Shown here: piece after piece, positions 1-64,000 of the stretch
How positions within the stretch are numbered: the stretch's first letter is position 1
Layout: each line of letters opens with the position of its first letter
Assembly (NCBI GenBank): GCA_020726505.1
Contig: JAHLEZ010000013.1
Coordinates: forward strand, 1,240,001 to 1,304,000
Length of the DNA: 64,000 nucleotides
Reading direction: 5' to 3'
DNA from: Leptodontidium sp. MPI-SDFR-AT-0119
Taxonomy: Eukaryota; Ascomycota; Leotiomycetes; Helotiales; Leptodontidiaceae
Notes under the pieces: model-generated
Database searches by the model: none
The model's input: only the letters and a program-made list of their open reading frames with translations
What the model was told of the DNA's origin: nothing
Program-made: the position numbers and the translations under genes

Positions 1-584
1 TCATGGATGATAGGCGAGGTCGGGAAAGTGTATTGCATAAACAGAGTTATGCAGTTATTGACGATATCCAACATCGGCAAAGCAGGGAGTGCAGCCTGGA
101 TGGATAGTAGCAGGTTGCTCCAGACCGCCTCGAATGTCCCAAAAGAGTTCCCCGCCGCGGCTACCGAAACACTAGAGAATGCTGTAGGTGACAACGACTG
201 CGGTGAGTCCCAATCGTCTTGTCCAGGTGACCAAGGCCCATGGTCATCTCCAACGACCTTCGACATCGCCCGGGATCCGTGGATCTGATATTGACATGTC
301 GGCACATGCAAACTCTCATGTTGCGGTGAGCTCTCTGGCAGGCTCGTAGTTACATCTACGTATGCGCTTAGCGATGGGCTGTTTATGACTTGGGCGATTT
401 TCCGAGGAGCCTGTCGAACGCGGTTGCGGCGCCGCACTGTATATTGGCAGACAAGATTGGATGTGCGACAGTTGGCACATGGATCCTCGGAGCCACATTT
501 AGTCTTCCTTTTTCTGCAATTATCGCAGGAACGGTACAATAGTGTTGAGCGACCAGATGTTGTGATCGCCGCTGCCTCCATCAT
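1..584 (-). CDS. Zn2Cys6 transcription factor, N-terminal part (runs off left edge)
   Basis: Read on the minus strand from tandem ATG codons at 584 and 581, one open frame of 194 codons reaches base 1 without a stop. Residues 20-46 form a complete fungal binuclear zinc cluster: C20, C23, C30, C36, C39 and C46, spacing C-x2-C-x6-C-x5-C-x2-C-x6-C, with the basic run RKRKTK after the second Cys. An Arg-rich linker follows (RRRNRVRQ), then a low-complexity S/P segment. Near the window edge LPMLDIVNNCITLFMQYTFP resembles the start of the fungal transcription-factor middle homology region. It should be a nuclear DNA-binding regulator; its target pathway is unknown. It is transcribed away from the saponin-hydrolase-like gene across a 1.7-kb gap. 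No RIP-type damage is seen. The middle and C-terminal parts lie outside the window, so integrity is unproven. Confidence 0.88.
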   Translation of the reverse strand, partial: MMEAAAITTSGRSTLLYRSCDNCRKRKTKCGSEDPCANCRTSNLVCQYTVRRRNRVRQAPRKIAQVINSPSLSAYVDVTTSLPESSPQHESLHVPTCQYQIHGSRAMSKVVGDDHGPWSPGQDDWDSPQSLSPTAFSSVSVAAAGNSFGTFEAVWSNLLLSIQAALPALPMLDIVNNCITLFMQYTFPTSPIIH

Positions 585-1615
585 TGGGTGGAATGTAGAG
601 AATGGGCCACACTGCCACAGAAAGAACTGGGGAAACAGGTTATCTTGTGATCCTCTGCGGACACAATCCATGCGCAGGCCGAACCGTTGGCGATGTAACC
701 GTAACCGTGGCCGTGGAGCCGTCCGATGGTGGTCAAATTAGAAGGAATTCAAGGTATGGACGCAACAAAAGCCGCGGGTTTTGTCGAGGGCCGCTCAATC
801 ATGCTTATCCCGCAGCTCGCTTCCCCAAGTCTCGTATAAATTTCGTATACTCGTAGTTCGTACCGTGTCCCGTGGGGTTCTCCACAAGGACACTTGGCTC
901 TGCGGGGTAAGTAGAGTTTGGCGACCGCCCTGGGGAACTGTACTCAGTTCTTACCTGATGTCAAGTACTTTTATTTCGTTACGCCTTCAAATGTCTGCGT
1001 CGGAGGTACTTCCTCTATTCGGTGGACTGACAATGAAGCTCATCCACCACATGGGCCTGTGACAAATCAATTAATCGCCTTTCCCTGGTTGTGGGAAGAC
1101 TCCACTGTCAGTCCACTGAATAAAGATTGATGGGAGTAGGCAGTGCAGTACCATCTCTGCTATGTTCTCTTCTCAATCCAGGATTTCATCCCGGTCGGCC
1201 TGCAAGCGCAACTAGTCTGGCCAAAGACTTCTACTTCCACTTCTGTTGCGGGCAATACAGGGAAATGAGCAACTCGATCACCCAACCCCCTTGCTCGCCT
1301 CTTCAGATTTTCCGAAGGCTGTCCAATGCCACCCTGACAAGCGTTACACAAAATTTATACCAGGGAGGGGGCATTATGGGGAATCCGAGGGAAGAAATAA
1401 GAGCTATTATTCCTTTAGGACGTTCTAGGATATACCAAAGCATACCAGAGATCACTGGAGAAATTTGAGGCAAAGCAAGAACTCCTGTAAACGTCTCGCA
1501 GATTGCTGCTTGTTATTTTATTCTTGTCTTCGCTATGAGTGGCCATTTATGAATCTTGGACGAGTTCTATATAGCAACGCACTGCTATAGTAACCTTGTA
1601 TCCTCCATTTCGCCC

Positions 1616-1636
1616 GGGGGGGGGGGGGGGGGGGGG
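1616..1636. repeat. G21 homopolymer
   Basis: An uninterrupted run of 21 G, preceded by CGCCC and followed by AGGG. It lies in the divergent intergenic region. Its exact length is prone to sequencing error. Confidence 0.9.
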
Positions 1637-2191
1637 AGGGCTAACGCCTCCGTATCAAGAAAACCGAGGGATAAACGACAAGAATCGTGGGAGACTCTAT
1701 CCTGGTGGAGTTACTAAACCCATCTAATTTCTCCGCATTGATCTGTACCCAATTCCGTGGAAAAAATGTTGTCGATGTTCAATCCTGCTTGCAACCTTCC
1801 GCGGGCGCCTTCTGCTGCCGGCAACTTTTACATGCCGATCAGACCCAATAAGAAGATCCTTTGACTGAGAGTGGGATCAGCCAATGTAAAAGATATCCTT
1901 GTATCACAGCACCTGCAGTCCTCATGTAAATGCAGGGAAACTATTGAGATGCTTGGAGAACGCGAATATTTGCCATGATGGTCACTGCAAATGCTTCCGT
2001 CTCGGCAGGAATGGTCAGAAGACAAGATATAGACGGTGTAGCGTATATAAGAACGCTCTGATCGCCTTGTAGGTTTCGAATCTGGATACACATGCCAAAG
2101 TCTTCTGCTGAAACGAAATCCAGGCAAGTCCGTCTGGTCCAGCTCAATTTTCAAGTCGTACCTCTACGAACCAACACGCCTTCGAGGACTG

Positions 2192-2199
2192 TATTTAAG
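2192..2199 (+). promoter_or_regulatory. TATA-like box upstream of the saponin-hydrolase-like gene
   Basis: The sequence TATTTAAG lies about 95 bases before the ATG at 2289, a usual distance for a fungal core promoter. Position is the only support. Confidence 0.35.
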
Positions 2200-2288
2200 A
2201 TACCGTTGCTAGCCCTTGCCTCGGAACATGCTTGCCAAAAGGACTTAGCTGACTTCCAATCTGTATAGTGGTCTCACCTCTCTTAAGC

Positions 2289-4312
2289 ATGCGTATCATC
2301 GTCGCAATCACAGTAGCCATTATCGGTGGTGGGGGACTTGCCTACGGAAGACCAGCCCTGGAAACTCGAGACACACCAAAAGTTCCAAAAATCCCGCTTC
2401 CACCAAAGCCTGAAAAGATCGTGGTCAAGGAACTGTCACTACCTCCAGTGGTCAAAAGCGATGTCGTCGGCGCATGCACACGAAAGATTAACCCTCGCGG
2501 GACTGGCTGTGTGCCCATCAATACACACCTTTTCAGCGGGAACTTCTTGCTAGACAACATCCATGTGGTTGCTTCGATCAACTTCACCGGCGCCCCCGCG
2601 GCTCCCAATCCGGCGAGTATTTATAGTGGCTTGAATTTGATTATCATCAAGTCCGATGGCAAGACGTTTCCAAACGGAGATTCATGGAAGTGCATTACCT
2701 GTGGCGTATCGGCTGCAAACCAGATTGGACGTGTACCGGATATGGATTATCCGCAAGCTTTCAACGATGGACGCCGTGTGCTTGCTGGTAACAATATTGT
2801 GGACTGCGGGAAGGAGGCAATCGCCAGCCCGCGCTGCACCCCCGACAAAGTCCACATTACTCCTATACGCACCAACAATCGAGCGGATGGCTCTGGGCCC
2901 GGCACGGCAATGCGTGAGTTGAGACTCAGTCCAGACGGTGTGCATCTTACTTTCAATACTGTCGGTATTTTCGGAGGAGGTCTTACCCAAGTTGCTCGTA
3001 TGGGTAGACTTGTCTTCAACTCAGCTCCCACTACTGGAACGCCCCTTGCTCAACGGTACGATCTGGTTAATGTAGTTGGCTTGTATAACATGACTGGCAT
3101 ACAGCCTATATCCGTGGAAGGAGACGAGATCTTCTACAATCCAGAGGCTATCTCCATCGGTGAACTACGTGGATTCAGCGGTCGAGGTGACGAAGTTAGC
3201 TTCGTCGGGTTCCCAGCCGAGTCATCCAATATCGACGTGTTCGCCGTGCACTTGACCACAGGGAAAATTCGCAGATTAACCTCTCACCCAGAGTACGCAG
3301 ATCCCGTCGATATCTCTCCTGATAACAACTGGCATGTTGTCCTGGACACGAGAGGTAGCAATCGACAAATGTTTATGGCAGGTATGCGGGGAATCCCGCC
3401 AATGGTGGACATAGTTGCTACAACTGTGGCTTCCTCTACTCGCAACAATGGCATCAGGCGTTTTTTTACCCCTTGGTTGATTGATAAATATGGCGATCGC
3501 GGTTCTTACAAGGGACAACAGCTCTCTTATGCTGGTGATGGAAGTCCGGGTACGTGATCACTGAGCCCATCAATCTCACATAAACCCAATCTTTCAACGG
3601 ATGTGCTTGTTCCCTTAGATACCTAGACGAGGCAAGTGCTAATTCGCGCACTTTCGCAGGGAGCATCAACGATCCCCAGTGGAACTCAAGAGCCGATCCA
3701 AAATGGTCTTGGGATGGAACCAAGATCGCATATTGGGAAGAATTGACCCTGTCACCTGCGTGCGGTGGCGCCAATCCATTACCTTGCCCTGTATCCACAG
3801 CGCAGGGTGGTAGAGTCCAAAGATTGTTGGTAGCATATCTCGTTGAACGCAAGGCCCTCAACCTGCCTAGAGTCAAGCCAATTTCAGATATCGTTCCCTG
3901 GGGCACGCCGTACGAGGTCGATAGTCCTTACCCAGTACGGCCTGCGCCACCACCGGGCATCTATACGCTGAAAGGCAAAGCATCCGGCTTCGCCAAAGTT
4001 AATATCACTTGGACCAGTGCCGGGACTACCGTATCGTCTGTCGGTGTCAAATACACCAACTTTTCCGATGACGGCATCAATACTCTCCGGGGTACCGAAA
4101 TGGTTACGCGTGCCTACCAGACCCCGACCCTTAACCTTGTGGACTGGTACTCCAATCTGACGTCAACTGGCACCGTTACTGCTACGAAAGTAACTAGTCC
4201 GGACGGTTTTCACGTGTCAATTGATTCCTGGACGAACCTTTTCAACGCGAATGGCACACTCGTTACTACCATTGACGGCGTCACCTACAGACAACCAGCG
4301 AATCTAACGTAA
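2289..4312 (+). CDS. Secreted saponin-hydrolase-like beta-propeller protein
   Basis: Two exons, 2289-3549 and 3660-4312, give 637 residues. The open frame continues upstream to 2268, but that codon is GTG; the first ATG is at 2289 and opens directly on a signal peptide (MRIIVAITVAIIGGGG), so I start there. The mature protein is Pro-rich at first, then carries blocks typical of fungal saponin hydrolases, such as TGAPAAPNPASIYSG, FPNGDSWKCITCG and CTPDKVHI. TolB/WD40-like propeller strands include LRLSPDGVHLTF and VDISPDNNWHVV. Several N-glycosylation sites (NFT, NIT, NFS, NLT, NGT) fit secretion. The family is known to deglycosylate plant saponins such as soyasaponin; that activity here is inferred. 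Reading frames are intact across both exons. Family assignment is from remembered motifs, not a search. Confidence 0.8.
3550..3659 (+). other. Intron of the saponin-hydrolase-like gene (110 bp)
   Basis: Donor GTACGT at 3550, possible branch site TGCTAAT, acceptor TTTCGCAG ending at 3659. The upstream frame stops at 3555-3557 inside this intron. Splicing in phase 1 joins GSPG to SINDPQW and restores the frame that runs to the stop at 4312. Confidence 0.85.
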
Positions 4313-5384
4313 CTGTATTTGGCCAGCCCAGGTGGTAATGGACGGAGGGTCAAGGGTTTATTGTGTTGTGAATTGGAGTCAAGTGAAATTTTCAGCAAAG
4401 CCAAAAAGGCTGGCATAGCAGGACCTTGCGTGTTGAAATTGATGAGAACTTCCTTTTCAGAATTCTAAATAGTATGTGTCTAACGTAATCTATATTTACT
4501 CTATCTATAACATTGAGGCATTATGTCCTGCGTGGTAGAAAGACAATTGAAACATTGCTTCGACAAAACATTCTGCTTCATCAAACAATATTACAAGCTT
4601 GTATCTTGGTCGTAGAAATAGCTCCTTGTCAGAGATGTAGTACCAAAGTGGCACCTTCTAGTGCAGTGACGGTATGTTAATTAGCTGCTCAAGCGAAGGA
4701 TGCAGTCAGTGGTACTAAAAATAGCTACCAGTCCGAGGGATGCAAGAGTGAGATCCAAAACGCCTGCTTCTATCGATGCTATACAACAGCGACTGTAAAA
4801 CTGGTTGCTTGAGAGAGCTGTGGCAGTAGACATTTATTTGAAGTTCCTTCTGGCTCATTATAAGGAAGTATTCTAGATTCCTTGGGCAGGCTACCTAGTA
4901 GCCCAGGACAGAAACAATCTCCTCACGCATGGTTTTTTCATGACTTTACACACAGGCTGGTCTCGAATTCTACCCAGATTCAAAGTCTGTGAAAGTACTT
5001 CAAGTATTCCGTTGTGTTTATCGAATGCGAAAGTTAGGGGACTCGGAGAGGTGAAAGAATGCGTATGGGAAGGGCTCGTCGTCGTCCCATTCAAGGCGCC
5101 TCTTTTGGGCATCGGTAAGATTGTATCCTGATTTTCCTATTGTGGTCCTCTTTAATTATCAACTATATTCTTTGTTATTTTGTTCTGAGGTAATGTGCTT
5201 CGGCGCTTTCTAATTTTGCCTGTAAAAATTTCCTTTCTGCTGAGGTTGAGATGGAGACGAGGTGACTTTTGAGCAACACTTTGAAGTTATATTCTCAGCA
5301 TGAAAGCGTTGGTCGAGAAAGAATATTTGATTTTCGACAATGAGCTTGTCAAGGACAGGTCGAAGGAAGAAGTGTGGGCAGTAA
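4313..5384. other. Gene-poor host-like DNA
   Basis: No recognisable gene. Two short overlapping frames on opposite strands near 4890-5130 show no known motif. Composition is moderately AT-rich without the RIP stop pattern. The upstream part of the decayed amidase gene may have been here, but I see no amidase signature (GGSSGG-like) in it. Confidence 0.4.
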
Positions 5385-5839
5385 GCTCAACCCTGAACTC
5401 ATCTCCCGGTGAAACCCGGTACTGATCTTGGCCGTACCAGTTGAAAGCCGAGAGAAATGAATACCGCCAGAAATATAATGATCACTAGCTGGGAACTGCT
5501 GACCCTGACGGCCATCCTGTCGATGCCATACTCTGTCCCGTGGGCCCAAGTGCCGCGCCCCCACACGGAACGAGCACATACTGGCTATATACAAGCCAAT
5601 GGAGCTTGCTCGAATATCCTGGTGTTTCTTTCCCCGTCACCACCGTTGACCCTGTCAAGGATGTCAAAGACTTCGGATACGTACCGAAGAACCCTCGCGA
5701 CAAGTACAATCATGACCAGTACGACCCAAAGACCTACGTGGATGCTCCAATAGGGCTTCAGATCATCACTCGGAAGTTTGAGGACGAAAAGTGTTTGTTA
5801 ATCTTGGAAGCGATTGAGAAGGCAATGGGGAGGAAGTGA
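5385..5839 (+). pseudogene. Amidase-signature family gene, C-terminal remnant
   Basis: From about 5426 the frame ending at the TGA of 5837-5839 reads the typical end of a fungal amidase (acetamidase/fatty-acid-amide-hydrolase type): KAERNEYRQKYNDH, then DAILCPVGPSAAPPHGTSTY, LEYPGVSFPVT, and YVDAPIGLQIITRKFEDEKC. The block DAPIGLQ...DEK is the usual last conserved element. Two lesions break it: an in-frame TAG at 5486-5488 where the family normally has Trp (TGG to TAG, a RIP-type change), and a frame disturbance near 5420. The N-terminal two thirds with the Lys-Ser-Ser catalytic triad are absent. It is therefore a gene relic about 1 kb downstream of the saponin-hydrolase-like gene, on the side facing the transposon block. 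Confidence 0.8.
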
Positions 5840-6148
5840 AGCTAGGACAATTACACTCTCCCGCCGCTTGGATTCATACAGGCCATGTCCCAATCCAAAC
5901 TCAAACCATTGAGAGGCTGTGTAACACCCATAACAGGGAGCCTATCCTCTATCGGAAAATCAACTTCAGTGTAATTGCTTCGTTTCTCCATAACCCATTA
6001 ACGTCTCACCCCGCCATTCCGGACACCCCTAAATTCCAGACACCTCGCTTAGCACAACACTATTTGAATATTACCTACTTAATTAATTAATAACAACCCC
6101 CTCTTTCAATCAATTTCTTTGAAAGTTGGAGTATCAATCGATCTCATT
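5840..6148. other. Transition from amidase relic to transposon debris
   Basis: No gene. AT content rises from about 6060 on (TTAATTAATTAATAA). The last 90 bases may be the leader of the pogo-like fragment that begins at 6149. Confidence 0.35.
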
Positions 6149-6250
6149 ATGAAGTCTCAATACACTGAAGATGACGTTATGTGTGCACTTGAAGAGATAG
6201 TAAATGGAAAGTCAGTTCGGAAGACCTCGGCCAAACACTCTATTTTGGCA
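6149..6250 (+). pseudogene. Pogo-like transposase N-terminus (Psq-type HTH) fragment
   Basis: The ATG at 6149 opens QYTEDDVMCALEEIVNGKSV followed by RKTSAKHSI, which matches the Pipsqueak-type helix-turn-helix at the start of fungal pogo/Fot-like transposases (YTEEDl..Al..v..G.S.rkaa...gIp). Only about 30 residues are present. The frame then continues without a break into reverse-transcriptase sequence and stops at 6290-6292. No DDE catalytic domain follows. Confidence 0.65.
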
Positions 6251-6512
6251 CTATTTCGAGAGTCTCTGGAAGATGGAACGCTGCCCTCCTAGTGGCGACA
6301 CGAAAGATCATACAACTTTAAAGCCTGACAAAGAGGACTACACAGTCGCAAAAGCCTGGAGACCAATCTCACTCTTGGCAACTCTTGAGAAAGTACTGGA
6401 ATCAATTGTCCCGGAGAGGCTTTCAAACACGACCGTACGTAGCACGATTAATTACACCTTACGGCAAGCCGTACTACGACCTAATAGAAAGAGTTTACCT
6501 AAAGCCGCTTAG
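6251..6512 (+). pseudogene. LINE (Tad-like) reverse transcriptase fragment
   Basis: Across one frameshift near 6290 the sequence reads LFRESLEDGTLPS and then LKPDKEDYTVAKAWRPISLL followed by ATLEKVLESIVPERLS. This is the block of non-LTR reverse transcriptases of the form (L.KPgK.dy..pkayRPIsLL.t.gKvlE.i...R). The rest of the RT, the endonuclease and the ORF1 protein are absent. It is a short relic fused to the pogo-like fragment. Confidence 0.8.
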
Positions 6513-7748
6513 AGGAAATTATATACACTAACAAAGGAATAACAGCCACTACGATACGTACGCTCAAACCCGAAAGATATGACGATCGACTCACATGTTA
6601 CAGTTCTAAGAGGATTTAGGGGTTTAGGTTAGTTTTGACTAAAACTACTTTTAGTAAAGTTTCAGGGGTAATTCGTATATATAAAGATGTCCTCCCTTAA
6701 ACTCCTTGAATTTTATACCTTCTTTATTTCTTTTATAATAAACTTATTAATGCTTAATAATTAATACTGAGGTATTCTTACACACTTCTTATAATACTCT
6801 GTTATATTAGTGTTATTATATTAAATAAAGAAAATTAAGTTTACTAAGGATAGCCTTAATAATATCTCACTTAAAGAATTAATAACAACGGAATCTAATC
6901 CCAATTAAGTTAAATTAAAATCTTTATAAAGTTAAGATCTTAAAGATTTATTAAATAACTAGTAAATTAAGGTTTTACTTAAAGTAATTAGTATAATATT
7001 AAAGTATTCTTTGTTAATCGAGACTTTTAATAACAAGTTTTATATAAAGGAAACTATAGACAAACTTTAAAGAATTATAATCACGTACTTATTAATTTAA
7101 TTAATTAGCACTAGTCTTACTAAGCATTATTTAAAACCCCTATTTGATTTTACCTCAGTTTTTGGCTTTTTTAGTAATGTTAATATTAAAGCTAAAGGCA
7201 CCAGGAGATAAAATAATAATAATAATAATAAAGGCTTTCTTAAACCGAATATTTTAAAAGAAGTAGTTTAGTTAATTAAGAAACAATAAAGAGATTAATA
7301 AGAATACTAAGAGGCTCTTATAGCTTTAATTAATTGTTTAAAGAAATTACTTATTACTTCCCTCGTTAAAAAGGATCGAGGGTAAAACTGGTTCGAATTA
7401 GATTTAATTCTTAAATAAACCCCCGTGGACTTGAACTTAATTTGTATTATTAAAAAAAGAAGAAATAGTTTTTAATACCCTAAAACGTACGCTTAAATAA
7501 TCTTCTTTCAAAGTTAATTTAAACCGTTTTTGTTACTTAAAAGTTTAGTTTATAAAAAGGATTACTCCCTTAAATAATTAAAAGACTCTTGCTTTTAAAT
7601 AGTACCGTACTTTAATTTAAAACCGCTTAAACATTAATATTAAACTTTATCTTTTAGTAAGGCTTAGAAAACTTTAATTTAAGAATTAATTAGTGTAGTG
7701 GGGAAGGCTCTCGGTAGCTTCTTTGTTACCTGACCGGATAGGCTCTTC
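6513..7748. other. RIP-degraded AT-rich DNA
   Basis: Dense TTAA/TAAT composition with stops in all frames. No protein motif survives. The last 60 bases (7690-7748, GGGGAAGGCTCTCGGTAGCT...) recur in mutated form at 8445-8490, so an older repeat was split by the LTR that starts at 7749. Confidence 0.6.
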
Positions 7749-8050
7749 TGTTACGACCTCCGATGCGCTTCGTATTCTAACCGACATGGCTCGTAGCATC
7801 GGCTGGCTATGCGACGGCGCTAAGCCTAATTAGGCAGACTAGGGGGCGAGCATGCGACATGTTGATGTGAATGGCGTTCGACTACGCTAGGCCTTATTAG
7901 GAGGGTCCTTCGTGTATTTATACTCGAGCTCTCTCTTATAGAGAGCTCTCCTTTTCTCCTTGTCTTTTCTTCTCGATTCTGAGCGTAGTATTAGGCCCAA
8001 ATACAAAGCTAGAGTCTACTCGCCGTATTAACCACTTGCCAGCCGTAACA
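7749..8050 (+). repeat. Solo LTR of the Gypsy element E family (302 bp)
   Basis: Starts TGTTACGACCTCCGATGCG and ends CCAGCCGTAACA. It aligns end to end with 53792-54093, the 5' LTR of element E, at exactly the same length. The last 15 bases (CTGCCAGCCGTAACA) are duplicated at 8051-8065. No TSD could be matched, so flanks may have been deleted. Confidence 0.8.
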
Positions 8051-8606
8051 CTGCCAGCCGTAACAATAAGAGTGTATTTTATACTTATCTTAATAAGATA
8101 TTATTAAAGTTTTTATATAGCTTATTAATTAAGAAGGCATTATAAACTTTTATACTTACTAATAGTTTTAGGTAGTATAAGTTTCTTACCTTTTTAAGTA
8201 CCTTAAATAAATAAATAATTAATATATTTAATTTTTTAAATACACGTAATATTTTAAAGTAACACATACTACATTAGACGAGATTTCCTGTATTAAAGTT
8301 CATATTATAATAAGAAGCGGTATAAACTATGTTATCTTACTTAAGCTATAATAAGATTTAACCAAGTTATATCTTATACTTTCTTATAATATTAAATATA
8401 ATTAATAACTTATTGAGTATTTAATTTATTAATAATAGTGTGATAGGGAAGACTCTCGGTAGCTTCTTTATTACTTAACCGGATAAGCTCTTTCTATATA
8501 AAAGAGCTTAACACTTAAAAATAACTTAGTAACTAAGAACTTTTATACATATTTTATTAAATACATTTTTTTCTCCTCTTCTTCCTCGACTTTTATACTC
8601 TTTAAA
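8051..8606. other. AT-rich RIP-degraded DNA with split-repeat copy
   Basis: No gene. Bases 8445-8490 repeat the flank of the LTR at 7749 (GGGAAGACTCTCGGTAGCTTC) with CA/TG to TA changes. Confidence 0.5.
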
Positions 8607-8769
8607 TGTAACGACACAAGGGGACTTGGTACGTAGAAGGTAGACTTAATACTTAGAATACAAAAACTACAGAACTACTGTATCAGAGGGAGCGATATAT
8701 ATAGGGAGTCGGAGGAGAGTCGGACCTGTTCAGGACCCCTAACCTGGCCGAAGCATACCTGTCGTTACA
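8607..8769. repeat. 163-bp solo LTR (or MITE) with 5-bp TSD TTAAA
   Basis: Begins TGTAACGACA and ends TGTCGTTACA, perfect 10-bp inverted termini. It is flanked by TTAAA at 8602-8606 and 8770-8774. The interior is only lightly mutated. TG...CA ends with a 5-bp TSD fit a solo LTR; the 10-bp inverted repeats would also fit a small terminal-inverted-repeat element. Confidence 0.75.
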
Positions 8770-9382
8770 TTAAATATGTATTATCTTTAGATTTAATTAA
8801 TTCGCGATTTCCTACCCTTAAGGTTTTTCCCGTACTTTATTATATACTAAGAGCTTGCGGCATTACTCGGCGTACAGCTAGCCGAATACCAAATCTTTCG
8901 TATTACACCAACAGGCTCTAAACAATTATAAAATAACGTTAAAAATAGTATTACTATTCCTTTATAACCTATTAAGGTTATTTGTAAGGTTTTTGCATAC
9001 CACCACGAAATTATAAGTCAATCAAAATAGTGGTAACAGTGGAGAAAATTTGAAGTTTGGTCAGGTGTACGCCAAGTAATGCATCAAGCTCTTACTTCTC
9101 TTATTATGTGGTTTATTAGGCTTTATCCCTCCCATAGTGATAATTAAGTTTAATAAGTTAATTTTCTAATCCTGATCTATACGTAGTATATATTTATAAA
9201 TTACCCTAAATAATAAGAGTTTTTTTAAAAAATATATATATAAAAGAGATATTTGAGCACAATTTATAAAAAAGAGATATTTTAACTAATCGTTTTAATA
9301 CGTAATAAAAGGTTTGAATTACCTTTACAAGCATTAGTTATAAACTTTAGTTTATTTATTTGTTTATAAGTAATTAATAATA
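8770..9382. other. AT-rich DNA with a less-mutated island
   Basis: No gene. The stretch about 8990-9130 keeps CA and TG dinucleotides (for example AGTGGTAACAGTGGAG), in contrast to its flanks. Confidence 0.4.
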
Positions 9383-9576
9383 TGTCGTGTAGAAGACGAG
9401 CATTAGCTCAGGGGTTTGAAAGATTCTATGATCAGATGAGGTTCTAGAAAGTGTGTTCAAAGATTGATTGAATTGAGCGTTGTCCTCTTGAAGAGAGGAG
9501 CTGGAGACTGGGTTTATATACCTGGAGTGCTTACGCAAGCATGCACCAGACCAAAGAACTGCGCTAGTGCGCGACA
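9383..9576 (-). repeat. Solo LTR (194 bp, LTR3 family) with TSD TAATA
   Basis: Read on the minus strand it starts TGTCGCGCACTAGCGCAGTT and ends CTACACGACA. TAATA flanks it at 9378-9382 and 9577-9581. A related copy in plus orientation lies at 15548-15742. It contains a TATATAAACC-like promoter motif, as expected for an LTR. It is hardly RIP-mutated. Confidence 0.85.
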
Positions 9577-9687
9577 TAATAAGTAACTATTTCTTAGTTC
9601 TAAAGATTTTATAAAAAGTAGTCCGAAACCTAAAAACAAATCAGAGACCTTTATTAAAAGTAGTAGTTTAAAAAGCGCTAAAATAAT

Positions 9688-11110
9688 TGTGACGGTTTGA
9701 CTTAGAAGAATCAATTGGAGAGCTAATTAATAGGGTCGCGAGAGCCCCTTTATATATACACGTGCCTATAAGTCATATGACGTTGCGCGGATGCGGTGCA
9801 CTCGTTACACTACCCCCCCCTCTTATAGAGCTAGCCTCTAGCGTTTACCTGTTGCTTCTTTAACTTCCCTTACTTCCTTCGCTACTCTCACTTCCTTTAT
9901 TGTAGTAGGCCTAAGGCTCTAGCTCGTAAAGCTAGTGATGAGCCTTAATTCGTCTTTTCTTAGTTATCGGGTTATTATATAAATATACATTAGCCTAATA
10001 ATAGTAGTCTCTATAGATCATACAATTTCCTTCTCGTAATTAACGCTCTTATTATTTTAGAGACGTATATAGCTTACTCTTGACAACGTTTAACTATGCT
10101 TAAACATTAGCCTAAGTTTCTTTGTTAAAATCTAGGTCTACGTAGCTGATTTCGCCTAAGTAATTGATTTCTAAAGAATTTATTTGTTTAATGTTTATGA
10201 AGTCTCTCATATAAGCTTCTTTTACTATCGAATTAAAGTGTTTAGGAATTAAATAATGTGAAGTACTAAGCTAATAATGATTTTAATTTAGTATTAAGTT
10301 AGCCGCGTATTAAGTTGACTTCGTAAAGAGTTATTAAATCGTAGCAACGTATACGCTATACGTATTAGGAGGAGAGAGCTGCGAATTAAGGCGTTCGCGA
10401 ATCGTGGAATTAAGTCTTTGTTAGAAAGAAATGATCTTAGAGTAGTTTAGTTATGTTTAGTATCGAGCTTCGTATAAGAGGCGTTTAAAGCGTATAATAT
10501 ATATTAATAAAGAGTTTATACCTTGCGTATACTTCAAAAGCTTGTCCTTTGCCTCTTACACCTTTATATGGGAATCGTATGCTCGCGCGAGTTAATCGAG
10601 AATCATTTAGTAGCTTTATGATTATATTACCTTTACTACGGTGAGTTGGGGTAGGATAAGAGATTGTGCCTAGGACTCTAAGTTGAGGTATATGTAGTAG
10701 AATTATATCGTAAAGTTACTAATTACGTCACCGTTAATAAGGAGCTTTACTTTAATTAATAAAATCTAGGTGTTCCATTTAGTAAAGGTACTATTAAATT
10801 TCTCTAGCTCAGAAAGGTATAACTTTAGCCAGGAGGTTATTATTTAACAGGTAAAGCGAGTCTCTACTTGTTTTATAAGAAATTAGACCTATTATTATAA
10901 TTGTTAAAATTATTATGCTAGAGTCGATATCGTGGAAAAAGAGAAAAAAAAGTCGGGAATATAAATAGGAGTAAAAATCAGATAGTAATGAAATACTATT
11001 AAGGCAAAACGAAAAACCAAGCAAAATCGTAACGTAACTTAATCATAATCGTAGTCGTATCATAATGTAACGTAACGTACTATAGCGCTTAGCTAGGGAA
11101 TTAATTTTAA
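9688..11110 (-). mobile_element. Truncated minus-strand LTR retroelement: 3' LTR, polypurine tract and internal remnant
   Basis: The LTR at 9688-9809 begins TGTGACGGTTTGACTTAG and ends CTCGTTACA. It is followed by CTACCCCCCCCTC, the complement of a polypurine tract, which sets the orientation to minus. The following 1.3 kb is AT-rich, RIP-mutated and carries no domain I can name. The same LTR plus tract recurs at 11111. Compared with that copy this LTR lacks about 94 internal bases. Confidence 0.6.
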
Positions 11111-11326
11111 TGTAACGGTTTGACTTAGAAGAATTAATTAGAGAGCTAATTGATGGGGGCGGGAGAGCCCCTTTGTGACGAGCGGCAAGGCGAAAGTAGT
11201 GGTTCAAGTGCTTAGAATATTAAGGTGCAGAACCAGAAGGGTTCTGCGAGAGGCTATATATACACAGGAATAGGGGGTAATGGCTTGAGGTAGCTAGACA
11301 CGTGATTAAACGTTCCGGTCGTTACA
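11111..11326 (-). repeat. Second LTR copy (216 bp) with adjacent polypurine tract
   Basis: Starts TGTAACGGTTTGACTTAG, ends GGTCGTTACA, followed by CTACCCTCCCCTCC (complement of a polypurine tract). Its ends and the tract match those at 9688-9809. The element body is lost within about 100 bases, where unmutated host-like DNA begins near 11440. Confidence 0.75.
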
Positions 11327-11870
11327 CTACCCTCCCCTCCAAGGAAAGCTCGTCCTCGAGCGTATTATACCTTACTAGGAAATTTGTATATATAAGTATA
11401 TAAAATAATATAATACTCCTCCATACATGCCGCGCTCGCCTCCCCCTACTAACGTGGGAAATATCACAGCGAACGAAGGGATAGTATTCGTGTACCCTTG
11501 CGAGAATGGCTGGCTGTCAACACCTGGGTTTTACTCTGGTTAGCTTGCTTACGTCGGGTAAGTGGAAAACATTATTACTAGAAATCATCTCGCCTCGTAA
11601 GCTCGATGTGAGGAAGGAAGCTATTTATTTGCCGAACCGAACTATAGTTATGTATTAGTCTTTTCTTTAATCTTCATTTTTGTTCTCATCTTAGGTTTTA
11701 TGTTATCACGGTACAACGAGCGTTAATCAAAACAAGAGACGTCCCAGCAGAAGAGGTACGAAAGGGGGTCATAATAATTAAGATACAATCCCCGACGATC
11801 AACTCCACAAATCATCAGCCGCCTTTGTGGGCTTTCGATCACGTAACCGAATTAGTGCAACAACACATTG
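11327..11870. other. Boundary between RIP-mutated repeats and host-like DNA
   Basis: AT-rich to about 11430, then CA/TG-containing DNA of ordinary composition up to the stop codon of the regulator gene. I see no gene in it. Confidence 0.5.
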
Positions 11871-13724
11871 CTACTGAATCGTCTTCTTGGCTGAAATATC
11901 TGGCATGAATTTCCCCCACGATTTCAACATGTTCTTCCGCTGTACCAGCTGAAATACAGCGCCAATGTACCTCCTCTCTATATCACCCTCGGCAAACGTA
12001 TCAAAGGCTACACGTAGAGGGAACGCCATTCGGTTGATCATATTACCTGGTACCGTTTGAATATAATACTTCATGCTTCGACAGATGAGGCGGGCAAATT
12101 CAACCTGCTCCCGATATTGATCGCCATCTGGAGAGCGAGTATCCGCAGAAGCGAGCAAGATTCTGGCTGCATAATACATACCTATAGTACGTGCCAATTG
12201 CGGATCAGGGTAAACCAGATACATTGGAGTAACGATCTCGCCAGTAAGGAAGTTGTGGTATTCAAAGACGGGGAAAGGTTCTGCCTCTAGCATGGAGGAT
12301 TCGTATGGCTGGCCGGAGGGGTAATTGTCCACCCATTCTATCTTCCATCGAATAAGACGGTCCTTGAGGTTCGTAACGGAGTTCCAGAGTATCGCTTCTC
12401 GCGAGGCCAACTCGACTTGAGGTATGGGGTGAGATTTCTTGGCCGCCAGAAGTTGATCGAATTGAAAAAGGATAGCAGGAAGATCAACCACTTGCTCTAA
12501 GAGACTGGCCATGATATCTTTAGAGGAAGCCTCAGCGGACCAGGGAATGGTCTTCCACTCTGGCCTGGCAAGAAATGTGGGAGCCCGTAAGACCAAAGCC
12601 GTGGATACCTGACTATGTTAGTGATGTACCTATTTGAGGGGTAGTTGTCCAGAGCAATACCCAGTAAGGAAGCAGTTCCGTAAAGCAAAGATGTTCCATT
12701 CCAAACATGTGGCTGTATGGGCCACGAAACTCTATGAGTTTCAACGCATGAATACAGTGATTGATTAAAGCTCGTTCTGTCGTATGTTGGAGGCTCTGAT
12801 CTCTAGTCATTCTCATGTTCAAACAATTCGGAAGTATGTATTGTTTTTTTACCTCATAGGCCATTAAGAGAACCACGGTTGCAAAAACACCTTCCGACCT
12901 GCTTTGTTCGGGATGAAATAGAGCGCTCTGTAGGCGTCTCAGGACGCGAGTGTAGATGTTGTATCCAGCAAAGCCTACTCTCCAATCACCAAGAAACTGC
13001 CCAAAGTAAACTATTGAGACCGCATGGAAGGCATCGGAGAGAAGCGGGGAGAACATCCTAACTGACCCCGCACTGCGTATTGCATCAGATGAGCCACAGT
13101 CTATCCGCTCATCTGGGGCAAATGCATCTATAAAGCGTTCCACGAACACATCTAAGACCGGCAAGTCCGACTGGGGAAAGCGTGGTATTGTATTCAATGC
13201 CCATGGCGGTCTACGCCATCCATGCCATGTCTCTATCAAGGCTGAAATACATGTCAGTAGAGGCTGGGGTTTGAGAAGCTGGCATGAAGAGAGTGCGGCG
13301 AACCTTTTCTTTCAATGACTATGAATGGATTTTCTTCCGGCTCTTCCTCAATCACTACAGCAGCATGTATCTGATCCGCTTCGGGCCGATCATCAGGAGC
13401 AGCAGACATAATCGATCTTGGCAACGGTTCTGCACGTTGTGAAATTTGGCAGCTGTCTGAAACTTGTCCACAATCACGGGCGCGAACTGAGTAATGAGTG
13501 CTTTTAGAGCTGGATGCGGCGATCCGAAAGATTATATCCAGAAAGGGGTGGGTTTGATGAGGGGGTCGATCCTCGCGATCCCGTGCTGACACTGACAAGG
13601 ACAGGGAGGGGTTGAGGGCGCTGCTAATTGTGATAGATTTGCGGAAAAGCAATTCTTGCTCCAATGACCATCTATTCTTGAGTCTCATCCTCCTCAGCTG
13701 GTTTGTCCAATCACATCCATCCAT
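11871..13724 (-). CDS. Fungal transcription-factor-domain protein (PF11951-like), no visible zinc cluster
   Basis: Four exons on the minus strand: 13724-13304, 13241-12853, 12795-12661 and 12608-11871, giving 560 residues. Introns of 62, 57 and 52 bp have GT-AG ends; the first has branch CTACTGAC and the third CACTAAC. Splicing restores blocks of the Fungal_trans_2 family: ENPFIVIERK, METWHGW-like IETWHGWRRPPW, FSPLLSDAFHAVSIVYFG, YWVSTALVLRAPTFLARPEW and VYPDPQLARTIGMYYAARIL. The family acts as nuclear regulators, usually with an N-terminal Zn2Cys6 cluster. None is present upstream before the divergent lipase gene, so this protein may regulate without that domain or be truncated. The first ATG in frame is at 13724; ATG at 13409 (455 residues) is an alternative. 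The middle intron is a multiple of three without a stop, so its retention would add 19 residues. Confidence 0.75.
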
Positions 13725-13886
13725 CAGGTAAAGATCTGCATCGCCTACTTTCGCGTGTGGGTTTCATTTCCTTTTGTGGAGATTTACACACAGCATCCTA
13801 ATCTGCTGTACGAGATATATAGGTCTCGAGATACCAGGATCCAGCCTACAAATCCACCCCTTTTAACTGTTCTGCGTCCTCTGACT
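13725..13886. promoter_or_regulatory. Compact divergent promoter between regulator and lipase genes
   Basis: Only 162 bases separate the two start codons (477 if the regulator starts at 13409). TATATA at 13816-13821 lies about 70 bases before the lipase ATG. The arrangement suggests shared regulation, which is inference. Confidence 0.45.
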
Positions 13887-14771
13887 ATGGCCCTTCCTCA
13901 TAGTGTATTGACAGGCTTGGCCTTTCTATTTGCTGCCACTATCCTCTCGGTCAAGGCGATCCCTGTTTCGGTACACAATCATCTGGACGAGCGGGAAATT
14001 CACAACGATTATACGTGCCGTAGCATCGCCCATCCAAATCCTGTGATCCTGCTCCACGGCCTTGGTGCAACCTACTACGAAGATCTCAACGTACTGGAAA
14101 TTTATCTACAGTCGCAAGGTTACTGCACTTTCAGCCTGACCTACGGAGACTACGCCGCGTTTCCATTCGTTGGCGGCTTGAAGCCCATCGATTCGTCGGC
14201 GGCCGAGGTTGAAGCTTTCATCAACCAGGTCCATTCTCGCACAAGGGCTGCGAAGGTTGATCTTGTTGGGCATTCGGAAGGAGGCTTCCTCGCACTCTAC
14301 GTGCCTAAGTTTCGAGGCGTCGCTCCTATTCTTGACAAACTCGTCGCGATTGCCCCGCCTACGCACGGCACGACCTTCGCTGGCCTATATAACCTAGCTT
14401 ATGTGGGGGGCAACTTGACAAGGGAGTTGGTTTCCACCGTCTTGGATACTGTTGGTTGCGCCGCCTGTGATGAGATAGGGGTTGGAGGTTCTGCAGTGGC
14501 AAGGCTGAATGATGGAAAACAGATTGTCCAGTCTGGTAATTCTCTCACCGTCATCATGTCTAAGTTTGATGAATTGGTTACCCCAACAGCCACAGCTTTC
14601 GTGGAAGAACAGGGGGTGAATAATCTCTATGTCCAGGATTTTTGTCCTCTAGACCCGGTGGGACATCTCGGTGAAGCGTACGATACCAATGTTTGGAATC
14701 TCGTTGTAAACGCACTCGATTCGACGCCCAACCGTACATTCAGCTGTTCTTTGGGTTCCCCTGGTCGTTGA
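13887..14771 (+). CDS. Secreted lipase, class 2 (PF01674-like) alpha/beta hydrolase
   Basis: ATG at 13887 starts a 294-residue protein; the longer open frame from 13755 begins with GTG and lacks a signal sequence. Residues 1-24 form a signal peptide ending SVKA. HPNPVILLHGLGATYYEDLN contains the oxyanion-hole HG (57-58). The nucleophile elbow is GHSEGG with Ser130. Asp228 in SKFDELVTP and His260 in DPVGHLGEAYD complete a plausible triad. Cys191 and Cys194 plus others could form disulfides; NLT and NRT are glycosylation sites. It should hydrolyse lipid esters outside the cell. No intron is needed and no RIP-type stops occur. It is divergent from the regulator gene, with 162 bases between starts. 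Confidence 0.88.
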   Translation: MALPHSVLTGLAFLFAATILSVKAIPVSVHNHLDEREIHNDYTCRSIAHPNPVILLHGLGATYYEDLNVLEIYLQSQGYCTFSLTYGDYAAFPFVGGLKPIDSSAAEVEAFINQVHSRTRAAKVDLVGHSEGGFLALYVPKFRGVAPILDKLVAIAPPTHGTTFAGLYNLAYVGGNLTRELVSTVLDTVGCAACDEIGVGGSAVARLNDGKQIVQSGNSLTVIMSKFDELVTPTATAFVEEQGVNNLYVQDFCPLDPVGHLGEAYDTNVWNLVVNALDSTPNRTFSCSLGSPGR

Positions 14772-15462
14772 AAACCAGGACATGTAAATTAATCTGACAA
14801 TCTTCGGATACGCTTCGTGAATGTGCTTGAGGAGTAACTTGAGGTACGCATGGTCGTAATTGGCAGTCGAGTAACTATATTACATATTAGTATAAGTAAT
14901 TGTTTAATAATCCCCGATTAGATTTATCCGCACATTCTCTTTTTGATCTTTAGCCTAGTAAGTAGACTAACCCCGACGCCTCCAGGTACTAGACCGTCTT
15001 TCTTCTTGTAACCTTTTACCTAGTTTGCTTATCGCCGGGCAAACACGGGCAAACTAGAGGTCTTTTTTGTGCGTCGCCGGAGCTGTTAATAGAGTCTCTG
15101 GATTAGTATCTAAAAACATGAGTTTTACATATTTTTTGTGGGCTTTATTATTATTATCCTCGACACTTCCGCAAGCTTATATGCCGTTAATACGCTGCTT
15201 GGCTACTTAACGATGAAACTCATTATAACCTTTAAGGGTTTGGTATTTTGTTATAAACTAATGCCACCGCTGGAGGTTATTAACCGTTTCCAACTTTTAT
15301 AATATTAAAAAAAATACTTACCCGAGTCTCGTAAAAGGGGCCTAGCGCATTGCCTTAAGCCGCAAGCGGCGTTGGCTTAGGCATTATATTTCTTTTTCTT
15401 TGATTCTTAGCGTATTTTACTTTATAAGCTTTTTAAAGATTTAATATTTAATATTAGTTATT
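14772..15462. other. Transition from host-like DNA into the large transposon block
   Basis: No gene. The RIP-like AT-rich pattern starts near 14880. Bases 15350-15383 form an imperfect hairpin (GCCTTAAGCCGC / GCGGCGTTGGCTTAGGC). Confidence 0.5.
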
Positions 15463-15547
15463 TGTCGGTGCAGTACCAGTTCATGTACTACGTAATATAT
15501 CGATATATTAGTATAATAATAAAGTAAATAATATATAATTAAAAATT
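15463..15547 (-). repeat. Partial LTR of the A/B Copia family
   Basis: TGTCGGTGCAGTACCAGTTC and the following 65 bases match the terminus of the 256-bp LTRs of elements A and B in minus orientation. The match ends where an LTR3 copy starts, so that element probably inserted here. Confidence 0.7.
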
Positions 15548-15742
15548 TGTCGCGCACTAGCGCAGTTCTCTGGTCTAGTGCATGCTTGCGTAAGCATTCC
15601 AGGTATATAAACCCAGTCTTTAGCTCCTCTCTTAGAGAAGATAACGCTTAATTCAATTTAATCTTTGAATATACTTTTTAAAACCTCATTTAATCGTAGA
15701 ATCTTTTAACTTACTAAACCTTTGCTCTTCTTTTATATAATA
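15548..15742 (+). repeat. LTR3-family LTR with internal remnant to 15980
   Basis: Begins TGTCGCGCACTAGCGCAG and aligns over its length with the complement of the solo LTR at 9383-9576, but its 3' half is RIP-mutated (end ACGACA became TATAATA-like). The next 238 bases are AT-rich and are interrupted by element D at 15981, so this element hosts D. Confidence 0.65.
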
Positions 15743-15980
15743 GTTAAGAGTTACACTTGTTTTATTTAAGTTACACGGCGTATTTATAAAAGAACTTTTA
15801 GTTAATAAGTTCTATGATTATTTAATCTTTACCTTTAATTCTATAATTACATATTAATTATTCGATATATCTTTCACAAGTATTAACGAACCCACTAGGC
15901 TCCTATCGTCTAAGGTCTTATGTAATAAACTAGAAGATTAGTTAGTATAGCTTATATACTTTACGCTTATAATAAATATA

Positions 15981-16145
15981 TGTCGTGCACTAGGACCACT
16001 AGGACCTACGGTGGTCGCTAGAACCAACCAAAAGCTGCTTATGTAACTAGATCTCTGGAGCTCCCGTATGGCTAGGGAGTTACCCCTTTACTTTACAATT
16101 TAAGACTTTCACACTACTTAAAGCTCCTCCCTATAGTGCTCGATA
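15981..16145 (+). repeat. 5' LTR of element D
   Basis: 165 bp. The outer part keeps CA and TG; the inner end is mutated (CGACA became CGATA). It matches 52662-52826. Confidence 0.88.
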
Positions 16146-16168
16146 GTTAAGAGCCACACTGCCTCGTT
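16146..16168 (+). other. Putative primer-binding site of element D
   Basis: Directly after the LTR stands GTTAAGAGCCACACTGCC. Its complement reads as a tRNA anticodon arm with a seven-base loop CTCTTAA and 5' stem TGTGG, fitting half-tRNA priming by tRNA-Lys(CUU), the Copia mode. The tRNA identity is inferred from the loop only. Confidence 0.45.
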
Positions 16169-16191
16169 CTACGAGCTACTACAGTACGACC

Positions 16192-16221
16192 GCTTCAAAC
16201 ACGACAATTTTTGAGACTTTA
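16192..16221 (+). repeat. Left terminal inverted repeat of H
   Basis: 30 bases identical to the complement of 28031-28060. No RIP changes despite five CA dinucleotides. Confidence 0.9.
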
Positions 16222-16624
16222 AAAAAGTGGAGTTTTTTTCTTATAAAAAGTTGCGCCTTTATATATAACGACATTTCGCTTATTTACTTTTTTTATTTTA
16301 CTAACTAAAAAAAAAGTTATACTTTAATATAAATAAAAAAAAAGACTTTTTTAAAAATTTAGTCCCTAAATTTTAGCAACGATATAACTCTAGTAAACTA
16401 AGCCTGATTTGGACAAAAGTGGGTCTATTAGAACGCTAGCAATTGGTTCTATAAGATGTATTAGACAGATTCTAATAATGTGGAGGTTTAATAGTTTATT
16501 ATTTTTGAAGTTCTTAGCCTTAATTGTTAAGCGAGCTAAAATATCTCTAATTCTAACGTTAATTCTAAGTTAATTTCTCTTATTATTCTTACTACCACAA
16601 TAACTACTCGACTACTACGTCAAA

Positions 16625-18622
16625 ATGCCTCCGTCAAAGCGTGATAGAAGCGCTACCCTCGCTAAATCACCTCCTGGATCGCCTATTCGACTAATCACAA
16701 AGCGACCTCGCTAACAAATACCTAAAGCCTCTAGTTCTTTACCTTTGCCGTTGCGCCCTACAAAAGCTATTACTACTTCTACGCCTACTACTTTTAATAG
16801 TAGTCAAGTTGACAAATTAGAGTTTAAGGAAGAAAGACTAACTCAAGTGATTAGCGAATCAGAGAGTAAAGAAAGTGAAGAAGAAGAAGAAGATGATATT
16901 ACTCGCGCTAACGAGTATTTAGATCAAGATCTTAAAGAGCTAGGCCCAGATAGGCTAGACAGGGAGGAGATTGACTAATCAGATATTAAGAATAAGATAA
17001 GCGAAGAGTTTAAAACCTCTAAGTTATTTAATCAGTCAATAATTAACTTAGAAGGTAAATAGAGTCTACCTTCTAAGAAAGTAATTAATACACTAACTCT
17101 TAATAAGTTATTCTTTTAATTTATTAATTTATTAATTTTATAACTAACTTTTTAAATAGCTTTAAGAGGTCCTATAAAGAGTAAACTACTCTCTTTTAAA
17201 GAGCAATCTTCGACAACTCGTAAACGAGCGAGAGCGACTAAAAGAGAGTTAATTCGACAAAAATCACTTCAAAAACCTTCCTTTACGTCTTTAGTTATTA
17301 AGACTACAACTCAATAACCTCTTTCGGCTTTTTTTAAGCCAAAACCTCCGCTTATACCTTCATCGCCTTTACTTATTTAAGAAGAAGATATATTTAATTT
17401 AAAAGACGAATATATATTTAATTTAGAAAGTGAAGATTCAGAATTCGAGGCTTTATTAGAGGCCGAATTTGAGGCTGAAGATAACTCTATTAAGTTAGAC
17501 GATTTGAACGATATCGAGTTTATCGATAATAGTCGAAGTGAACTTTTATTAGACTTACTTATAAGAGAAATAGTCAACGTCACGTCTAAGTTACCTTTTA
17601 AGTTACTAACTTATCGAGAGGTCTTAGAACTAATTAAGAAGTAACTTCTTAATAAGAATCTTAACTTCCTCCCTCGCGTATACTTTAAATATTCGCTTAT
17701 TTAGTAATACCTTCAAAACCTCTTAAAAAAGAGCCCTAAGAGAGGTCGAATCGAAGCCTCTTTACTTATAGCCAAAAGTAATCACTTTACCGGCGACGGA
17801 AAAACTCTTACCCACAAAATCAGAGTGTTATTCCTCTATTATCGCACTTATAAGTCTTTACCTATAAAGTCTAAAGGAAGTAAGCGAGAAAATCAGTCTT
17901 ATTTAGACAACGAAGACGTCTTTCGAGCTTGTAGAGCTTAGTTATTAACTCAAAAGCTCGCTATAGTCACTCCTAAGGGCTTTCGATACGCTCTTAATAC
18001 GGAAATTATACCTCGTTTACTTGCTAGCGCAATAAAGGCTAATAAGCCTCTCCTTAGACTTATTATTAGTACACAGAAAAACCCTAGTAAAAAGCCAAAG
18101 GAATAGAAGCCTCTTAGTAAAATAGTTACTTATAAGTAGTTAAATCGTCTTAGTTTTTACGCTACTAAAGAAAAGAAAGGAGTTTATATAAACGGCTACA
18201 AAAGAAAAGACGTTATTTAATATTATTAAAAGGTTAATTATATTTTATCTCTTATTATTTATTTGTTTTATTTACTAATTAATTTAAAAGGAATTTCTCT
18301 CGTAAATAACTTACTATTAATCCCTTACTACTAACTACAAAGAAGACGCTAATAGCGTTTTATAACTTATTACACCTAACTTACCTTTTAGTAAAAAAGA
18401 GCACGTTATTTACTATCACGACGAGAGTTACTTTTACGCTAAAGAGTATTCGAAGTGAATTTAGCTTAACAAAAATCAATAAAAAATGCCTTCGAAAAGT
18501 AAAGGAAGTTTAATTTATTACTCTAACTTTATAAGTCTTAAAGGAAGGCTTATAATTAGTCAAAAAGACGCTCGGAAAATCATTTATCCTAGTAAATCGT
18601 AAAAAACGCCTTATTAGGATAC
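16625..18622 (+). pseudogene. H transposase, N-terminal two thirds
   Basis: ATG at 16625 starts MPPSKRDRSATLAKSPPGSP, then an acidic region (SESKESEEEEEDD) and the conserved N-terminal block KRENQSYLDNEDVFRACRA and QKLAIVTPKGFRYALNTEI typical of a widespread fungal DDE transposase family. Near 18415 stands YHDESYFYAKEY, which carries the first catalytic Asp. The last codons before the break read IIYPSKS and PYWD-equivalents with TAG at the Trp. Several short introns are likely, for example 18240-18290 (GTTAAT...TTTACTAATT...AAAAG). In-frame TAG/TAA codons inactivate it. It continues at 26195. Confidence 0.8.
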
Positions 18623-18878
18623 TGTCGGTGCAGTACCGGTTCATGTACCACGCCGCATGTGTGAATATATTCCAATGCGAGTATGGCGATAGAGTAATAA
18701 ATATATGGTTCAAAATTTGTGTATATTCTAAGAGAGTGCGAGGAGAGCTAGATTATATACTACGAAATCCTACTAAATCTTTACTGAAACTAGTCCGGTT
18801 AAGTTTTAACCCCTAACTTTGACCCGCATCCTCTTTTCCGGACTAAAGGATGCTTATATAAGGACCTGTGGACTAACA
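18623..18878 (-). repeat. 3' LTR of element A
   Basis: 256 bp. The outer (left) end is unmutated: TGTCGGTGCAGTACCGGTTC. The inner end is mutated. Confidence 0.9.
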
Positions 18879-19320
18879 CAGGCAAAACTTCTTTTAGAAA
18901 AACTATTTCTAATACACGTAAGAGTAAACAACGAGTAATATAAGAAATAATAAATAAAATGACAAAGTATTTAACAGCGTTTGACCCTGATTTAATAATG
19001 TCCCGAAAGTGCCCCGAAAGGGGCCCGAATCTAGCGAAACGCAGTAGCGAAGCTAAGCGAGAACTAATAATAATAGGAACCCTTAGTATTATATAACGTG
19101 ATAAATATATATATGTCGCTTTCCCTTAAAGATTTGGAGTTTCCTTTAGCTAATATATATATAACTACTGTACGTATACTACTTTCCGATTTCTCTAATT
19201 CGCCTAATATAGCTCAAAAACTGATATTTCTAAGAAGACTATATCAAATTAAATAAACAACTTAAAAGTAAATATACTCTTTAGAGATAGTTTAATAGGG
19301 AAATAATATACTAATTAAAA

Positions 19321-20041
19321 ATAGTGCTTGCATTAATACCTACAAGAGCGCTCGACTTCGCCTACCGCAAATGCTACATTCAGTGCGTTCGCCTCCTCGC
19401 AAAGAATTCGTCCCACGAATATGTTTTTAATAATCTTAAGAGCAAGAAATGCGCGTATTACGTAAAGAAGAAGTCCTAGTGTAACTTAGTAAGTATTCCT
19501 ATTTCTTTTCCTTATTTTAAATCGTATTTAAATCCTCGCCGAAAGTACTCTAGATATACGGTTACTAATATATAATAGATTCTATAGTTTATCGCTGAAG
19601 AATACCTTCGTTTAATTACTGTCCTTAAGGCAAAAGATAAAAAAGTTATTGTTATTACCGCTAAATTAATTAATTCGGTATTATTAGTCGCTATTACTAG
19701 CGTATTAAAGACTACTAGGGAATTATCGTTAGCGTTACTAAAGGAAACGCGCGCTATACGCCGGGAAATCGCTAGCCTGGTTAGCTCGCAAGTAGTAAGT
19801 TAAACCCTTTATCTCTTTTTAATATTAAGGCTCCTAAGCACTAACAACTTTTGTATTATAAGAGACAATGCTAGTCCTAAACTAGCTCCTTACCGTCGTT
19901 TCCTTTGCCGCCACTAAGCGTAGTAGGGAGGACGGCGGTGAGGACGATACTCTTACTAAGCGTCTCCGCTGAAGTCGCCGCTATGGCGCGGGGGAGGAGA
20001 AGGGGGAAGAGAAAGAACCTTTCCTTAATATATATGCGTAG
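19321..20041 (+). pseudogene. Antisense six-cysteine accessory gene of element A
   Basis: Plus-strand gene convergent with the minus-strand pol. Exons end at 19488, then 19579-19794 and 19865-20041. The introns are textbook: 19489-19578 with GTAAGT, TTACTAAT and TAG, and 19795-19864 with GTAAGT, CACTAAC and AG. The first readable exon holds KCYIQCVRLLAKN, then LKSKKCAYYVKKKS*CNL. Treating Tyr as former Cys (TGC to TAC), the spacing is C-x2-C-x11-C-x9-C-x2-C-x6-C. Exon 2 is helical and charged (LKETRAIRREIASLVSSQV). Exon 3 carries a nuclear-localisation-like tail, KRSREDGGEDD and TKRLR. Stops inside exons are TAG/TAA at expected Gln/Trp. The start is not clear; an upstream exon is likely because an acceptor-like TTAACTAAAAAACAG precedes this exon in copy B. 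Function unknown; a DNA-binding or nucleic-acid-binding role is inferred. Confidence 0.7.
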
Positions 20042-20382
20042 GGGATTCGGCCCTATTTCGGATTAGCTTCGTAGTAGGTTTTTCGTGACGATACTTTTTT
20101 TATACTATTATACGGGAGTAGCCCCTTGTAATGAAACCGGCAATTTATTCTTATTAAAGTATCGTCGTAAGGCCGCCCGTTAGTACTTTAAATTAAAGGG
20201 TATTTAAAACTAAATCAAGTGTATTTTTAACTTCGCAAATTAATTAAATATAAAAATAATCGCAAGTGATAAATTAATAAGAATAAGAGTTATAAGGAAA
20301 ATGTATAAACAATAAAAAAAATTAATAAGTGTAAGAAACCCCTCTGTTATTAATCCAAATCGACTCCGGTTGACTGTTGAAC

Positions 20383-23300
20383 TTAACCCTTTATTTTGAT
20401 AGTGAGGATATTAATGTTAATAAAATCCCGAAGAGCCTTATTCGGAGCACTTTTCGTTATAGCGTTAGTAGGATTATTGGCGTTATTAATCTATTAAACC
20501 TCCGTTAGCTCTTTACGCTCGTATGATTAACAAATAGCTATAATATTAATCATTAGGCGCTTTTCTTTTGTTATACTAAACTTAATAATATACTTATAAA
20601 GGGATAAAGAATCTGTATAAACAATAGTAGGAAGACGTGGGATACTAAGCTTGTTAGTTATTATATTAATAGTCGTACTTAGGGAAATCAATATATTAAT
20701 GTTAGTTACTATAGCATATAACTCTAATGCGAGCACTACACGAGTTACTCTCTTATATTTTATTAAGCTAGTATATATAATATTACTAGTTAAGGTAAAT
20801 TGCGTATTTCCTATTATTTCGGTACTAATTACTAATACGAAACTTATCTATAAACTTAGGTTTTTATTATTAGTAAAAAAACCGTTTATAAAAACGTAAA
20901 CCTTCGTAAACTGTAAGTTAATTAGTACGTATCGGAGTCCTCTCTTTAGGTTATTTATTTGCTATTTAAGGCGTAGGTTTAAAGCCTTAACGTCGTCTTC
21001 CGTCGGATCTTAGTATTGCGCTGCGACCGAGAGGTTAAATGTTACTTCCGGCTAATATATAGTGGCAAGATAAGCTGCACGAGCTCGCTGTTCTTTATAA
21101 GCCTTCTTATAATCCTTTTTCCCTGCGTTAACTAGCTTTAGCCTTACTCTTTAACCTTTTTAAGACATATAAAGGTTATTCCCGTTTATAATAATAATAT
21201 ACTTATTAAACGTAATAGTTTTAGTAAGAAGTAGTACTCGTATCGGCTTCGTTAGAAAACCGGTTTTAGTAATCTTATTTTACTCTCTTACTAAGAAGTC
21301 CTTATCTCTTAGAATCAACGTGTCGTTTGTTTACATTCCTACGACTCTAAAGTTATAGCTTTCCTTGGTACTAATTAGTAAGTATAAGTCATACGTTAAC
21401 GTTTCTATTTATAAGTTCTTTATATAATATTTATAGTATATATTAAACTAATAGTTTCCGGACTTAAGTATACCGTATAACGGTAGTACTATTATAAATA
21501 TTATGTTAAGAGGGAAATCTCTTACGATTTCTTTTGGTGGCTATGTAAAAATGTCCTAAAGAAGCCTTGTTTTTACTTAAATATACACTTAAGTGATGTC
21601 CTTAATAGCCAAATAGGATTCGGACTAGTTTCGAAGACGATTCAGGTGCTTAATAATAGCGGCTAAAAATATAAGTAACTGTTAGTTAAATCGTTAGATT
21701 ATCGAAGACTGAGTTAAAATCTTTCTCTTCCCTTTGTCGTTAAAGTATTAAATTATTAGCCTTGACTTCTTATATAAAGCTAACGTCTCCTTGCCTTTAA
21801 CTTCGTTTACTATTCTTAACTTGAAGATGCGGTAGTCTCTTACTTTAAGGTCGTTCTTATAAATAAGTATAAAAACACCCCTTTTAATAAGTACTTTGTA
21901 TTCCGTCCTTTAAGACTACTAGAATAGTAGTCTAAGCGCTATAATCTTCCCTTTAACGCGAAGTTTAGTAAATAACTCTTAATCCTTTGTCTCTTTCTTA
22001 GTTAAAAATACTTTAGTATCGTAATTGTTATTAATAATTAGTAAATCTAATAAGTATTTCGTAAATGAAATTTAGATAGTAATTTAGGGTGAATTTAGTG
22101 TTATTTTAGTAGTATTTTTAATTAAGGATCTTAAATGTTATTTATAAATATCCTCTAATAAGTTTTCTTTTTGTCGTTTAACGCTAAAGGTGTTTATTTT
22201 AAAAAAACGAATTATAATCGATCGGAACGTACGTATTCTCTTATTTCTTATGTCGATCTTATATAATTCTCTCTTAATACCTAAGAAATCGTAAGGTCTT
22301 ATTTATCTTTTACCCTCCTGATACACTAAAACTTAATTATTAAGGTAAAGACTATAAATATAAGTAGTTCTAGGGCTATTTTATATAGTTAACGTATCGT
22401 TAACTTTGCGCGTAATATAAATTTTCTGTACTTCCTTTATAGCTTTCTTAATCGTAGTCACACGTTACTCGACTAACGGATTTAAGGAATCTAACTTTGT
22501 TATTCTAAGGTATACGCCGAAAACAAGTAATGTAAGGATAAGCCTGTTAAGTTTAACTGTATCGTTTATTACTTTTACTACTATTTATAGTCAGTCTTCG
22601 TCGCTTAACTCAGGGTACTCTTTTATAACGATTTCATAGGCACGGCGTAGTAAGTGGTAATATCACTTAATTTTACTAATTAAATAGTGTGCCTTAATAA
22701 GTACTAGCTTAAGAGTGTTACTTACAAATCTAAGTATACTCCGAAACTCCTTAGAATTGAAATTAGTACTATAGTCGTACACGACGAAATCCGGAGGTCT
22801 TAAGTAAGTGTTAATTTATATTAACTTAAATACGTTAAAAATAGCCCAAGCCGTAACGAAACCGGGGGCCTTTCGAAGTAGTTTCGCCGTACTAAAACTT
22901 ATTGCCTTATTTATTATATAGAGGGTATATTGTTCTCTAAATATCGCGATGTTTACGTAAATTATATAATTAAAGTCGACGTCGTTTTATAGTTTAAAAC
23001 GGAACCTATATAAAGCGTTTATATGCCTCTGGTAATACTCATACATTTCCTTGACCCTTAATATAATTTCTGAATCATACTTATAGCCAGCTTAATCTAG
23101 TAAGTGCTGAAGACGTCTTATTGAAGGGTGTCTGAAACGCCTATAAAGCCGACGTATTTCTAGTTCGGTTAGGTAGTATGTATTAATCGTTCCGGTAAAA
23201 GTGTTTAGTAATTAACGATATTGATTTAAAAGTAGCTATAAATGCCTATACTTCCGTATAATTAAGTACTTCTTATCGCCTTAAATTAAGACGTTACATA

Positions 23301-25700
23301 GGTTGTTATATTGCGTATTTAGCGTATTTAGCTGTTATAAATAAACTAGAAATGGAATATTTACGTCCACGATTTAGAAGTTTATTTCTCTAGCCGGAGT
23401 GTTAATTATAATAACCCTTAGGGATAGTCGCGAACTAGTACCGAATGTGATTCGGCTCTGGCCCGCCTAGTTAGTGTCAAACTTAATATCTTGAATTCGC
23501 TATAAAGCTCGTAGCTAGTTAATCCCTCCCGTGTTTTTGTTAAATGCCCTTGTATTAATTAATAGTCCTTGAAAAAATCTGTCTATTTATTACGTTATAT
23601 AGGCCTTACTAAGAGTAAGTCTCTTGATTTTACTTTTTAAGATGTAAGTAGCCTTCCTCTTCTTAAGTTACCCTATGATTTCTCGTATATTATATTATAC
23701 TTTACTTATTGTAAATATAATCGTGAAGTTTGCGGTATTATTATTATTATCGTCGTTAAAACTTTTTAAAGAATCGTTAATATTTATCGAAGTGTTTAAA
23801 TCCGCATCTTAGTGACTTCTTAAATAATATTCGGATATAATCCGATTTTAGTTCGAATTGAGGTCGATCCCCTTAATATAAGCTAAGTAGTTTCTAAAGG
23901 TCTTGTCTGTGGCCTTTACTTCTTCGGCCTTGCGCGCCGCGAAGTATTGTGCCTTTGACGCTACTTACTTTTTATTAGAGTAGCGATTATTATAGTAATT
24001 TATCTTTTTATAGATAATATAGCTTATATAGCCTAGTATAAGTTAGAATTTGTCTCCGCGTTTGTTTCTACTTAAAAATTTCATCTTGCGGTTAAAGTAA
24101 TAAGCCGCCTTATTTACGATATAAGATTAGTAGCGATTCGTATATAATCTAGAGTACTTACTTACCCTTAATCCTGAGTCATGAGTTACTTTAACGCCGA
24201 CGGTAAAGCGAAGATTATTTATTAATATAGGGAAAGTAGGGGGTGCTTAAAATAAGGCTATCTTAAAGAAGAGGTTCCCTAATACTTCTTACACGAGTTT
24301 ATCGCGGAGTGTCTTATTGTTCTATATATTATTGTCCTTTAGGCCAAGCTAAATACTTTATAGTTCCTTGGCGAAGTTCTCTAATTAAGTTAATATTAAT
24401 TTTCCCGTTTAATAAGGCTCCTCTTGAAATAATGAGAAAGTTAAATTAAACTATTAACTAAGGAACTTATTAGCTCTCTCCTCTGTCTTAAAGTGTTCGC
24501 GAGTCGTCTTAATAAGTTTATTAAATAAGTACCCCTTATTTTAAAGGTACTAGTAGTAGTATAAACTAACTCTATCTTGTAGTATTAACGAAAAAGCTTA
24601 GTTCTAGACTTTAGTCTTAACTAATACTCTCTAATACAAGTTGGCGAAGATATAAAGTTTCTTATTTAAGTAATTCTTGTTTTTACTATATTAAAGCTCC
24701 TTAGTGTATATCTTAATAAGGTTTACTACCGATTTTACTTAGTCTAAGGTTAATAAATTTATAATATACTATGACGGCCGAATCGGCTTTGTATATAATC
24801 CGGTAGTCTTAGGAACCTTAAATGATAGTAATGACCCGTCCCGTGAGTGTATTACTAGCGTTAGTGTAAGATTTAGTAACGCGTAGTTATTTAATTTTTA
24901 TAAGTAAAGATTACTTAGGAAATCCCTTTTAAGAGTAAATAAGAACTCCTTCTTTAAGACTATAAGTAGGGGAGTTATATTATATAAATCCTTAACCTTA
25001 TCTCCTTTAGTAAGGGAGATCTTAAGTGATCCTAATAATTAAATCGTCTTTGTAAGCTTTACTCCTAACCCTTTTAAAGAAGTGTCTTTCTCTATAGAAT
25101 AAATAACTACCTCTAGTTAGTATTATAAAAACATCGGGGTTTAATTTTGTTAAAGTATTATTAAGAACGGTAGTAGTAGTTAAGAGAGTAATTCCCGGAT
25201 GTGATTTAGTACTAATTTAGGGTAGTTCCGAATTTACATCTTTATTTAGTCCTTTAGTTACAAATTTTCTTTAGCTTGTATTGCCTTTGTTAAAGCCTTT
25301 ACTGTTCTCGTCCCCCTTTATTGTTATATAAATACACTAAAGGCTCGTAAGTCGTCCTTAAGGTATATACGTTTTATAACCTTAATTAATTTGAACTCCT
25401 TTACCGTTTAACCCTTAAAATACTCCTAAAAGTCCTAAAAAAAGAACTCTCTCTTAATATAACCGTTATAAAAGAACTCACGGAACTTCTACGAGTATAC
25501 TATCGTATCTCTTATAAAAGCTAAACTAAGATTTAGCGTTTCTCTTAGTGTAGCCGTATTATTAAATATTTCTAGAGTTAACTTTAGCTCTGGCGTATAG
25601 TCTAAAGTATCCGCTATTATATCGGATACGATTCGTAGGTAATCTAGTAGGTTCCCGGATAGGTTTCTTAAAGGTCTAAAGTTCTAGATTTAAGGATATT
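20383..25700 (-). pseudogene. gag-pol of Copia element A
   Basis: Minus-strand counterpart of the B polyprotein; the 5' limit is approximate. The RNase H end is readable around 20530-20900, for example LALELYAIVTNINILI and TDSLSLYKYIIKFSITKEKR, corresponding to the Copia RNase H block (ASELYam....TDSkSLY.cl.kl.tt.EKRLM). The stop is TAA at 20383-20385. Integrase and RT regions are present by collinearity with B but shredded by RIP stops. Confidence 0.75.
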
Positions 25701-25938
25701 AAATTAACAATCTTCGTAAAGTAATTGTCGTGTTATAATAGCTCTTCTTTGACGTGTAGTCGTCTTAATTAAGTCTTAAGAGAGAAGTTACTTTCCCTTC
25801 ACGATTTGGAAAAGGTAAAATGCCCTTTAAGAAAAATATAATAAAGTACTCCTTAAGTTAAAGCCCAAAATCCGCTCTATAGCCTAAGACCTTTTTTATT
25901 TATAATAAGGTTGACAATATAAGCTTACTACTAATTAG

Positions 25939-26194
25939 TGTCGGTATAATACTAATTTATATACTACGCTATATATGTGAATATATTCTAATGCGAGTAT
26001 AGCGACAAAGTAATAAATGTATAGTTTAAAATTTATGTATATTTTAAGAGAGTATAAGAAGAACTAAACTATATATTACGAAACCCCACTAAATCTCCAC
26101 CGAAACTAGTCCAGCTAAGTTCTAACCCCTGACTTTGACCCGCACCCCCTTTTCCGGACCGAAGGATGCTCATGCAGGGACCTGTGGACCAACA
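25939..26194 (-). repeat. 5' LTR of element A
   Basis: 256 bp. The inner (left) end is mutated (TGTCGGTATAATACTAATTT), while the outer end CAGGGACCTGTGGACCAACA is intact. Confidence 0.9.
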
Positions 26195-27265
26195 GATACA
26201 TAATAACTACTTAAGCAAGTAGAAGCCGCTATTACTATATTCGAAGAAAAGCACTTTAATAAGGTAACTGTCTTTGTATTCGACTAATTAAGTACTCACG
26301 TTAATAAAGGAGATAGAGCTTTAAACGCTTTTATAATAAATCTTAGCGAAGGAAGAGCTCCTTTACTTCAAAAAGTAAGTTATTTCTTCTTTTATTTTAA
26401 TAATTTACTAATTTAATTTAGAATACTATCTTTCCTCTTAATATTTCTAAGGCTAAGAAAGCTCGTGGATTAATTAGTACTATTTAAGAGCTTAATTACA
26501 AGGTCGAGAAGACTATTAAGGTTGAAATTCCTAGTAAAAAAAAGAGAGTTTCAAAGACTATTATCGAAGAAGTCTTAAAAGGACTAAAACAGATTTTAGC
26601 TGAAAGAGGCTGTCTACTTATTAGTAAGTACTCTTTTTTAATTAAATAATATACTAATATTTTATAAGCAAAAAACTACTTATTACTAAGTGTATAAGTA
26701 AAGCCAAAAAGAGGTGTAAAAACCTTCTTTTTTAGCCTCCGACTAAACAAGCTACTTGTTATTTAGCAAGGATTTTAGCTAATCATAAGGACTTTTTTAA
26801 GCAAAAGTCGGCTTTAGAAGAGCTTCTTTTAGCGAGAGGCCATAAGTGCTTATTTCTACCGAAATTCCACTGCGAGCTAAACCCGATTGAGATGTATTAG
26901 GCCTATTGTAAAAACCTCTATAAGCAGGTTTAGAAGATTACTTTTGACGACGTAAGTACTTCTCACACTTGGCTTACCTTATTATATTTGGCCTACCCTT
27001 TACGTTATATTTAATTAATTAATTTTTTTTCTAGGCTTAATAAGCTGCTTTTAAAGCACTTGATTCTTGTCTTCTTAATACTATTCGAAGGTTTATTAAT
27101 CGAGCTTTTCGGTTTATGGACGCTTACTGAAAAGGGCTTAGCGTCAAATAAGCTGTTTAGTGTGTAAAAAAACAAAGTGGCTATAGGTCTATTTTAGAGA
27201 AGTAGATAAAAGAGTTTAATATTATACTAAAAGGAAATCTAGTAGAAATAGACGAGCTCGCTTAA
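26195..27265 (+). pseudogene. H transposase, C-terminal part
   Basis: Resumes after the GATAC duplication: LLKQVEAAITIFEEKHFNKV then VTVFVFD (second catalytic Asp), an Asn-Ala stretch NAFIINLSEGRAPLLQK, and later KSALEELLLARGHKCLFLPK followed by FHCELNPIEMY with the catalytic Glu. Three GT-AG introns are visible: 26375-26421, 26624-26668 (TATACTAATAT branch) and 26952-27034 (GTAAGT to TTTTTCTAG). The likely stop is TAA at 27263-27265. Missing Trp and Gln codons are TAG or TAA. The frame joins that of the N-terminal part exactly across element A. Confidence 0.82.
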
Positions 27266-28030
27266 TTTCATTAGTTAGATTCTGTATTTATTTACTAGCG
27301 CGGTAGCTAGCTTAACAGTTATAAAAGTGCTTTATAAAGAATGATAATTAGAATTAGAGTCTGATATTTAATATTGTATTCTCGGCTAATAGAAAATCGC
27401 CGGCTATTAGTAAAATCACCCGAAACGACTAAGTTAATATAATTATAAATAAAGCTCTTTAATATCAAATAATAACTTATAGATAATATTCGCTTGATTT
27501 GCTATAATAATTAAGTGATGGCGTCGAGATATACACGCAGAATTATTAATATTTTAAGAATAAAGAAGACTTTTAAGCTATAGAATAGCCGAATTACGCT
27601 AATTACTAAGCATCAGTCCTTATATATTAATTATTAAAGTATAATTAGCATAGAGTATTAATATATAAGTTGAATTATATAATAAATATTAAAATAATAA
27701 TTTTTAAACTTTTTAATTATTTAGAAAAATTAAAGAATTAAAATAAAGTAAGTCTTGATAATAATTATAAAGTTTTTTTCTTATTAAAAGCTCTATTATA
27801 CTTGGAATATTCCTTAGGTAAAAAAATATTTCGGAAATATTCATATATTAATTTTAAAAATATATATTTTTAAAAAAAAAAGTAAAAAAAATTTAGTCCT
27901 GCCAAGACTTTTGTTTTTAAATATAACTATCTCACCGCTAGCCTAATCGGGACAAAAGTGGGTCTATTATAATGCTAGTAGTCAGGCGGAGATCTTAGGT
28001 TAAATAGAATTTTAATAACTAATACTTTTT
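27266..28030 (+). other. 3' noncoding part of H
   Basis: AT-rich with no gene. GGGACAAAAGTGGGTCTATT near 27943-27962 repeats directly a segment near 16411-16430 at the other end of H. Confidence 0.5.
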
Positions 28031-28060
28031 AAAATTGTCGTGTTTGAAGCGGTCGTACTG
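28031..28060 (-). repeat. Right terminal inverted repeat of H
   Basis: Perfect inverted match of 16192-16221, followed by the TA target duplication. Confidence 0.9.
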
Positions 28061-28176
28061 TAAATACGTACTAGACGGTATTATAGGTCGAGAAGGAAGC
28101 GTAGGTAAGTGTTAAGAGACACTTATATTACTACTTAAAAAACTCTTTAAAAGTTCCCCTTAACTTACTAATAACT

Positions 28177-28349
28177 TGTCGTGCAAAAGGTCTCTCTCAA
28201 TCGACGGCCGGCATGGCTCTCATAGTGGCTGCAACGTGGTGGCAAAAGTGTCTGATTTCTAGGAGGGAGCTCCTGTCTGCAACTGCCCCTATAACTAACT
28301 GGCCTACTTACGTAGGCTAGGCACGTGCGCATACCTATGTTACACGACA
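28177..28349 (-). repeat. 3' LTR of element G
   Basis: 173 bp, starts TGTCGTGCAAAAGG and ends TTACACGACA. The outer half is unmutated; the inner end shows CCTATGTTAC where the partner has CCTGTGTTGC. Confidence 0.9.
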
Positions 28350-28951
28350 CACCCCCTAGTTGTGACAGAGCTCTAAGGTGCACCCCCTAAATCAATAAGA
28401 GTCTAATATATATAGAAAATGTGGCAAGTACGCCATATAGTGGCACATAAGCCGAAACAACAGCTAATTGACCTCCAAATACGTCCCTCCACGTGTCCGC
28501 GTCGCTTTAAGTAGTGCCGTCTCATTCCGGCGCTCTAAATAAATGAACAAGGGCACCTTATTTAGGTAACCCCTCCACTGCGAAACACTGTAGACTTTCC
28601 GTAAAGCAACCCGTACTTAAAGAGCTAAAAGCAAAGAGCCAGCAGGCTCACACTAGACTAGCAGGCCCAAAAACATCGGAAACAACAACTTCCACCCCCC
28701 AGAGGCTAGCCAAAGCGCTAGGGGCTCAACAATATGATGTCGTAACACTAAAGCAGGTGTATTTTGGCTAGTAGGGGAGCGACCTCCTACTACAACCGTC
28801 GAGCATGGCCACTGCAAACTATTACTCCTAGCAGGTGTATTGTGGCCAGTACGGGAGCGACCTCGTAACTGCACTTCTTCTAGTATAGCCACCGCAAACT
28901 ATACTTCTAGCACATCCTTTACTGTACTAAGTCACTATTTCCCTACTCTCT

Positions 28952-30127
28952 TTAAGCCTCTATCAGTCCCTTGCCTTCCCACGTGGCTTTGCCTTTGGCA
29001 CCCTCCTTAGAGGCACCATCTCCGGAGCCAGAGCCAGAGCCAGAGCCTAGCTAACCCTTCTCTCGGAGCCTCTCCCGCAACTGTTAGTACTCTAAGAGCT
29101 CTAGACGTTAGCGAATTGACTTCTTGTCGTCGTCTAAGAGCTGTATTTGACGTTTAGTACGACCTATTAGAGCTAGCTCTAGTCTAGAGTAGTCTCTAGG
29201 GAGCCATGTGTGCTTCCTTTAACAAGGGCACTTGTTAGTACTATCACTACGTCCTCCTAGCGTTACATATACTCCACCACCTCTAGTACCTTTCCTGTCT
29301 AAGCGCTTCTTAGCGGTAGTAGTCACTTATAAGTAAGTTTCTAGTATGCGGCTATACTCCTCAAGCGTGCGACTAGGCTTTTCCCCCATAACATCGGCCT
29401 CTAAGACCCTCCGGAGCTACTCAGCACTCCATTCCGGTGCAACCCTCACAGTAACAGTCTCTAAAAACGTCTGTATAGCGCTAGTTCCCTTAATGACATC
29501 TAGCTTTAGAGACTTCGCTCTAGCCAGAGCTTAGAACTAGTTGTCTAACTATATATTCGGGTGTATTGAGCCTTACTTACTAGTCTCTAACACGTCTAAA
29601 TACGCGTCTCTCCGGTGTTGTTTGTATTACTTAGGGGTCGGCGCATACTTCTTTTAAAGCTCCCGCACTAGGTTCTGAAGAGTCAGGCGTCCTTTAGCGA
29701 TCAGTTACTCCTTGTGAGGCTCCAAAAGTATATACGGCACAGACTAGTTCACTTATTCCCACAATACCTAGTACCGTTAATTTGACGCTGCCTAGCGCGT
29801 ATACCGCATACTATAGTCGCGTTAGTACGCCTAGTACTCCTTTTTTATATCTTTAAAGCGTGCTAGTAAAATCGCTGGCTTGTCTAGAATGTCCCGAATG
29901 TCCACTTCCCACGTGTTCTGCCTGTGCTTATCTTCTATGTGTATAAGCTCTTTAATCGTCGGAGGTAGCGCAGGCTCTAAATCAGCTGTGTGTGGAGAAT
30001 CAGGTCCGTCGGGGTCAACATAGTACTATGTTCCCCGGACTATTACCTGAGCCTTTAGCTCTACTAGCCACGGCGGAAACATCTCTCGTTTGGACGTAAG
30101 GGTAACTGTCGGAGCTAAAGTAGCCAT
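28952..30127 (-). pseudogene. Gag-like frame of element G
   Basis: From ATG at 30127 a single frame of 391 codons runs to TAA at 28952-28954 (possibly a mutated Gln, since sense continues). It is interrupted about 20 times, and every internal stop I read is TAG or TAA at a place suited to Trp or Gln; none is TGA. It starts MATLAPTVTLTSKREMFPPW. A Copia-gag-like body follows (IRDILDKPAILLARFKDI). Near the end is NKCPC, stop, RKHTWLPRDYS, which looks like a CxC-x4-H-x5-C zinc knuckle with Cys changed to Tyr. The tail is Gly-Ser rich (LGSGSGSGSGDG). It should have formed particles packaging G RNA. Confidence 0.7.
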
Positions 30128-30303
30128 TTTAGAGTCTACGAAGGTCGTTTAAGGTATACGAAGGTAGTTATGTGCGAAGGTAGTTTAATAATCTTTGAAG
30201 AGTTGTTTCTATAGGGGAGAATACTATATAACTCACTGTTACTCCACAGAACTATTACTAAACTACTAACTTTAGAGCCTCTATAGTTTCTAATACTACG
30301 CAA

Positions 30304-30325
30304 CAGCGCGTACGGGGCTTATAAC
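30304..30325 (-). other. Primer-binding site of element G, initiator tRNA-Met half
   Basis: On the minus strand the base after the 5' LTR starts GTTATAAGCCCCGTACGCGC. Its complement is an anticodon arm with loop CTCATAA after one RIP-type change is allowed for, the initiator tRNA-Met loop, extending into the 5' half of the tRNA. Copia-type retrotransposons are known to prime with a cleaved initiator tRNA half. Element C shares the first 12 bases. Confidence 0.6.
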
Positions 30326-30498
30326 TGTCGTACAAAAGGTCTCTCTCAATCGACGGCCGGCATGGCTCTCATAGTAGCTGTAACGTGGTGGCAAAAGTGT
30401 CTGATTTCTAGGAGGGAGCTCCTGTCTGCAACTGCCCCTATAACTAACTGGCCTGCTTACGTAAGCTAGGCACGTGCGTATACCTGTGTTGCACGACA
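30326..30498 (-). repeat. 5' LTR of element G
   Basis: 173 bp. The inner start is mutated (TGTCGTACAAAAGG, GTAGCTGTAACG) and the outer end TTGCACGACA is intact. Confidence 0.9.
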
Positions 30499-30525
30499 TA
30501 ACTCCTCTAAAGCGATAGTATTAAT

Positions 30526-33500
30526 ATGTCCTCCTCTTAAAACGAATTTATTAATAAAGACAACGCTCTCTTAAGCTAGCGAAAATAATAGCTATAGTAA
30601 TAGACGCGTTTTTAGTACTATATTAAGCTTAAGGGCATCTATGATTTTGTCGACTTAGATAGTAAAGACGCCGAGAACCTCTTAGAGACGAGACTAAGGG
30701 CTCTTAACATTAACGAATATATATAAAACGAAACAAACTAGCGCTTTATATAATAAATAGTATAAATGAGCGACGCCGAGTGAAAAATGTACTAAAAGTA
30801 AGAATCGTTTATAAAGGAAGAGAAGAAGACCCTTATAAAGCTATAGGCGGCTATTAAACTTAAGGAGGCGTCTTTTAGTGACGTTAAGGAAGTTTAAGAA
30901 GCTTATATTAAAGAGTTCTAGAATAAGCTCGCTTAATAGACAATGCTTAGCACTAAGTATTAGTACCTCTTTAACTAGGTTAATAGCACTATTAGTAGCT
31001 CGATTCTTACTGACGTTATTAACGATAATAAGTTAAAGGGCTAAACTAGCTTATAAGCGTTAATTAGATTAATTAAACGAGACCTCGCTCCCTTAGACGC
31101 CTTTGTACTCTTATCGGTTATCTTAGACTATTAAGAGGCACTCGTAAACACGTTAAGTATAAGAAGAAAAGGAAAGATAGACCCTTAGGCGTAGTATAAG
31201 ATATAGTAAAAGTAATACTGTCTTATTAAAGTGTATAATATTTCTAAGATTAAGGGCGTTTTAAGTATTAAAGACTTTCTCTTTATAGTATTAGTTTACG
31301 CCGAAATATAAGCTACACAAGCTTCTACTAACGTGATAAGAGACGATACCCTCAGTCGATAATATTATATAACGCTTAAAGAGTACGGCCTCGTATTTAG
31401 AGCTATATTAGAGGAGTACTACAAGACGGGACACGGGAGTAAAAAGACGCCTAATAGGCTATATACGTTTCTCGGCAGTTAATCTAACGCTTTAGATAAT
31501 AACTCTAGTGGCTCTAGGAGACGCTCTAGCTTAGGACTAAGGAGCTTATTACAATTAAACTGTAGTAATATGAAGTGCCCCTATAAGAATACTTATTAAA
31601 ACGACAGGATTAAGTGTTAAAGAGTTAAGTACGCTTACGACGGCGGTTGCGTAAACAAGTTAAAGAGCCACCTAAACGACGACGAAATTAAGAAGATCCG
31701 CGAGGCTATTAATACGCCCGAATTCGCGACTTTATAAAAAGAAATCGCTAAAAAAGGTTAAGAAAAGCTCCTTGTTACTTAAATTACTAAAACTATTATT
31801 TAAAAGAAGTAGAGAAAAGACAAAGACGACAGTATCTCGTCGCCCGCGCTAGTACTAGTACTTACGAAGAGTAAATACTCTAGAAACGTTAATATTATTA
31901 TAATTAACTTGAAGCTCTTAAATATAAATAAAGTAATAAGAATATACGTTATAGACTTCGTTAATAGTCTATACGTATTATTAGAGAGTATATTAGTTAA
32001 TAACTATGGTACGTAATATCTTATTAATAATAAGAAGAAGTTAATTCCGGGTACCTTTATAAAGTCTTTAAGTGACGACTATATAAAAGTAAGAATATAA
32101 CGTCTCTTAGTTATTAGTCGGGGGAAGCGACTCTTTAAAAATGTATTATATAATAAAGACGGCTTAAATACTCGGGACTTAACGTTAAATAACGTCGTAG
32201 TCGTGATTAGTTTTAACGTTAATATAATCTCTAAGGCGCTACTAACTAACATTAAAGTATAATACTCTAAGAAAGACAAGACTTTAAGGTTTAAGGAAGT
32301 CTAAGAGAGCGTGGTAGTGTGATAGTTAGAGCGGAGATATAACTTGACTTTCTTTAAATATAAGCCTCTTAATTACTTCAGTCGTACTTATAACCTAGTG
32401 ACTTTAAGACGCTCTCTTATAATAATATACTTAACTCTTTGTCGAAGCTTAAGACATACGTTTTAATTAAGTAAAGAGCAACTGAGAGCTCGCGCTATAA
32501 CGCCACAACTTTGGCACTTAAGAATAGGTTATCTTAGGGAGGAGGTATTATAAGTATTACTTTAAGTAAGTAAAGGGGTTTAATTCGATAGAGTCTCTAG
32601 GACGTAATACGAGGACTGCGCTATTACGTACGCCGAGAACGTTATATCGCGACGGGAGTCTAAAAACAAAGTAACTAAGCTGTTTTATAAAGTCCTTTAG
32701 GACTTATTCGACTTCCCTTTAGGCTTTAATAAAACGAAATGGCTACTCGTAATTAAGGACGAGTATAGTAGGAAACTATTTGGCTAGACTATCTTAAGTA
32801 AGTCGCTAAACTACGTTATATTAGTACTATAGAACTTCGAATAATAAATTAAACGTTAATACGGACTATCGATTTGCGTAATCCGGCACGACAACGACAC
32901 ATCTATAATAGCGATTACTAAAGCGACGCGATATTAAAGTTAGACTATAGAAGAAGGAATAAAAGTAGAGAACCCCCCGGTATATACTAAAGAATTAGTA
33001 GGCGGCTTAGAGCGCGTAAGGCAAAAAGTTATTGCTAAATTAATAAAAATACGTGTTTAAGCGAATTTACTATTAAACTTATACCTTGAAGTATATTACA
33101 TAGCGATTTAACTATATAATAAAAGCCCCCTCGCACAACAGAAGATAAAGAGTCTAAACTAAGTACTCTAAGAGTAGTTTCGGGGCTACTTTCGGTAATA
33201 CGACTTACTAATTATAAAGAAGCTCTTAATAGACTTAAGACTAAATTAAAGTGGGGAGTACGCGTATAAGGCGCGCGTATACTTAGTAAAAAGCGATAGA
33301 GAGGCCGAAAGAGACAAAAGAAGCTTTAAAGTCAACCTTAAGGCGTACGTCGGATACTTAGTTAGTTATATTACTTTTAACTTATATAAGATTTAAGTGC
33401 CTTAATTACGCCGTGTCGTTATTATATATAACGTTCGCTTTAATAAGACGAAGTTTTACTCTCTAGAAGAGGAGAGGTCAGTTAGCTAAACTACTTTTAC

Positions 33501-33592
33501 TTTAAAAGAGCTTATTACTATAATAGAGGAAGACGACGTCGCTTTAGATATAGGGTTTAATATAAGTAATATTATAGAGAACTGTTGGTCCA
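30526..33592 (+). pseudogene. gag, protease and integrase part of Copia element D
   Basis: ATG at 30526 begins MSSS with RIP stops thereafter. Collinear fragments include DFVDLDSKDAENLLETRLRA (gag) and, near 32505-32535, LWHLRIGYLR, the GAG-pre-integrase block. Integrase traces follow: LLVIKDEYSRKLFG, YGLSICVIRHDNDTS and TYTKELVGGLERVRQKVIAK-like text. The frame stops being readable at the AGAAC site, where element B inserted, and resumes at 48826. Confidence 0.75.
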
Positions 33593-33838
33593 CAGGTCCT
33601 TACATGAGTATACTTTAGTCTGGAAAAGTGGGTGCGGGTCAAAGTCAGGGGTTAGAGCTTAGCCGGACTAGTTTTAGTAGAGATTCGGTGGGGTTTTGTA
33701 GTATATAGTCTGGCTCTCCTCGCACTCTCTTAGAATATATATAGATTTTGAATTATATATTTATTACTCTATTACTATACTTGTATTAGAATATATTTAT
33801 ATATACGGTGTAATATATAAACTAGTATTATACTAACA
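33593..33838 (+). repeat. 5' LTR of element B
   Basis: Begins TGTTGGTCCACAGGTCCTTA with CA/TG kept; the inner end is mutated to GTATTATACTAACA where intact copies read GTACTGCACCGACA. Confidence 0.85.
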
Positions 33839-34099
33839 CTAATTAGTAGTAAGCTTATATTATTAACCTTATTATAAACAAAAAAGGTCTCAAGTTATAA
33901 AGCGGATTTTAGGCTTTAACTTAAGGAGTACTTTATTATATCTCTCCTTAAAGGGCATTTTACCTTTTCTAAATCGTAGAGGGGAAGTAACTTCTCTCTT
34001 AAGACTCGATTAAGACAATTACACGTTAAAGAAGAGCTATTATAATACGACAATTACTTTACAAAGACTACTAATTTAATATCTTTAAATCTAAAACTT

Positions 34100-37000
34100 T
34101 AGACCTTTAAGAAATTTATTTAGGAACTTACTAGATCACTTACGAATTATATCTGACATAATAGCGGATACTTTAGACTATACACTAGAGTTAGAGTTAA
34201 TTCTGAAAACATTTAATAACACGGCTATACTAAGAGAAACGCTAAATCTTAGTTTAACTTTTATAAGAAATACGACAGTATATTCGCGGAAGTTCTATAA
34301 ATCCTTTTATAACGGCTATATTAAGGGAAAGTTCCTTTTCTAGGACTTTTAAGAGTATTTTAAGGGTTAAATAATAAAGGAGTTTAAATTAATTAAAGTT
34401 ATAAAACGTATATACTTTAAGGACGACTTATGAGCCTTTAATATATTTATACGACGACAAAGGGGAACGAGGACAGTAGAGGCTTTAGTAAAGGCAATGT
34501 AAGTTAAGGAAAATTTGTGACTAAAGGACTAAATAGAAATGTAAATTTAGAACTACTCTGAATTAGTACTAAATTATATCTAGGAATTACTCTTTCGACT
34601 ACTATTATTATTCCTAATAATACTTTAATAAAATTAACCCCCGATGTCTTTATAATATTAACTAGAAGTAGTTATTTATTCCGTGGAGGAAGACACTCCT
34701 TTAAAAAGGTTAAGAGTAAAGCTTATAAAGACGATTTAATTATTAAGATTACTTAAGATCTCTTTTACTAAAGGAGATAAAGTCGAGGATTTATATAATA
34801 TAACCCCCTTACTTATAGTCTTAAAAAAGGAGTTCTTATTTACTCTTAAAAGGGATCCCCTAAGTAATCTCTACTTATAAAAATTAAATAACTACACGTT
34901 ACTAAATCTTATACTAACGCTAGTAATATACTCACGGGACGGGTTATTACTACTATTTAAGGTTCTTAAGACTATTAAACTATATACGGAGCCGATTCGG
35001 CTATTATAGTATATTATAAATCTATTAACTTTAGACTAAGTAAAATCGTTAGTAAACCTTATTAAGATATATACTAAGGAGCTTTAATATAATAGGGACA
35101 AGGACTACTTAAATAAGAAGCTTTATATCTTCGCCGACTTATGTTAGAGAGTATTAGTTAAGACTAAGGTCTAGAACTAAGCCTTTCTATTGATATTACG
35201 AGATAGAGTTAGTTCGTACTATTACTAGTACTTTTAAAATAAGGGGTACTTATTTAATAAGCTTATTAGGACGACTCGTAAACACTTTAAGACAAAAGAG
35301 AGAGTTAATAAGTTCCTTAGCTAGTGCTTTAGTCTGACTTTTTTGTTATTTTAGGAGGAGCCTTATTAGACAAGAAAACTAGTGTTAACTTAATTAAAGA
35401 ACTTCGCTAAGGAGTTATAAAGTATTTAGCTTGGCCTAAAGGACGACAATATACGGAACGACAAGACGCTTTGCGATAAACTTATATAAGAAGTAATAGG
35501 GAACTCCCTCTTTAAGATGGCCTTATTTTAGGCACCTCTTACTTTCTTTATATTAATAAATAGTCTTCGCTCCGCCGTCGGCGTTAAAGTAACTTATGAC
35601 TCGGGATCGAGGGTAAGAAAGTACTCTGGATTTAATACGAATCGCTACTAATCTTATATCGTAAATAAGGCGGCTTATTACTTTAACTATAAGATGAAAT
35701 TCTCAAGTGGAAACAAACGCGGAGACAAATTTTAGCTTATATTAGGCTATATAAGTTATATTATTTATAAGAAGATAGATTATTATAGTAGTCGCTACTT
35801 AAACGAAAAGTAAGTAGCGTTTAAGATATAATACTTCGCGGCGCGTAAGGCCGAAGGAGTGAAAGCCACAAATAAGACCTTTAGGAGTTACTTAGCTTAT
35901 ATTAAGGGAATTGACCCTAATTCTAATTAGAACCGGACTATATCTAGACACTATTCGGGAAACTACTAAGATATAGATTTAGACACTTTAATAGATATTA
36001 ACGACTTTTTAGAGAGTTCTAATAACGATAATAATAATATTATTATAAACTTCACGACTATATTTATAATAAGTGAGGTATAGTATAATATACAAGAAGT
36101 TATAAAGTAACTTGAGGAGAGGAAGGCTACTTATATCTTAGAAAGTAAAATCAAGAGACCCGCTCTTAGTGAGGCCTATATAACGTAATAAATAAATAGA
36201 TTCTTTTAAAGACTATTAATTAATATAGGGGCATCTAATAAAAACACGGGAGGGATTAATTAACTACGAGCTTTATAGCGAATTTAAGATGTTAAGTTTA
36301 ACACTAACTAAGCGGGCTAGAGCCGGATTATATTCGGTGCTAGTTCGTGACTATCTTTAGGGGTTATTATAGTTAATACTTTAACTAGAGAAATAAACTT
36401 CTAAATCGTGGACGTAAATATCTTATTTCTAGTTTGTTTATAATAATTAGATGCGCTAAATACGTAATATAATAACTTACGTAACGTCTTGATTTAAGGC
36501 GACAAGAAGTACTTAATTATACGGAAGTATAAGTATTTATAGTTACTTTTAAATTAATATTATTAATTACTAAATACTTCTACTGGAACAATAAATGTAT
36601 ATTACTTAATTAAACTAGAAATACGTCGGCTTTATAAGCGTTTCGGACACCCTTTAGTAAGACGTTTATAGTACTTATTAGATCAAGCTGGCTATAAGTA
36701 TGACTCGGAAGTTATATTAAGGGTCAAGGAGATGTGTAAGTATTATTAAAAACACGTAAATACTTTATATAAGTTCCGCTTTAAACTATAAGATAACATC
36801 GACTTTAATTATATAGTCTACGTTAATATTATAATATTTAGAGAATAATATGCCCTCTATATAGTAAATAAAGTAACGGGTTTTAGTGCGGCGAAACTAC
36901 TCTAAAAGGCCCCTAGTTCGGCTACGGCTTAGGCCACCTTTAACGTATTTAAGTTAATATAAATTAACACTTACTTTAGACCCCCAGATTTCGTTGTGTA

Positions 37001-39395
37001 TAACTATAATATTAATTTTAATTCTAAGGAGTTTTAGAGTACACTTAGATCTATAAATAATACCCTTAAGTTAGTACTTGTTAAGGCACATTATTTAATC
37101 GGTAAAGTTAAGTAATACTATTACTTATTACGCCGTGCCTATGAAATCGTTATAAAAGAGTACCTTGAGTTAAGCGACAAAGACTGACTATAAATAGTAG
37201 TAAAAGTAGTAAACGATATAATTAGACTTAATAGGCTTATCTTTATACTACTTGTTTTTGGCGTATACTTTAGAATAATAGAGTTAGACCCTCTAAATCC
37301 GTTAGTCGAGTAAGGTGTGGCTATAATTAGGAAAGTTATAAAGGAAGTATAGAAAATCTATATTACGCGTAAAGTTAATAATATATTAATTATACGAAAC
37401 GGCCCTAAAATTACTTATATTTACGGTCTTTATTTTAATAATTAAGTTCTAGTGTATTAAGAGGGTAAAGGATAAATAGGACCTTACGATTTCTTAGGTA
37501 TTAAGGGAGAATTATATAAGATCGACATAAGAAATAAGAGAATACGTACGTTTCGATTGACTATAGTTCGTCCCTTTAAGATAGACACTTTTAATATTAA
37601 ATAATAAAAAGAAAACTTACTAAAGGATATTTATAAGTAATATTTAAAATCCCTGATTAAAAACACTATTAAAATAGTATTAAATCTACCCTAAATCGCT
37701 ATTTAAATTCTATTTACAAAATACTTCTTAAATTTACTAACTATTAATAATAATTATAATATAAAAGTATTTCTAACTAAAAAAGAGACAAGGGACCGGG
37801 AGTTATTTATTAAACTTCGCGCTAAAGGGAAGATTATAGTGCTTAAATTATTATTTTAATAGTCTTAAAGGACAGAGTACAAAGTACTTATTAAAAGGGG
37901 TGTTTTTATACTTATTTATAAGGACGACCTTAAAGTAAAAGGCCACCGTATCTTTAAGTCAAGAATAATAGACGAAGTTAAAGGCAAGGAGACGTTAACT
38001 CTATATAAGAAGTTAAGATTAGTAATTTAATACTTTAACGACAAAAGGAAGAGAGAAATATTGACTTAGTCTCTAATAATCTAACGATTTAATTAGCGGT
38101 TACTTATATTTTTAGCCGCTGCCGTTAAGTACTTAAATCGCCTCTGAAACTAGTCTAAATCTTAGCTGGCTATTAAGGATATTACTTAAGCCTACGTTTA
38201 AGTAGAGACAAGGCTTCTCCGGGACATTTTTATATAACTACTAAAAAAAATCGTAAGAGATTTCCCTCTTAGTATAATATTTATAATAGTGTTATTATTA
38301 TATAGTATACTTAAGTCTGGAAACTATTAATTTAATATATACTACAAATATTACGTGGAGAACTTATAAATAGAGACCTTAACGTACGACTTATACTTAC
38401 TAATTAGTACTAAGGAAAGCCATAACTTTGGAGTCGTAGGGATATAGACAGATAATACCTTAATTCTAGGAAATGAGGACTTCTTAGTAAGAGAGTAGAA
38501 TGAGATTATTAAGGCCGGTTTTATAACGAAATTAATACGGGTATTACTCCCTACCGAAACTATTACGTTTAATAAGTACACTATTATTATAGACAGAGAT
38601 AACTTCTATATATTTTAAAAGGGTTAAAGAGTAAGGCTAAAACTAGTTAACGCAAGGAAAGAGGACTATAAGAAGGCCTATAAAGAATAACGAGCTTATA
38701 TAACTTATTTTACGACTATTTATTAGCCGGAAGTAATATTTAATCTCTTAGTCGTAGCGTAACACTAAGATCTGACGGAAGACGACGTTAAGGCCTTAAA
38801 CTTACGCCTTAAATAGCAAATAAATAACTTAAAGAGAGGACTCTAATACGTACTAGTTGACTTATAGTCTATAAAGGTCTACGTTTTTATAAATAGTTCT
38901 TTTATTAATAATAAAGACTTAAGTTTATAAATAAGTTTTATATTAATAATTAGTGCCGAAATAGTGAAGGATACGCAATTTACCTTAACTAGTAATATTG
39001 TGTATACTAGCTTAATAAAATATAAGAGAGTAACTCGTGTAGTACTTGTATTAGAGTTATATATTATAGTAGCTAGTATTAATATATTAATCTCTCTTAG
39101 TATTATTATTAATATAGTAACTGACAAGCTTAGTATCTCACGTCTTCTTACTATTATTTACATAGATTCTTTGTCCCTTTATAAGTATATTATCAAGCTT
39201 AGTATAACAAAAGAAAAGCGCCTAATAATTAATATTATAGTTGTTCGTTAATTATACGAGCGCAGAGAGTTAACGGAGGTTCGATGGATTAATAGTACTA
39301 ATAATCCTACTGACGTTATAACAAAGAGCGTTCTGAATAAGGCTCTTTGGGATTTTATTAATACTAATATCCTTACTATTAAAATGGAGGGTTAA
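34100..39395 (+). pseudogene. gag-pol of Copia element B
   Basis: Limits at the 5' side are approximate. Integrase traces near 36990-37330 (DFVVYNYNINFNSKEF, LIFILLVFGVYFR) resemble D..tnF.skEF and the fungal Copia integrase tail. Near 37965 FKSRIIDEVKGKETL starts the RVT_2 reverse transcriptase. RNase H is in 38964-39395: VLELYIIVASINILI, YIDSLSLYKYIIKLSITKEK, YERRELTEVRWINSTNNPTD and VITKS, ending MEG and TAA at 39393-39395. Gln and Trp positions carry TAG or TAA throughout. Confidence 0.8.
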
Positions 39396-39719
39396 GTTTA
39401 ACAGTTAACTAGAGTTAATTCGGACTAATAACGGAGGGGTTTCTTATACTCATTGATTTTTTTGTATATTTCCTTATAACTTTTATTTATTAATTTATTA
39501 CTTACGATTATTTTTATATTTAATTAATTTATAAAGTTAAAAACACACTCAATTTAGTTCTAAATACTCTTTAATTTAAAGTATTAACAGGCGGCCTTAC
39601 GACGACACTTTAATAAGGATAAACCGCTGGTTTCACTATAGGGGGCTACTCTCATATAATAGTATAAAGAAAGTGCCGTTATAAAGGACTTACTACAAAG
39701 TTAATCTGAAGTAGGGCCG

Positions 39720-40440
39720 AATCCTTTACATATATTAAAGAGAGGTTCTTCCTCTTCCCCCTTCTCCTCCCCCGCGTTATAGCGGCGACTTTAATAGAGA
39801 CGCTTAATAAGAGTATCGTCCTCACCGCCGTCCTCCTTATTATACTTAGTGGCGGTAAAGGAGGCGACGGTGAGGAGCTAGTTTAAGACTAGTACTGTCT
39901 CTTATAGTATAAAGTGTTAATATTTAAGAGCCTTAATATTAAAAAGGAATAAGGGGGTTAACTTATTACTTACGAGCTAGCTAAGCCAGCGATTTCTTGG
40001 CGTATAACGCGCGTTTCCTCTAATAACGCCAGTGACAACTCCTTAGTAATCTTTAGTGTGCTAATAGTAGCGACTAATAATGCCGAATTAATTGATTTAA
40101 TAGTAATAACGATAGCTTTTTTATCTTTTGCCTCGAGGGTAATAACTAGACAAAGGTATTCTTCGGTGATAAATTACGGAATCTATTATATATTAATAAC
40201 TATACATTTAGAGTACTTTCGGCGAGGATTCGGATACGATTTAAAATAAGGAAAAGAAATAAGAATACTTATTAAGTTATACCGGGACTTCTTCTTTACG
40301 TAATATACGTATTTCTTACTCTTAAGATTATTAAAGGCGTATTTGTAGGATAGGTTCTTTATAAGAAGACGAACGCACTAAATGTAGCATTTATAGTATA
40401 CGAGGTCGAGCGCTCCTATAAGTATAAGTGTAAGTACTGT
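39720..40440 (-). pseudogene. Antisense six-cysteine accessory gene of element B
   Basis: Collinear with the A copy and read in the same frames on the minus strand: KCYI*CVRLLIKN, FNNLKSKKYVYYVKKKSRYN, and the tail KEDGGEDDTLIKRL. The first intron's donor is mutated from GTAAGT to ATAAGT and its branch from TTACTAAT to TTATTAAT; the second donor is also ATAAGT. Frame agreement between two independently mutated copies argues that this strand encoded a protein. Confidence 0.68.
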
Positions 40441-40886
40441 TTTTTAGTTAATATACTATTTCCCTACTAAACTATCTCTAAAGAGTATATTTACTTTTGG
40501 CTTGTTTATTTGATTTAATATAGTCTTTTTAAAAATATTAGTTTTTAAGTTATATTAAGCGAATTTAAGGAGATTAGAAAGTAATATACGTACAGTAATT
40601 ATATGTATATTTATTAAGGAGATTTTAAACCTTTAAGGGGAAAGCGACACATATATATTTATTACGTTATATAATATTAAGGGTTCCTATTATTATTAGT
40701 TCTCGCTTAACCTCGTTATTGCGCCTTACTATATTCGGACCCCTTTCGGGGCACTTTCGGGACACTATTAGGCCAGAATCAGACATTATTAGATACTCTA
40801 TTATTTTATTTGTTATTTCTTATATATTACTCGTTATTTACTTTTACGTGTATTAGAAATAGTTTTTTTAAAGGAAGTTTTACTTA

Positions 40887-41058
40887 TGTTAGTCCACAGG
40901 TCCTTATATAAGTATACTTCGGTCTAGAAAAGTAAGTGCAGGTCAAAGTCAGGGGTTAAAGCTTAGTTAGACTAGTTTCAGTAGAGATTCGGTGGAGTTT
41001 CGTAGTATATAGTCTAGCTCTCCTCGTACTCTCTTAAAATATATATAGATTTTGAACT
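40887..41058 (+). repeat. 3' LTR of element B, first part
   Basis: 172 bases, mutated start TGTTAGTCCACAGGTCC. Its last five bases GAACT form the left TSD of element C; the LTR resumes at 48737 and ends CACCGACA at 48820, unmutated. Confidence 0.88.
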
Positions 41059-41243
41059 TGTCGTACAGGAACGGGCTGATGCTCGGTTAGCTGCGCGCTA
41101 CGCTGGATATGGTTTCTGCCACGTTATACTGCTTTTAAGAGAATAACGTGTTCCCCTGATTTCCTTATGTATTCTAGAGAACAATCAACTACTTTAATTC
41201 TTTTTACGTTAATCGCAAGGCTTTACTCCACTTTTATATTATA
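41059..41243 (+). repeat. 5' LTR of element C
   Basis: 185 bp. Outer part unmutated; inner end reads CTTTTATATTATA where the partner has CTTCTGCACCACA, seven C/G to T/A changes in 13 bases. Confidence 0.92.
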
Positions 41244-41257
41244 ATTATAAGCCCCGT
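41244..41257 (+). other. Primer-binding site of element C
   Basis: ATTATAAGCCCCGT directly follows the 5' LTR and matches the primer site of element G, consistent with an initiator tRNA-Met half molecule (one or two RIP-type changes). Confidence 0.55.
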
Positions 41258-41679
41258 GATAAAGCTATTAAGTTAGTATTCTTCCTTCTATGCTTTATAA
41301 ATTTAAGTAAAGCTATTAACGTAGGATTAGTAGGTGACGAATAACGTCAAAGTTTCTACCTATTAATAAGTATAGTTTACACCGCTATTTTCCCCTTTAA
41401 CCTCTTTAGAAAAGGGTAAATCGAGTACCCGTACTTGATATTCTCTTCTCCTCTTTAATAAATCCATCGAACCCTCGAGAGAGTAGCCTTCTCTTCGCTA
41501 TAGTAAACTTAATTTTAGTCTCCTCCTCTAATAATCAAACGCCGCTTAACTACGATAAGTAAACTTAGACTCTATAATACTAAGCCTTTAAATCCTTTTA
41601 TATTTTCTGTAAGGTATAGACGTTAGTTAATCTAGAATTACCGGTCGCTCCAAATATCCTCAAAAACGAGCCTTAAGCA

Positions 41680-44600
41680 TAAACGATCGACTAAGTGAAG
41701 GCATAATAAAACAAGAAGGCTCTTAATTTCAACTTTAGGAAGCAAGTAAAATGAGATAAAAACTAACGAGCACCCGAACTTAAGGGACTTAAACTAAGTG
41801 TAACACCTCTTACACTATCTAACGTTACTATAATTACTCTAATATATACTACCCTAATAAGGAAGTATACTGTGAAACCCGCACAATAGTCGGAAAAGGC
41901 TCGGGCCTATAAGGCAATATATAAGTAGATTTAAGAGACAGTTAATCCTTCGATCTACTAGAATACTGTTCGAGAGTGCGAGATTAAGGAGAAATAAAGA
42001 GTAAAAGAGTAACTTAATAAGATAACGAACGAATTAAACGACCCACGATCTTAGACTTTATAAATACTTCTTAAGGTGTTAAAGAGAGACTACGCTCCTT
42101 TAGAAACAAGTAACATTACTAAAGCTTAAGCCAAATACAAAGAGAAGCTCGAAATCGTCAAAATAAGACGGGTTAATCTTAAGGTGTGAATTTAAGAGTA
42201 ACGATTAGCTTATTAAGATGCTCTATTATACGACATTCTGAACGTTAAGGGCCCCTTAGCGATCATCAACTTTATTAAGGCAATGCAAGAGAAGCTCGCA
42301 CCTGAATAGACTCGCGAACGACTGTCTAAGGTCCTTAAAGATAATACTCTCGGAGTTATTTATAAGTACACGTTACTTTAATACGTTAATTAGTTATCGG
42401 CGCTTAATAAAGAGTCTCTTACGGCTACCGGAAGAAACAAGACAGTTAGATTATACGCTACACTTAAAAGGAGATTAAATGCTTTAGGAGTACTACTAGT
42501 ACTAAGAACTCCTTCGTTAAATACTACGCTTAACACTTGCCCTTATAAGGTAGGCTTTTACCGACATAAAGCGATCGAGTGTTATAGACTTTGATATTAC
42601 TACGACGGCTTAACTAAGGACAAACTGCGCAACTTACCGTCCGCGGAAGAAATCAAGGAAACTTGAATTAAGCTTAAAAAGGAGTTTTCTAACCTCAAGC
42701 GAGTAATTAGTAAGAAAGGGTAAAGACAAGTGGCAGTAAAGGAAATTACTAAGAGAACAACCTCCGAAAACTCCTCGTCTTCTCTAATAACCTTAGTAAA
42801 AGCCTTAGAGTTACTAAGGTATCCCGGTAATATTAATACTTATGTAATTAGTCCGGAGTTACTTAACGAGGCTCTTACTACCTTTAGAATTTATACTACT
42901 ATTAATATAAATCGATACTTACTCTTAAAGAGCACCTTACTTAATAACGGCGCTATTACTCATTTAGTTAACTCGGTTACTTTATTAGAGCCTAGGACCT
43001 TTGTTAAGTTAATCAACGACGATAGTGTTAAAGCCGGAACGTCAAGCCTCATAGTTAAGGGCCAAGGTACTTATGTCTTTAAGGGTGCTCTCTATAGCCC
43101 TAATAAACTAAACACTAAGGACTTAAGGCTTTTTAATATCGCTATCGTTAAAGGATTTAATATTAATATCATTTTGGAAGCTCGTTTATTAAAGGTTAGA
43201 CTTTAGTATAATAAGTTAGACTATACGTTACGCATGGGATTAGCTAAGAAGAGTATTATATTAAAGTAATTAAAGCGATAATTTAACTTAGCTTTCTTTA
43301 AATATAAGCCTTTTAACTACTCTTCGGCTTCCTTAACTACTCACAACTCTCTAATTCGCCTAACTCATACCTTTTTAATATTCCCCACGCTTTAAAGGAG
43401 CATCCGGTAAGGCTTTTAATTAAGTCGACGATATTTAAGACCGCGGCTAAACGACGCCAGGTTATGGCACTTACGGGTAGGGCACCTAGGGAAGAAAGCA
43501 TTAGAAAATTTAGTTAAGAATACGCGTAACGTCGAAATCATAGGCACTACTTAAATTGAGTGTAAAGAGTGCGCTTTGACTATCGCGTAATAAGTCGTTA
43601 GTTAAAGACCTTCGAAAAGAACAGCTACCCGGCCTTTTTATTGCATTTCTTGGAACTTATTCGACTTCCCTGTTGGATTTAATGGGAACAGCTAGCTCTT
43701 ATTAATTAAAGACTAATACGACGGGAAATTCTATAAATAGCTCTTAAAAAACAAAGGGTTAATCGCCGTCTTAAGAGTTCTCAAACCGTTTAAGGCGTAG
43801 ACGAGACGTTAATTCGGACTCTCGATTTGCAAAATACGCTAAGATAACGATACCTCGGTTATAAGAATTAATAAATCAACTAAGTACAAAAAGTAGTATA
43901 CGAAGAATAGTATTAATATTAAGGGTACCCCTTCGCATATATATTAACCTAATAAGGAAGCTAAGCGTGTAAGCAAGGAAATCATCGAAAAGTCTATTAA
44001 GATGCGCCTTTTAATAAACCTATTAAAAGAACTTTAAACAAAAGTGATTATAACGGCAATTACTCTTTATAATATAAGTTTAGCTACTCGGAAAGGCTTT
44101 AAGAGTCTAAATGAGATCTTTTATGTTTAGTTTAAGTAATATTTTTAGTATTACGACCCCAAGCTTATTTAGAAGCTTACTACTAATATACGACCTGACT
44201 AAAGTAATATATAGGTATATAGCTATAAAGCCTACCCTATAATTAAAGACTAAGAGGCTCTTTAACAAAAGAGAGCATTTAAAGTCAACTCAAGAGCGCA
44301 CCTTAGATACTTGGTAAGATACGTCTCGTTTAATATATATAAGGTCTAGGTACCTTAATTACAGCGTGTAATAGTAACTTAGAACGTTGTTTTTAATAAA
44401 TCCCTCTTTTATTCGGGCTCTCTAAACGTAGAGAAAGTGGTCGGCCAGCCGCGCTTAATATTAAGAGATCTTACTAAAATGCTAGAAGAAAAGGAGGGAC
44501 CCTAGGACGCTAGAACTAATATAATCAATCGACTAAGCGCACTTAATATATTAGAATCAATAATAAGTACTACCTTAGAAAAGGAATAACTAAGCCAAGT

Positions 44601-47010
44601 AATAAGTTCTATAAAAACTACTAAGTTTGTAACCTCGGGGGTGCCATAGCCTTTAATTAAGCTTTTAATTACAGGAATAAAGTAACTAATACTACCTCTA
44701 AAAAAGTTAAGATTAATAGAACTCGTTAGCAAAAACTTAGGGGTAAAACAACTAAGGAAGAGTGTTAGACTTCTTACTCACGAGTACTCTAATTAGGTCT
44801 TAAAACGAGTCGACAAATTAAGACAGTTAATATTTTAAAGCACAACTAAGAGAAATGTCTTATATAACGTACTAAACTTTAAGAGAGATATAGGAGCTAA
44901 GCGCTAATTAATACTATAAGTTATTATATACTCTTAAGGGCTATACGACCGAGAGCGCGGTCTTAAGCGTCAGGGAGTACTTACTTAAAGTACCGGCCCT
45001 AAGTAATCGAAAGCTTCGCTTTAAGTAATAAAGTATAAGGAGTATCTTAATTTATTAAACTTAAGGGAAGAATTAAGTATAAAGTAATACTTACTACTTC
45101 CGACCCTAACTAATAATAACTTACTTAAACTTTTATAAAAGAAGAGGGTAGAAGATCGAGTAACTAGCGACGGTCGAAAGACCCAAGTTAGTAATAAGAT
45201 TACGAAACCGAATCGAAGCGTTTATATAATAACTATTAAAAAGTTAATTACGAAATCGTTAAACCCGTCGAGTAACTATAAGTATTTAAAGGATTTTCTA
45301 GGGACCTTTTGGCTTAATCAAGAGCCAGTGTAAAAAGACAGAAAAGACTTAAGCGTAGTCTACGCTATTATTTTAGCGTCTATTCTTAAAAATGTCGAAA
45401 TTCGATAACTAGTTGATCTCCCACGAATATACTAATCCTAATTACTAAAGGACCCGTTAAATTAAAGAGACCTCAAGGATTATCCTTTAAGAAAGCACTT
45501 CTGAGCCGACGTAATTAAGGAAATCACTAACTTAAAGTCGCGTAACTACTAGAGAGTCGTTAAATAAAGCTTCGCTACCGAACAACTAATACTATTAAAA
45601 TAAGTATTTCACGCTAAAGTCGATTCGTTAAAGTATTTAACTAAGTGTCGCTCGCGAGTTATTATTAAGGGAGACTTACAACCTGAAACGTTAATTCTCT
45701 TAATATATGCGGCTACTTTAGCTACTCGCTCTTTTAAGACTGCTATAGTAATAGCGGCTCAATTTGATTTAAAGATAATCTAATTTAATATTATTAACGC
45801 CTTTATTAACACTAAACGGAGCGAATTAAGTACTCGCGTACGCTATTACTTACTAGACGGATTTAAATAAGACAGTATAGTAGTAGAGGTTAATCGTGCG
45901 CTCTATGGACTCAAAGACTCGCTAGTACTATAATACGAAGATTTTACTAAGACTTTATTAAAGTTAAGGTTAATTCCTTATAAGAAGGAGCCTTATATCT
46001 TTATAAACGAGCAACGTTCAATCTTTGTTATCTTTTATATCGACGATATTTAAGTGTTATATCACGCTTTAGCCTTTAGAGACGCTCAATTTATTATTAA
46101 TGGCTTAAATATAATATACGAGCTTACTAGAGGAGAACCAATAGAGTGGTTTTTAGGTGTTCGCGTTATTAGAGATCGTTAAGTAAAAACTATTTCTCTA
46201 GTACACGATACTTATATCTAAAAGGTTAATCTACGATTTAACTTAGTAAATGGAAATTACTTAAGTACTTTATTACCTCAAGTTAAGCTACTAAAGAATT
46301 AAGGGCAAGTAACCTTAGCTCAAATTAAGGAGTATTAAGAGAAGGTTAACTTAGTGCTTTATATAGTAATTATATTACGCGTAAACGTTACGTTTATAAC
46401 TTTAAGACTTTCTCACTTCTTAATTAACCCCTCTTTAGAGTACTTTACGGTAGTTAATTAGACTATTCGTTACCTCTTTAGAACCCGATTTTTAGTAATC
46501 ACTTATAGTTACAAGCTACGCGACTCTTAGCTTATTATAGCTTTAGATACTTCATTTACAGACGATCTCGATACTAGGCGCTCTTCTAATAGTTATATTA
46601 TAATACTTTTTAGAGGTTTAATCTTATGAAGAGTGGTCTTATAAGATACAGTTACTACTTCGACTACACAAGCTAAGCTTTTAGGCGTTAAGCGTACGAC
46701 TAAGGAGATTATAGCTTTGTAGTGTTTCTTTTGGGAGCTATGTCTTGAGTTAAGGGAAATTTAGAAAATCTTCTACGATAATTAACAAATAATACAGTTA
46801 ATTGTTAGGGAAAATTAGCGCATCTCTACTAAGTTACGCCACGTTAATATTTAAAATATATAATTACGCCAGGAGTTTTAAAAGGGCACTTTTTTAGTTA
46901 AATATTTACTTACGAGTTATATACCTGCTAATAGACTTACAAAGAACTTCTCCTAGCAAAAATTTAAGAGTTTTGTTACTCTCATTAACTTAGTAAATGT
47001 TCGTGCTTAA
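41680..47010 (+). pseudogene. gag-pol of Copia element C
   Basis: The 5' limit is approximate. An unusually long clean frame at 42730-43206 covers the protease: STLLNNGAITHLVNS matches the D-S/N-G-A type active site with Asp changed to Asn, then GTSSLIVKGQGTYVFKGALY. RLWHLRVGHLGKKALENLV (near 43460-43510) is the GAG-pre-integrase motif. RT is marked by FYIDDI at 46031-46050. RNase H and the C-terminus read SFTDDLDTRRSSNSYIIILF and IPANRLTKNFS. The likely stop is TAA at 47008-47010, unless that codon was a Gln. The copy is broken by many TAG/TAA. Confidence 0.83.
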
Positions 47011-47224
47011 TTAGAGTAACTTACTTTAGAAGCTTCGCTTTAAAGCCGGCTTTTATACACGTTCTTTACCTTTCTTTTATTATAAGGGTAGTTTAACTAT
47101 AAGCTCACCTTATAAATACATAATGTATTTTCTTATATATTTGTTATTCTTTTGTAAATCTCTTACTATTTCATTTACTTAGAGAGTAACTAAGCTCGGG
47201 GGTGAAATACACGGCATTTAGAAG

Positions 47225-48267
47225 ACTTAATTACTCTTAACAGTTGTTCGATTCCACGGCAAAAAGCAGCGCAAGAAAGTAGTTACAAGGGAACACTTAG
47301 TTATTTAGAAGTTCCTAAGCCTCGCCGAACACAAAAAACGAGCAACTTATATAATTAAAAGGCCTAAAACCTCTTAAACTAAGTCACTTAATACACTAGT
47401 AATTACTTTAACAAGCTCTTCAACCCGAGTAACTTAAGCTTCCTGCTCTAGTATAAGAGCAACTCTAAGAGGCTTATTAGCTATTAGGGCCCAGAAAGTA
47501 ATAAGACTAGCACTAATGCCAGCGGCCGCAATAGCAGCTTCACCAGCTCCACTTATAGCTACAGTAAGAGTAGTAGCCGCAAGAGCAGCAGGAGAAGCCA
47601 GAGTTGCTCCCCGAGAAATCTCCTCACTACCCTCTAACTCCAAAGAGGTCTTAATGTAAAGAGCAGCCGTAGCTACACTTAAAGCACGATTAGCTTTATT
47701 AGTAGCTCTATTAGTAATAACTTAACCCTTAAGAGCCACAAAAACCGGAGCTCTTAACCACTTAAGCTCCTAGGGAAATTAGTAATTACACGCTAAAAAA
47801 GGAATAACTAAGGGAATTTACCTTATCGCTCACGTTATTTAAGAGCGTAGTATAATAAAGGAGGAAGGGGGCCTAAGTAATAGAGGAAGTAGCCTTATAT
47901 AAGTAGCCTAACGAGTAGGCGAAATAGCGAACACCCTAACTAACGACATCGAAGCACTCGCCGATGCTTTTAGTTTAAAGGGCGCTATTAATATAACCTA
48001 AGTAAATAACCGCACACTTAGCTCCCTTGACACGAGGGGCACGGGCAGCACAAGGAGCAGCCGCGGGAGTAGCCTTAACAGCCTTAGTAGCCTTCTTAAA
48101 GGCGGTCTTCTTCTTGGCCTTAGCCTATTATAATTAGTAAGTTACACTTAGATTAGTAAATTCTTTAAATTAATAATTAACGATTAATAAACTTTAACTT
48201 AATAACTTATAACGGTAGTAACACGCTTAGCCTTAACGGCCTTAGTAGATCGATTAGAGACACTTAT
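47225..48267 (-). pseudogene. Antisense six-cysteine accessory gene of element C
   Basis: Minus strand, convergent with pol. It opens at 48267 with ATA AGT GTC, probably a RIP-mutated ATG, then SVSNRSTKAVKAKRVTT. Intron 48213-48125 (89 bp, ends TTACTAATTATAATAG) joins to AKAKKKTAFKKATKAVKATP, a histone-H1-like basic run. Next come the Cys block (KCAVIY, GECFDV, GVRYFAYSLGYLYKA) and APFLLYYTTLLNNVSDK. Intron 47821-47770 (52 bp: GTAAAT, TACTAAT, CCCTAG) joins in phase 0 to ELKWLRAPVFVALKG. The tail is Ala-rich and helical (47434-47643). With Tyr read as former Cys the spacing is C-x3-C-x15-C-x9-C-x2-C-x5-C. The 3' end is approximate. Confidence 0.7.
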
Positions 48268-48546
48268 TTTAAAAATAAGAGCAATTAATTAGTTAATCGA
48301 TTAATTAATTGTTTGTTTAATTAGTTAATTAATTGGTAGATCGAAAAGTCAATCTGTATGTGTTGTGGAGAGGTTGTAAAACTAAGAATTAAGTGGGGGC
48401 TGCGCCACTTTAAATAAGAGGGTTATTTACCTAACTTAGTAGTACAAGAATAGTTGTAGCTTAAGTATTTAGTTTAGTGTTTACTCTCGCTTAACGTAGC
48501 TAACTATAATACTAGTAGCTTACTACTATCACTTGGCTGGGGGGTG

Positions 48547-48731
48547 TGTCGTACAGGAACGGGCTGATGCTCAGTTAGCTGCGTGTTACGCTAGATATAG
48601 TTTCTGTTACGTTATACCGCTTTTAGGAGAACAACGTGTTCCCCTGATTTCCTTATGTATTCTAGAGAACAATCAACCACTTTAATTCTCCCTACGTTGA
48701 TCGCAAGGCTTTACTCCACTTCTGCACCACA
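48547..48731 (+). repeat. 3' LTR of element C
   Basis: 185 bp. Inner start mutated (GCGTGTTACGCTAGATATAG versus GCGCGCTACGCTGGATATGG in the 5' copy); outer end intact. Confidence 0.92.
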
Positions 48732-48825
48732 GAACTATATATTTATTACTCTGTCGTTATACTTGTATTAAAATATATTCACACATGCGGCGTGGTACAT
48801 GAACCGGTACTGCACCGACAAGAAC

Positions 48826-51257
48826 GTTACGAACGAACGATTGGCCGCGCTAAATATTATTATTAAAGATATAAAGATAAAAGATATACTAATACTACTT
48901 CCTTCGGCTTTTAAGCTAACGCTAATAAAGGCATAGTCGTTAATAGAAATTAACTCTCTAGATATTTTGACTAGCTTAAGAGTGACGAAGGGGGCGCTAG
49001 TATTATACGAGCCAAGTCTGAAGGCTACGGAAGAGGCGTTAGTCCCTTACGAGAGTTAGAACTCGGGGGTAAGTAACGAATTAGCTTTTTACGACGACAG
49101 TATCGAGAGTAATAATAGAGTTCTAACTCTTTATAAGAGGTTGAGTCGAAGCGTTCTAAGACTTATTAAAGATTATATAATTAAAATTCAGTCTAAGAGG
49201 AACGCTGTACGTAGTGATTTAATAGACTCAAGTATAGAGGTGACGCGCTAACGAATATACCCTTAAGTTGTATTACTAAGTCGGAGGCCACAAGACTTAA
49301 AATAATAAGTCCCTAAGCGATTAGAAGCTCCTCTTATAGCGACTAAGTCGGGCGATATTATTATATTAGCTAGAGAAAGCCGACAATAGCGACGAAGACA
49401 AGAACGTAATCGTATTTATATAACACAAGAGGTATAAAGAGAACACAATAAACTCGTAGCAAGAGGACATTACTTACTTATAGTGTCTCTATAATAAGAT
49501 AGTCACTCGCGGTTAAGAGAGTTTACTAATATATTTTATAGTAAAACTCTGACGCGAGTAGACGGCGACGACACTATAATAATATACGTAGTAATAATAA
49601 CGGCTATCGTAAGTATTAGAGTGAAAGTTAACCTTACGGTTAGTTTTAACTTACAAATCTTATATTAAGGGAAGCTTCTGAAAGCTCTAAAGAACTAGGC
49701 AGAGTTAAATAGTTACGCCTAAGGTATATAATTTAAAATAGACGTAAAGAGAGAGATCTCTAACTTAGAAACTCGAAACTACCAGAGAATAATTTTTAAG
49801 GAAGACGTAATAATACTACTAATTCCTTTAAAATAAGTCTTTATATATAAAGTAGATTTAATAAGACAATTAACGCGCTACTAATCGCGTATTATAGTGC
49901 GAGGAGATATATAAGACAACTTAACGATTCTTTTAACTTACACTATAACGCTCGCTATACGCTCTTTTAAAGTAATTATAGTACTAGCGGCCTAGTTCGA
50001 CTTAGAGGTTAAGTAATTCGATGTAGTCAACGCCTTCGTAAACGCTGAGACAAAAGGAGCGCCCTAGTATTATATTACTTTTTAAACGGCTAGAAAAGAC
50101 TAAGTATAATAATAGAGATTAACTAAGTATTATATAATTTAAGAGACTCTCTTGCGTTATAGTACAGCGATTTTACTACGACGCTTAGTAAGCTTTAACT
50201 TACTCTACTAGCTAAAGAGCCTTATATATTCACAAATAAAAAGAGAATAGTCTTTATAGCGTTTTACGTCGACGATATTTAAGTCTTATATTACGCCTTA
50301 AACGCTAAAGAAGGATAATAAATAATTAATAAGTTATACTTAGCCTACGAGCTTATAATAATAGGAGACGTGGAGTAGTTCTTAGGAGTAAGAGTAGTTA
50401 AGGATCGAGTTAAGAAGTTAGTGTCGTTACTATATAATACGTATATTAAGAAGGTCGTATAAAAGTTTAGTTTAATAAACAGAAAGTGCCTAAGTACGCC
50501 TCTACTAAACTATAACTTTATTAAACATACTAGAACTATTACTTTAAGGCAAATTAAAGAGTACTAAGAGAAAGTTAAGTTAGTCTTATATATAGTTATT
50601 ATATTAAGGCTAGACGTCGCTTTCGTTACGTCTTAGCTATTACACTTCTTAACGAACTTAAGCGATAAGTACTTAGAGGCAGTAAATTAGACTATTAAAT
50701 ACTTATTTAACTCGCGATTCCTAGTTATTGTTTACTCTTACAAAGATAAAGAGACTTATTTAATTGTGGCCTTAGACGCCTTATTCGCCGACAACGAGTT
50801 TATATAGCGTTCCTCTTAGGGATTTATTATTATATTATTTAGGGGTGCGATTGTTTAGAAAGCCTTAAGATAAGATATTATAACTACTTTAACGACAGAA
50901 GTAGAGTTACTCGCGCTAAAGTGTACGGCAAAGGAGGTTATAACACTTTAGCGCTTCTTTAAGGAATTAATACTTAACGTAAGAGCTTTATAAAATATAT
51001 TTTGTAATAATAAATAGACGATTTACTTAATAGTTAAAGAGAACTAACGTATTTTAACTAAATTATAATATATTAATATATAAAATATATAGTTACGACA
51101 GGAGTATAAGAAGGGGAGTTTTTAAGTGACGTATCTCTTAATAAACGATATATTAATAGACGGCTTAACGAAAAACTTACCTTAATAGAAGTTTAAGACG
51201 TTCGTAACACTACTAAACCTTTAAGACACTCGAGCGACTATTAAAGAGCTCACTTGA
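48826..51257 (+). pseudogene. Reverse transcriptase and RNase H part of Copia element D
   Basis: Continuation of D after element B. RVT_2 traces: SRIIVRGDIQDNL-like text near 49890-49925 and FDLEVK*FDVVNAFVNAETK near 49995-50060. The catalytic box FYVDDI is at 50261-50280. RNase H and the C-terminus follow with VLYIVIILRLDVAFVTS and LINDILIDGLTKNLP. The first non-RIP-like stop is TGA at 51255-51257. Confidence 0.78.
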
Positions 51258-51366
51258 GCTACGTGTTACGGCATAATTACACTCTTTTATTTTTATATAT
51301 TATACTTAAATTATAGTTATAGTAATAGAGAAACTACGAAATAGAAAGTAGAAGTTACTCGTATTT

Positions 51367-51553
51367 AAGGGACACGTTCCTAAGCTACTACTTTGGGGTT
51401 ATAAAGCCGCTCTAACGCGTAAGAAAGACAATAATATAAGGGACACGTTCTTAAGCTATTACTTTTAAGTTATAAAGCTGCTCTAACGTACTCGTAAGTA
51501 GACAAAACACTAGGGTAACGTTCTTAAGCTACGACTTATAAGTTATAAAGCCC
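51367..51553. repeat. Three-unit tandem repeat between convergent genes of D
   Basis: Three diverged units of about 70 bases start near 51367, 51438 and 51512, each with GGGACACGTTCCTAAGCTAC-like and GTTATAAAGCC blocks. They lie exactly between the end of pol and the end of the antisense gene. Confidence 0.75.
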
Positions 51554-51560
51554 CTTTTAC

Positions 51561-52240
51561 TTATAAGGGAGGGAGTAAGAGGTCTACTAACCGCCGAGCG
51601 GCTTTAATTAACACGTTAACCTCTATGAGAGTAAAGGCGCGGGCGGCGGAGCGTGCTGCGACGGCGGCGACTAACGGTCTACTAATACTAGTAATAATAT
51701 TAGTACTAATACTAATAGAGCCGGAGGTAGCCCTAACACTAATAATAAGGCGAGGGGGGGGCACAGCGGACTCTTTATAAGGAGTAGTTATAATAAGGTT
51801 AAACGTTGTCTTAAATTAATAAGGGAGAACTTATAAATAAAAGAACTAGCGACTAACTTATTTTCCTCTTCCTTTTCTTTTAACGTAGCCTTAATAGCGG
51901 CTTAACAGGCGGTGAGGCGCTATAAGTTAAAGTTAACTTAAGTTATTATAATACCTCGTGACTACTATAAATATATACGCGAGAACTCTTTAAGAGAGCT
52001 CTAGTTATTAAGTAACCGGCGAAGAGGGCCGCGGCGTGGCGGGGGGCGGGGGCGTAGTTAACCTTATTATTTTTATAATAACAAAAACACTATACTGACG
52101 ACGCCTCGTCGCGGTATAATTCGCTTAGCTCTCCCTATATACTACTACGAATATAGTAAGAGTAAGAGATAATACGAGTAGCCCTAGCCACAGCGAGACG
52201 CCGAGGGGTTAATAATAATTATTATAATAGTAGGGGTAGT
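51561..52240 (-). pseudogene. Antisense six-cysteine accessory gene of element D
   Basis: Minus strand. RRLAVARATRIISYSYYIRS leads into ELSELYRDEASSV*CFCYYK and NNKVNYAPAPRH; reading Tyr as former Cys gives C-x2-C-x12-C-x8-C-x2-C-x7-C. After LLKSSR a 59-bp intron (51978-51920, GTATAT to TTATAG, phase 0) joins to RLTAC and IKATLKEKEEENKLVAS. An Ala/Ser/Thr-rich tail ends at TAA 51561-51563. Internal stops are TAG/TAA only. The start is not resolved. Confidence 0.65.
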
Positions 52241-52661
52241 AGTGGCGTAAAGGGGCGGCGGGCGGCTTATAAAACTAATATTAGTATATATTTAACTCTC
52301 GATTTAAGGCTTCTATAGCCTTAAAACAATATTATAACTCTTAAATTAACGACTAAAAAAGAAGGGAGTTTAATACTTACACGCTTTTTTATTACGCGAG
52401 TAGTGGCGGCGTTAGTAGCGAGGGCGGCGCGGCTAACACGAGACTTCCTGGCTATGTTTACTGATTTTGCGTGGAAGTTACGTAAAGAGGAAAGAATGTT
52501 TGGAAGGACTTACTTAAGTATATATATTATTACTTTTAGTATTAATATCTTAGCGATATTTGCTTTTGTGTTATTTAGCCACTATTATTGTCGTTTAAGC
52601 TATTGTTAGGCACTGTTTACGTTCGGTTACTACTCTTATTATCGTTTAAGCGAAGGGGGTA

Positions 52662-52826
52662 TGTCGTGTACTAGGACTACTAGGACCTACGGTGGTCGCT
52701 AGAATTAACTAAAAGTTGCTTATGTAACTAAATCTCTGGAGCTCCTGTATAGCTAAGGAGCTACCCCTTTACTTTACAATTCAAGACTTTCACACTACCT
52801 AAAGCTCTTCCCTATAGTGCTCGACA
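52662..52826 (+). repeat. 3' LTR of element D
   Basis: 165 bp. Inner start carries RIP changes (GTACTAGGACTACTAGG); outer end GCTCGACA intact and followed by TSD ATATA. Confidence 0.88.
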
Positions 52827-52831
52827 ATATA

Positions 52832-53791
52832 CTTAGACTTTAACTATATATTAACCTTAATAAAAAAGATATTACGTCTTTATCCGAAATCTTTAATACT
52901 ACTTCTCTAATTACTAAAGAGCTCGCGGAGGAAGCTAATACTAAAAACAATATAAATTACTAGCTTTATATATATATATATATATATATACACGAAGAAT
53001 AACTTAAGACTTAAGTAATTAATAATTAAGTAGTAATTCTAGGAAACGCTAGGAGAGCTCCTAGTTCCTCGAGTATTATAATAGGTAATATAATTATTAT
53101 TAGCTTAAACTTTAAGGGCGGAGGTAATTAAACTTTTACGCCTTTAACCCCTGGCGTAAGGGGTAACTCTAAAATGTTTAAATTACTCTTAGCGTTACTA
53201 ATAAGGCTTAACCTTATAACTCTTAAGTCACTCTAAAAGTAAGTAAAGGTTAAGACTAAAGAGTACGTCCTCTAAAGTACAATTTAGTAATCCTGAGCTT
53301 CTAACTATTTTAAACTCTACGATTAAATCAAGAGAAGTATAACTAAGTAATTCTTTAACATTATAGTAGCTCGAGTAATACAAGAAAAGCGCATAAATAT
53401 TTAAGCGATTCTTCGCTCCCTTAAGGAGGTGCTTTATTAAACGGAAATATCGATTTAAACTTAAATACAAAACGACTATCGGGAATCCCTTAAGACTAAG
53501 GGGAAGAGTAACTCTCGCGTATAGATTATTATCGTGCAGGTTATGGTAGGCCGGCTAAGCGAGCCTAATCAAAGGCACTATGGCCAAAGCGCCCGCGACC
53601 TCTATATTCAGGGAGCTCGAATAGACTATACGTAAATAATATAACAATCAATTACAGTACTACGCATACTTTAATAATACGTTAAATTCGCCTCTGTGGA
53701 GCCTTTAGGCGTGCTCTTACACGATAGTTATAAGCCTCGTAAACTACTAAAGCTTCTTAATCGCATATACGCGCTGACGTGGCTCTACAGA
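52832..53791. other. Unassigned AT-rich flank of D
   Basis: No recognisable domain. It should include the continuation of the LTR3-type element that hosts D. A minus-strand frame at 53228-53470 has no known motif. From about 53530 CA/TG content recovers before the LTR of E. Confidence 0.45.
52967..52990. repeat. (TA)12 microsatellite
   Basis: An uninterrupted TA run of 24 bases. Confidence 0.9.
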
Positions 53792-54093
53792 TGTTACGAC
53801 CTACGATGCGCCTCGTATTCTAACCGACACGGGCTCGTAGCATCGCTGGCTATGCGACGGCGCTAAGCCTAATAGGGAAGACTAGGTGGCGAGCCTGCGA
53901 CATGTTGACGTGAATGGCACTCGACTACGCTAGGCCCTATTAGGAGGGTCCTTTATATATATATACTCAAGCCCTCCCTTATAGAGAGCTTTCCTTCTCT
54001 CTTTGTCTTTTCTTCTCGATTTTGAGCGTAGTATTAGGCCTAAATATAAAGCTAAAGTCTACTCGCCGTATTAACCTCTTATTAGCCGTAATA
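53792..54093 (+). repeat. 5' LTR of Gypsy element E
   Basis: 302 bp; ends TTAGCCGTAATA, mutated from AGCCGTAACA of the solo copy at 7749-8050. Confidence 0.82.
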
Positions 54094-54299
54094 TAAGAAA
54101 AGACTAATACCCCTTCGCTATAAAGCGTTATATTTCACTTAGTCTTACGCCTTGTCGACTTGCCCTTATAGTAAGTTAATAACGAGCCTTAACACCTTGG
54201 CCTATTCGATAGATAAGTACTTCTCTGCCCTTATAGTAGACTGTCTTAGAGAAAGCTAGATATTCTCTCGCGATTAACCTGCCTTGCCGTAATTTAATA

Positions 54300-57200
54300 T
54301 ACGCCCTGTTTCGAACGTATATTTAATTAATATATTAATTAATAACTTCAAATACTTCTTTACCTTACTTTACTATTACTACCGACTTCTCCCCCTCGTT
54401 AGCGAAGCTCTAAAGAAAGAAGCGCCCTTATACGGCTAGGCTTTACCGACACCCTTATCCCTTTAGTCGAGACTCTCTCGGAGAAGTCAGAAAGCTTTAA
54501 CGGATTTAACTTAAACTCAGAGGACAAACCCTAGCGTTTCTTTGACGCATCGCCGGAGCCTACCGACATAGAAGGCCTTACTCCCGCCTAATAAGCTAGA
54601 GTAGATCAGCTAATTAAGGACTCCGTGAGCTCTGCTGTCGCCGCTACTATCACGTAAGCCCTCGCCTAATATACTGCCGATAACCCTCGTTAAGAGACTC
54701 GTACCCCTTCTCCTCCCTACAATCAGTCGACTCGTGCTCTTACGGCGGACCTTTAGCTTACCGCCGACTATTACCTCCTTAAGTTAAACCTTATTATCCT
54801 TGTCGTTAAACTTAATAAGGTCAAGTACCCTTATACCCCCTTTAGCGATTATAAGGGCGAAATTAAATACGACGCTTAAAAGATAAATATAAAGCTCTTT
54901 ATTTAAAAGTACTTAAGTAACTTCCTTACTAGCGAATCGTAAGTTTATACTTACTTTAAATATATAAAGGGAGAGGCTAAGACTATTATCTTTTAATAAA
55001 TAGACCCCGATTTTACTAGAGACTTTAATAGAGCCGCCGACGTCTTAAAGGCTCTAGACTAGCGTTTCTTTAATTATAACTGAGTATAAGCTACTAAACT
55101 TAAGTATAATTAATTATAAATAAGTAATATAACGTATAATGAGTTTTATATAAAGTTCACGATATACGTAGTTATTAAAAAAATCTCACTTAATTATTAG
55201 TTCGACGACATATACGAGAAAGTTTTAAATAAGCTTAAGTATAATATTTAAATTAAGAAGTATAAATTCGCTAAAGATTATATAGCTTTTAATAAGTTTT
55301 TAGTCGTCTTAAATCGCAAGTTATAAAATATCGCTACTAAACAAGTTAATAAACGTATTACTATTACTATCTATAAAGCCTTTCGAGTCTTCTTTAATAA
55401 TACTAATACTAGCGACTCGCGTAGTATCTTAAAGAAGGATAACTAGCGTTCGACTTCACTTACCTCTATTACTCACGTATAAAGACTACTAACTCTAAGA
55501 CAGTTATTAGATATCCGCTAGCGTACGCCCTCTCTTTCGCCTGTCTTACGCTAACTTAAGTCTCTTGTACCTCCCCTTACACTTAAGAACGTCTCTTCTG
55601 ACACTTGCCTCTATTATAGTAAGACTAATTATTAGGCTAGCGACTGTCTTAAGCGCCGTAAAGACTAGGCTCTCGATAAGTCGATTTCTTAGTTAGTCGT
55701 TAGCGAGAATCTAGAAATTAATAAGTTATTAAAAAACTCTTAAGCCGTAATAAAGACTTACACTTTAGTATAAGTTATAACTTATAAAAAAACTTAGTAT
55801 TTAATTTTTATACTCTTATTAAAGGATAATAATTCTTAATTAATATTAAACTAAAAAGAAATAGATTCTTTATTAAGACACTTATATATATTAATAATAA
55901 AGCTAATATTTTTAGTGTTATTAAAACCTCTTTTATATATTAACTCGTTAAGTAATTTAATATTTCTTTTATATCCCTCCCTTAATTAATTGTCTTAATT
56001 AGTTATAATAGTAAAAAAGGCAAGCTAATTAACACGGCCGTCTTATTTACTTTAATAATTAACTACTAGCGAATTAACTTCCCTTTTCTAGTAATTAACT
56101 TAAGAAACACTAACGTCCTAATTAGTTAGAAGTTCCTCGAGTATTACGACTTAAAGTAATTATATATAAAGAACTGTAATCAGCTAGAATAATTATTAAA
56201 TATACTTATTTAATTATACTTTAACTAATAAGTCTTCGTTAACATTAACTGTTCTAATAAACTAATCGTTAAGTCTCACTAACTTAATATAAAACAAAGG
56301 GATGCCCTTATAAATACGAATAATTACCGCCGGAAGTAAGCTAAGATTACGGCACTCGACGATTCCCTTAAGTCAAAGGTCTTAATACGACCTACGGCTA
56401 GCGGCTCGCCGACTTAACCCTCAAGCTTTATTAAGGAGGTTAAAGAGCGCTTATAAGTTATAAAGGATTAATTAAACCCCTTAATATCCCGTGATTTAGG
56501 ATTACTACTTAAAGACAAGAGAACCCGTAGAACTTCCTTAGCGAATTATTAACTAAAGGCGCTTACTACAAAGATCTCCCTTATATTAATAATAGCGATA
56601 TTTATTACGTACCTTTAACTTAAGAGAGTTAAGAAGAATAAAATAAAGACCTTTATAGTGTTAGTATATAAGATCAATTAAGAGCTAACTTATTATTAGT
56701 AAGAGGCCCTAAACTAATTAAGTGTCGAGCTCGTATTAATAAATAAAGACTTATTCCCGGAAGAGGCCTTAGAGGCTAAGTACACGTAAGATAATGAGTT
56801 AGTCGGCAAGAAGCTTCTTATAAAGTATTAAGAGTATACTCCTCTTTTCTCCCGGCGAGCCTTTAATAAGTTATTAGCGCACCGCTAAGGCGTAGACTAC
56901 TAGATCGAGCTTACTAAGGAAAACGACTTATCTTTTAAACCTCTTTAGCGTATAACTAAAGAATAACTAGCGGAGACTAAGCGGTATATTATTAATAACT
57001 TATACAAAGGTTTTATTAAGCCCTTTAGCACATTATATACGGCCCTTATTCTCTTCGCTAAGAAAGCCGACGGTAATCTCCAGTTATACGTCGACTACTG
57101 GAAGCTAAATGCCCTATCGAAGAAGGACCTGTACTTAATCCCTCTAATTAATAAAATAATAGCGCGTATTTATAAGGCGAAAGTCTTTATAAAGCTTAAT

Positions 57201-59888
57201 ATTTAGTAAGCCTTCCACCGCATCCGTATGTTCCCTGAGAGCGAAGACTATACGACCTTCCGTACTTAATACGGCACGTATAAGTATAAAGTCCTTCCTT
57301 TTAGCCTTACTAATAGTCTAACGACTTTTTAGCGTTTTATTAATAATATCTTTATAAAGTACCTCAACGACTTTTACGCGGCTTATATAGACAATATCTT
57401 AATATATTCGTTTACTCTTAAGGAACACGAGGTTTACGTTAAGACAGTAATAGTAATACTATAGGTATACGGACTTTAAGTCGACATTAAGAAGTCTAAG
57501 TTTAGCGTATAAAAGATAAGGTTCTTAAGATTTATTATTAAAATTAATAACATAGAAGTAGACTTAAAGAAAATTAATATAATTAAAGACTAGTAATACG
57601 CCAATAATATATAAGATATATAAAGTTATTTTAGCTTTTATAACTTTTACTGCTAGTTTATTAAAGACTATAGTTATATTATACGACCCCTTACGATACT
57701 TATTAAAAAAGATATTCCCTTTGTCTTCAATAACGCTTATAAGAACGCTTAAGAGACTCCCTAAGAAGCCCTTTAATTTACGCTAGTTTTTTACTATTAC
57801 GACCTTATTAAGTAGACACGGCTAAAGACTGACTCTTTAAATAGAGTCGTCACTAGGATTTTATTTTAACTTTAAGAGGACAACACTTTTTATCTCGTAA
57901 GATACTTTTCTAAGACTATAATAAACCCCGAGTTTAATTACTTAATCTATAATAAAAAGATATTAGCGATTTTCTAGTTATTTAAGTAATATCGCCTAGA
58001 GCTCTTAAGTCCTTAGAAAAATGTCTTTATTTATATTAATTACTAAGCCTTAAAGTACTTTATAATTACTAAGGACTTTACGGCTAAGTAGACTTAATAG
58101 GCTGAGTTCTTTGTGAACTTTTATTTCACGATTATATATTATATTAAGACGATTAATACGTTAGCTAATACTTTGTCTCGACGGGATTAAGACCTTACGG
58201 CTATAAAGGCACGTAAGCGGGCTATCCACAATTAATAGCTAATTCCGACCGATAAAATTAACCCGCGAGTCGCTAGCGACCTTTAGCTCTCCGCCGTCGA
58301 TCTTATAAAAGCTTATATTAAAGTCGTAGAGATAATACCCTTAGTACTTATAAACGTTATAATCTTAGATCGCGATACTAAGACGCGTGACAAGCCAGAG
58401 CCAGAGCTAGAGTCGAATACAGGAGTACTAATCGACTCAGAGACGCCTACCGCGGAGGAGTTAGACTTTAACTTTATAGTAGTATATAATATTGTAAAAT
58501 ACGACGTTATTAATTAAGTGCTTTTAACTAATAAGTCGTCTTCCTCGCTAGAGCCTCTCTAATAAAAAGCTAAGGAGTAGTCGCTAGATTACGAGCTAAT
58601 AAACGACAAGTTACTTTTTTAAGGCCGCCTAGAAGTGCCCTTAGAACCGCTAGAGTTTCGTACGACACTTATTCGTTATATATATTCCTAACCTTTAATA
58701 ATATACGCAAGGATTAGAAAGATAAAGGCGTTACTTAGTCGTAAATATTATTAGAACGGCCTTATTATAAACATAGCTCGATATATAATAAACTATAATT
58801 ACTCTCGTTAAAAAGCCCGTAAAGATAAGACCCCTAACTTCTTATACCCCTTATTAATCCTTACTCGGCTATATTAACACTTCATAATAGACTTTACGAA
58901 GTTATTACTAAACAAGTACGGCTATAACTTTATTATAGTTATTATTAACCGCTTGTTTAAGAAACCGGTCTCGATACCTTATAACGACATAATTACGGCT
59001 AAAAGTATAATTATTCTCTTTTTTATTTATTAGACTTAATACTTTAATATGCCGGACTTTATTATCTCGGACCGCGGACCTTAGTTCGTCTCCTCCTTTT
59101 AGAAGAAGTACTATCGTATCCTTAAAACTAAAGTAAATCTAACGACGGCGTATAACTTAAACGTTAATAATTAGACGGAAGTAATAAATTAATATATTAA
59201 ATAGCGGCTCCGTCCCTTTTACTATTACTATTAAGACAATTAGAGCGACCTCTTACTAATTATAGATATTACTTAACTTACGTTATTACACGAGTCCTTA
59301 GGCCGCTTGTCCCCTTTTTAATTACTTAACGGCGTTAAGTTAAGGACTTCTTAGGACTTAGTTAACTTAGAGCCTCCGGCTATAATAATAAAGAAACTTA
59401 ATCGCGAGGAGGCTCTTTAAGTAATATTATAAATAAAGGAGGTTATAAAAGTCGTATAGTCGTCTCTTAAAGATTAATAAAAGAAAATAAAACGACTAGC
59501 GAATCGTGGGCGACGCGCTATTAATTAAGACGTTAGCGACTTAGTACTAATAGACACTCGGAACTGGAATGTCGACCGACCCTTAAGGAAGCTCTTTAAT
59601 AAGTAGTACGGCCTAATTAAAGTAGTTACTAAGGAAGGAAAGAGTTAAAGAGTTAAGTTATTAAAGGACTAGTTAATTTACCCCGTCTTTTACTCGCACT
59701 CGCTCTGTAAGTACGTCGATAACCCCCTACTAAGACAAGCTAGAGCTACGCCGGCACTTATTTAATTATTACTTAAGTAAGATAAATAAGAAATTAAAGG
59801 CATTCTTGGCTTTAAGATTATATAAAATAAGTTATTCTATTATATTAAGTGGCTAGGCGCCGACAAAGACTTAAAGTAATACTTATAT
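54300..59888 (+). pseudogene. gag-pol of Gypsy element E
   Basis: Gag fragment near 54740-55080: LIILVVKLNKVKYPYTPF, LTSES*VYTYFKYIKGEAKT. The RT region (56890-57560) reads KADGNLQLYVDYWKLNALSK and the catalytic box YIDNILIYS at 57391-57415, where the second Asp has become Asn (GAC to AAC, RIP-type). Integrase: zinc-binding region about 58730-58840, core IIDFTKLLLNKYG near 58880 and ISDRGP*FVSSF near 59070. The chromodomain LGFKIIQNKLFYYIKWLGAD is at about 59800-59870. Stops are TAG/TAA at Trp/Gln sites; the element is dead. Limits of gag are approximate. No antisense accessory gene is seen. Confidence 0.82.
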
Positions 59889-60104
59889 TATCACGTAGAA
59901 TACTAAAGGGGTAGAGAAGTGAGAATTAGTAAAGTAGTAAGGAGCAAAAGATTAATTAAGAAGTGCTCTCCCCTTTAAGTTGAGGGGAAAGGTTCGCTAT
60001 TTAAAGTAAGGTAAGTAAGTTTAGTTAGTTATAAGTGTGTAAGAAGCACACCTAGCCGTTCAGTGGGCTCGCTTAGTAGGTGCCGCTAGCTATATGCCGT
60101 GACA
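59889..60104 (-). repeat. 3' LTR of element F
   Basis: 216 bases bounded by 7-bp inverted termini TATCACG / CGTGACA (one RIP change). The left boundary is inferred from the end of Gypsy coding similarity. Confidence 0.6.
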
Positions 60105-60238
60105 TACCCCTTAGCTATAAAGCGACTACGTTAGGCCAAAAGAAGATAAGAAAATAATATACGGTAGTATAAGAGTTTGATTTATTTATAAATTTTCCTC
60201 TAATAATAATAACAACTACTTTAATAATAATAATAACT

Positions 60239-61073
60239 ATGTCTTCCGTAAGTTGAGCTGTGTTCCCTTAGTATAGTGATCGAGATTAGAGTATCGGGAT
60301 TTGGCTCGTTGAGTCGGGATTTAGTTAGCTAATTGTAAGATCGAATTTATAAGGGCTGATTATAATAAATAGATCTCTTCCGACGCTAGTACTATTTTAG
60401 CCCGTCTCCCTCTCGCCCCTTCCTTTTTAGCCGCCGCCGCTGAGCCCTCCGCCGCTACTAGTGTGCTCGCGGAGATTTAAGAGTACACTCTAAACGATAT
60501 TTTAGGTTAGATCCCTCCCCCTCCTTCCTCTCTAGGAATTCCCTCCCCTTAAGGTTAGAGTTCACTTACTTCCTTTGCGGAGTTAGGTTCCTCTTTTGCC
60601 GGAGGCTAGGGAGAGCTCTCTACGGCCCCTACTGCGCTCTCGTCTCCCGCCGGCTCTATTAGCTCCTCCGACGACGTCTTTGTCGACGCCGTTAAGACCG
60701 CCGAGACTAAGAAGAAGAAGGCTGTGTCGATTGCGGGCGCGCGACGCGCGGTGCCTTGTTAGTATTATGCTCGTTCGGCCCTTAGTAATAAGAAGGGCAA
60801 GGATAGTTCGTTACTTAGCGTTTGCTAGGAGAATACTTCTAGGCGTAGTACTCGGTGCTTTTAATGCTCTTTCGGGTATAAATGTGTCCCTTGCTTTATT
60901 AAGGTGGCTCCCTTCGCCACTTGTCTTATTAAGGCGATTAAGGCGGACGAGCCTTAAAGCGTAAGTAATTACAAGAACCCTTTTATTAAGCTCGTTAACC
61001 CTAGAAGTTTCTTAATTAATACTAAGCTACTTTTTAAATAACTCTAGAGTTAGAGGAGGACAGGCGCTTGTGA
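60239..61073 (+). pseudogene. Antisense six-cysteine accessory gene of element F
   Basis: Plus strand, convergent with minus-strand pol. ATG at 60239 followed by GTAAGT suggests a short first exon. The main frame is GC-rich and well kept: EIQEYTLND-like text, TAPTALSSPAGSISSSDDVF, VKTAETKKKKAVSIAGARRA. The Cys block is VPC*YYARSALSNKKGKDSS, LLSVC*ENTSRRSTRCF*CS and FGYKCVPC. Spacing with Tyr as former Cys is C-x2-C-x18-C-x10-C-x2-C-x5-C. A 44-bp intron (60961-61004, GTAAGT to AACCCTAG, phase 0) lies 25 residues beyond the cluster, as in C, and joins KFLN and LELEEDRRL, ending at TGA 61071-61073. The 60596-60964 open frame is another frame of the same DNA. Confidence 0.7.
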
Positions 61074-61092
61074 GTAGTAGTAGTGTACTTCT

Positions 61093-61218
61093 AGGGCTTA
61101 GGAACCCCTATATAACTAAGTTACCCCTTATATTTACGAGCTTATATTACGTTATATTGTTTTTATGTAAGGCGAGGCTTAAGAACCCTTAAATAACTAA
61201 GTTACCCCTTATATTTAC
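61093..61218. repeat. Two-unit repeat between convergent genes of F
   Basis: AACTAAGTTACCCCTTATAT with flanking GGCTTAGGAACCC-like sequence occurs at 61093-61137 and 61175-61218. It lies between the antisense gene and the end of pol, as does the tandem repeat in D. Confidence 0.65.
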
Positions 61219-61466
61219 TTTAAGAAGTTCGGATTTTTAGAAATAACCTTAATAGTAATAGAGGGCGGATTTTAAGGGCTAGCTACTTTAATAATACTAC
61301 TTTAATAAAGGAAACTTAAAGTGAGTATTATAGCTCTTATAATATACTCGAAATAAATAATAAAAATATAAGAAATAAAGGAGATATATAATTTAAAAGA
61401 ATATAAGTTAAATTAAAAGGAAAATTTGTAAAAGGAAGATTAAGAGAGCTATAAAATAATAGAGAT

Positions 61467-64000
61467 TTACGCTCTAACGTCTTTGAGGTTTAAAAGAGCT
61501 CGGAAATAATCGAATTATTAACGAGTAAGGTTTTTTATAAGTCTATTTGCTGGCATCTCTATTATAGACAAATAAGTGATCTTAAAAGTCCCCTTAAAGT
61601 ACTCTTGCTGAAGTTATATATTTTAAATATTAACGTGACGTAGCTTTATTATAATTTACTCGCCTTTACTAATAATTAGTCGAATTATTTACTTATTATC
61701 ACAGTAGATTTTTTAAACTTCTCTTAAGTTAAGAAGGATCTCTATAAATAGCCTTTTAAGTACTATTATTACTTTAGTAGTTCTTTCGACTCTTAATAAC
61801 TTTACTTTAGTAGTTAAAGTAATAACTGTGACTTATAAACTAGCTTTCTAGTTAAAAATACCTCTGAAGAGAGTAGTAGTAAAGCCTTGAGATAATCGTC
61901 GAGTCTCGGCATCGTTAATAAAAGAGGTATTTAAGGTAATAAATAGCTAAATTTCTTACTGTTTTATTAAGTACTAAATAGCCAAGTATCGAGTGCTCTA
62001 AAGGTATTTAATAGTCTAATTTATAGCCTTAATATATTCTTCGCTTGGATTTATTAAGAAGTGAGATAATCGCGAAGTTACGTATATAATATTAAGTCTA
62101 ATAAAAATTGCCGGGTAAAGTATTAATCTGACTTTTTCTTAGTACTCTTTCACTCGACTAAAGAGAATAATACCTTTATATTTAGTGAGCTCGACTCTTA
62201 GAAGTAGTATATTCCTTAATAATAATGTCGTTAGACTAAATTTATTAGCGATTTTCTTAATATATATATCGTAAATAAAAGAGATTATTCCTTATACTCG
62301 ATTCCTAATAATCTTAACTCTAAGGAATTAGTCTACTGTCTTTATCTCGCGAAGCTTATATACTTAATAAATTCTAGTAATCACAGCTTCGGTTAAGGTG
62401 AGATTGTTCTTATAATAAAGGACTAAAATGTCGTTTATAAAGAATAATACAAATATCTTTCTCTTTTAATTAAAAAACATATAAAGTTCTTCCTTACTTA
62501 CGATTAAATAAAGCTATATAAGAGTATTAATAAACTCCTTATATTATAGAGAAAGAGAGTCTCTTATACTATATAGTGCTCGATTAACCTCAATATATAA
62601 GCCATAAGAGCGATAGCCGTCTAGTAGCTAGTATAAGACTAGTAGCGAATCTTTACTTTAAACTATATTAATAAATACGTTAATAACGTCGAATTGCCGT
62701 ATTTCTAAGTTAAAATGCGCGGCTAAAGTTATAGTTAATTAGAAACTCTTTAATATAAGGGTTACGGCGTACGTTAAGAGTATAGTAGCCTTGTCTTAGA
62801 GATCGCCTTGTACGACTAGCCTTAATTAGTATCGAGAAATATAACTATCTAAAGCCTCTTTATAAGTAAAAACTTATATTAATAGTATAAGCTTTATTAA
62901 TTTAACTTTAGTTTCTTTTATAACTCTCTAATAGTCTCTAGATTCCAGGTTTTTTATTTCGAGCTCGGCGTCGGCCTTAAACTACTTTCCGAATTAATAG
63001 TTTGTTAAATCCTTTTAGGACCTTAGCTCCCTAAGGGCATTTTTCTAGTAAACTCGAGGTAGCTTTATTTTTAAAGTACTTAAGCTAAAGTCTAGTACTA
63101 AAATCTTCTTTACTTCCTTTAATTTAAGAAGAATTACTACAAGGATTACACTATATAACGTAGTGAACTCTTTACCTCTTTAATCTTTAAATAAATAAAG
63201 AGTTATAAAAGAGGTATTAAAGTACTTAAGAATTACTTAAGTAAAATCGATTATTTCCGTGTTTTATATTATCTCTATAGAGCTTATAATTATAAGAATC
63301 AATAGATTAACTCTAGCGATTCGATTACTCCTACGTTAATTATATACTCCTTTTTATAGTAGTTTACTTACTCTTAACGAAGCTCTGGCGATTCGATTAC
63401 TCTTACGTTAAGGCTAAGCTCCCTTTAGTTTTGACTAGTACTTTTTCTTAATTAAAGAGGCTTCTTTAATTCCGATTCGCTTAGCCGGTTTATTCTTACT
63501 TAATTTTATAAGAGAGACTTTATCCGCGGTAAGTATTATTAGTTCACTTATATACGCGAGGGCGTTATTTATTACTTAAGTAAGGGCTTCTTTTACTATA
63601 GTAAGGGGAATATATACTAGAATCACTACTTATAAATAAGTATAATTCTTTAGTATAATAACTATAAGTATAATAGCGCTCTCTTTAAGCGGAAGTATAC
63701 TCGTATAAAGTAGTTTATTTATAGTTAAATCCGCAGGAAGTATTTGAGAGACACTAGAGCTTTAAATTAGAAGTAGTATATTCTTTAGAGACTAAAGTCT
63801 AAGACTTTTTTAAGCTTATAGTAAGTTTACTTTCTCTATTACCCCTGAGTTTAAGAGGCTAGGAGTATCGCTCGGCTCTTTGAGAGCTCTAGTTTCCGTT
63901 GAGTTTATATTAAATAGTCTGATTTCCTTAAGGATTAATTTAACGTCTTAAATCTCGTCTTCTTTAATAGCTTCTATTATGTCTTTAGTTTTAGAAACGA
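61467..64000 (-). pseudogene. pol (RT and RNase H) of Copia element F, partial
   Basis: Minus-strand traces: FFINDILVLYYKNNLTLTEA at about 62380-62450, where the YVDD-type box shows Asp to Asn; LSHFLINPSEEYIKAINQTI near 62000; and the C-terminal ANRLIKNLTR and FDYFRALLNLKDVRA, ending at TAA 61467-61469 (possibly Gln). The order and motifs are those of Copia. The integrase and gag lie beyond the window. Many TAG/TAA interruptions. Confidence 0.75.

What the first reader, a model, noticed from the sequence alone, without database searches (positions are those of the whole stretch)
19321..61073. Five Copia elements share an antisense, six-cysteine, spliced accessory gene between pol and the 3' LTR
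In A (19321-20041), B (39720-40440), C (47225-48267), D (51561-52240) and F (60239-61073) the strand opposite pol carries a gene whose frame is broken almost only by TAG/TAA. Each contains a block with spacing C-x2/3-C-x11-18-C-x8-10-C-x2-C-x5-7-C (Tyr taken as RIP-mutated Cys), like a Zn2Cys6 cluster with a longer loop. A, C, D and F show GT-AG introns after the cluster. The elements differ in LTR and protein sequence, so this looks like a conserved module, not one copy. Known: LTR elements can carry antisense ORFs. Inferred: a zinc-binding protein acting on the element's own transcription or on nuclear retention.
Basis: partly seen in the sequence, partly recalled or inferred. Interest (0 to 1): 0.92.

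Follow-up and report, generated by a model that had tools for sequence, protein, structure and literature searches.

The report
Antisense six-cysteine gene in fungal Copia
Many copies of a kind of jumping gene in a fungus carry, on the strand opposite their main genes, an extra spliced gene for a small cysteine-rich protein that selection has kept, which suggests that these elements make their own regulator, much as some retroviruses do.

Summary
Between pol and the 3' LTR, opposite pol, these Copia elements carry a spliced gene for a six-cysteine protein. The window copies are mutated (26 stops in the exons read of A, C, D, F; 25 TAA/TAG). Less mutated copies elsewhere in the same 77-Mb fungal genome keep frame, Cys and introns. 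The frame is under purifying selection (dN/dS about 0.2; the other frames 1.0-2.3, apart from one that contains stops). Orientation is constant: 30 of 30 A copies read, 127 of 128 C/D/F/G elements with a listed Cys exon. C, D, F and two families outside the window (G, H) are homologous in the Cys region; the pol tree holds C, D, F, G and makes them one clade. A and B are one family of a distant Copia lineage and share only layout and Cys spacing, so 'one module in five elements' is too broad. It does not match Pfam Zn2Cys6. Antisense extra genes at this place are known in plant elements and in fungal Gypsy Boty (brtn); a spliced, selected Cys6 gene across Copia families is a new variant. Function is inferred: a nuclear, zinc-binding regulator.

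The parts
18620..26195 (-). Element A (A family), pol on -, LTRs 18620-18878 and 25936-26194 (81% identical)
   Evidence: pol frame on - has 102 stops against 211 and 210 in the other two; gag_pre-integrs and rve, both below cut-off, in relative L068
19209..19267 (+). A antisense gene, provisional exon 1 (basic; phase does not fit exon 2, so start uncertain)
19325..19488 (+). A antisense gene exon 2 with the Cys cluster
   Evidence: same length in 30 of 30 copies read
19489..19578 (+). A intron 2, 90 nt in 30 of 30 copies; GT donor in 24, AG acceptor in 23 (the rest AT or AA)
19579..19794 (+). A exon 3, Ala/Leu/Glu-rich stretch, helical by eye
   Evidence: protein P0001
19862..20041 (+). A exon 4, acidic/basic NLS-like tail (end placed by the length of P0001)
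33582..41057 (+). Element B, same family as A, inverted; its 3' LTR is split by element C and goes on at about 48734-48820
39720..40552 (-). B copy of the antisense gene (about), mutated
   Evidence: tblastn of the A protein 40416-39973, E 5e-36
41059..48733 (+). Element C, Copia, nested in the 3' LTR of B, TSD GAACT (by eye)
   Evidence: RVT_2 E 8.5e-11 with gag_pre-integrs upstream; ends
48211..48267 (-). C antisense gene exon 1 (basic)
47822..48124 (-). C antisense gene exon 2 with cluster; 101 codons, 3 stops
   Evidence: 112 matches in the genome
47347..47769 (-). C antisense gene exon 3; 141 codons, 4 stops
49954..52824 (+). Element D (3' part), pol on +, 3' LTR 52660-52824; 5' end not found
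52381..52455 (-). D antisense gene exon 1 (basic)
   Evidence: relatives L059-L061
51979..52266 (-). D antisense gene exon 2 with cluster; 96 codons, 4 stops
51920..51978 (-). D intron 2 (GTATAT..TTATAG), phase 0 after Arg, as in family G
51830..51919 (-). D antisense gene, start of exon 3 (end not determined)
60239..60960 (+). F antisense gene, one long exon with the cluster; window copy has an insertion near its start compared with L063 (by eye), then GTAAGT
   Evidence: element F pol on - at 62144-61482, element runs off the window

Best explanation
Shown: one clade of fungal Copia elements (families C, D, F, G; family H goes with them by homology of its Cys region) carries a protein gene between pol and the 3' LTR, on the strand opposite pol. 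Its start lies about 200-330 bp inside the 3' LTR (measured in A, C, D and one G element; A's exon 1 is provisional) and it reads inward, tail to tail with pol. In A, C, D and G it has two or three introns; a basic first exon was read in C, D and G. It encodes a small protein with six Cys (C-x2-C-x11-18-C-x8-10-C-x2-C-x5-7-C), and selection has kept it. Family A, a distant Copia lineage, carries a gene of the same layout. Inferred: it is transcribed from a promoter in or next to the 3' LTR, spliced, and makes a zinc-binding nuclear protein that acts on the element's own life cycle, most likely by binding LTR or element DNA/RNA and tuning sense transcription. Because the introns lie on the antisense strand, they are not removed from the genomic RNA and survive each cycle of retrotransposition.
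For: Frame: dN/dS 0.19-0.23 in the gene frame (p 7e-6 to 4.5e-5; three pairs that all include L054; the six pairs lie at about 0.17-0.23); A family 7 of 8 transversion columns at third positions. Introns: in the 30 A copies read, intron 2 is 90 nt in 30, with a GT donor in 24 and AG in 23; in 11 G copies intron 2 keeps GT in 10 and AG in 11. Orientation 30 of 30 and 127 of 128. Homology among C, D, F, G, H in the Cys region and one pol clade for C, D, F, G, 100/100. A young G element: LTRs 98.98% identical, TSD TTTTC, gene start 233 bp inside the 3' LTR. Stop-free relatives among annotated proteins: P0001 of Leptodophora with all six Cys; P0004 and P0005 of Leptodontidium, in which part of the cluster is missing or mutated. 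For the nuclear-regulator part only: basic first exon, NLS-like tail of P0001, a Cys-His knuckle-like motif in G's Gag seen by eye (Pfam found none), which would make a missing-nucleocapsid role less needed, and the precedent of nuclear antisense proteins (PMC7264820, section 7).
Against: No transcript evidence, no zinc-binding test and no structure (the fold job had not finished). No match to any DNA-binding family. In G, pooling all exons gives only 18 of 41 transversion columns at third positions (p 0.10), because exon 1 changes freely. The L052 family, with open pol and so apparently active recently, has no such gene (no Cys exon listed near its 8 places; one of the 8 read), so Copia elements can do without it. 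For 87 of the 216 Cys exons used no RNase H match was listed within 3 kb, so their orientation is not known.
Confidence: 0.45

Rival explanations
1. The antisense RNA, not the protein, is what matters: it makes double-stranded RNA with the sense transcript and limits the element, and the reading frame is incidental.
For: Antisense transcripts of other elements are thought to act this way (PMC7264820, passage). Location and orientation fit.
Against: Codon-level selection in one frame, exon 2 and 3 lengths constant in 30 of 30 A copies, and conservation of the Cys region and, for D and G, of an intron position between diverged families.
Confidence: 0.12
2. The protein works in the particle or pre-integration complex (nucleic acid chaperone, nuclear import or target choice), not in transcription.
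For: Basic ends and Cys cluster; retroviral accessory proteins and antisense plant proteins are discussed in this role (PMC7264820 section 7).
Against: G's Gag shows a Cys-His knuckle-like motif of its own (by eye; no Pfam match); an antisense mRNA gives no obvious way into the particle. Neither excludes it.
Confidence: 0.25
3. It acts on the host, for example against the silencing or mutation (RIP-like) machinery that damages these elements.
For: The copies look heavily RIP-mutated (TpA/ApT 1.29-1.75 in the 30 A loci), so an element would gain from a counter-measure; selection acts on the protein.
Against: No direct evidence; the copies were mutated all the same.
Confidence: 0.1
4. A chance open strand or mutation artefact.
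For: The sense frame over the G exon is also free of stops.
Against: That sense frame has dN/dS 1.25-2.3, the gene frame about 0.2; introns, homology and orientation as above.
Confidence: 0.02

Closest known systems
brtn of Boty-like Ty3/gypsy elements (Botrytis, Sclerotinia; Zhao et al. 2011, not read; known here from passages of PMC7264820, PMC8365987, PMC4227169, PMC5987419)
   Same: Fungal LTR element, extra antisense gene between pol and 3' LTR, host also in Leotiomycetes (the last recalled)
   Different: Gypsy element with a chromodomain (PMC4227169 passage), not Copia; no BRTN sequence was held here, so homology was not tested
Antisense additional ORFs of plant elements (Grande gene23, RIRE2, Retand ORF4, PvRetro13)
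   Same: Between pol and 3' LTR, antisense, conserved in most copies, some nuclear (PMC7264820, passages and section 7)
   Different: Other protein types; no Cys6 protein is described in the passages seen
HTLV-1 HBZ
   Same: Antisense transcript that starts in the 3' LTR and a protein that regulates viral expression (starts of abstracts in the listing); spliced (recalled)
   Different: bZIP protein of a retrovirus; here a Cys6 protein with no detectable relation
Zn2Cys6 fungal transcription factors (PF00172)
   Same: Six Cys with two C-x2-C pairs, basic surroundings
   Different: No Pfam match; longer loop between Cys 2 and 3

Membership tests
Ty1/copia elements | Copia-type reverse transcriptase with gag_pre-integrs upstream | tested here: met
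   Element C: gag_pre-integrs 737-778, SH3_retrovirus, RVT_2 1448-1674 (RVT_2 over its cut-off, the other two below). A lineage: gag_pre-integrs then rve, both below cut-off; no Pfam match in window A itself
Ty1/copia elements | LTRs and 5-bp target duplication | tested here: met
   G element: 197-bp LTRs 98.98% identical, TSD TTTTC; C: TSD GAACT (read by eye). D and F: no second LTR found in the window
Antisense additional ORF between pol and 3' LTR | Position and antisense orientation | tested here: met
   30 of 30 A copies read; 127 of 128
Antisense additional ORF between pol and 3' LTR | Present in most copies and conserved | tested here: met
   128 of 150 RNase H matches (150 of 353 candidates scored) have a listed Cys exon within 3 kb downstream; of the 22 without, 2 of 8 H copies were read and both have a more diverged one, 8 belong to the gene-free L052 family, 6 were not read
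brtn of Boty | Sequence homology to BRTN | not tested
   No BRTN sequence was held
brtn of Boty | Lies in a Ty3/gypsy element | tested here: not met
   Host elements are Copia
Zn2Cys6 (PF00172) | Match to the Pfam model | tested here: not met
   No match for the A copy L027, the G protein of L054 or P0001 with the limit at E 10 (HMMER's filters drop most matches above 0.1)
Zn2Cys6 (PF00172) | Spacing C-x2-C-x6-C-x5-12-C-x2-C-x6-8-C (recalled) | tested here: not met
   Second loop 11-18 (A 11, C and D 12, G 13, F 18); last loop 5 in C and F, 6 in A and G, 7 in D (hand counts)
Zn2Cys6 (PF00172) | Binds two zinc ions and DNA | not testable with these tools
   -
HBZ | bZIP domain | tested here: not met
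   No bZIP match in Pfam for the G protein or P0001
HBZ | Antisense transcript from the 3' LTR | not testable with these tools
   Gene starts 200-330 bp inside the 3' LTR; no RNA data

The most novel reading that the evidence does not exclude
Fungal Copia elements carry an HBZ-like system: a spliced antisense gene from the 3' LTR makes a new type of long-loop Cys6 nuclear factor that controls the element's sense transcription. Two distant Copia lineages (A and C/D/F/G/H) came by the same solution, by convergence or exchange.
Probability: 0.3. Interest if true: 0.88.

Novelty: new variant of a known kind. Interest (0 to 1): 0.7.

Why it matters
It would be a self-encoded regulator, common in one fungal genome, in a simple class of LTR elements. 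It offers a clean test of why antisense genes arise between pol and the 3' LTR, because here many copies, several families and codon-level selection are available. It would also show how a retroelement can keep introns through reverse transcription. For annotation it explains several orphan 'hypothetical proteins' of Leptodophora and Leptodontidium as retrotransposon genes.

Tried and rejected
Chance open strand: rejected. One homologous module in all five elements: rejected for A/B; hhalign of A against G, D, F, C gave P 0.12-0.2 and against all 0.62, a smaller comparison 0.027 at 1.8% probability. Zn2Cys6 membership: rejected. Solved structures: no meaningful match (best E 0.016 to ribosomal protein S20). 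Using the Pfam RVT_2 list to test orientation worked for G (39 of 39 with a neighbour antisense; 16 of 55 without a neighbour). It was too thin for A, C and F, because the list holds few of their elements: A 76 of 80 without a neighbour, C 53 of 57, F 35 of 47. Of the 20 with one, 16 are antisense and 4 sense; five (F 4, C 1) lie 1.0-1.5 kb downstream, all antisense, and the others look like neighbouring elements (for which I used 80 of 150 A, 57 of 112 C and 47 of 52 F rows). Searches replaced it. In one search I left out 3 of 55 G rows (members of D), 17 of 28 D rows (16 matches to G, one second piece), 6 of 112 C rows (weak or second pieces) and 5 of 52 F rows (3 matches to C, 2 pieces). 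The one sense pair (C5:1321845) has its Cys exon shared with the antisense neighbour C5:1324044. Seen from the 216 Cys exons: 127 antisense and downstream, 1 antisense upstream, 1 sense, 87 with no RNase H match listed within 3 kb. Search of plasmids: no match.

Papers: eight answered searches (one search failed). In their listings I saw no description of a Cys6 antisense gene in fungal Copia elements. Of PMC7264820 I saw passages and section 7; of PMC8365987, PMC4227169 and PMC5987419 passages; the rest as listings. The library lacks most subscription journals, and Zhao et al. 2011 was not read.
Full report
Setting. The window is part of contig C5 of a 77-Mb genome in 69 contigs. I take it for a helotialean fungus: the closest proteins come from Leptodophora and Leptodontidium (taxonomy). 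It is apparently not the Leptodophora isolate itself: protein P0001 has its best exon match here at 92% (150 of 217 candidates scored). Much of the window is a G+C-poor nest of mutated elements.

Elements. A (18620-26195) and B (33582-41057) are inverted copies of one family. C (41059 to about 48733) sits inside the 3' LTR of B: the two parts of that LTR flank C and a GAACT duplication flanks it (read by eye). C has a Copia reverse transcriptase over the Pfam cut-off. D and F are partial in the window; their pol matches Copia pol of other loci on the strands expected.

The gene in the window. In A the gene lies on +, in B, C and D on -, in F on +, each time opposite pol. The exons counted in A, C, D and F hold 26 stops, 25 TAA/TAG. 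Coordinates are in the parts list.

Less mutated A copies. A search of the genome with the A cluster gave 150 matches (150 of 184 candidates scored). I aligned the best 30. Exons 2 and 3 have the same length in 30 of 30 and intron 2 is 90 nt in 30 of 30, with a GT donor in 24 and an AG acceptor in 23; the others read AT or AA, as the mutation would make them. Constant length in the intron as well means that the absence of indels alone proves little. L027 and L013 read through exons 2-3 without a stop, and L027 has all six Cys: C-x2-C-x11-C-x9-C-x2-C-x6-C. The Leptodophora protein P0001 (192 aa, 94% identical to L027) has no stop and continues into an NLS-like tail over a further intron. Of 8 columns with transversions among 387 in exons 2-3, 7 are at third codon positions (binomial p 0.0026); intron 2 has 6 such columns in 90. 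Intron 1 and the start of A remain uncertain: exon 1 as drawn does not fit the phase of exon 2, and the annotated start of P0001 differs. Pol lies downstream on the opposite strand in 30 of 30.

Family G, a younger family outside the window. Among 20 further Copia stretches, three (L053-L055) carry an open Cys6 exon antisense to pol. One G element has LTRs of 197 bp, 98.98% identical, and a TTTTC duplication. The ATG lies 233 bp inside the 3' LTR and the gene reads inward. The gene has a basic exon 1, the cluster exon, a short third exon and a tail ending in a basic stretch. In 11 copies exon 1 and the core of exon 2 have lengths divisible by three in 11 of 11, while intron 1 is 57 or 105 nt. 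Selection: L054 against L070, L055 and L071 gives dS 0.325-0.464 and dN 0.065-0.107 in the gene frame (ratio 0.20, 0.19, 0.23; p 4.5e-5, 7e-6, 4e-5; the pairs share L054 and are not independent). Four of the other five frames give ratios of 1.04 to 2.3. The fifth (0.26-0.39), whose third positions coincide with those of the gene, contains stops. Against this, pooled transversions over all G exons are not significantly at third positions (18 of 41, p 0.10), because exon 1 changes freely.

Association with pol. A 125-residue RNase H tail of G found 150 places (150 of 353 candidates scored). Of these, 128 have a C, D, F or G Cys exon within 3 kb downstream, 127 of them antisense, at 595-964 bp for G (964 being the one sense pair), 756-849 for C, 728-734 for D and 320-515 for F (rows left out, and the 87 of 216 Cys exons without a listed RNase H match, are told in Tried and rejected). 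Of the 22 without, 8 are the L052 family, 8 are a subfamily at 44-48% identity (H), and 6 are other copies that I did not read. I read 2 of the 8 H copies (L078, L079): both carry a more diverged, Tyr-rich version of the cluster on the antisense strand, related by profile comparison to C (E 1.8e-6) and F (1.7e-5), not detectably to G or D (0.12, 0.14). L052, the one of its family that I read, has none.

One family or two. Profile comparisons link G-D (9e-8), F-C (3.5e-7), D-F (2e-5) and G-F (5e-5); D-C is weak (0.0016) and G-C not detectable (0.16). Genome searches cross-hit D with G (2e-5) and F with C (6e-4). D and G share the phase-0 intron after an Arg behind the cluster (by eye). A pol tree of 17 rows puts C, D, F and G in one clade (100/100) and A in a distant lineage (four window rows have a skewed make-up from mutation; H was not in the tree). 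So the gene was probably present in the ancestor of C/D/F/G, and of H by homology. A's gene shows the same plan but no detectable homology.

Wider spread. Three protein searches over 5.8 billion sequences found relatives in Leptodophora and Leptodontidium, in three unnamed contigs (P0006, P0007, P0009), and nothing else at the limits used (7995, 292 and 7991 candidates scored, so more may exist). P0009 (E 0.96, below usual significance) shares the second half of the cluster and the tail motif; I count it as a lead.

How it probably works. Position, inward direction and introns fit a transcript from the 3' LTR side. Introns on the antisense strand are not spliced from the genomic RNA, so the gene survives reverse transcription intact; that is an inference from the known strand-specificity of splicing. 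A cluster of six Cys with two C-x2-C pairs and basic ends suggest a zinc-binding nucleic-acid-associated nuclear protein. In plants some proteins of this position are nuclear, and a regulatory role has been proposed (PMC7264820, section 7 and passages). HBZ of HTLV-1 is the worked-out case of an antisense regulator (starts of abstracts in the listing). No step of this mechanism was tested here.

Known or new. Antisense extra genes between pol and the 3' LTR are known in plants and, as brtn, in the fungal Gypsy element Boty (PMC7264820 passages; PMC8365987 and PMC4227169 passages; Zhao et al. 2011 itself not read). In the listings of searches I saw no description of such a gene in fungal Copia elements, nor of a Cys6 product. 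I therefore call it a new variant of a known kind.

Mended on checking: spacing counts (second loop 11-18, G 13, F 18), the hhalign value, the splice-site counts of A, and what was and was not read of L052, H and the Leptodontidium proteins. None of these required a change of the odds.

Noticed in passing
41059-48733 within 40887-48820: Element C is nested in the 3' LTR of B, with a GAACT target duplication, so B is older than C.
   Followed up: partly
L052 (G000:C19) and seven further places: A Copia family with open frames of 1501-1504 aa at seven places and 966 aa at one, with equal or near-equal match scores and no antisense gene listed nearby: apparently active recently.
   Followed up: partly
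L078, L079: Family H seems to carry large upstream antisense exons (Ser/Lys/Arg-rich) before its diverged cluster; the rest of its gene was not worked out.
   Followed up: partly
13755-14771: Open frame with a class-2 lipase/alpha-beta hydrolase match (PF01674, E 3.2e-9), in a G+C-richer island inside the repeats.
   Followed up: no
7802-8048 and 53845-54091; 15979-16143 and 52660-52824: Pairs of repeats, 89% and 92% identical; the second pair includes the LTR of element D, so a further D-family LTR lies at 15979-16143.
   Followed up: no
L077 (G000:C12:439600-443400): Gag of family G has a Cys-Pro-Cys-Gly..His..Cys knuckle-like motif by eye, though Pfam found no zinc knuckle.
   Followed up: no
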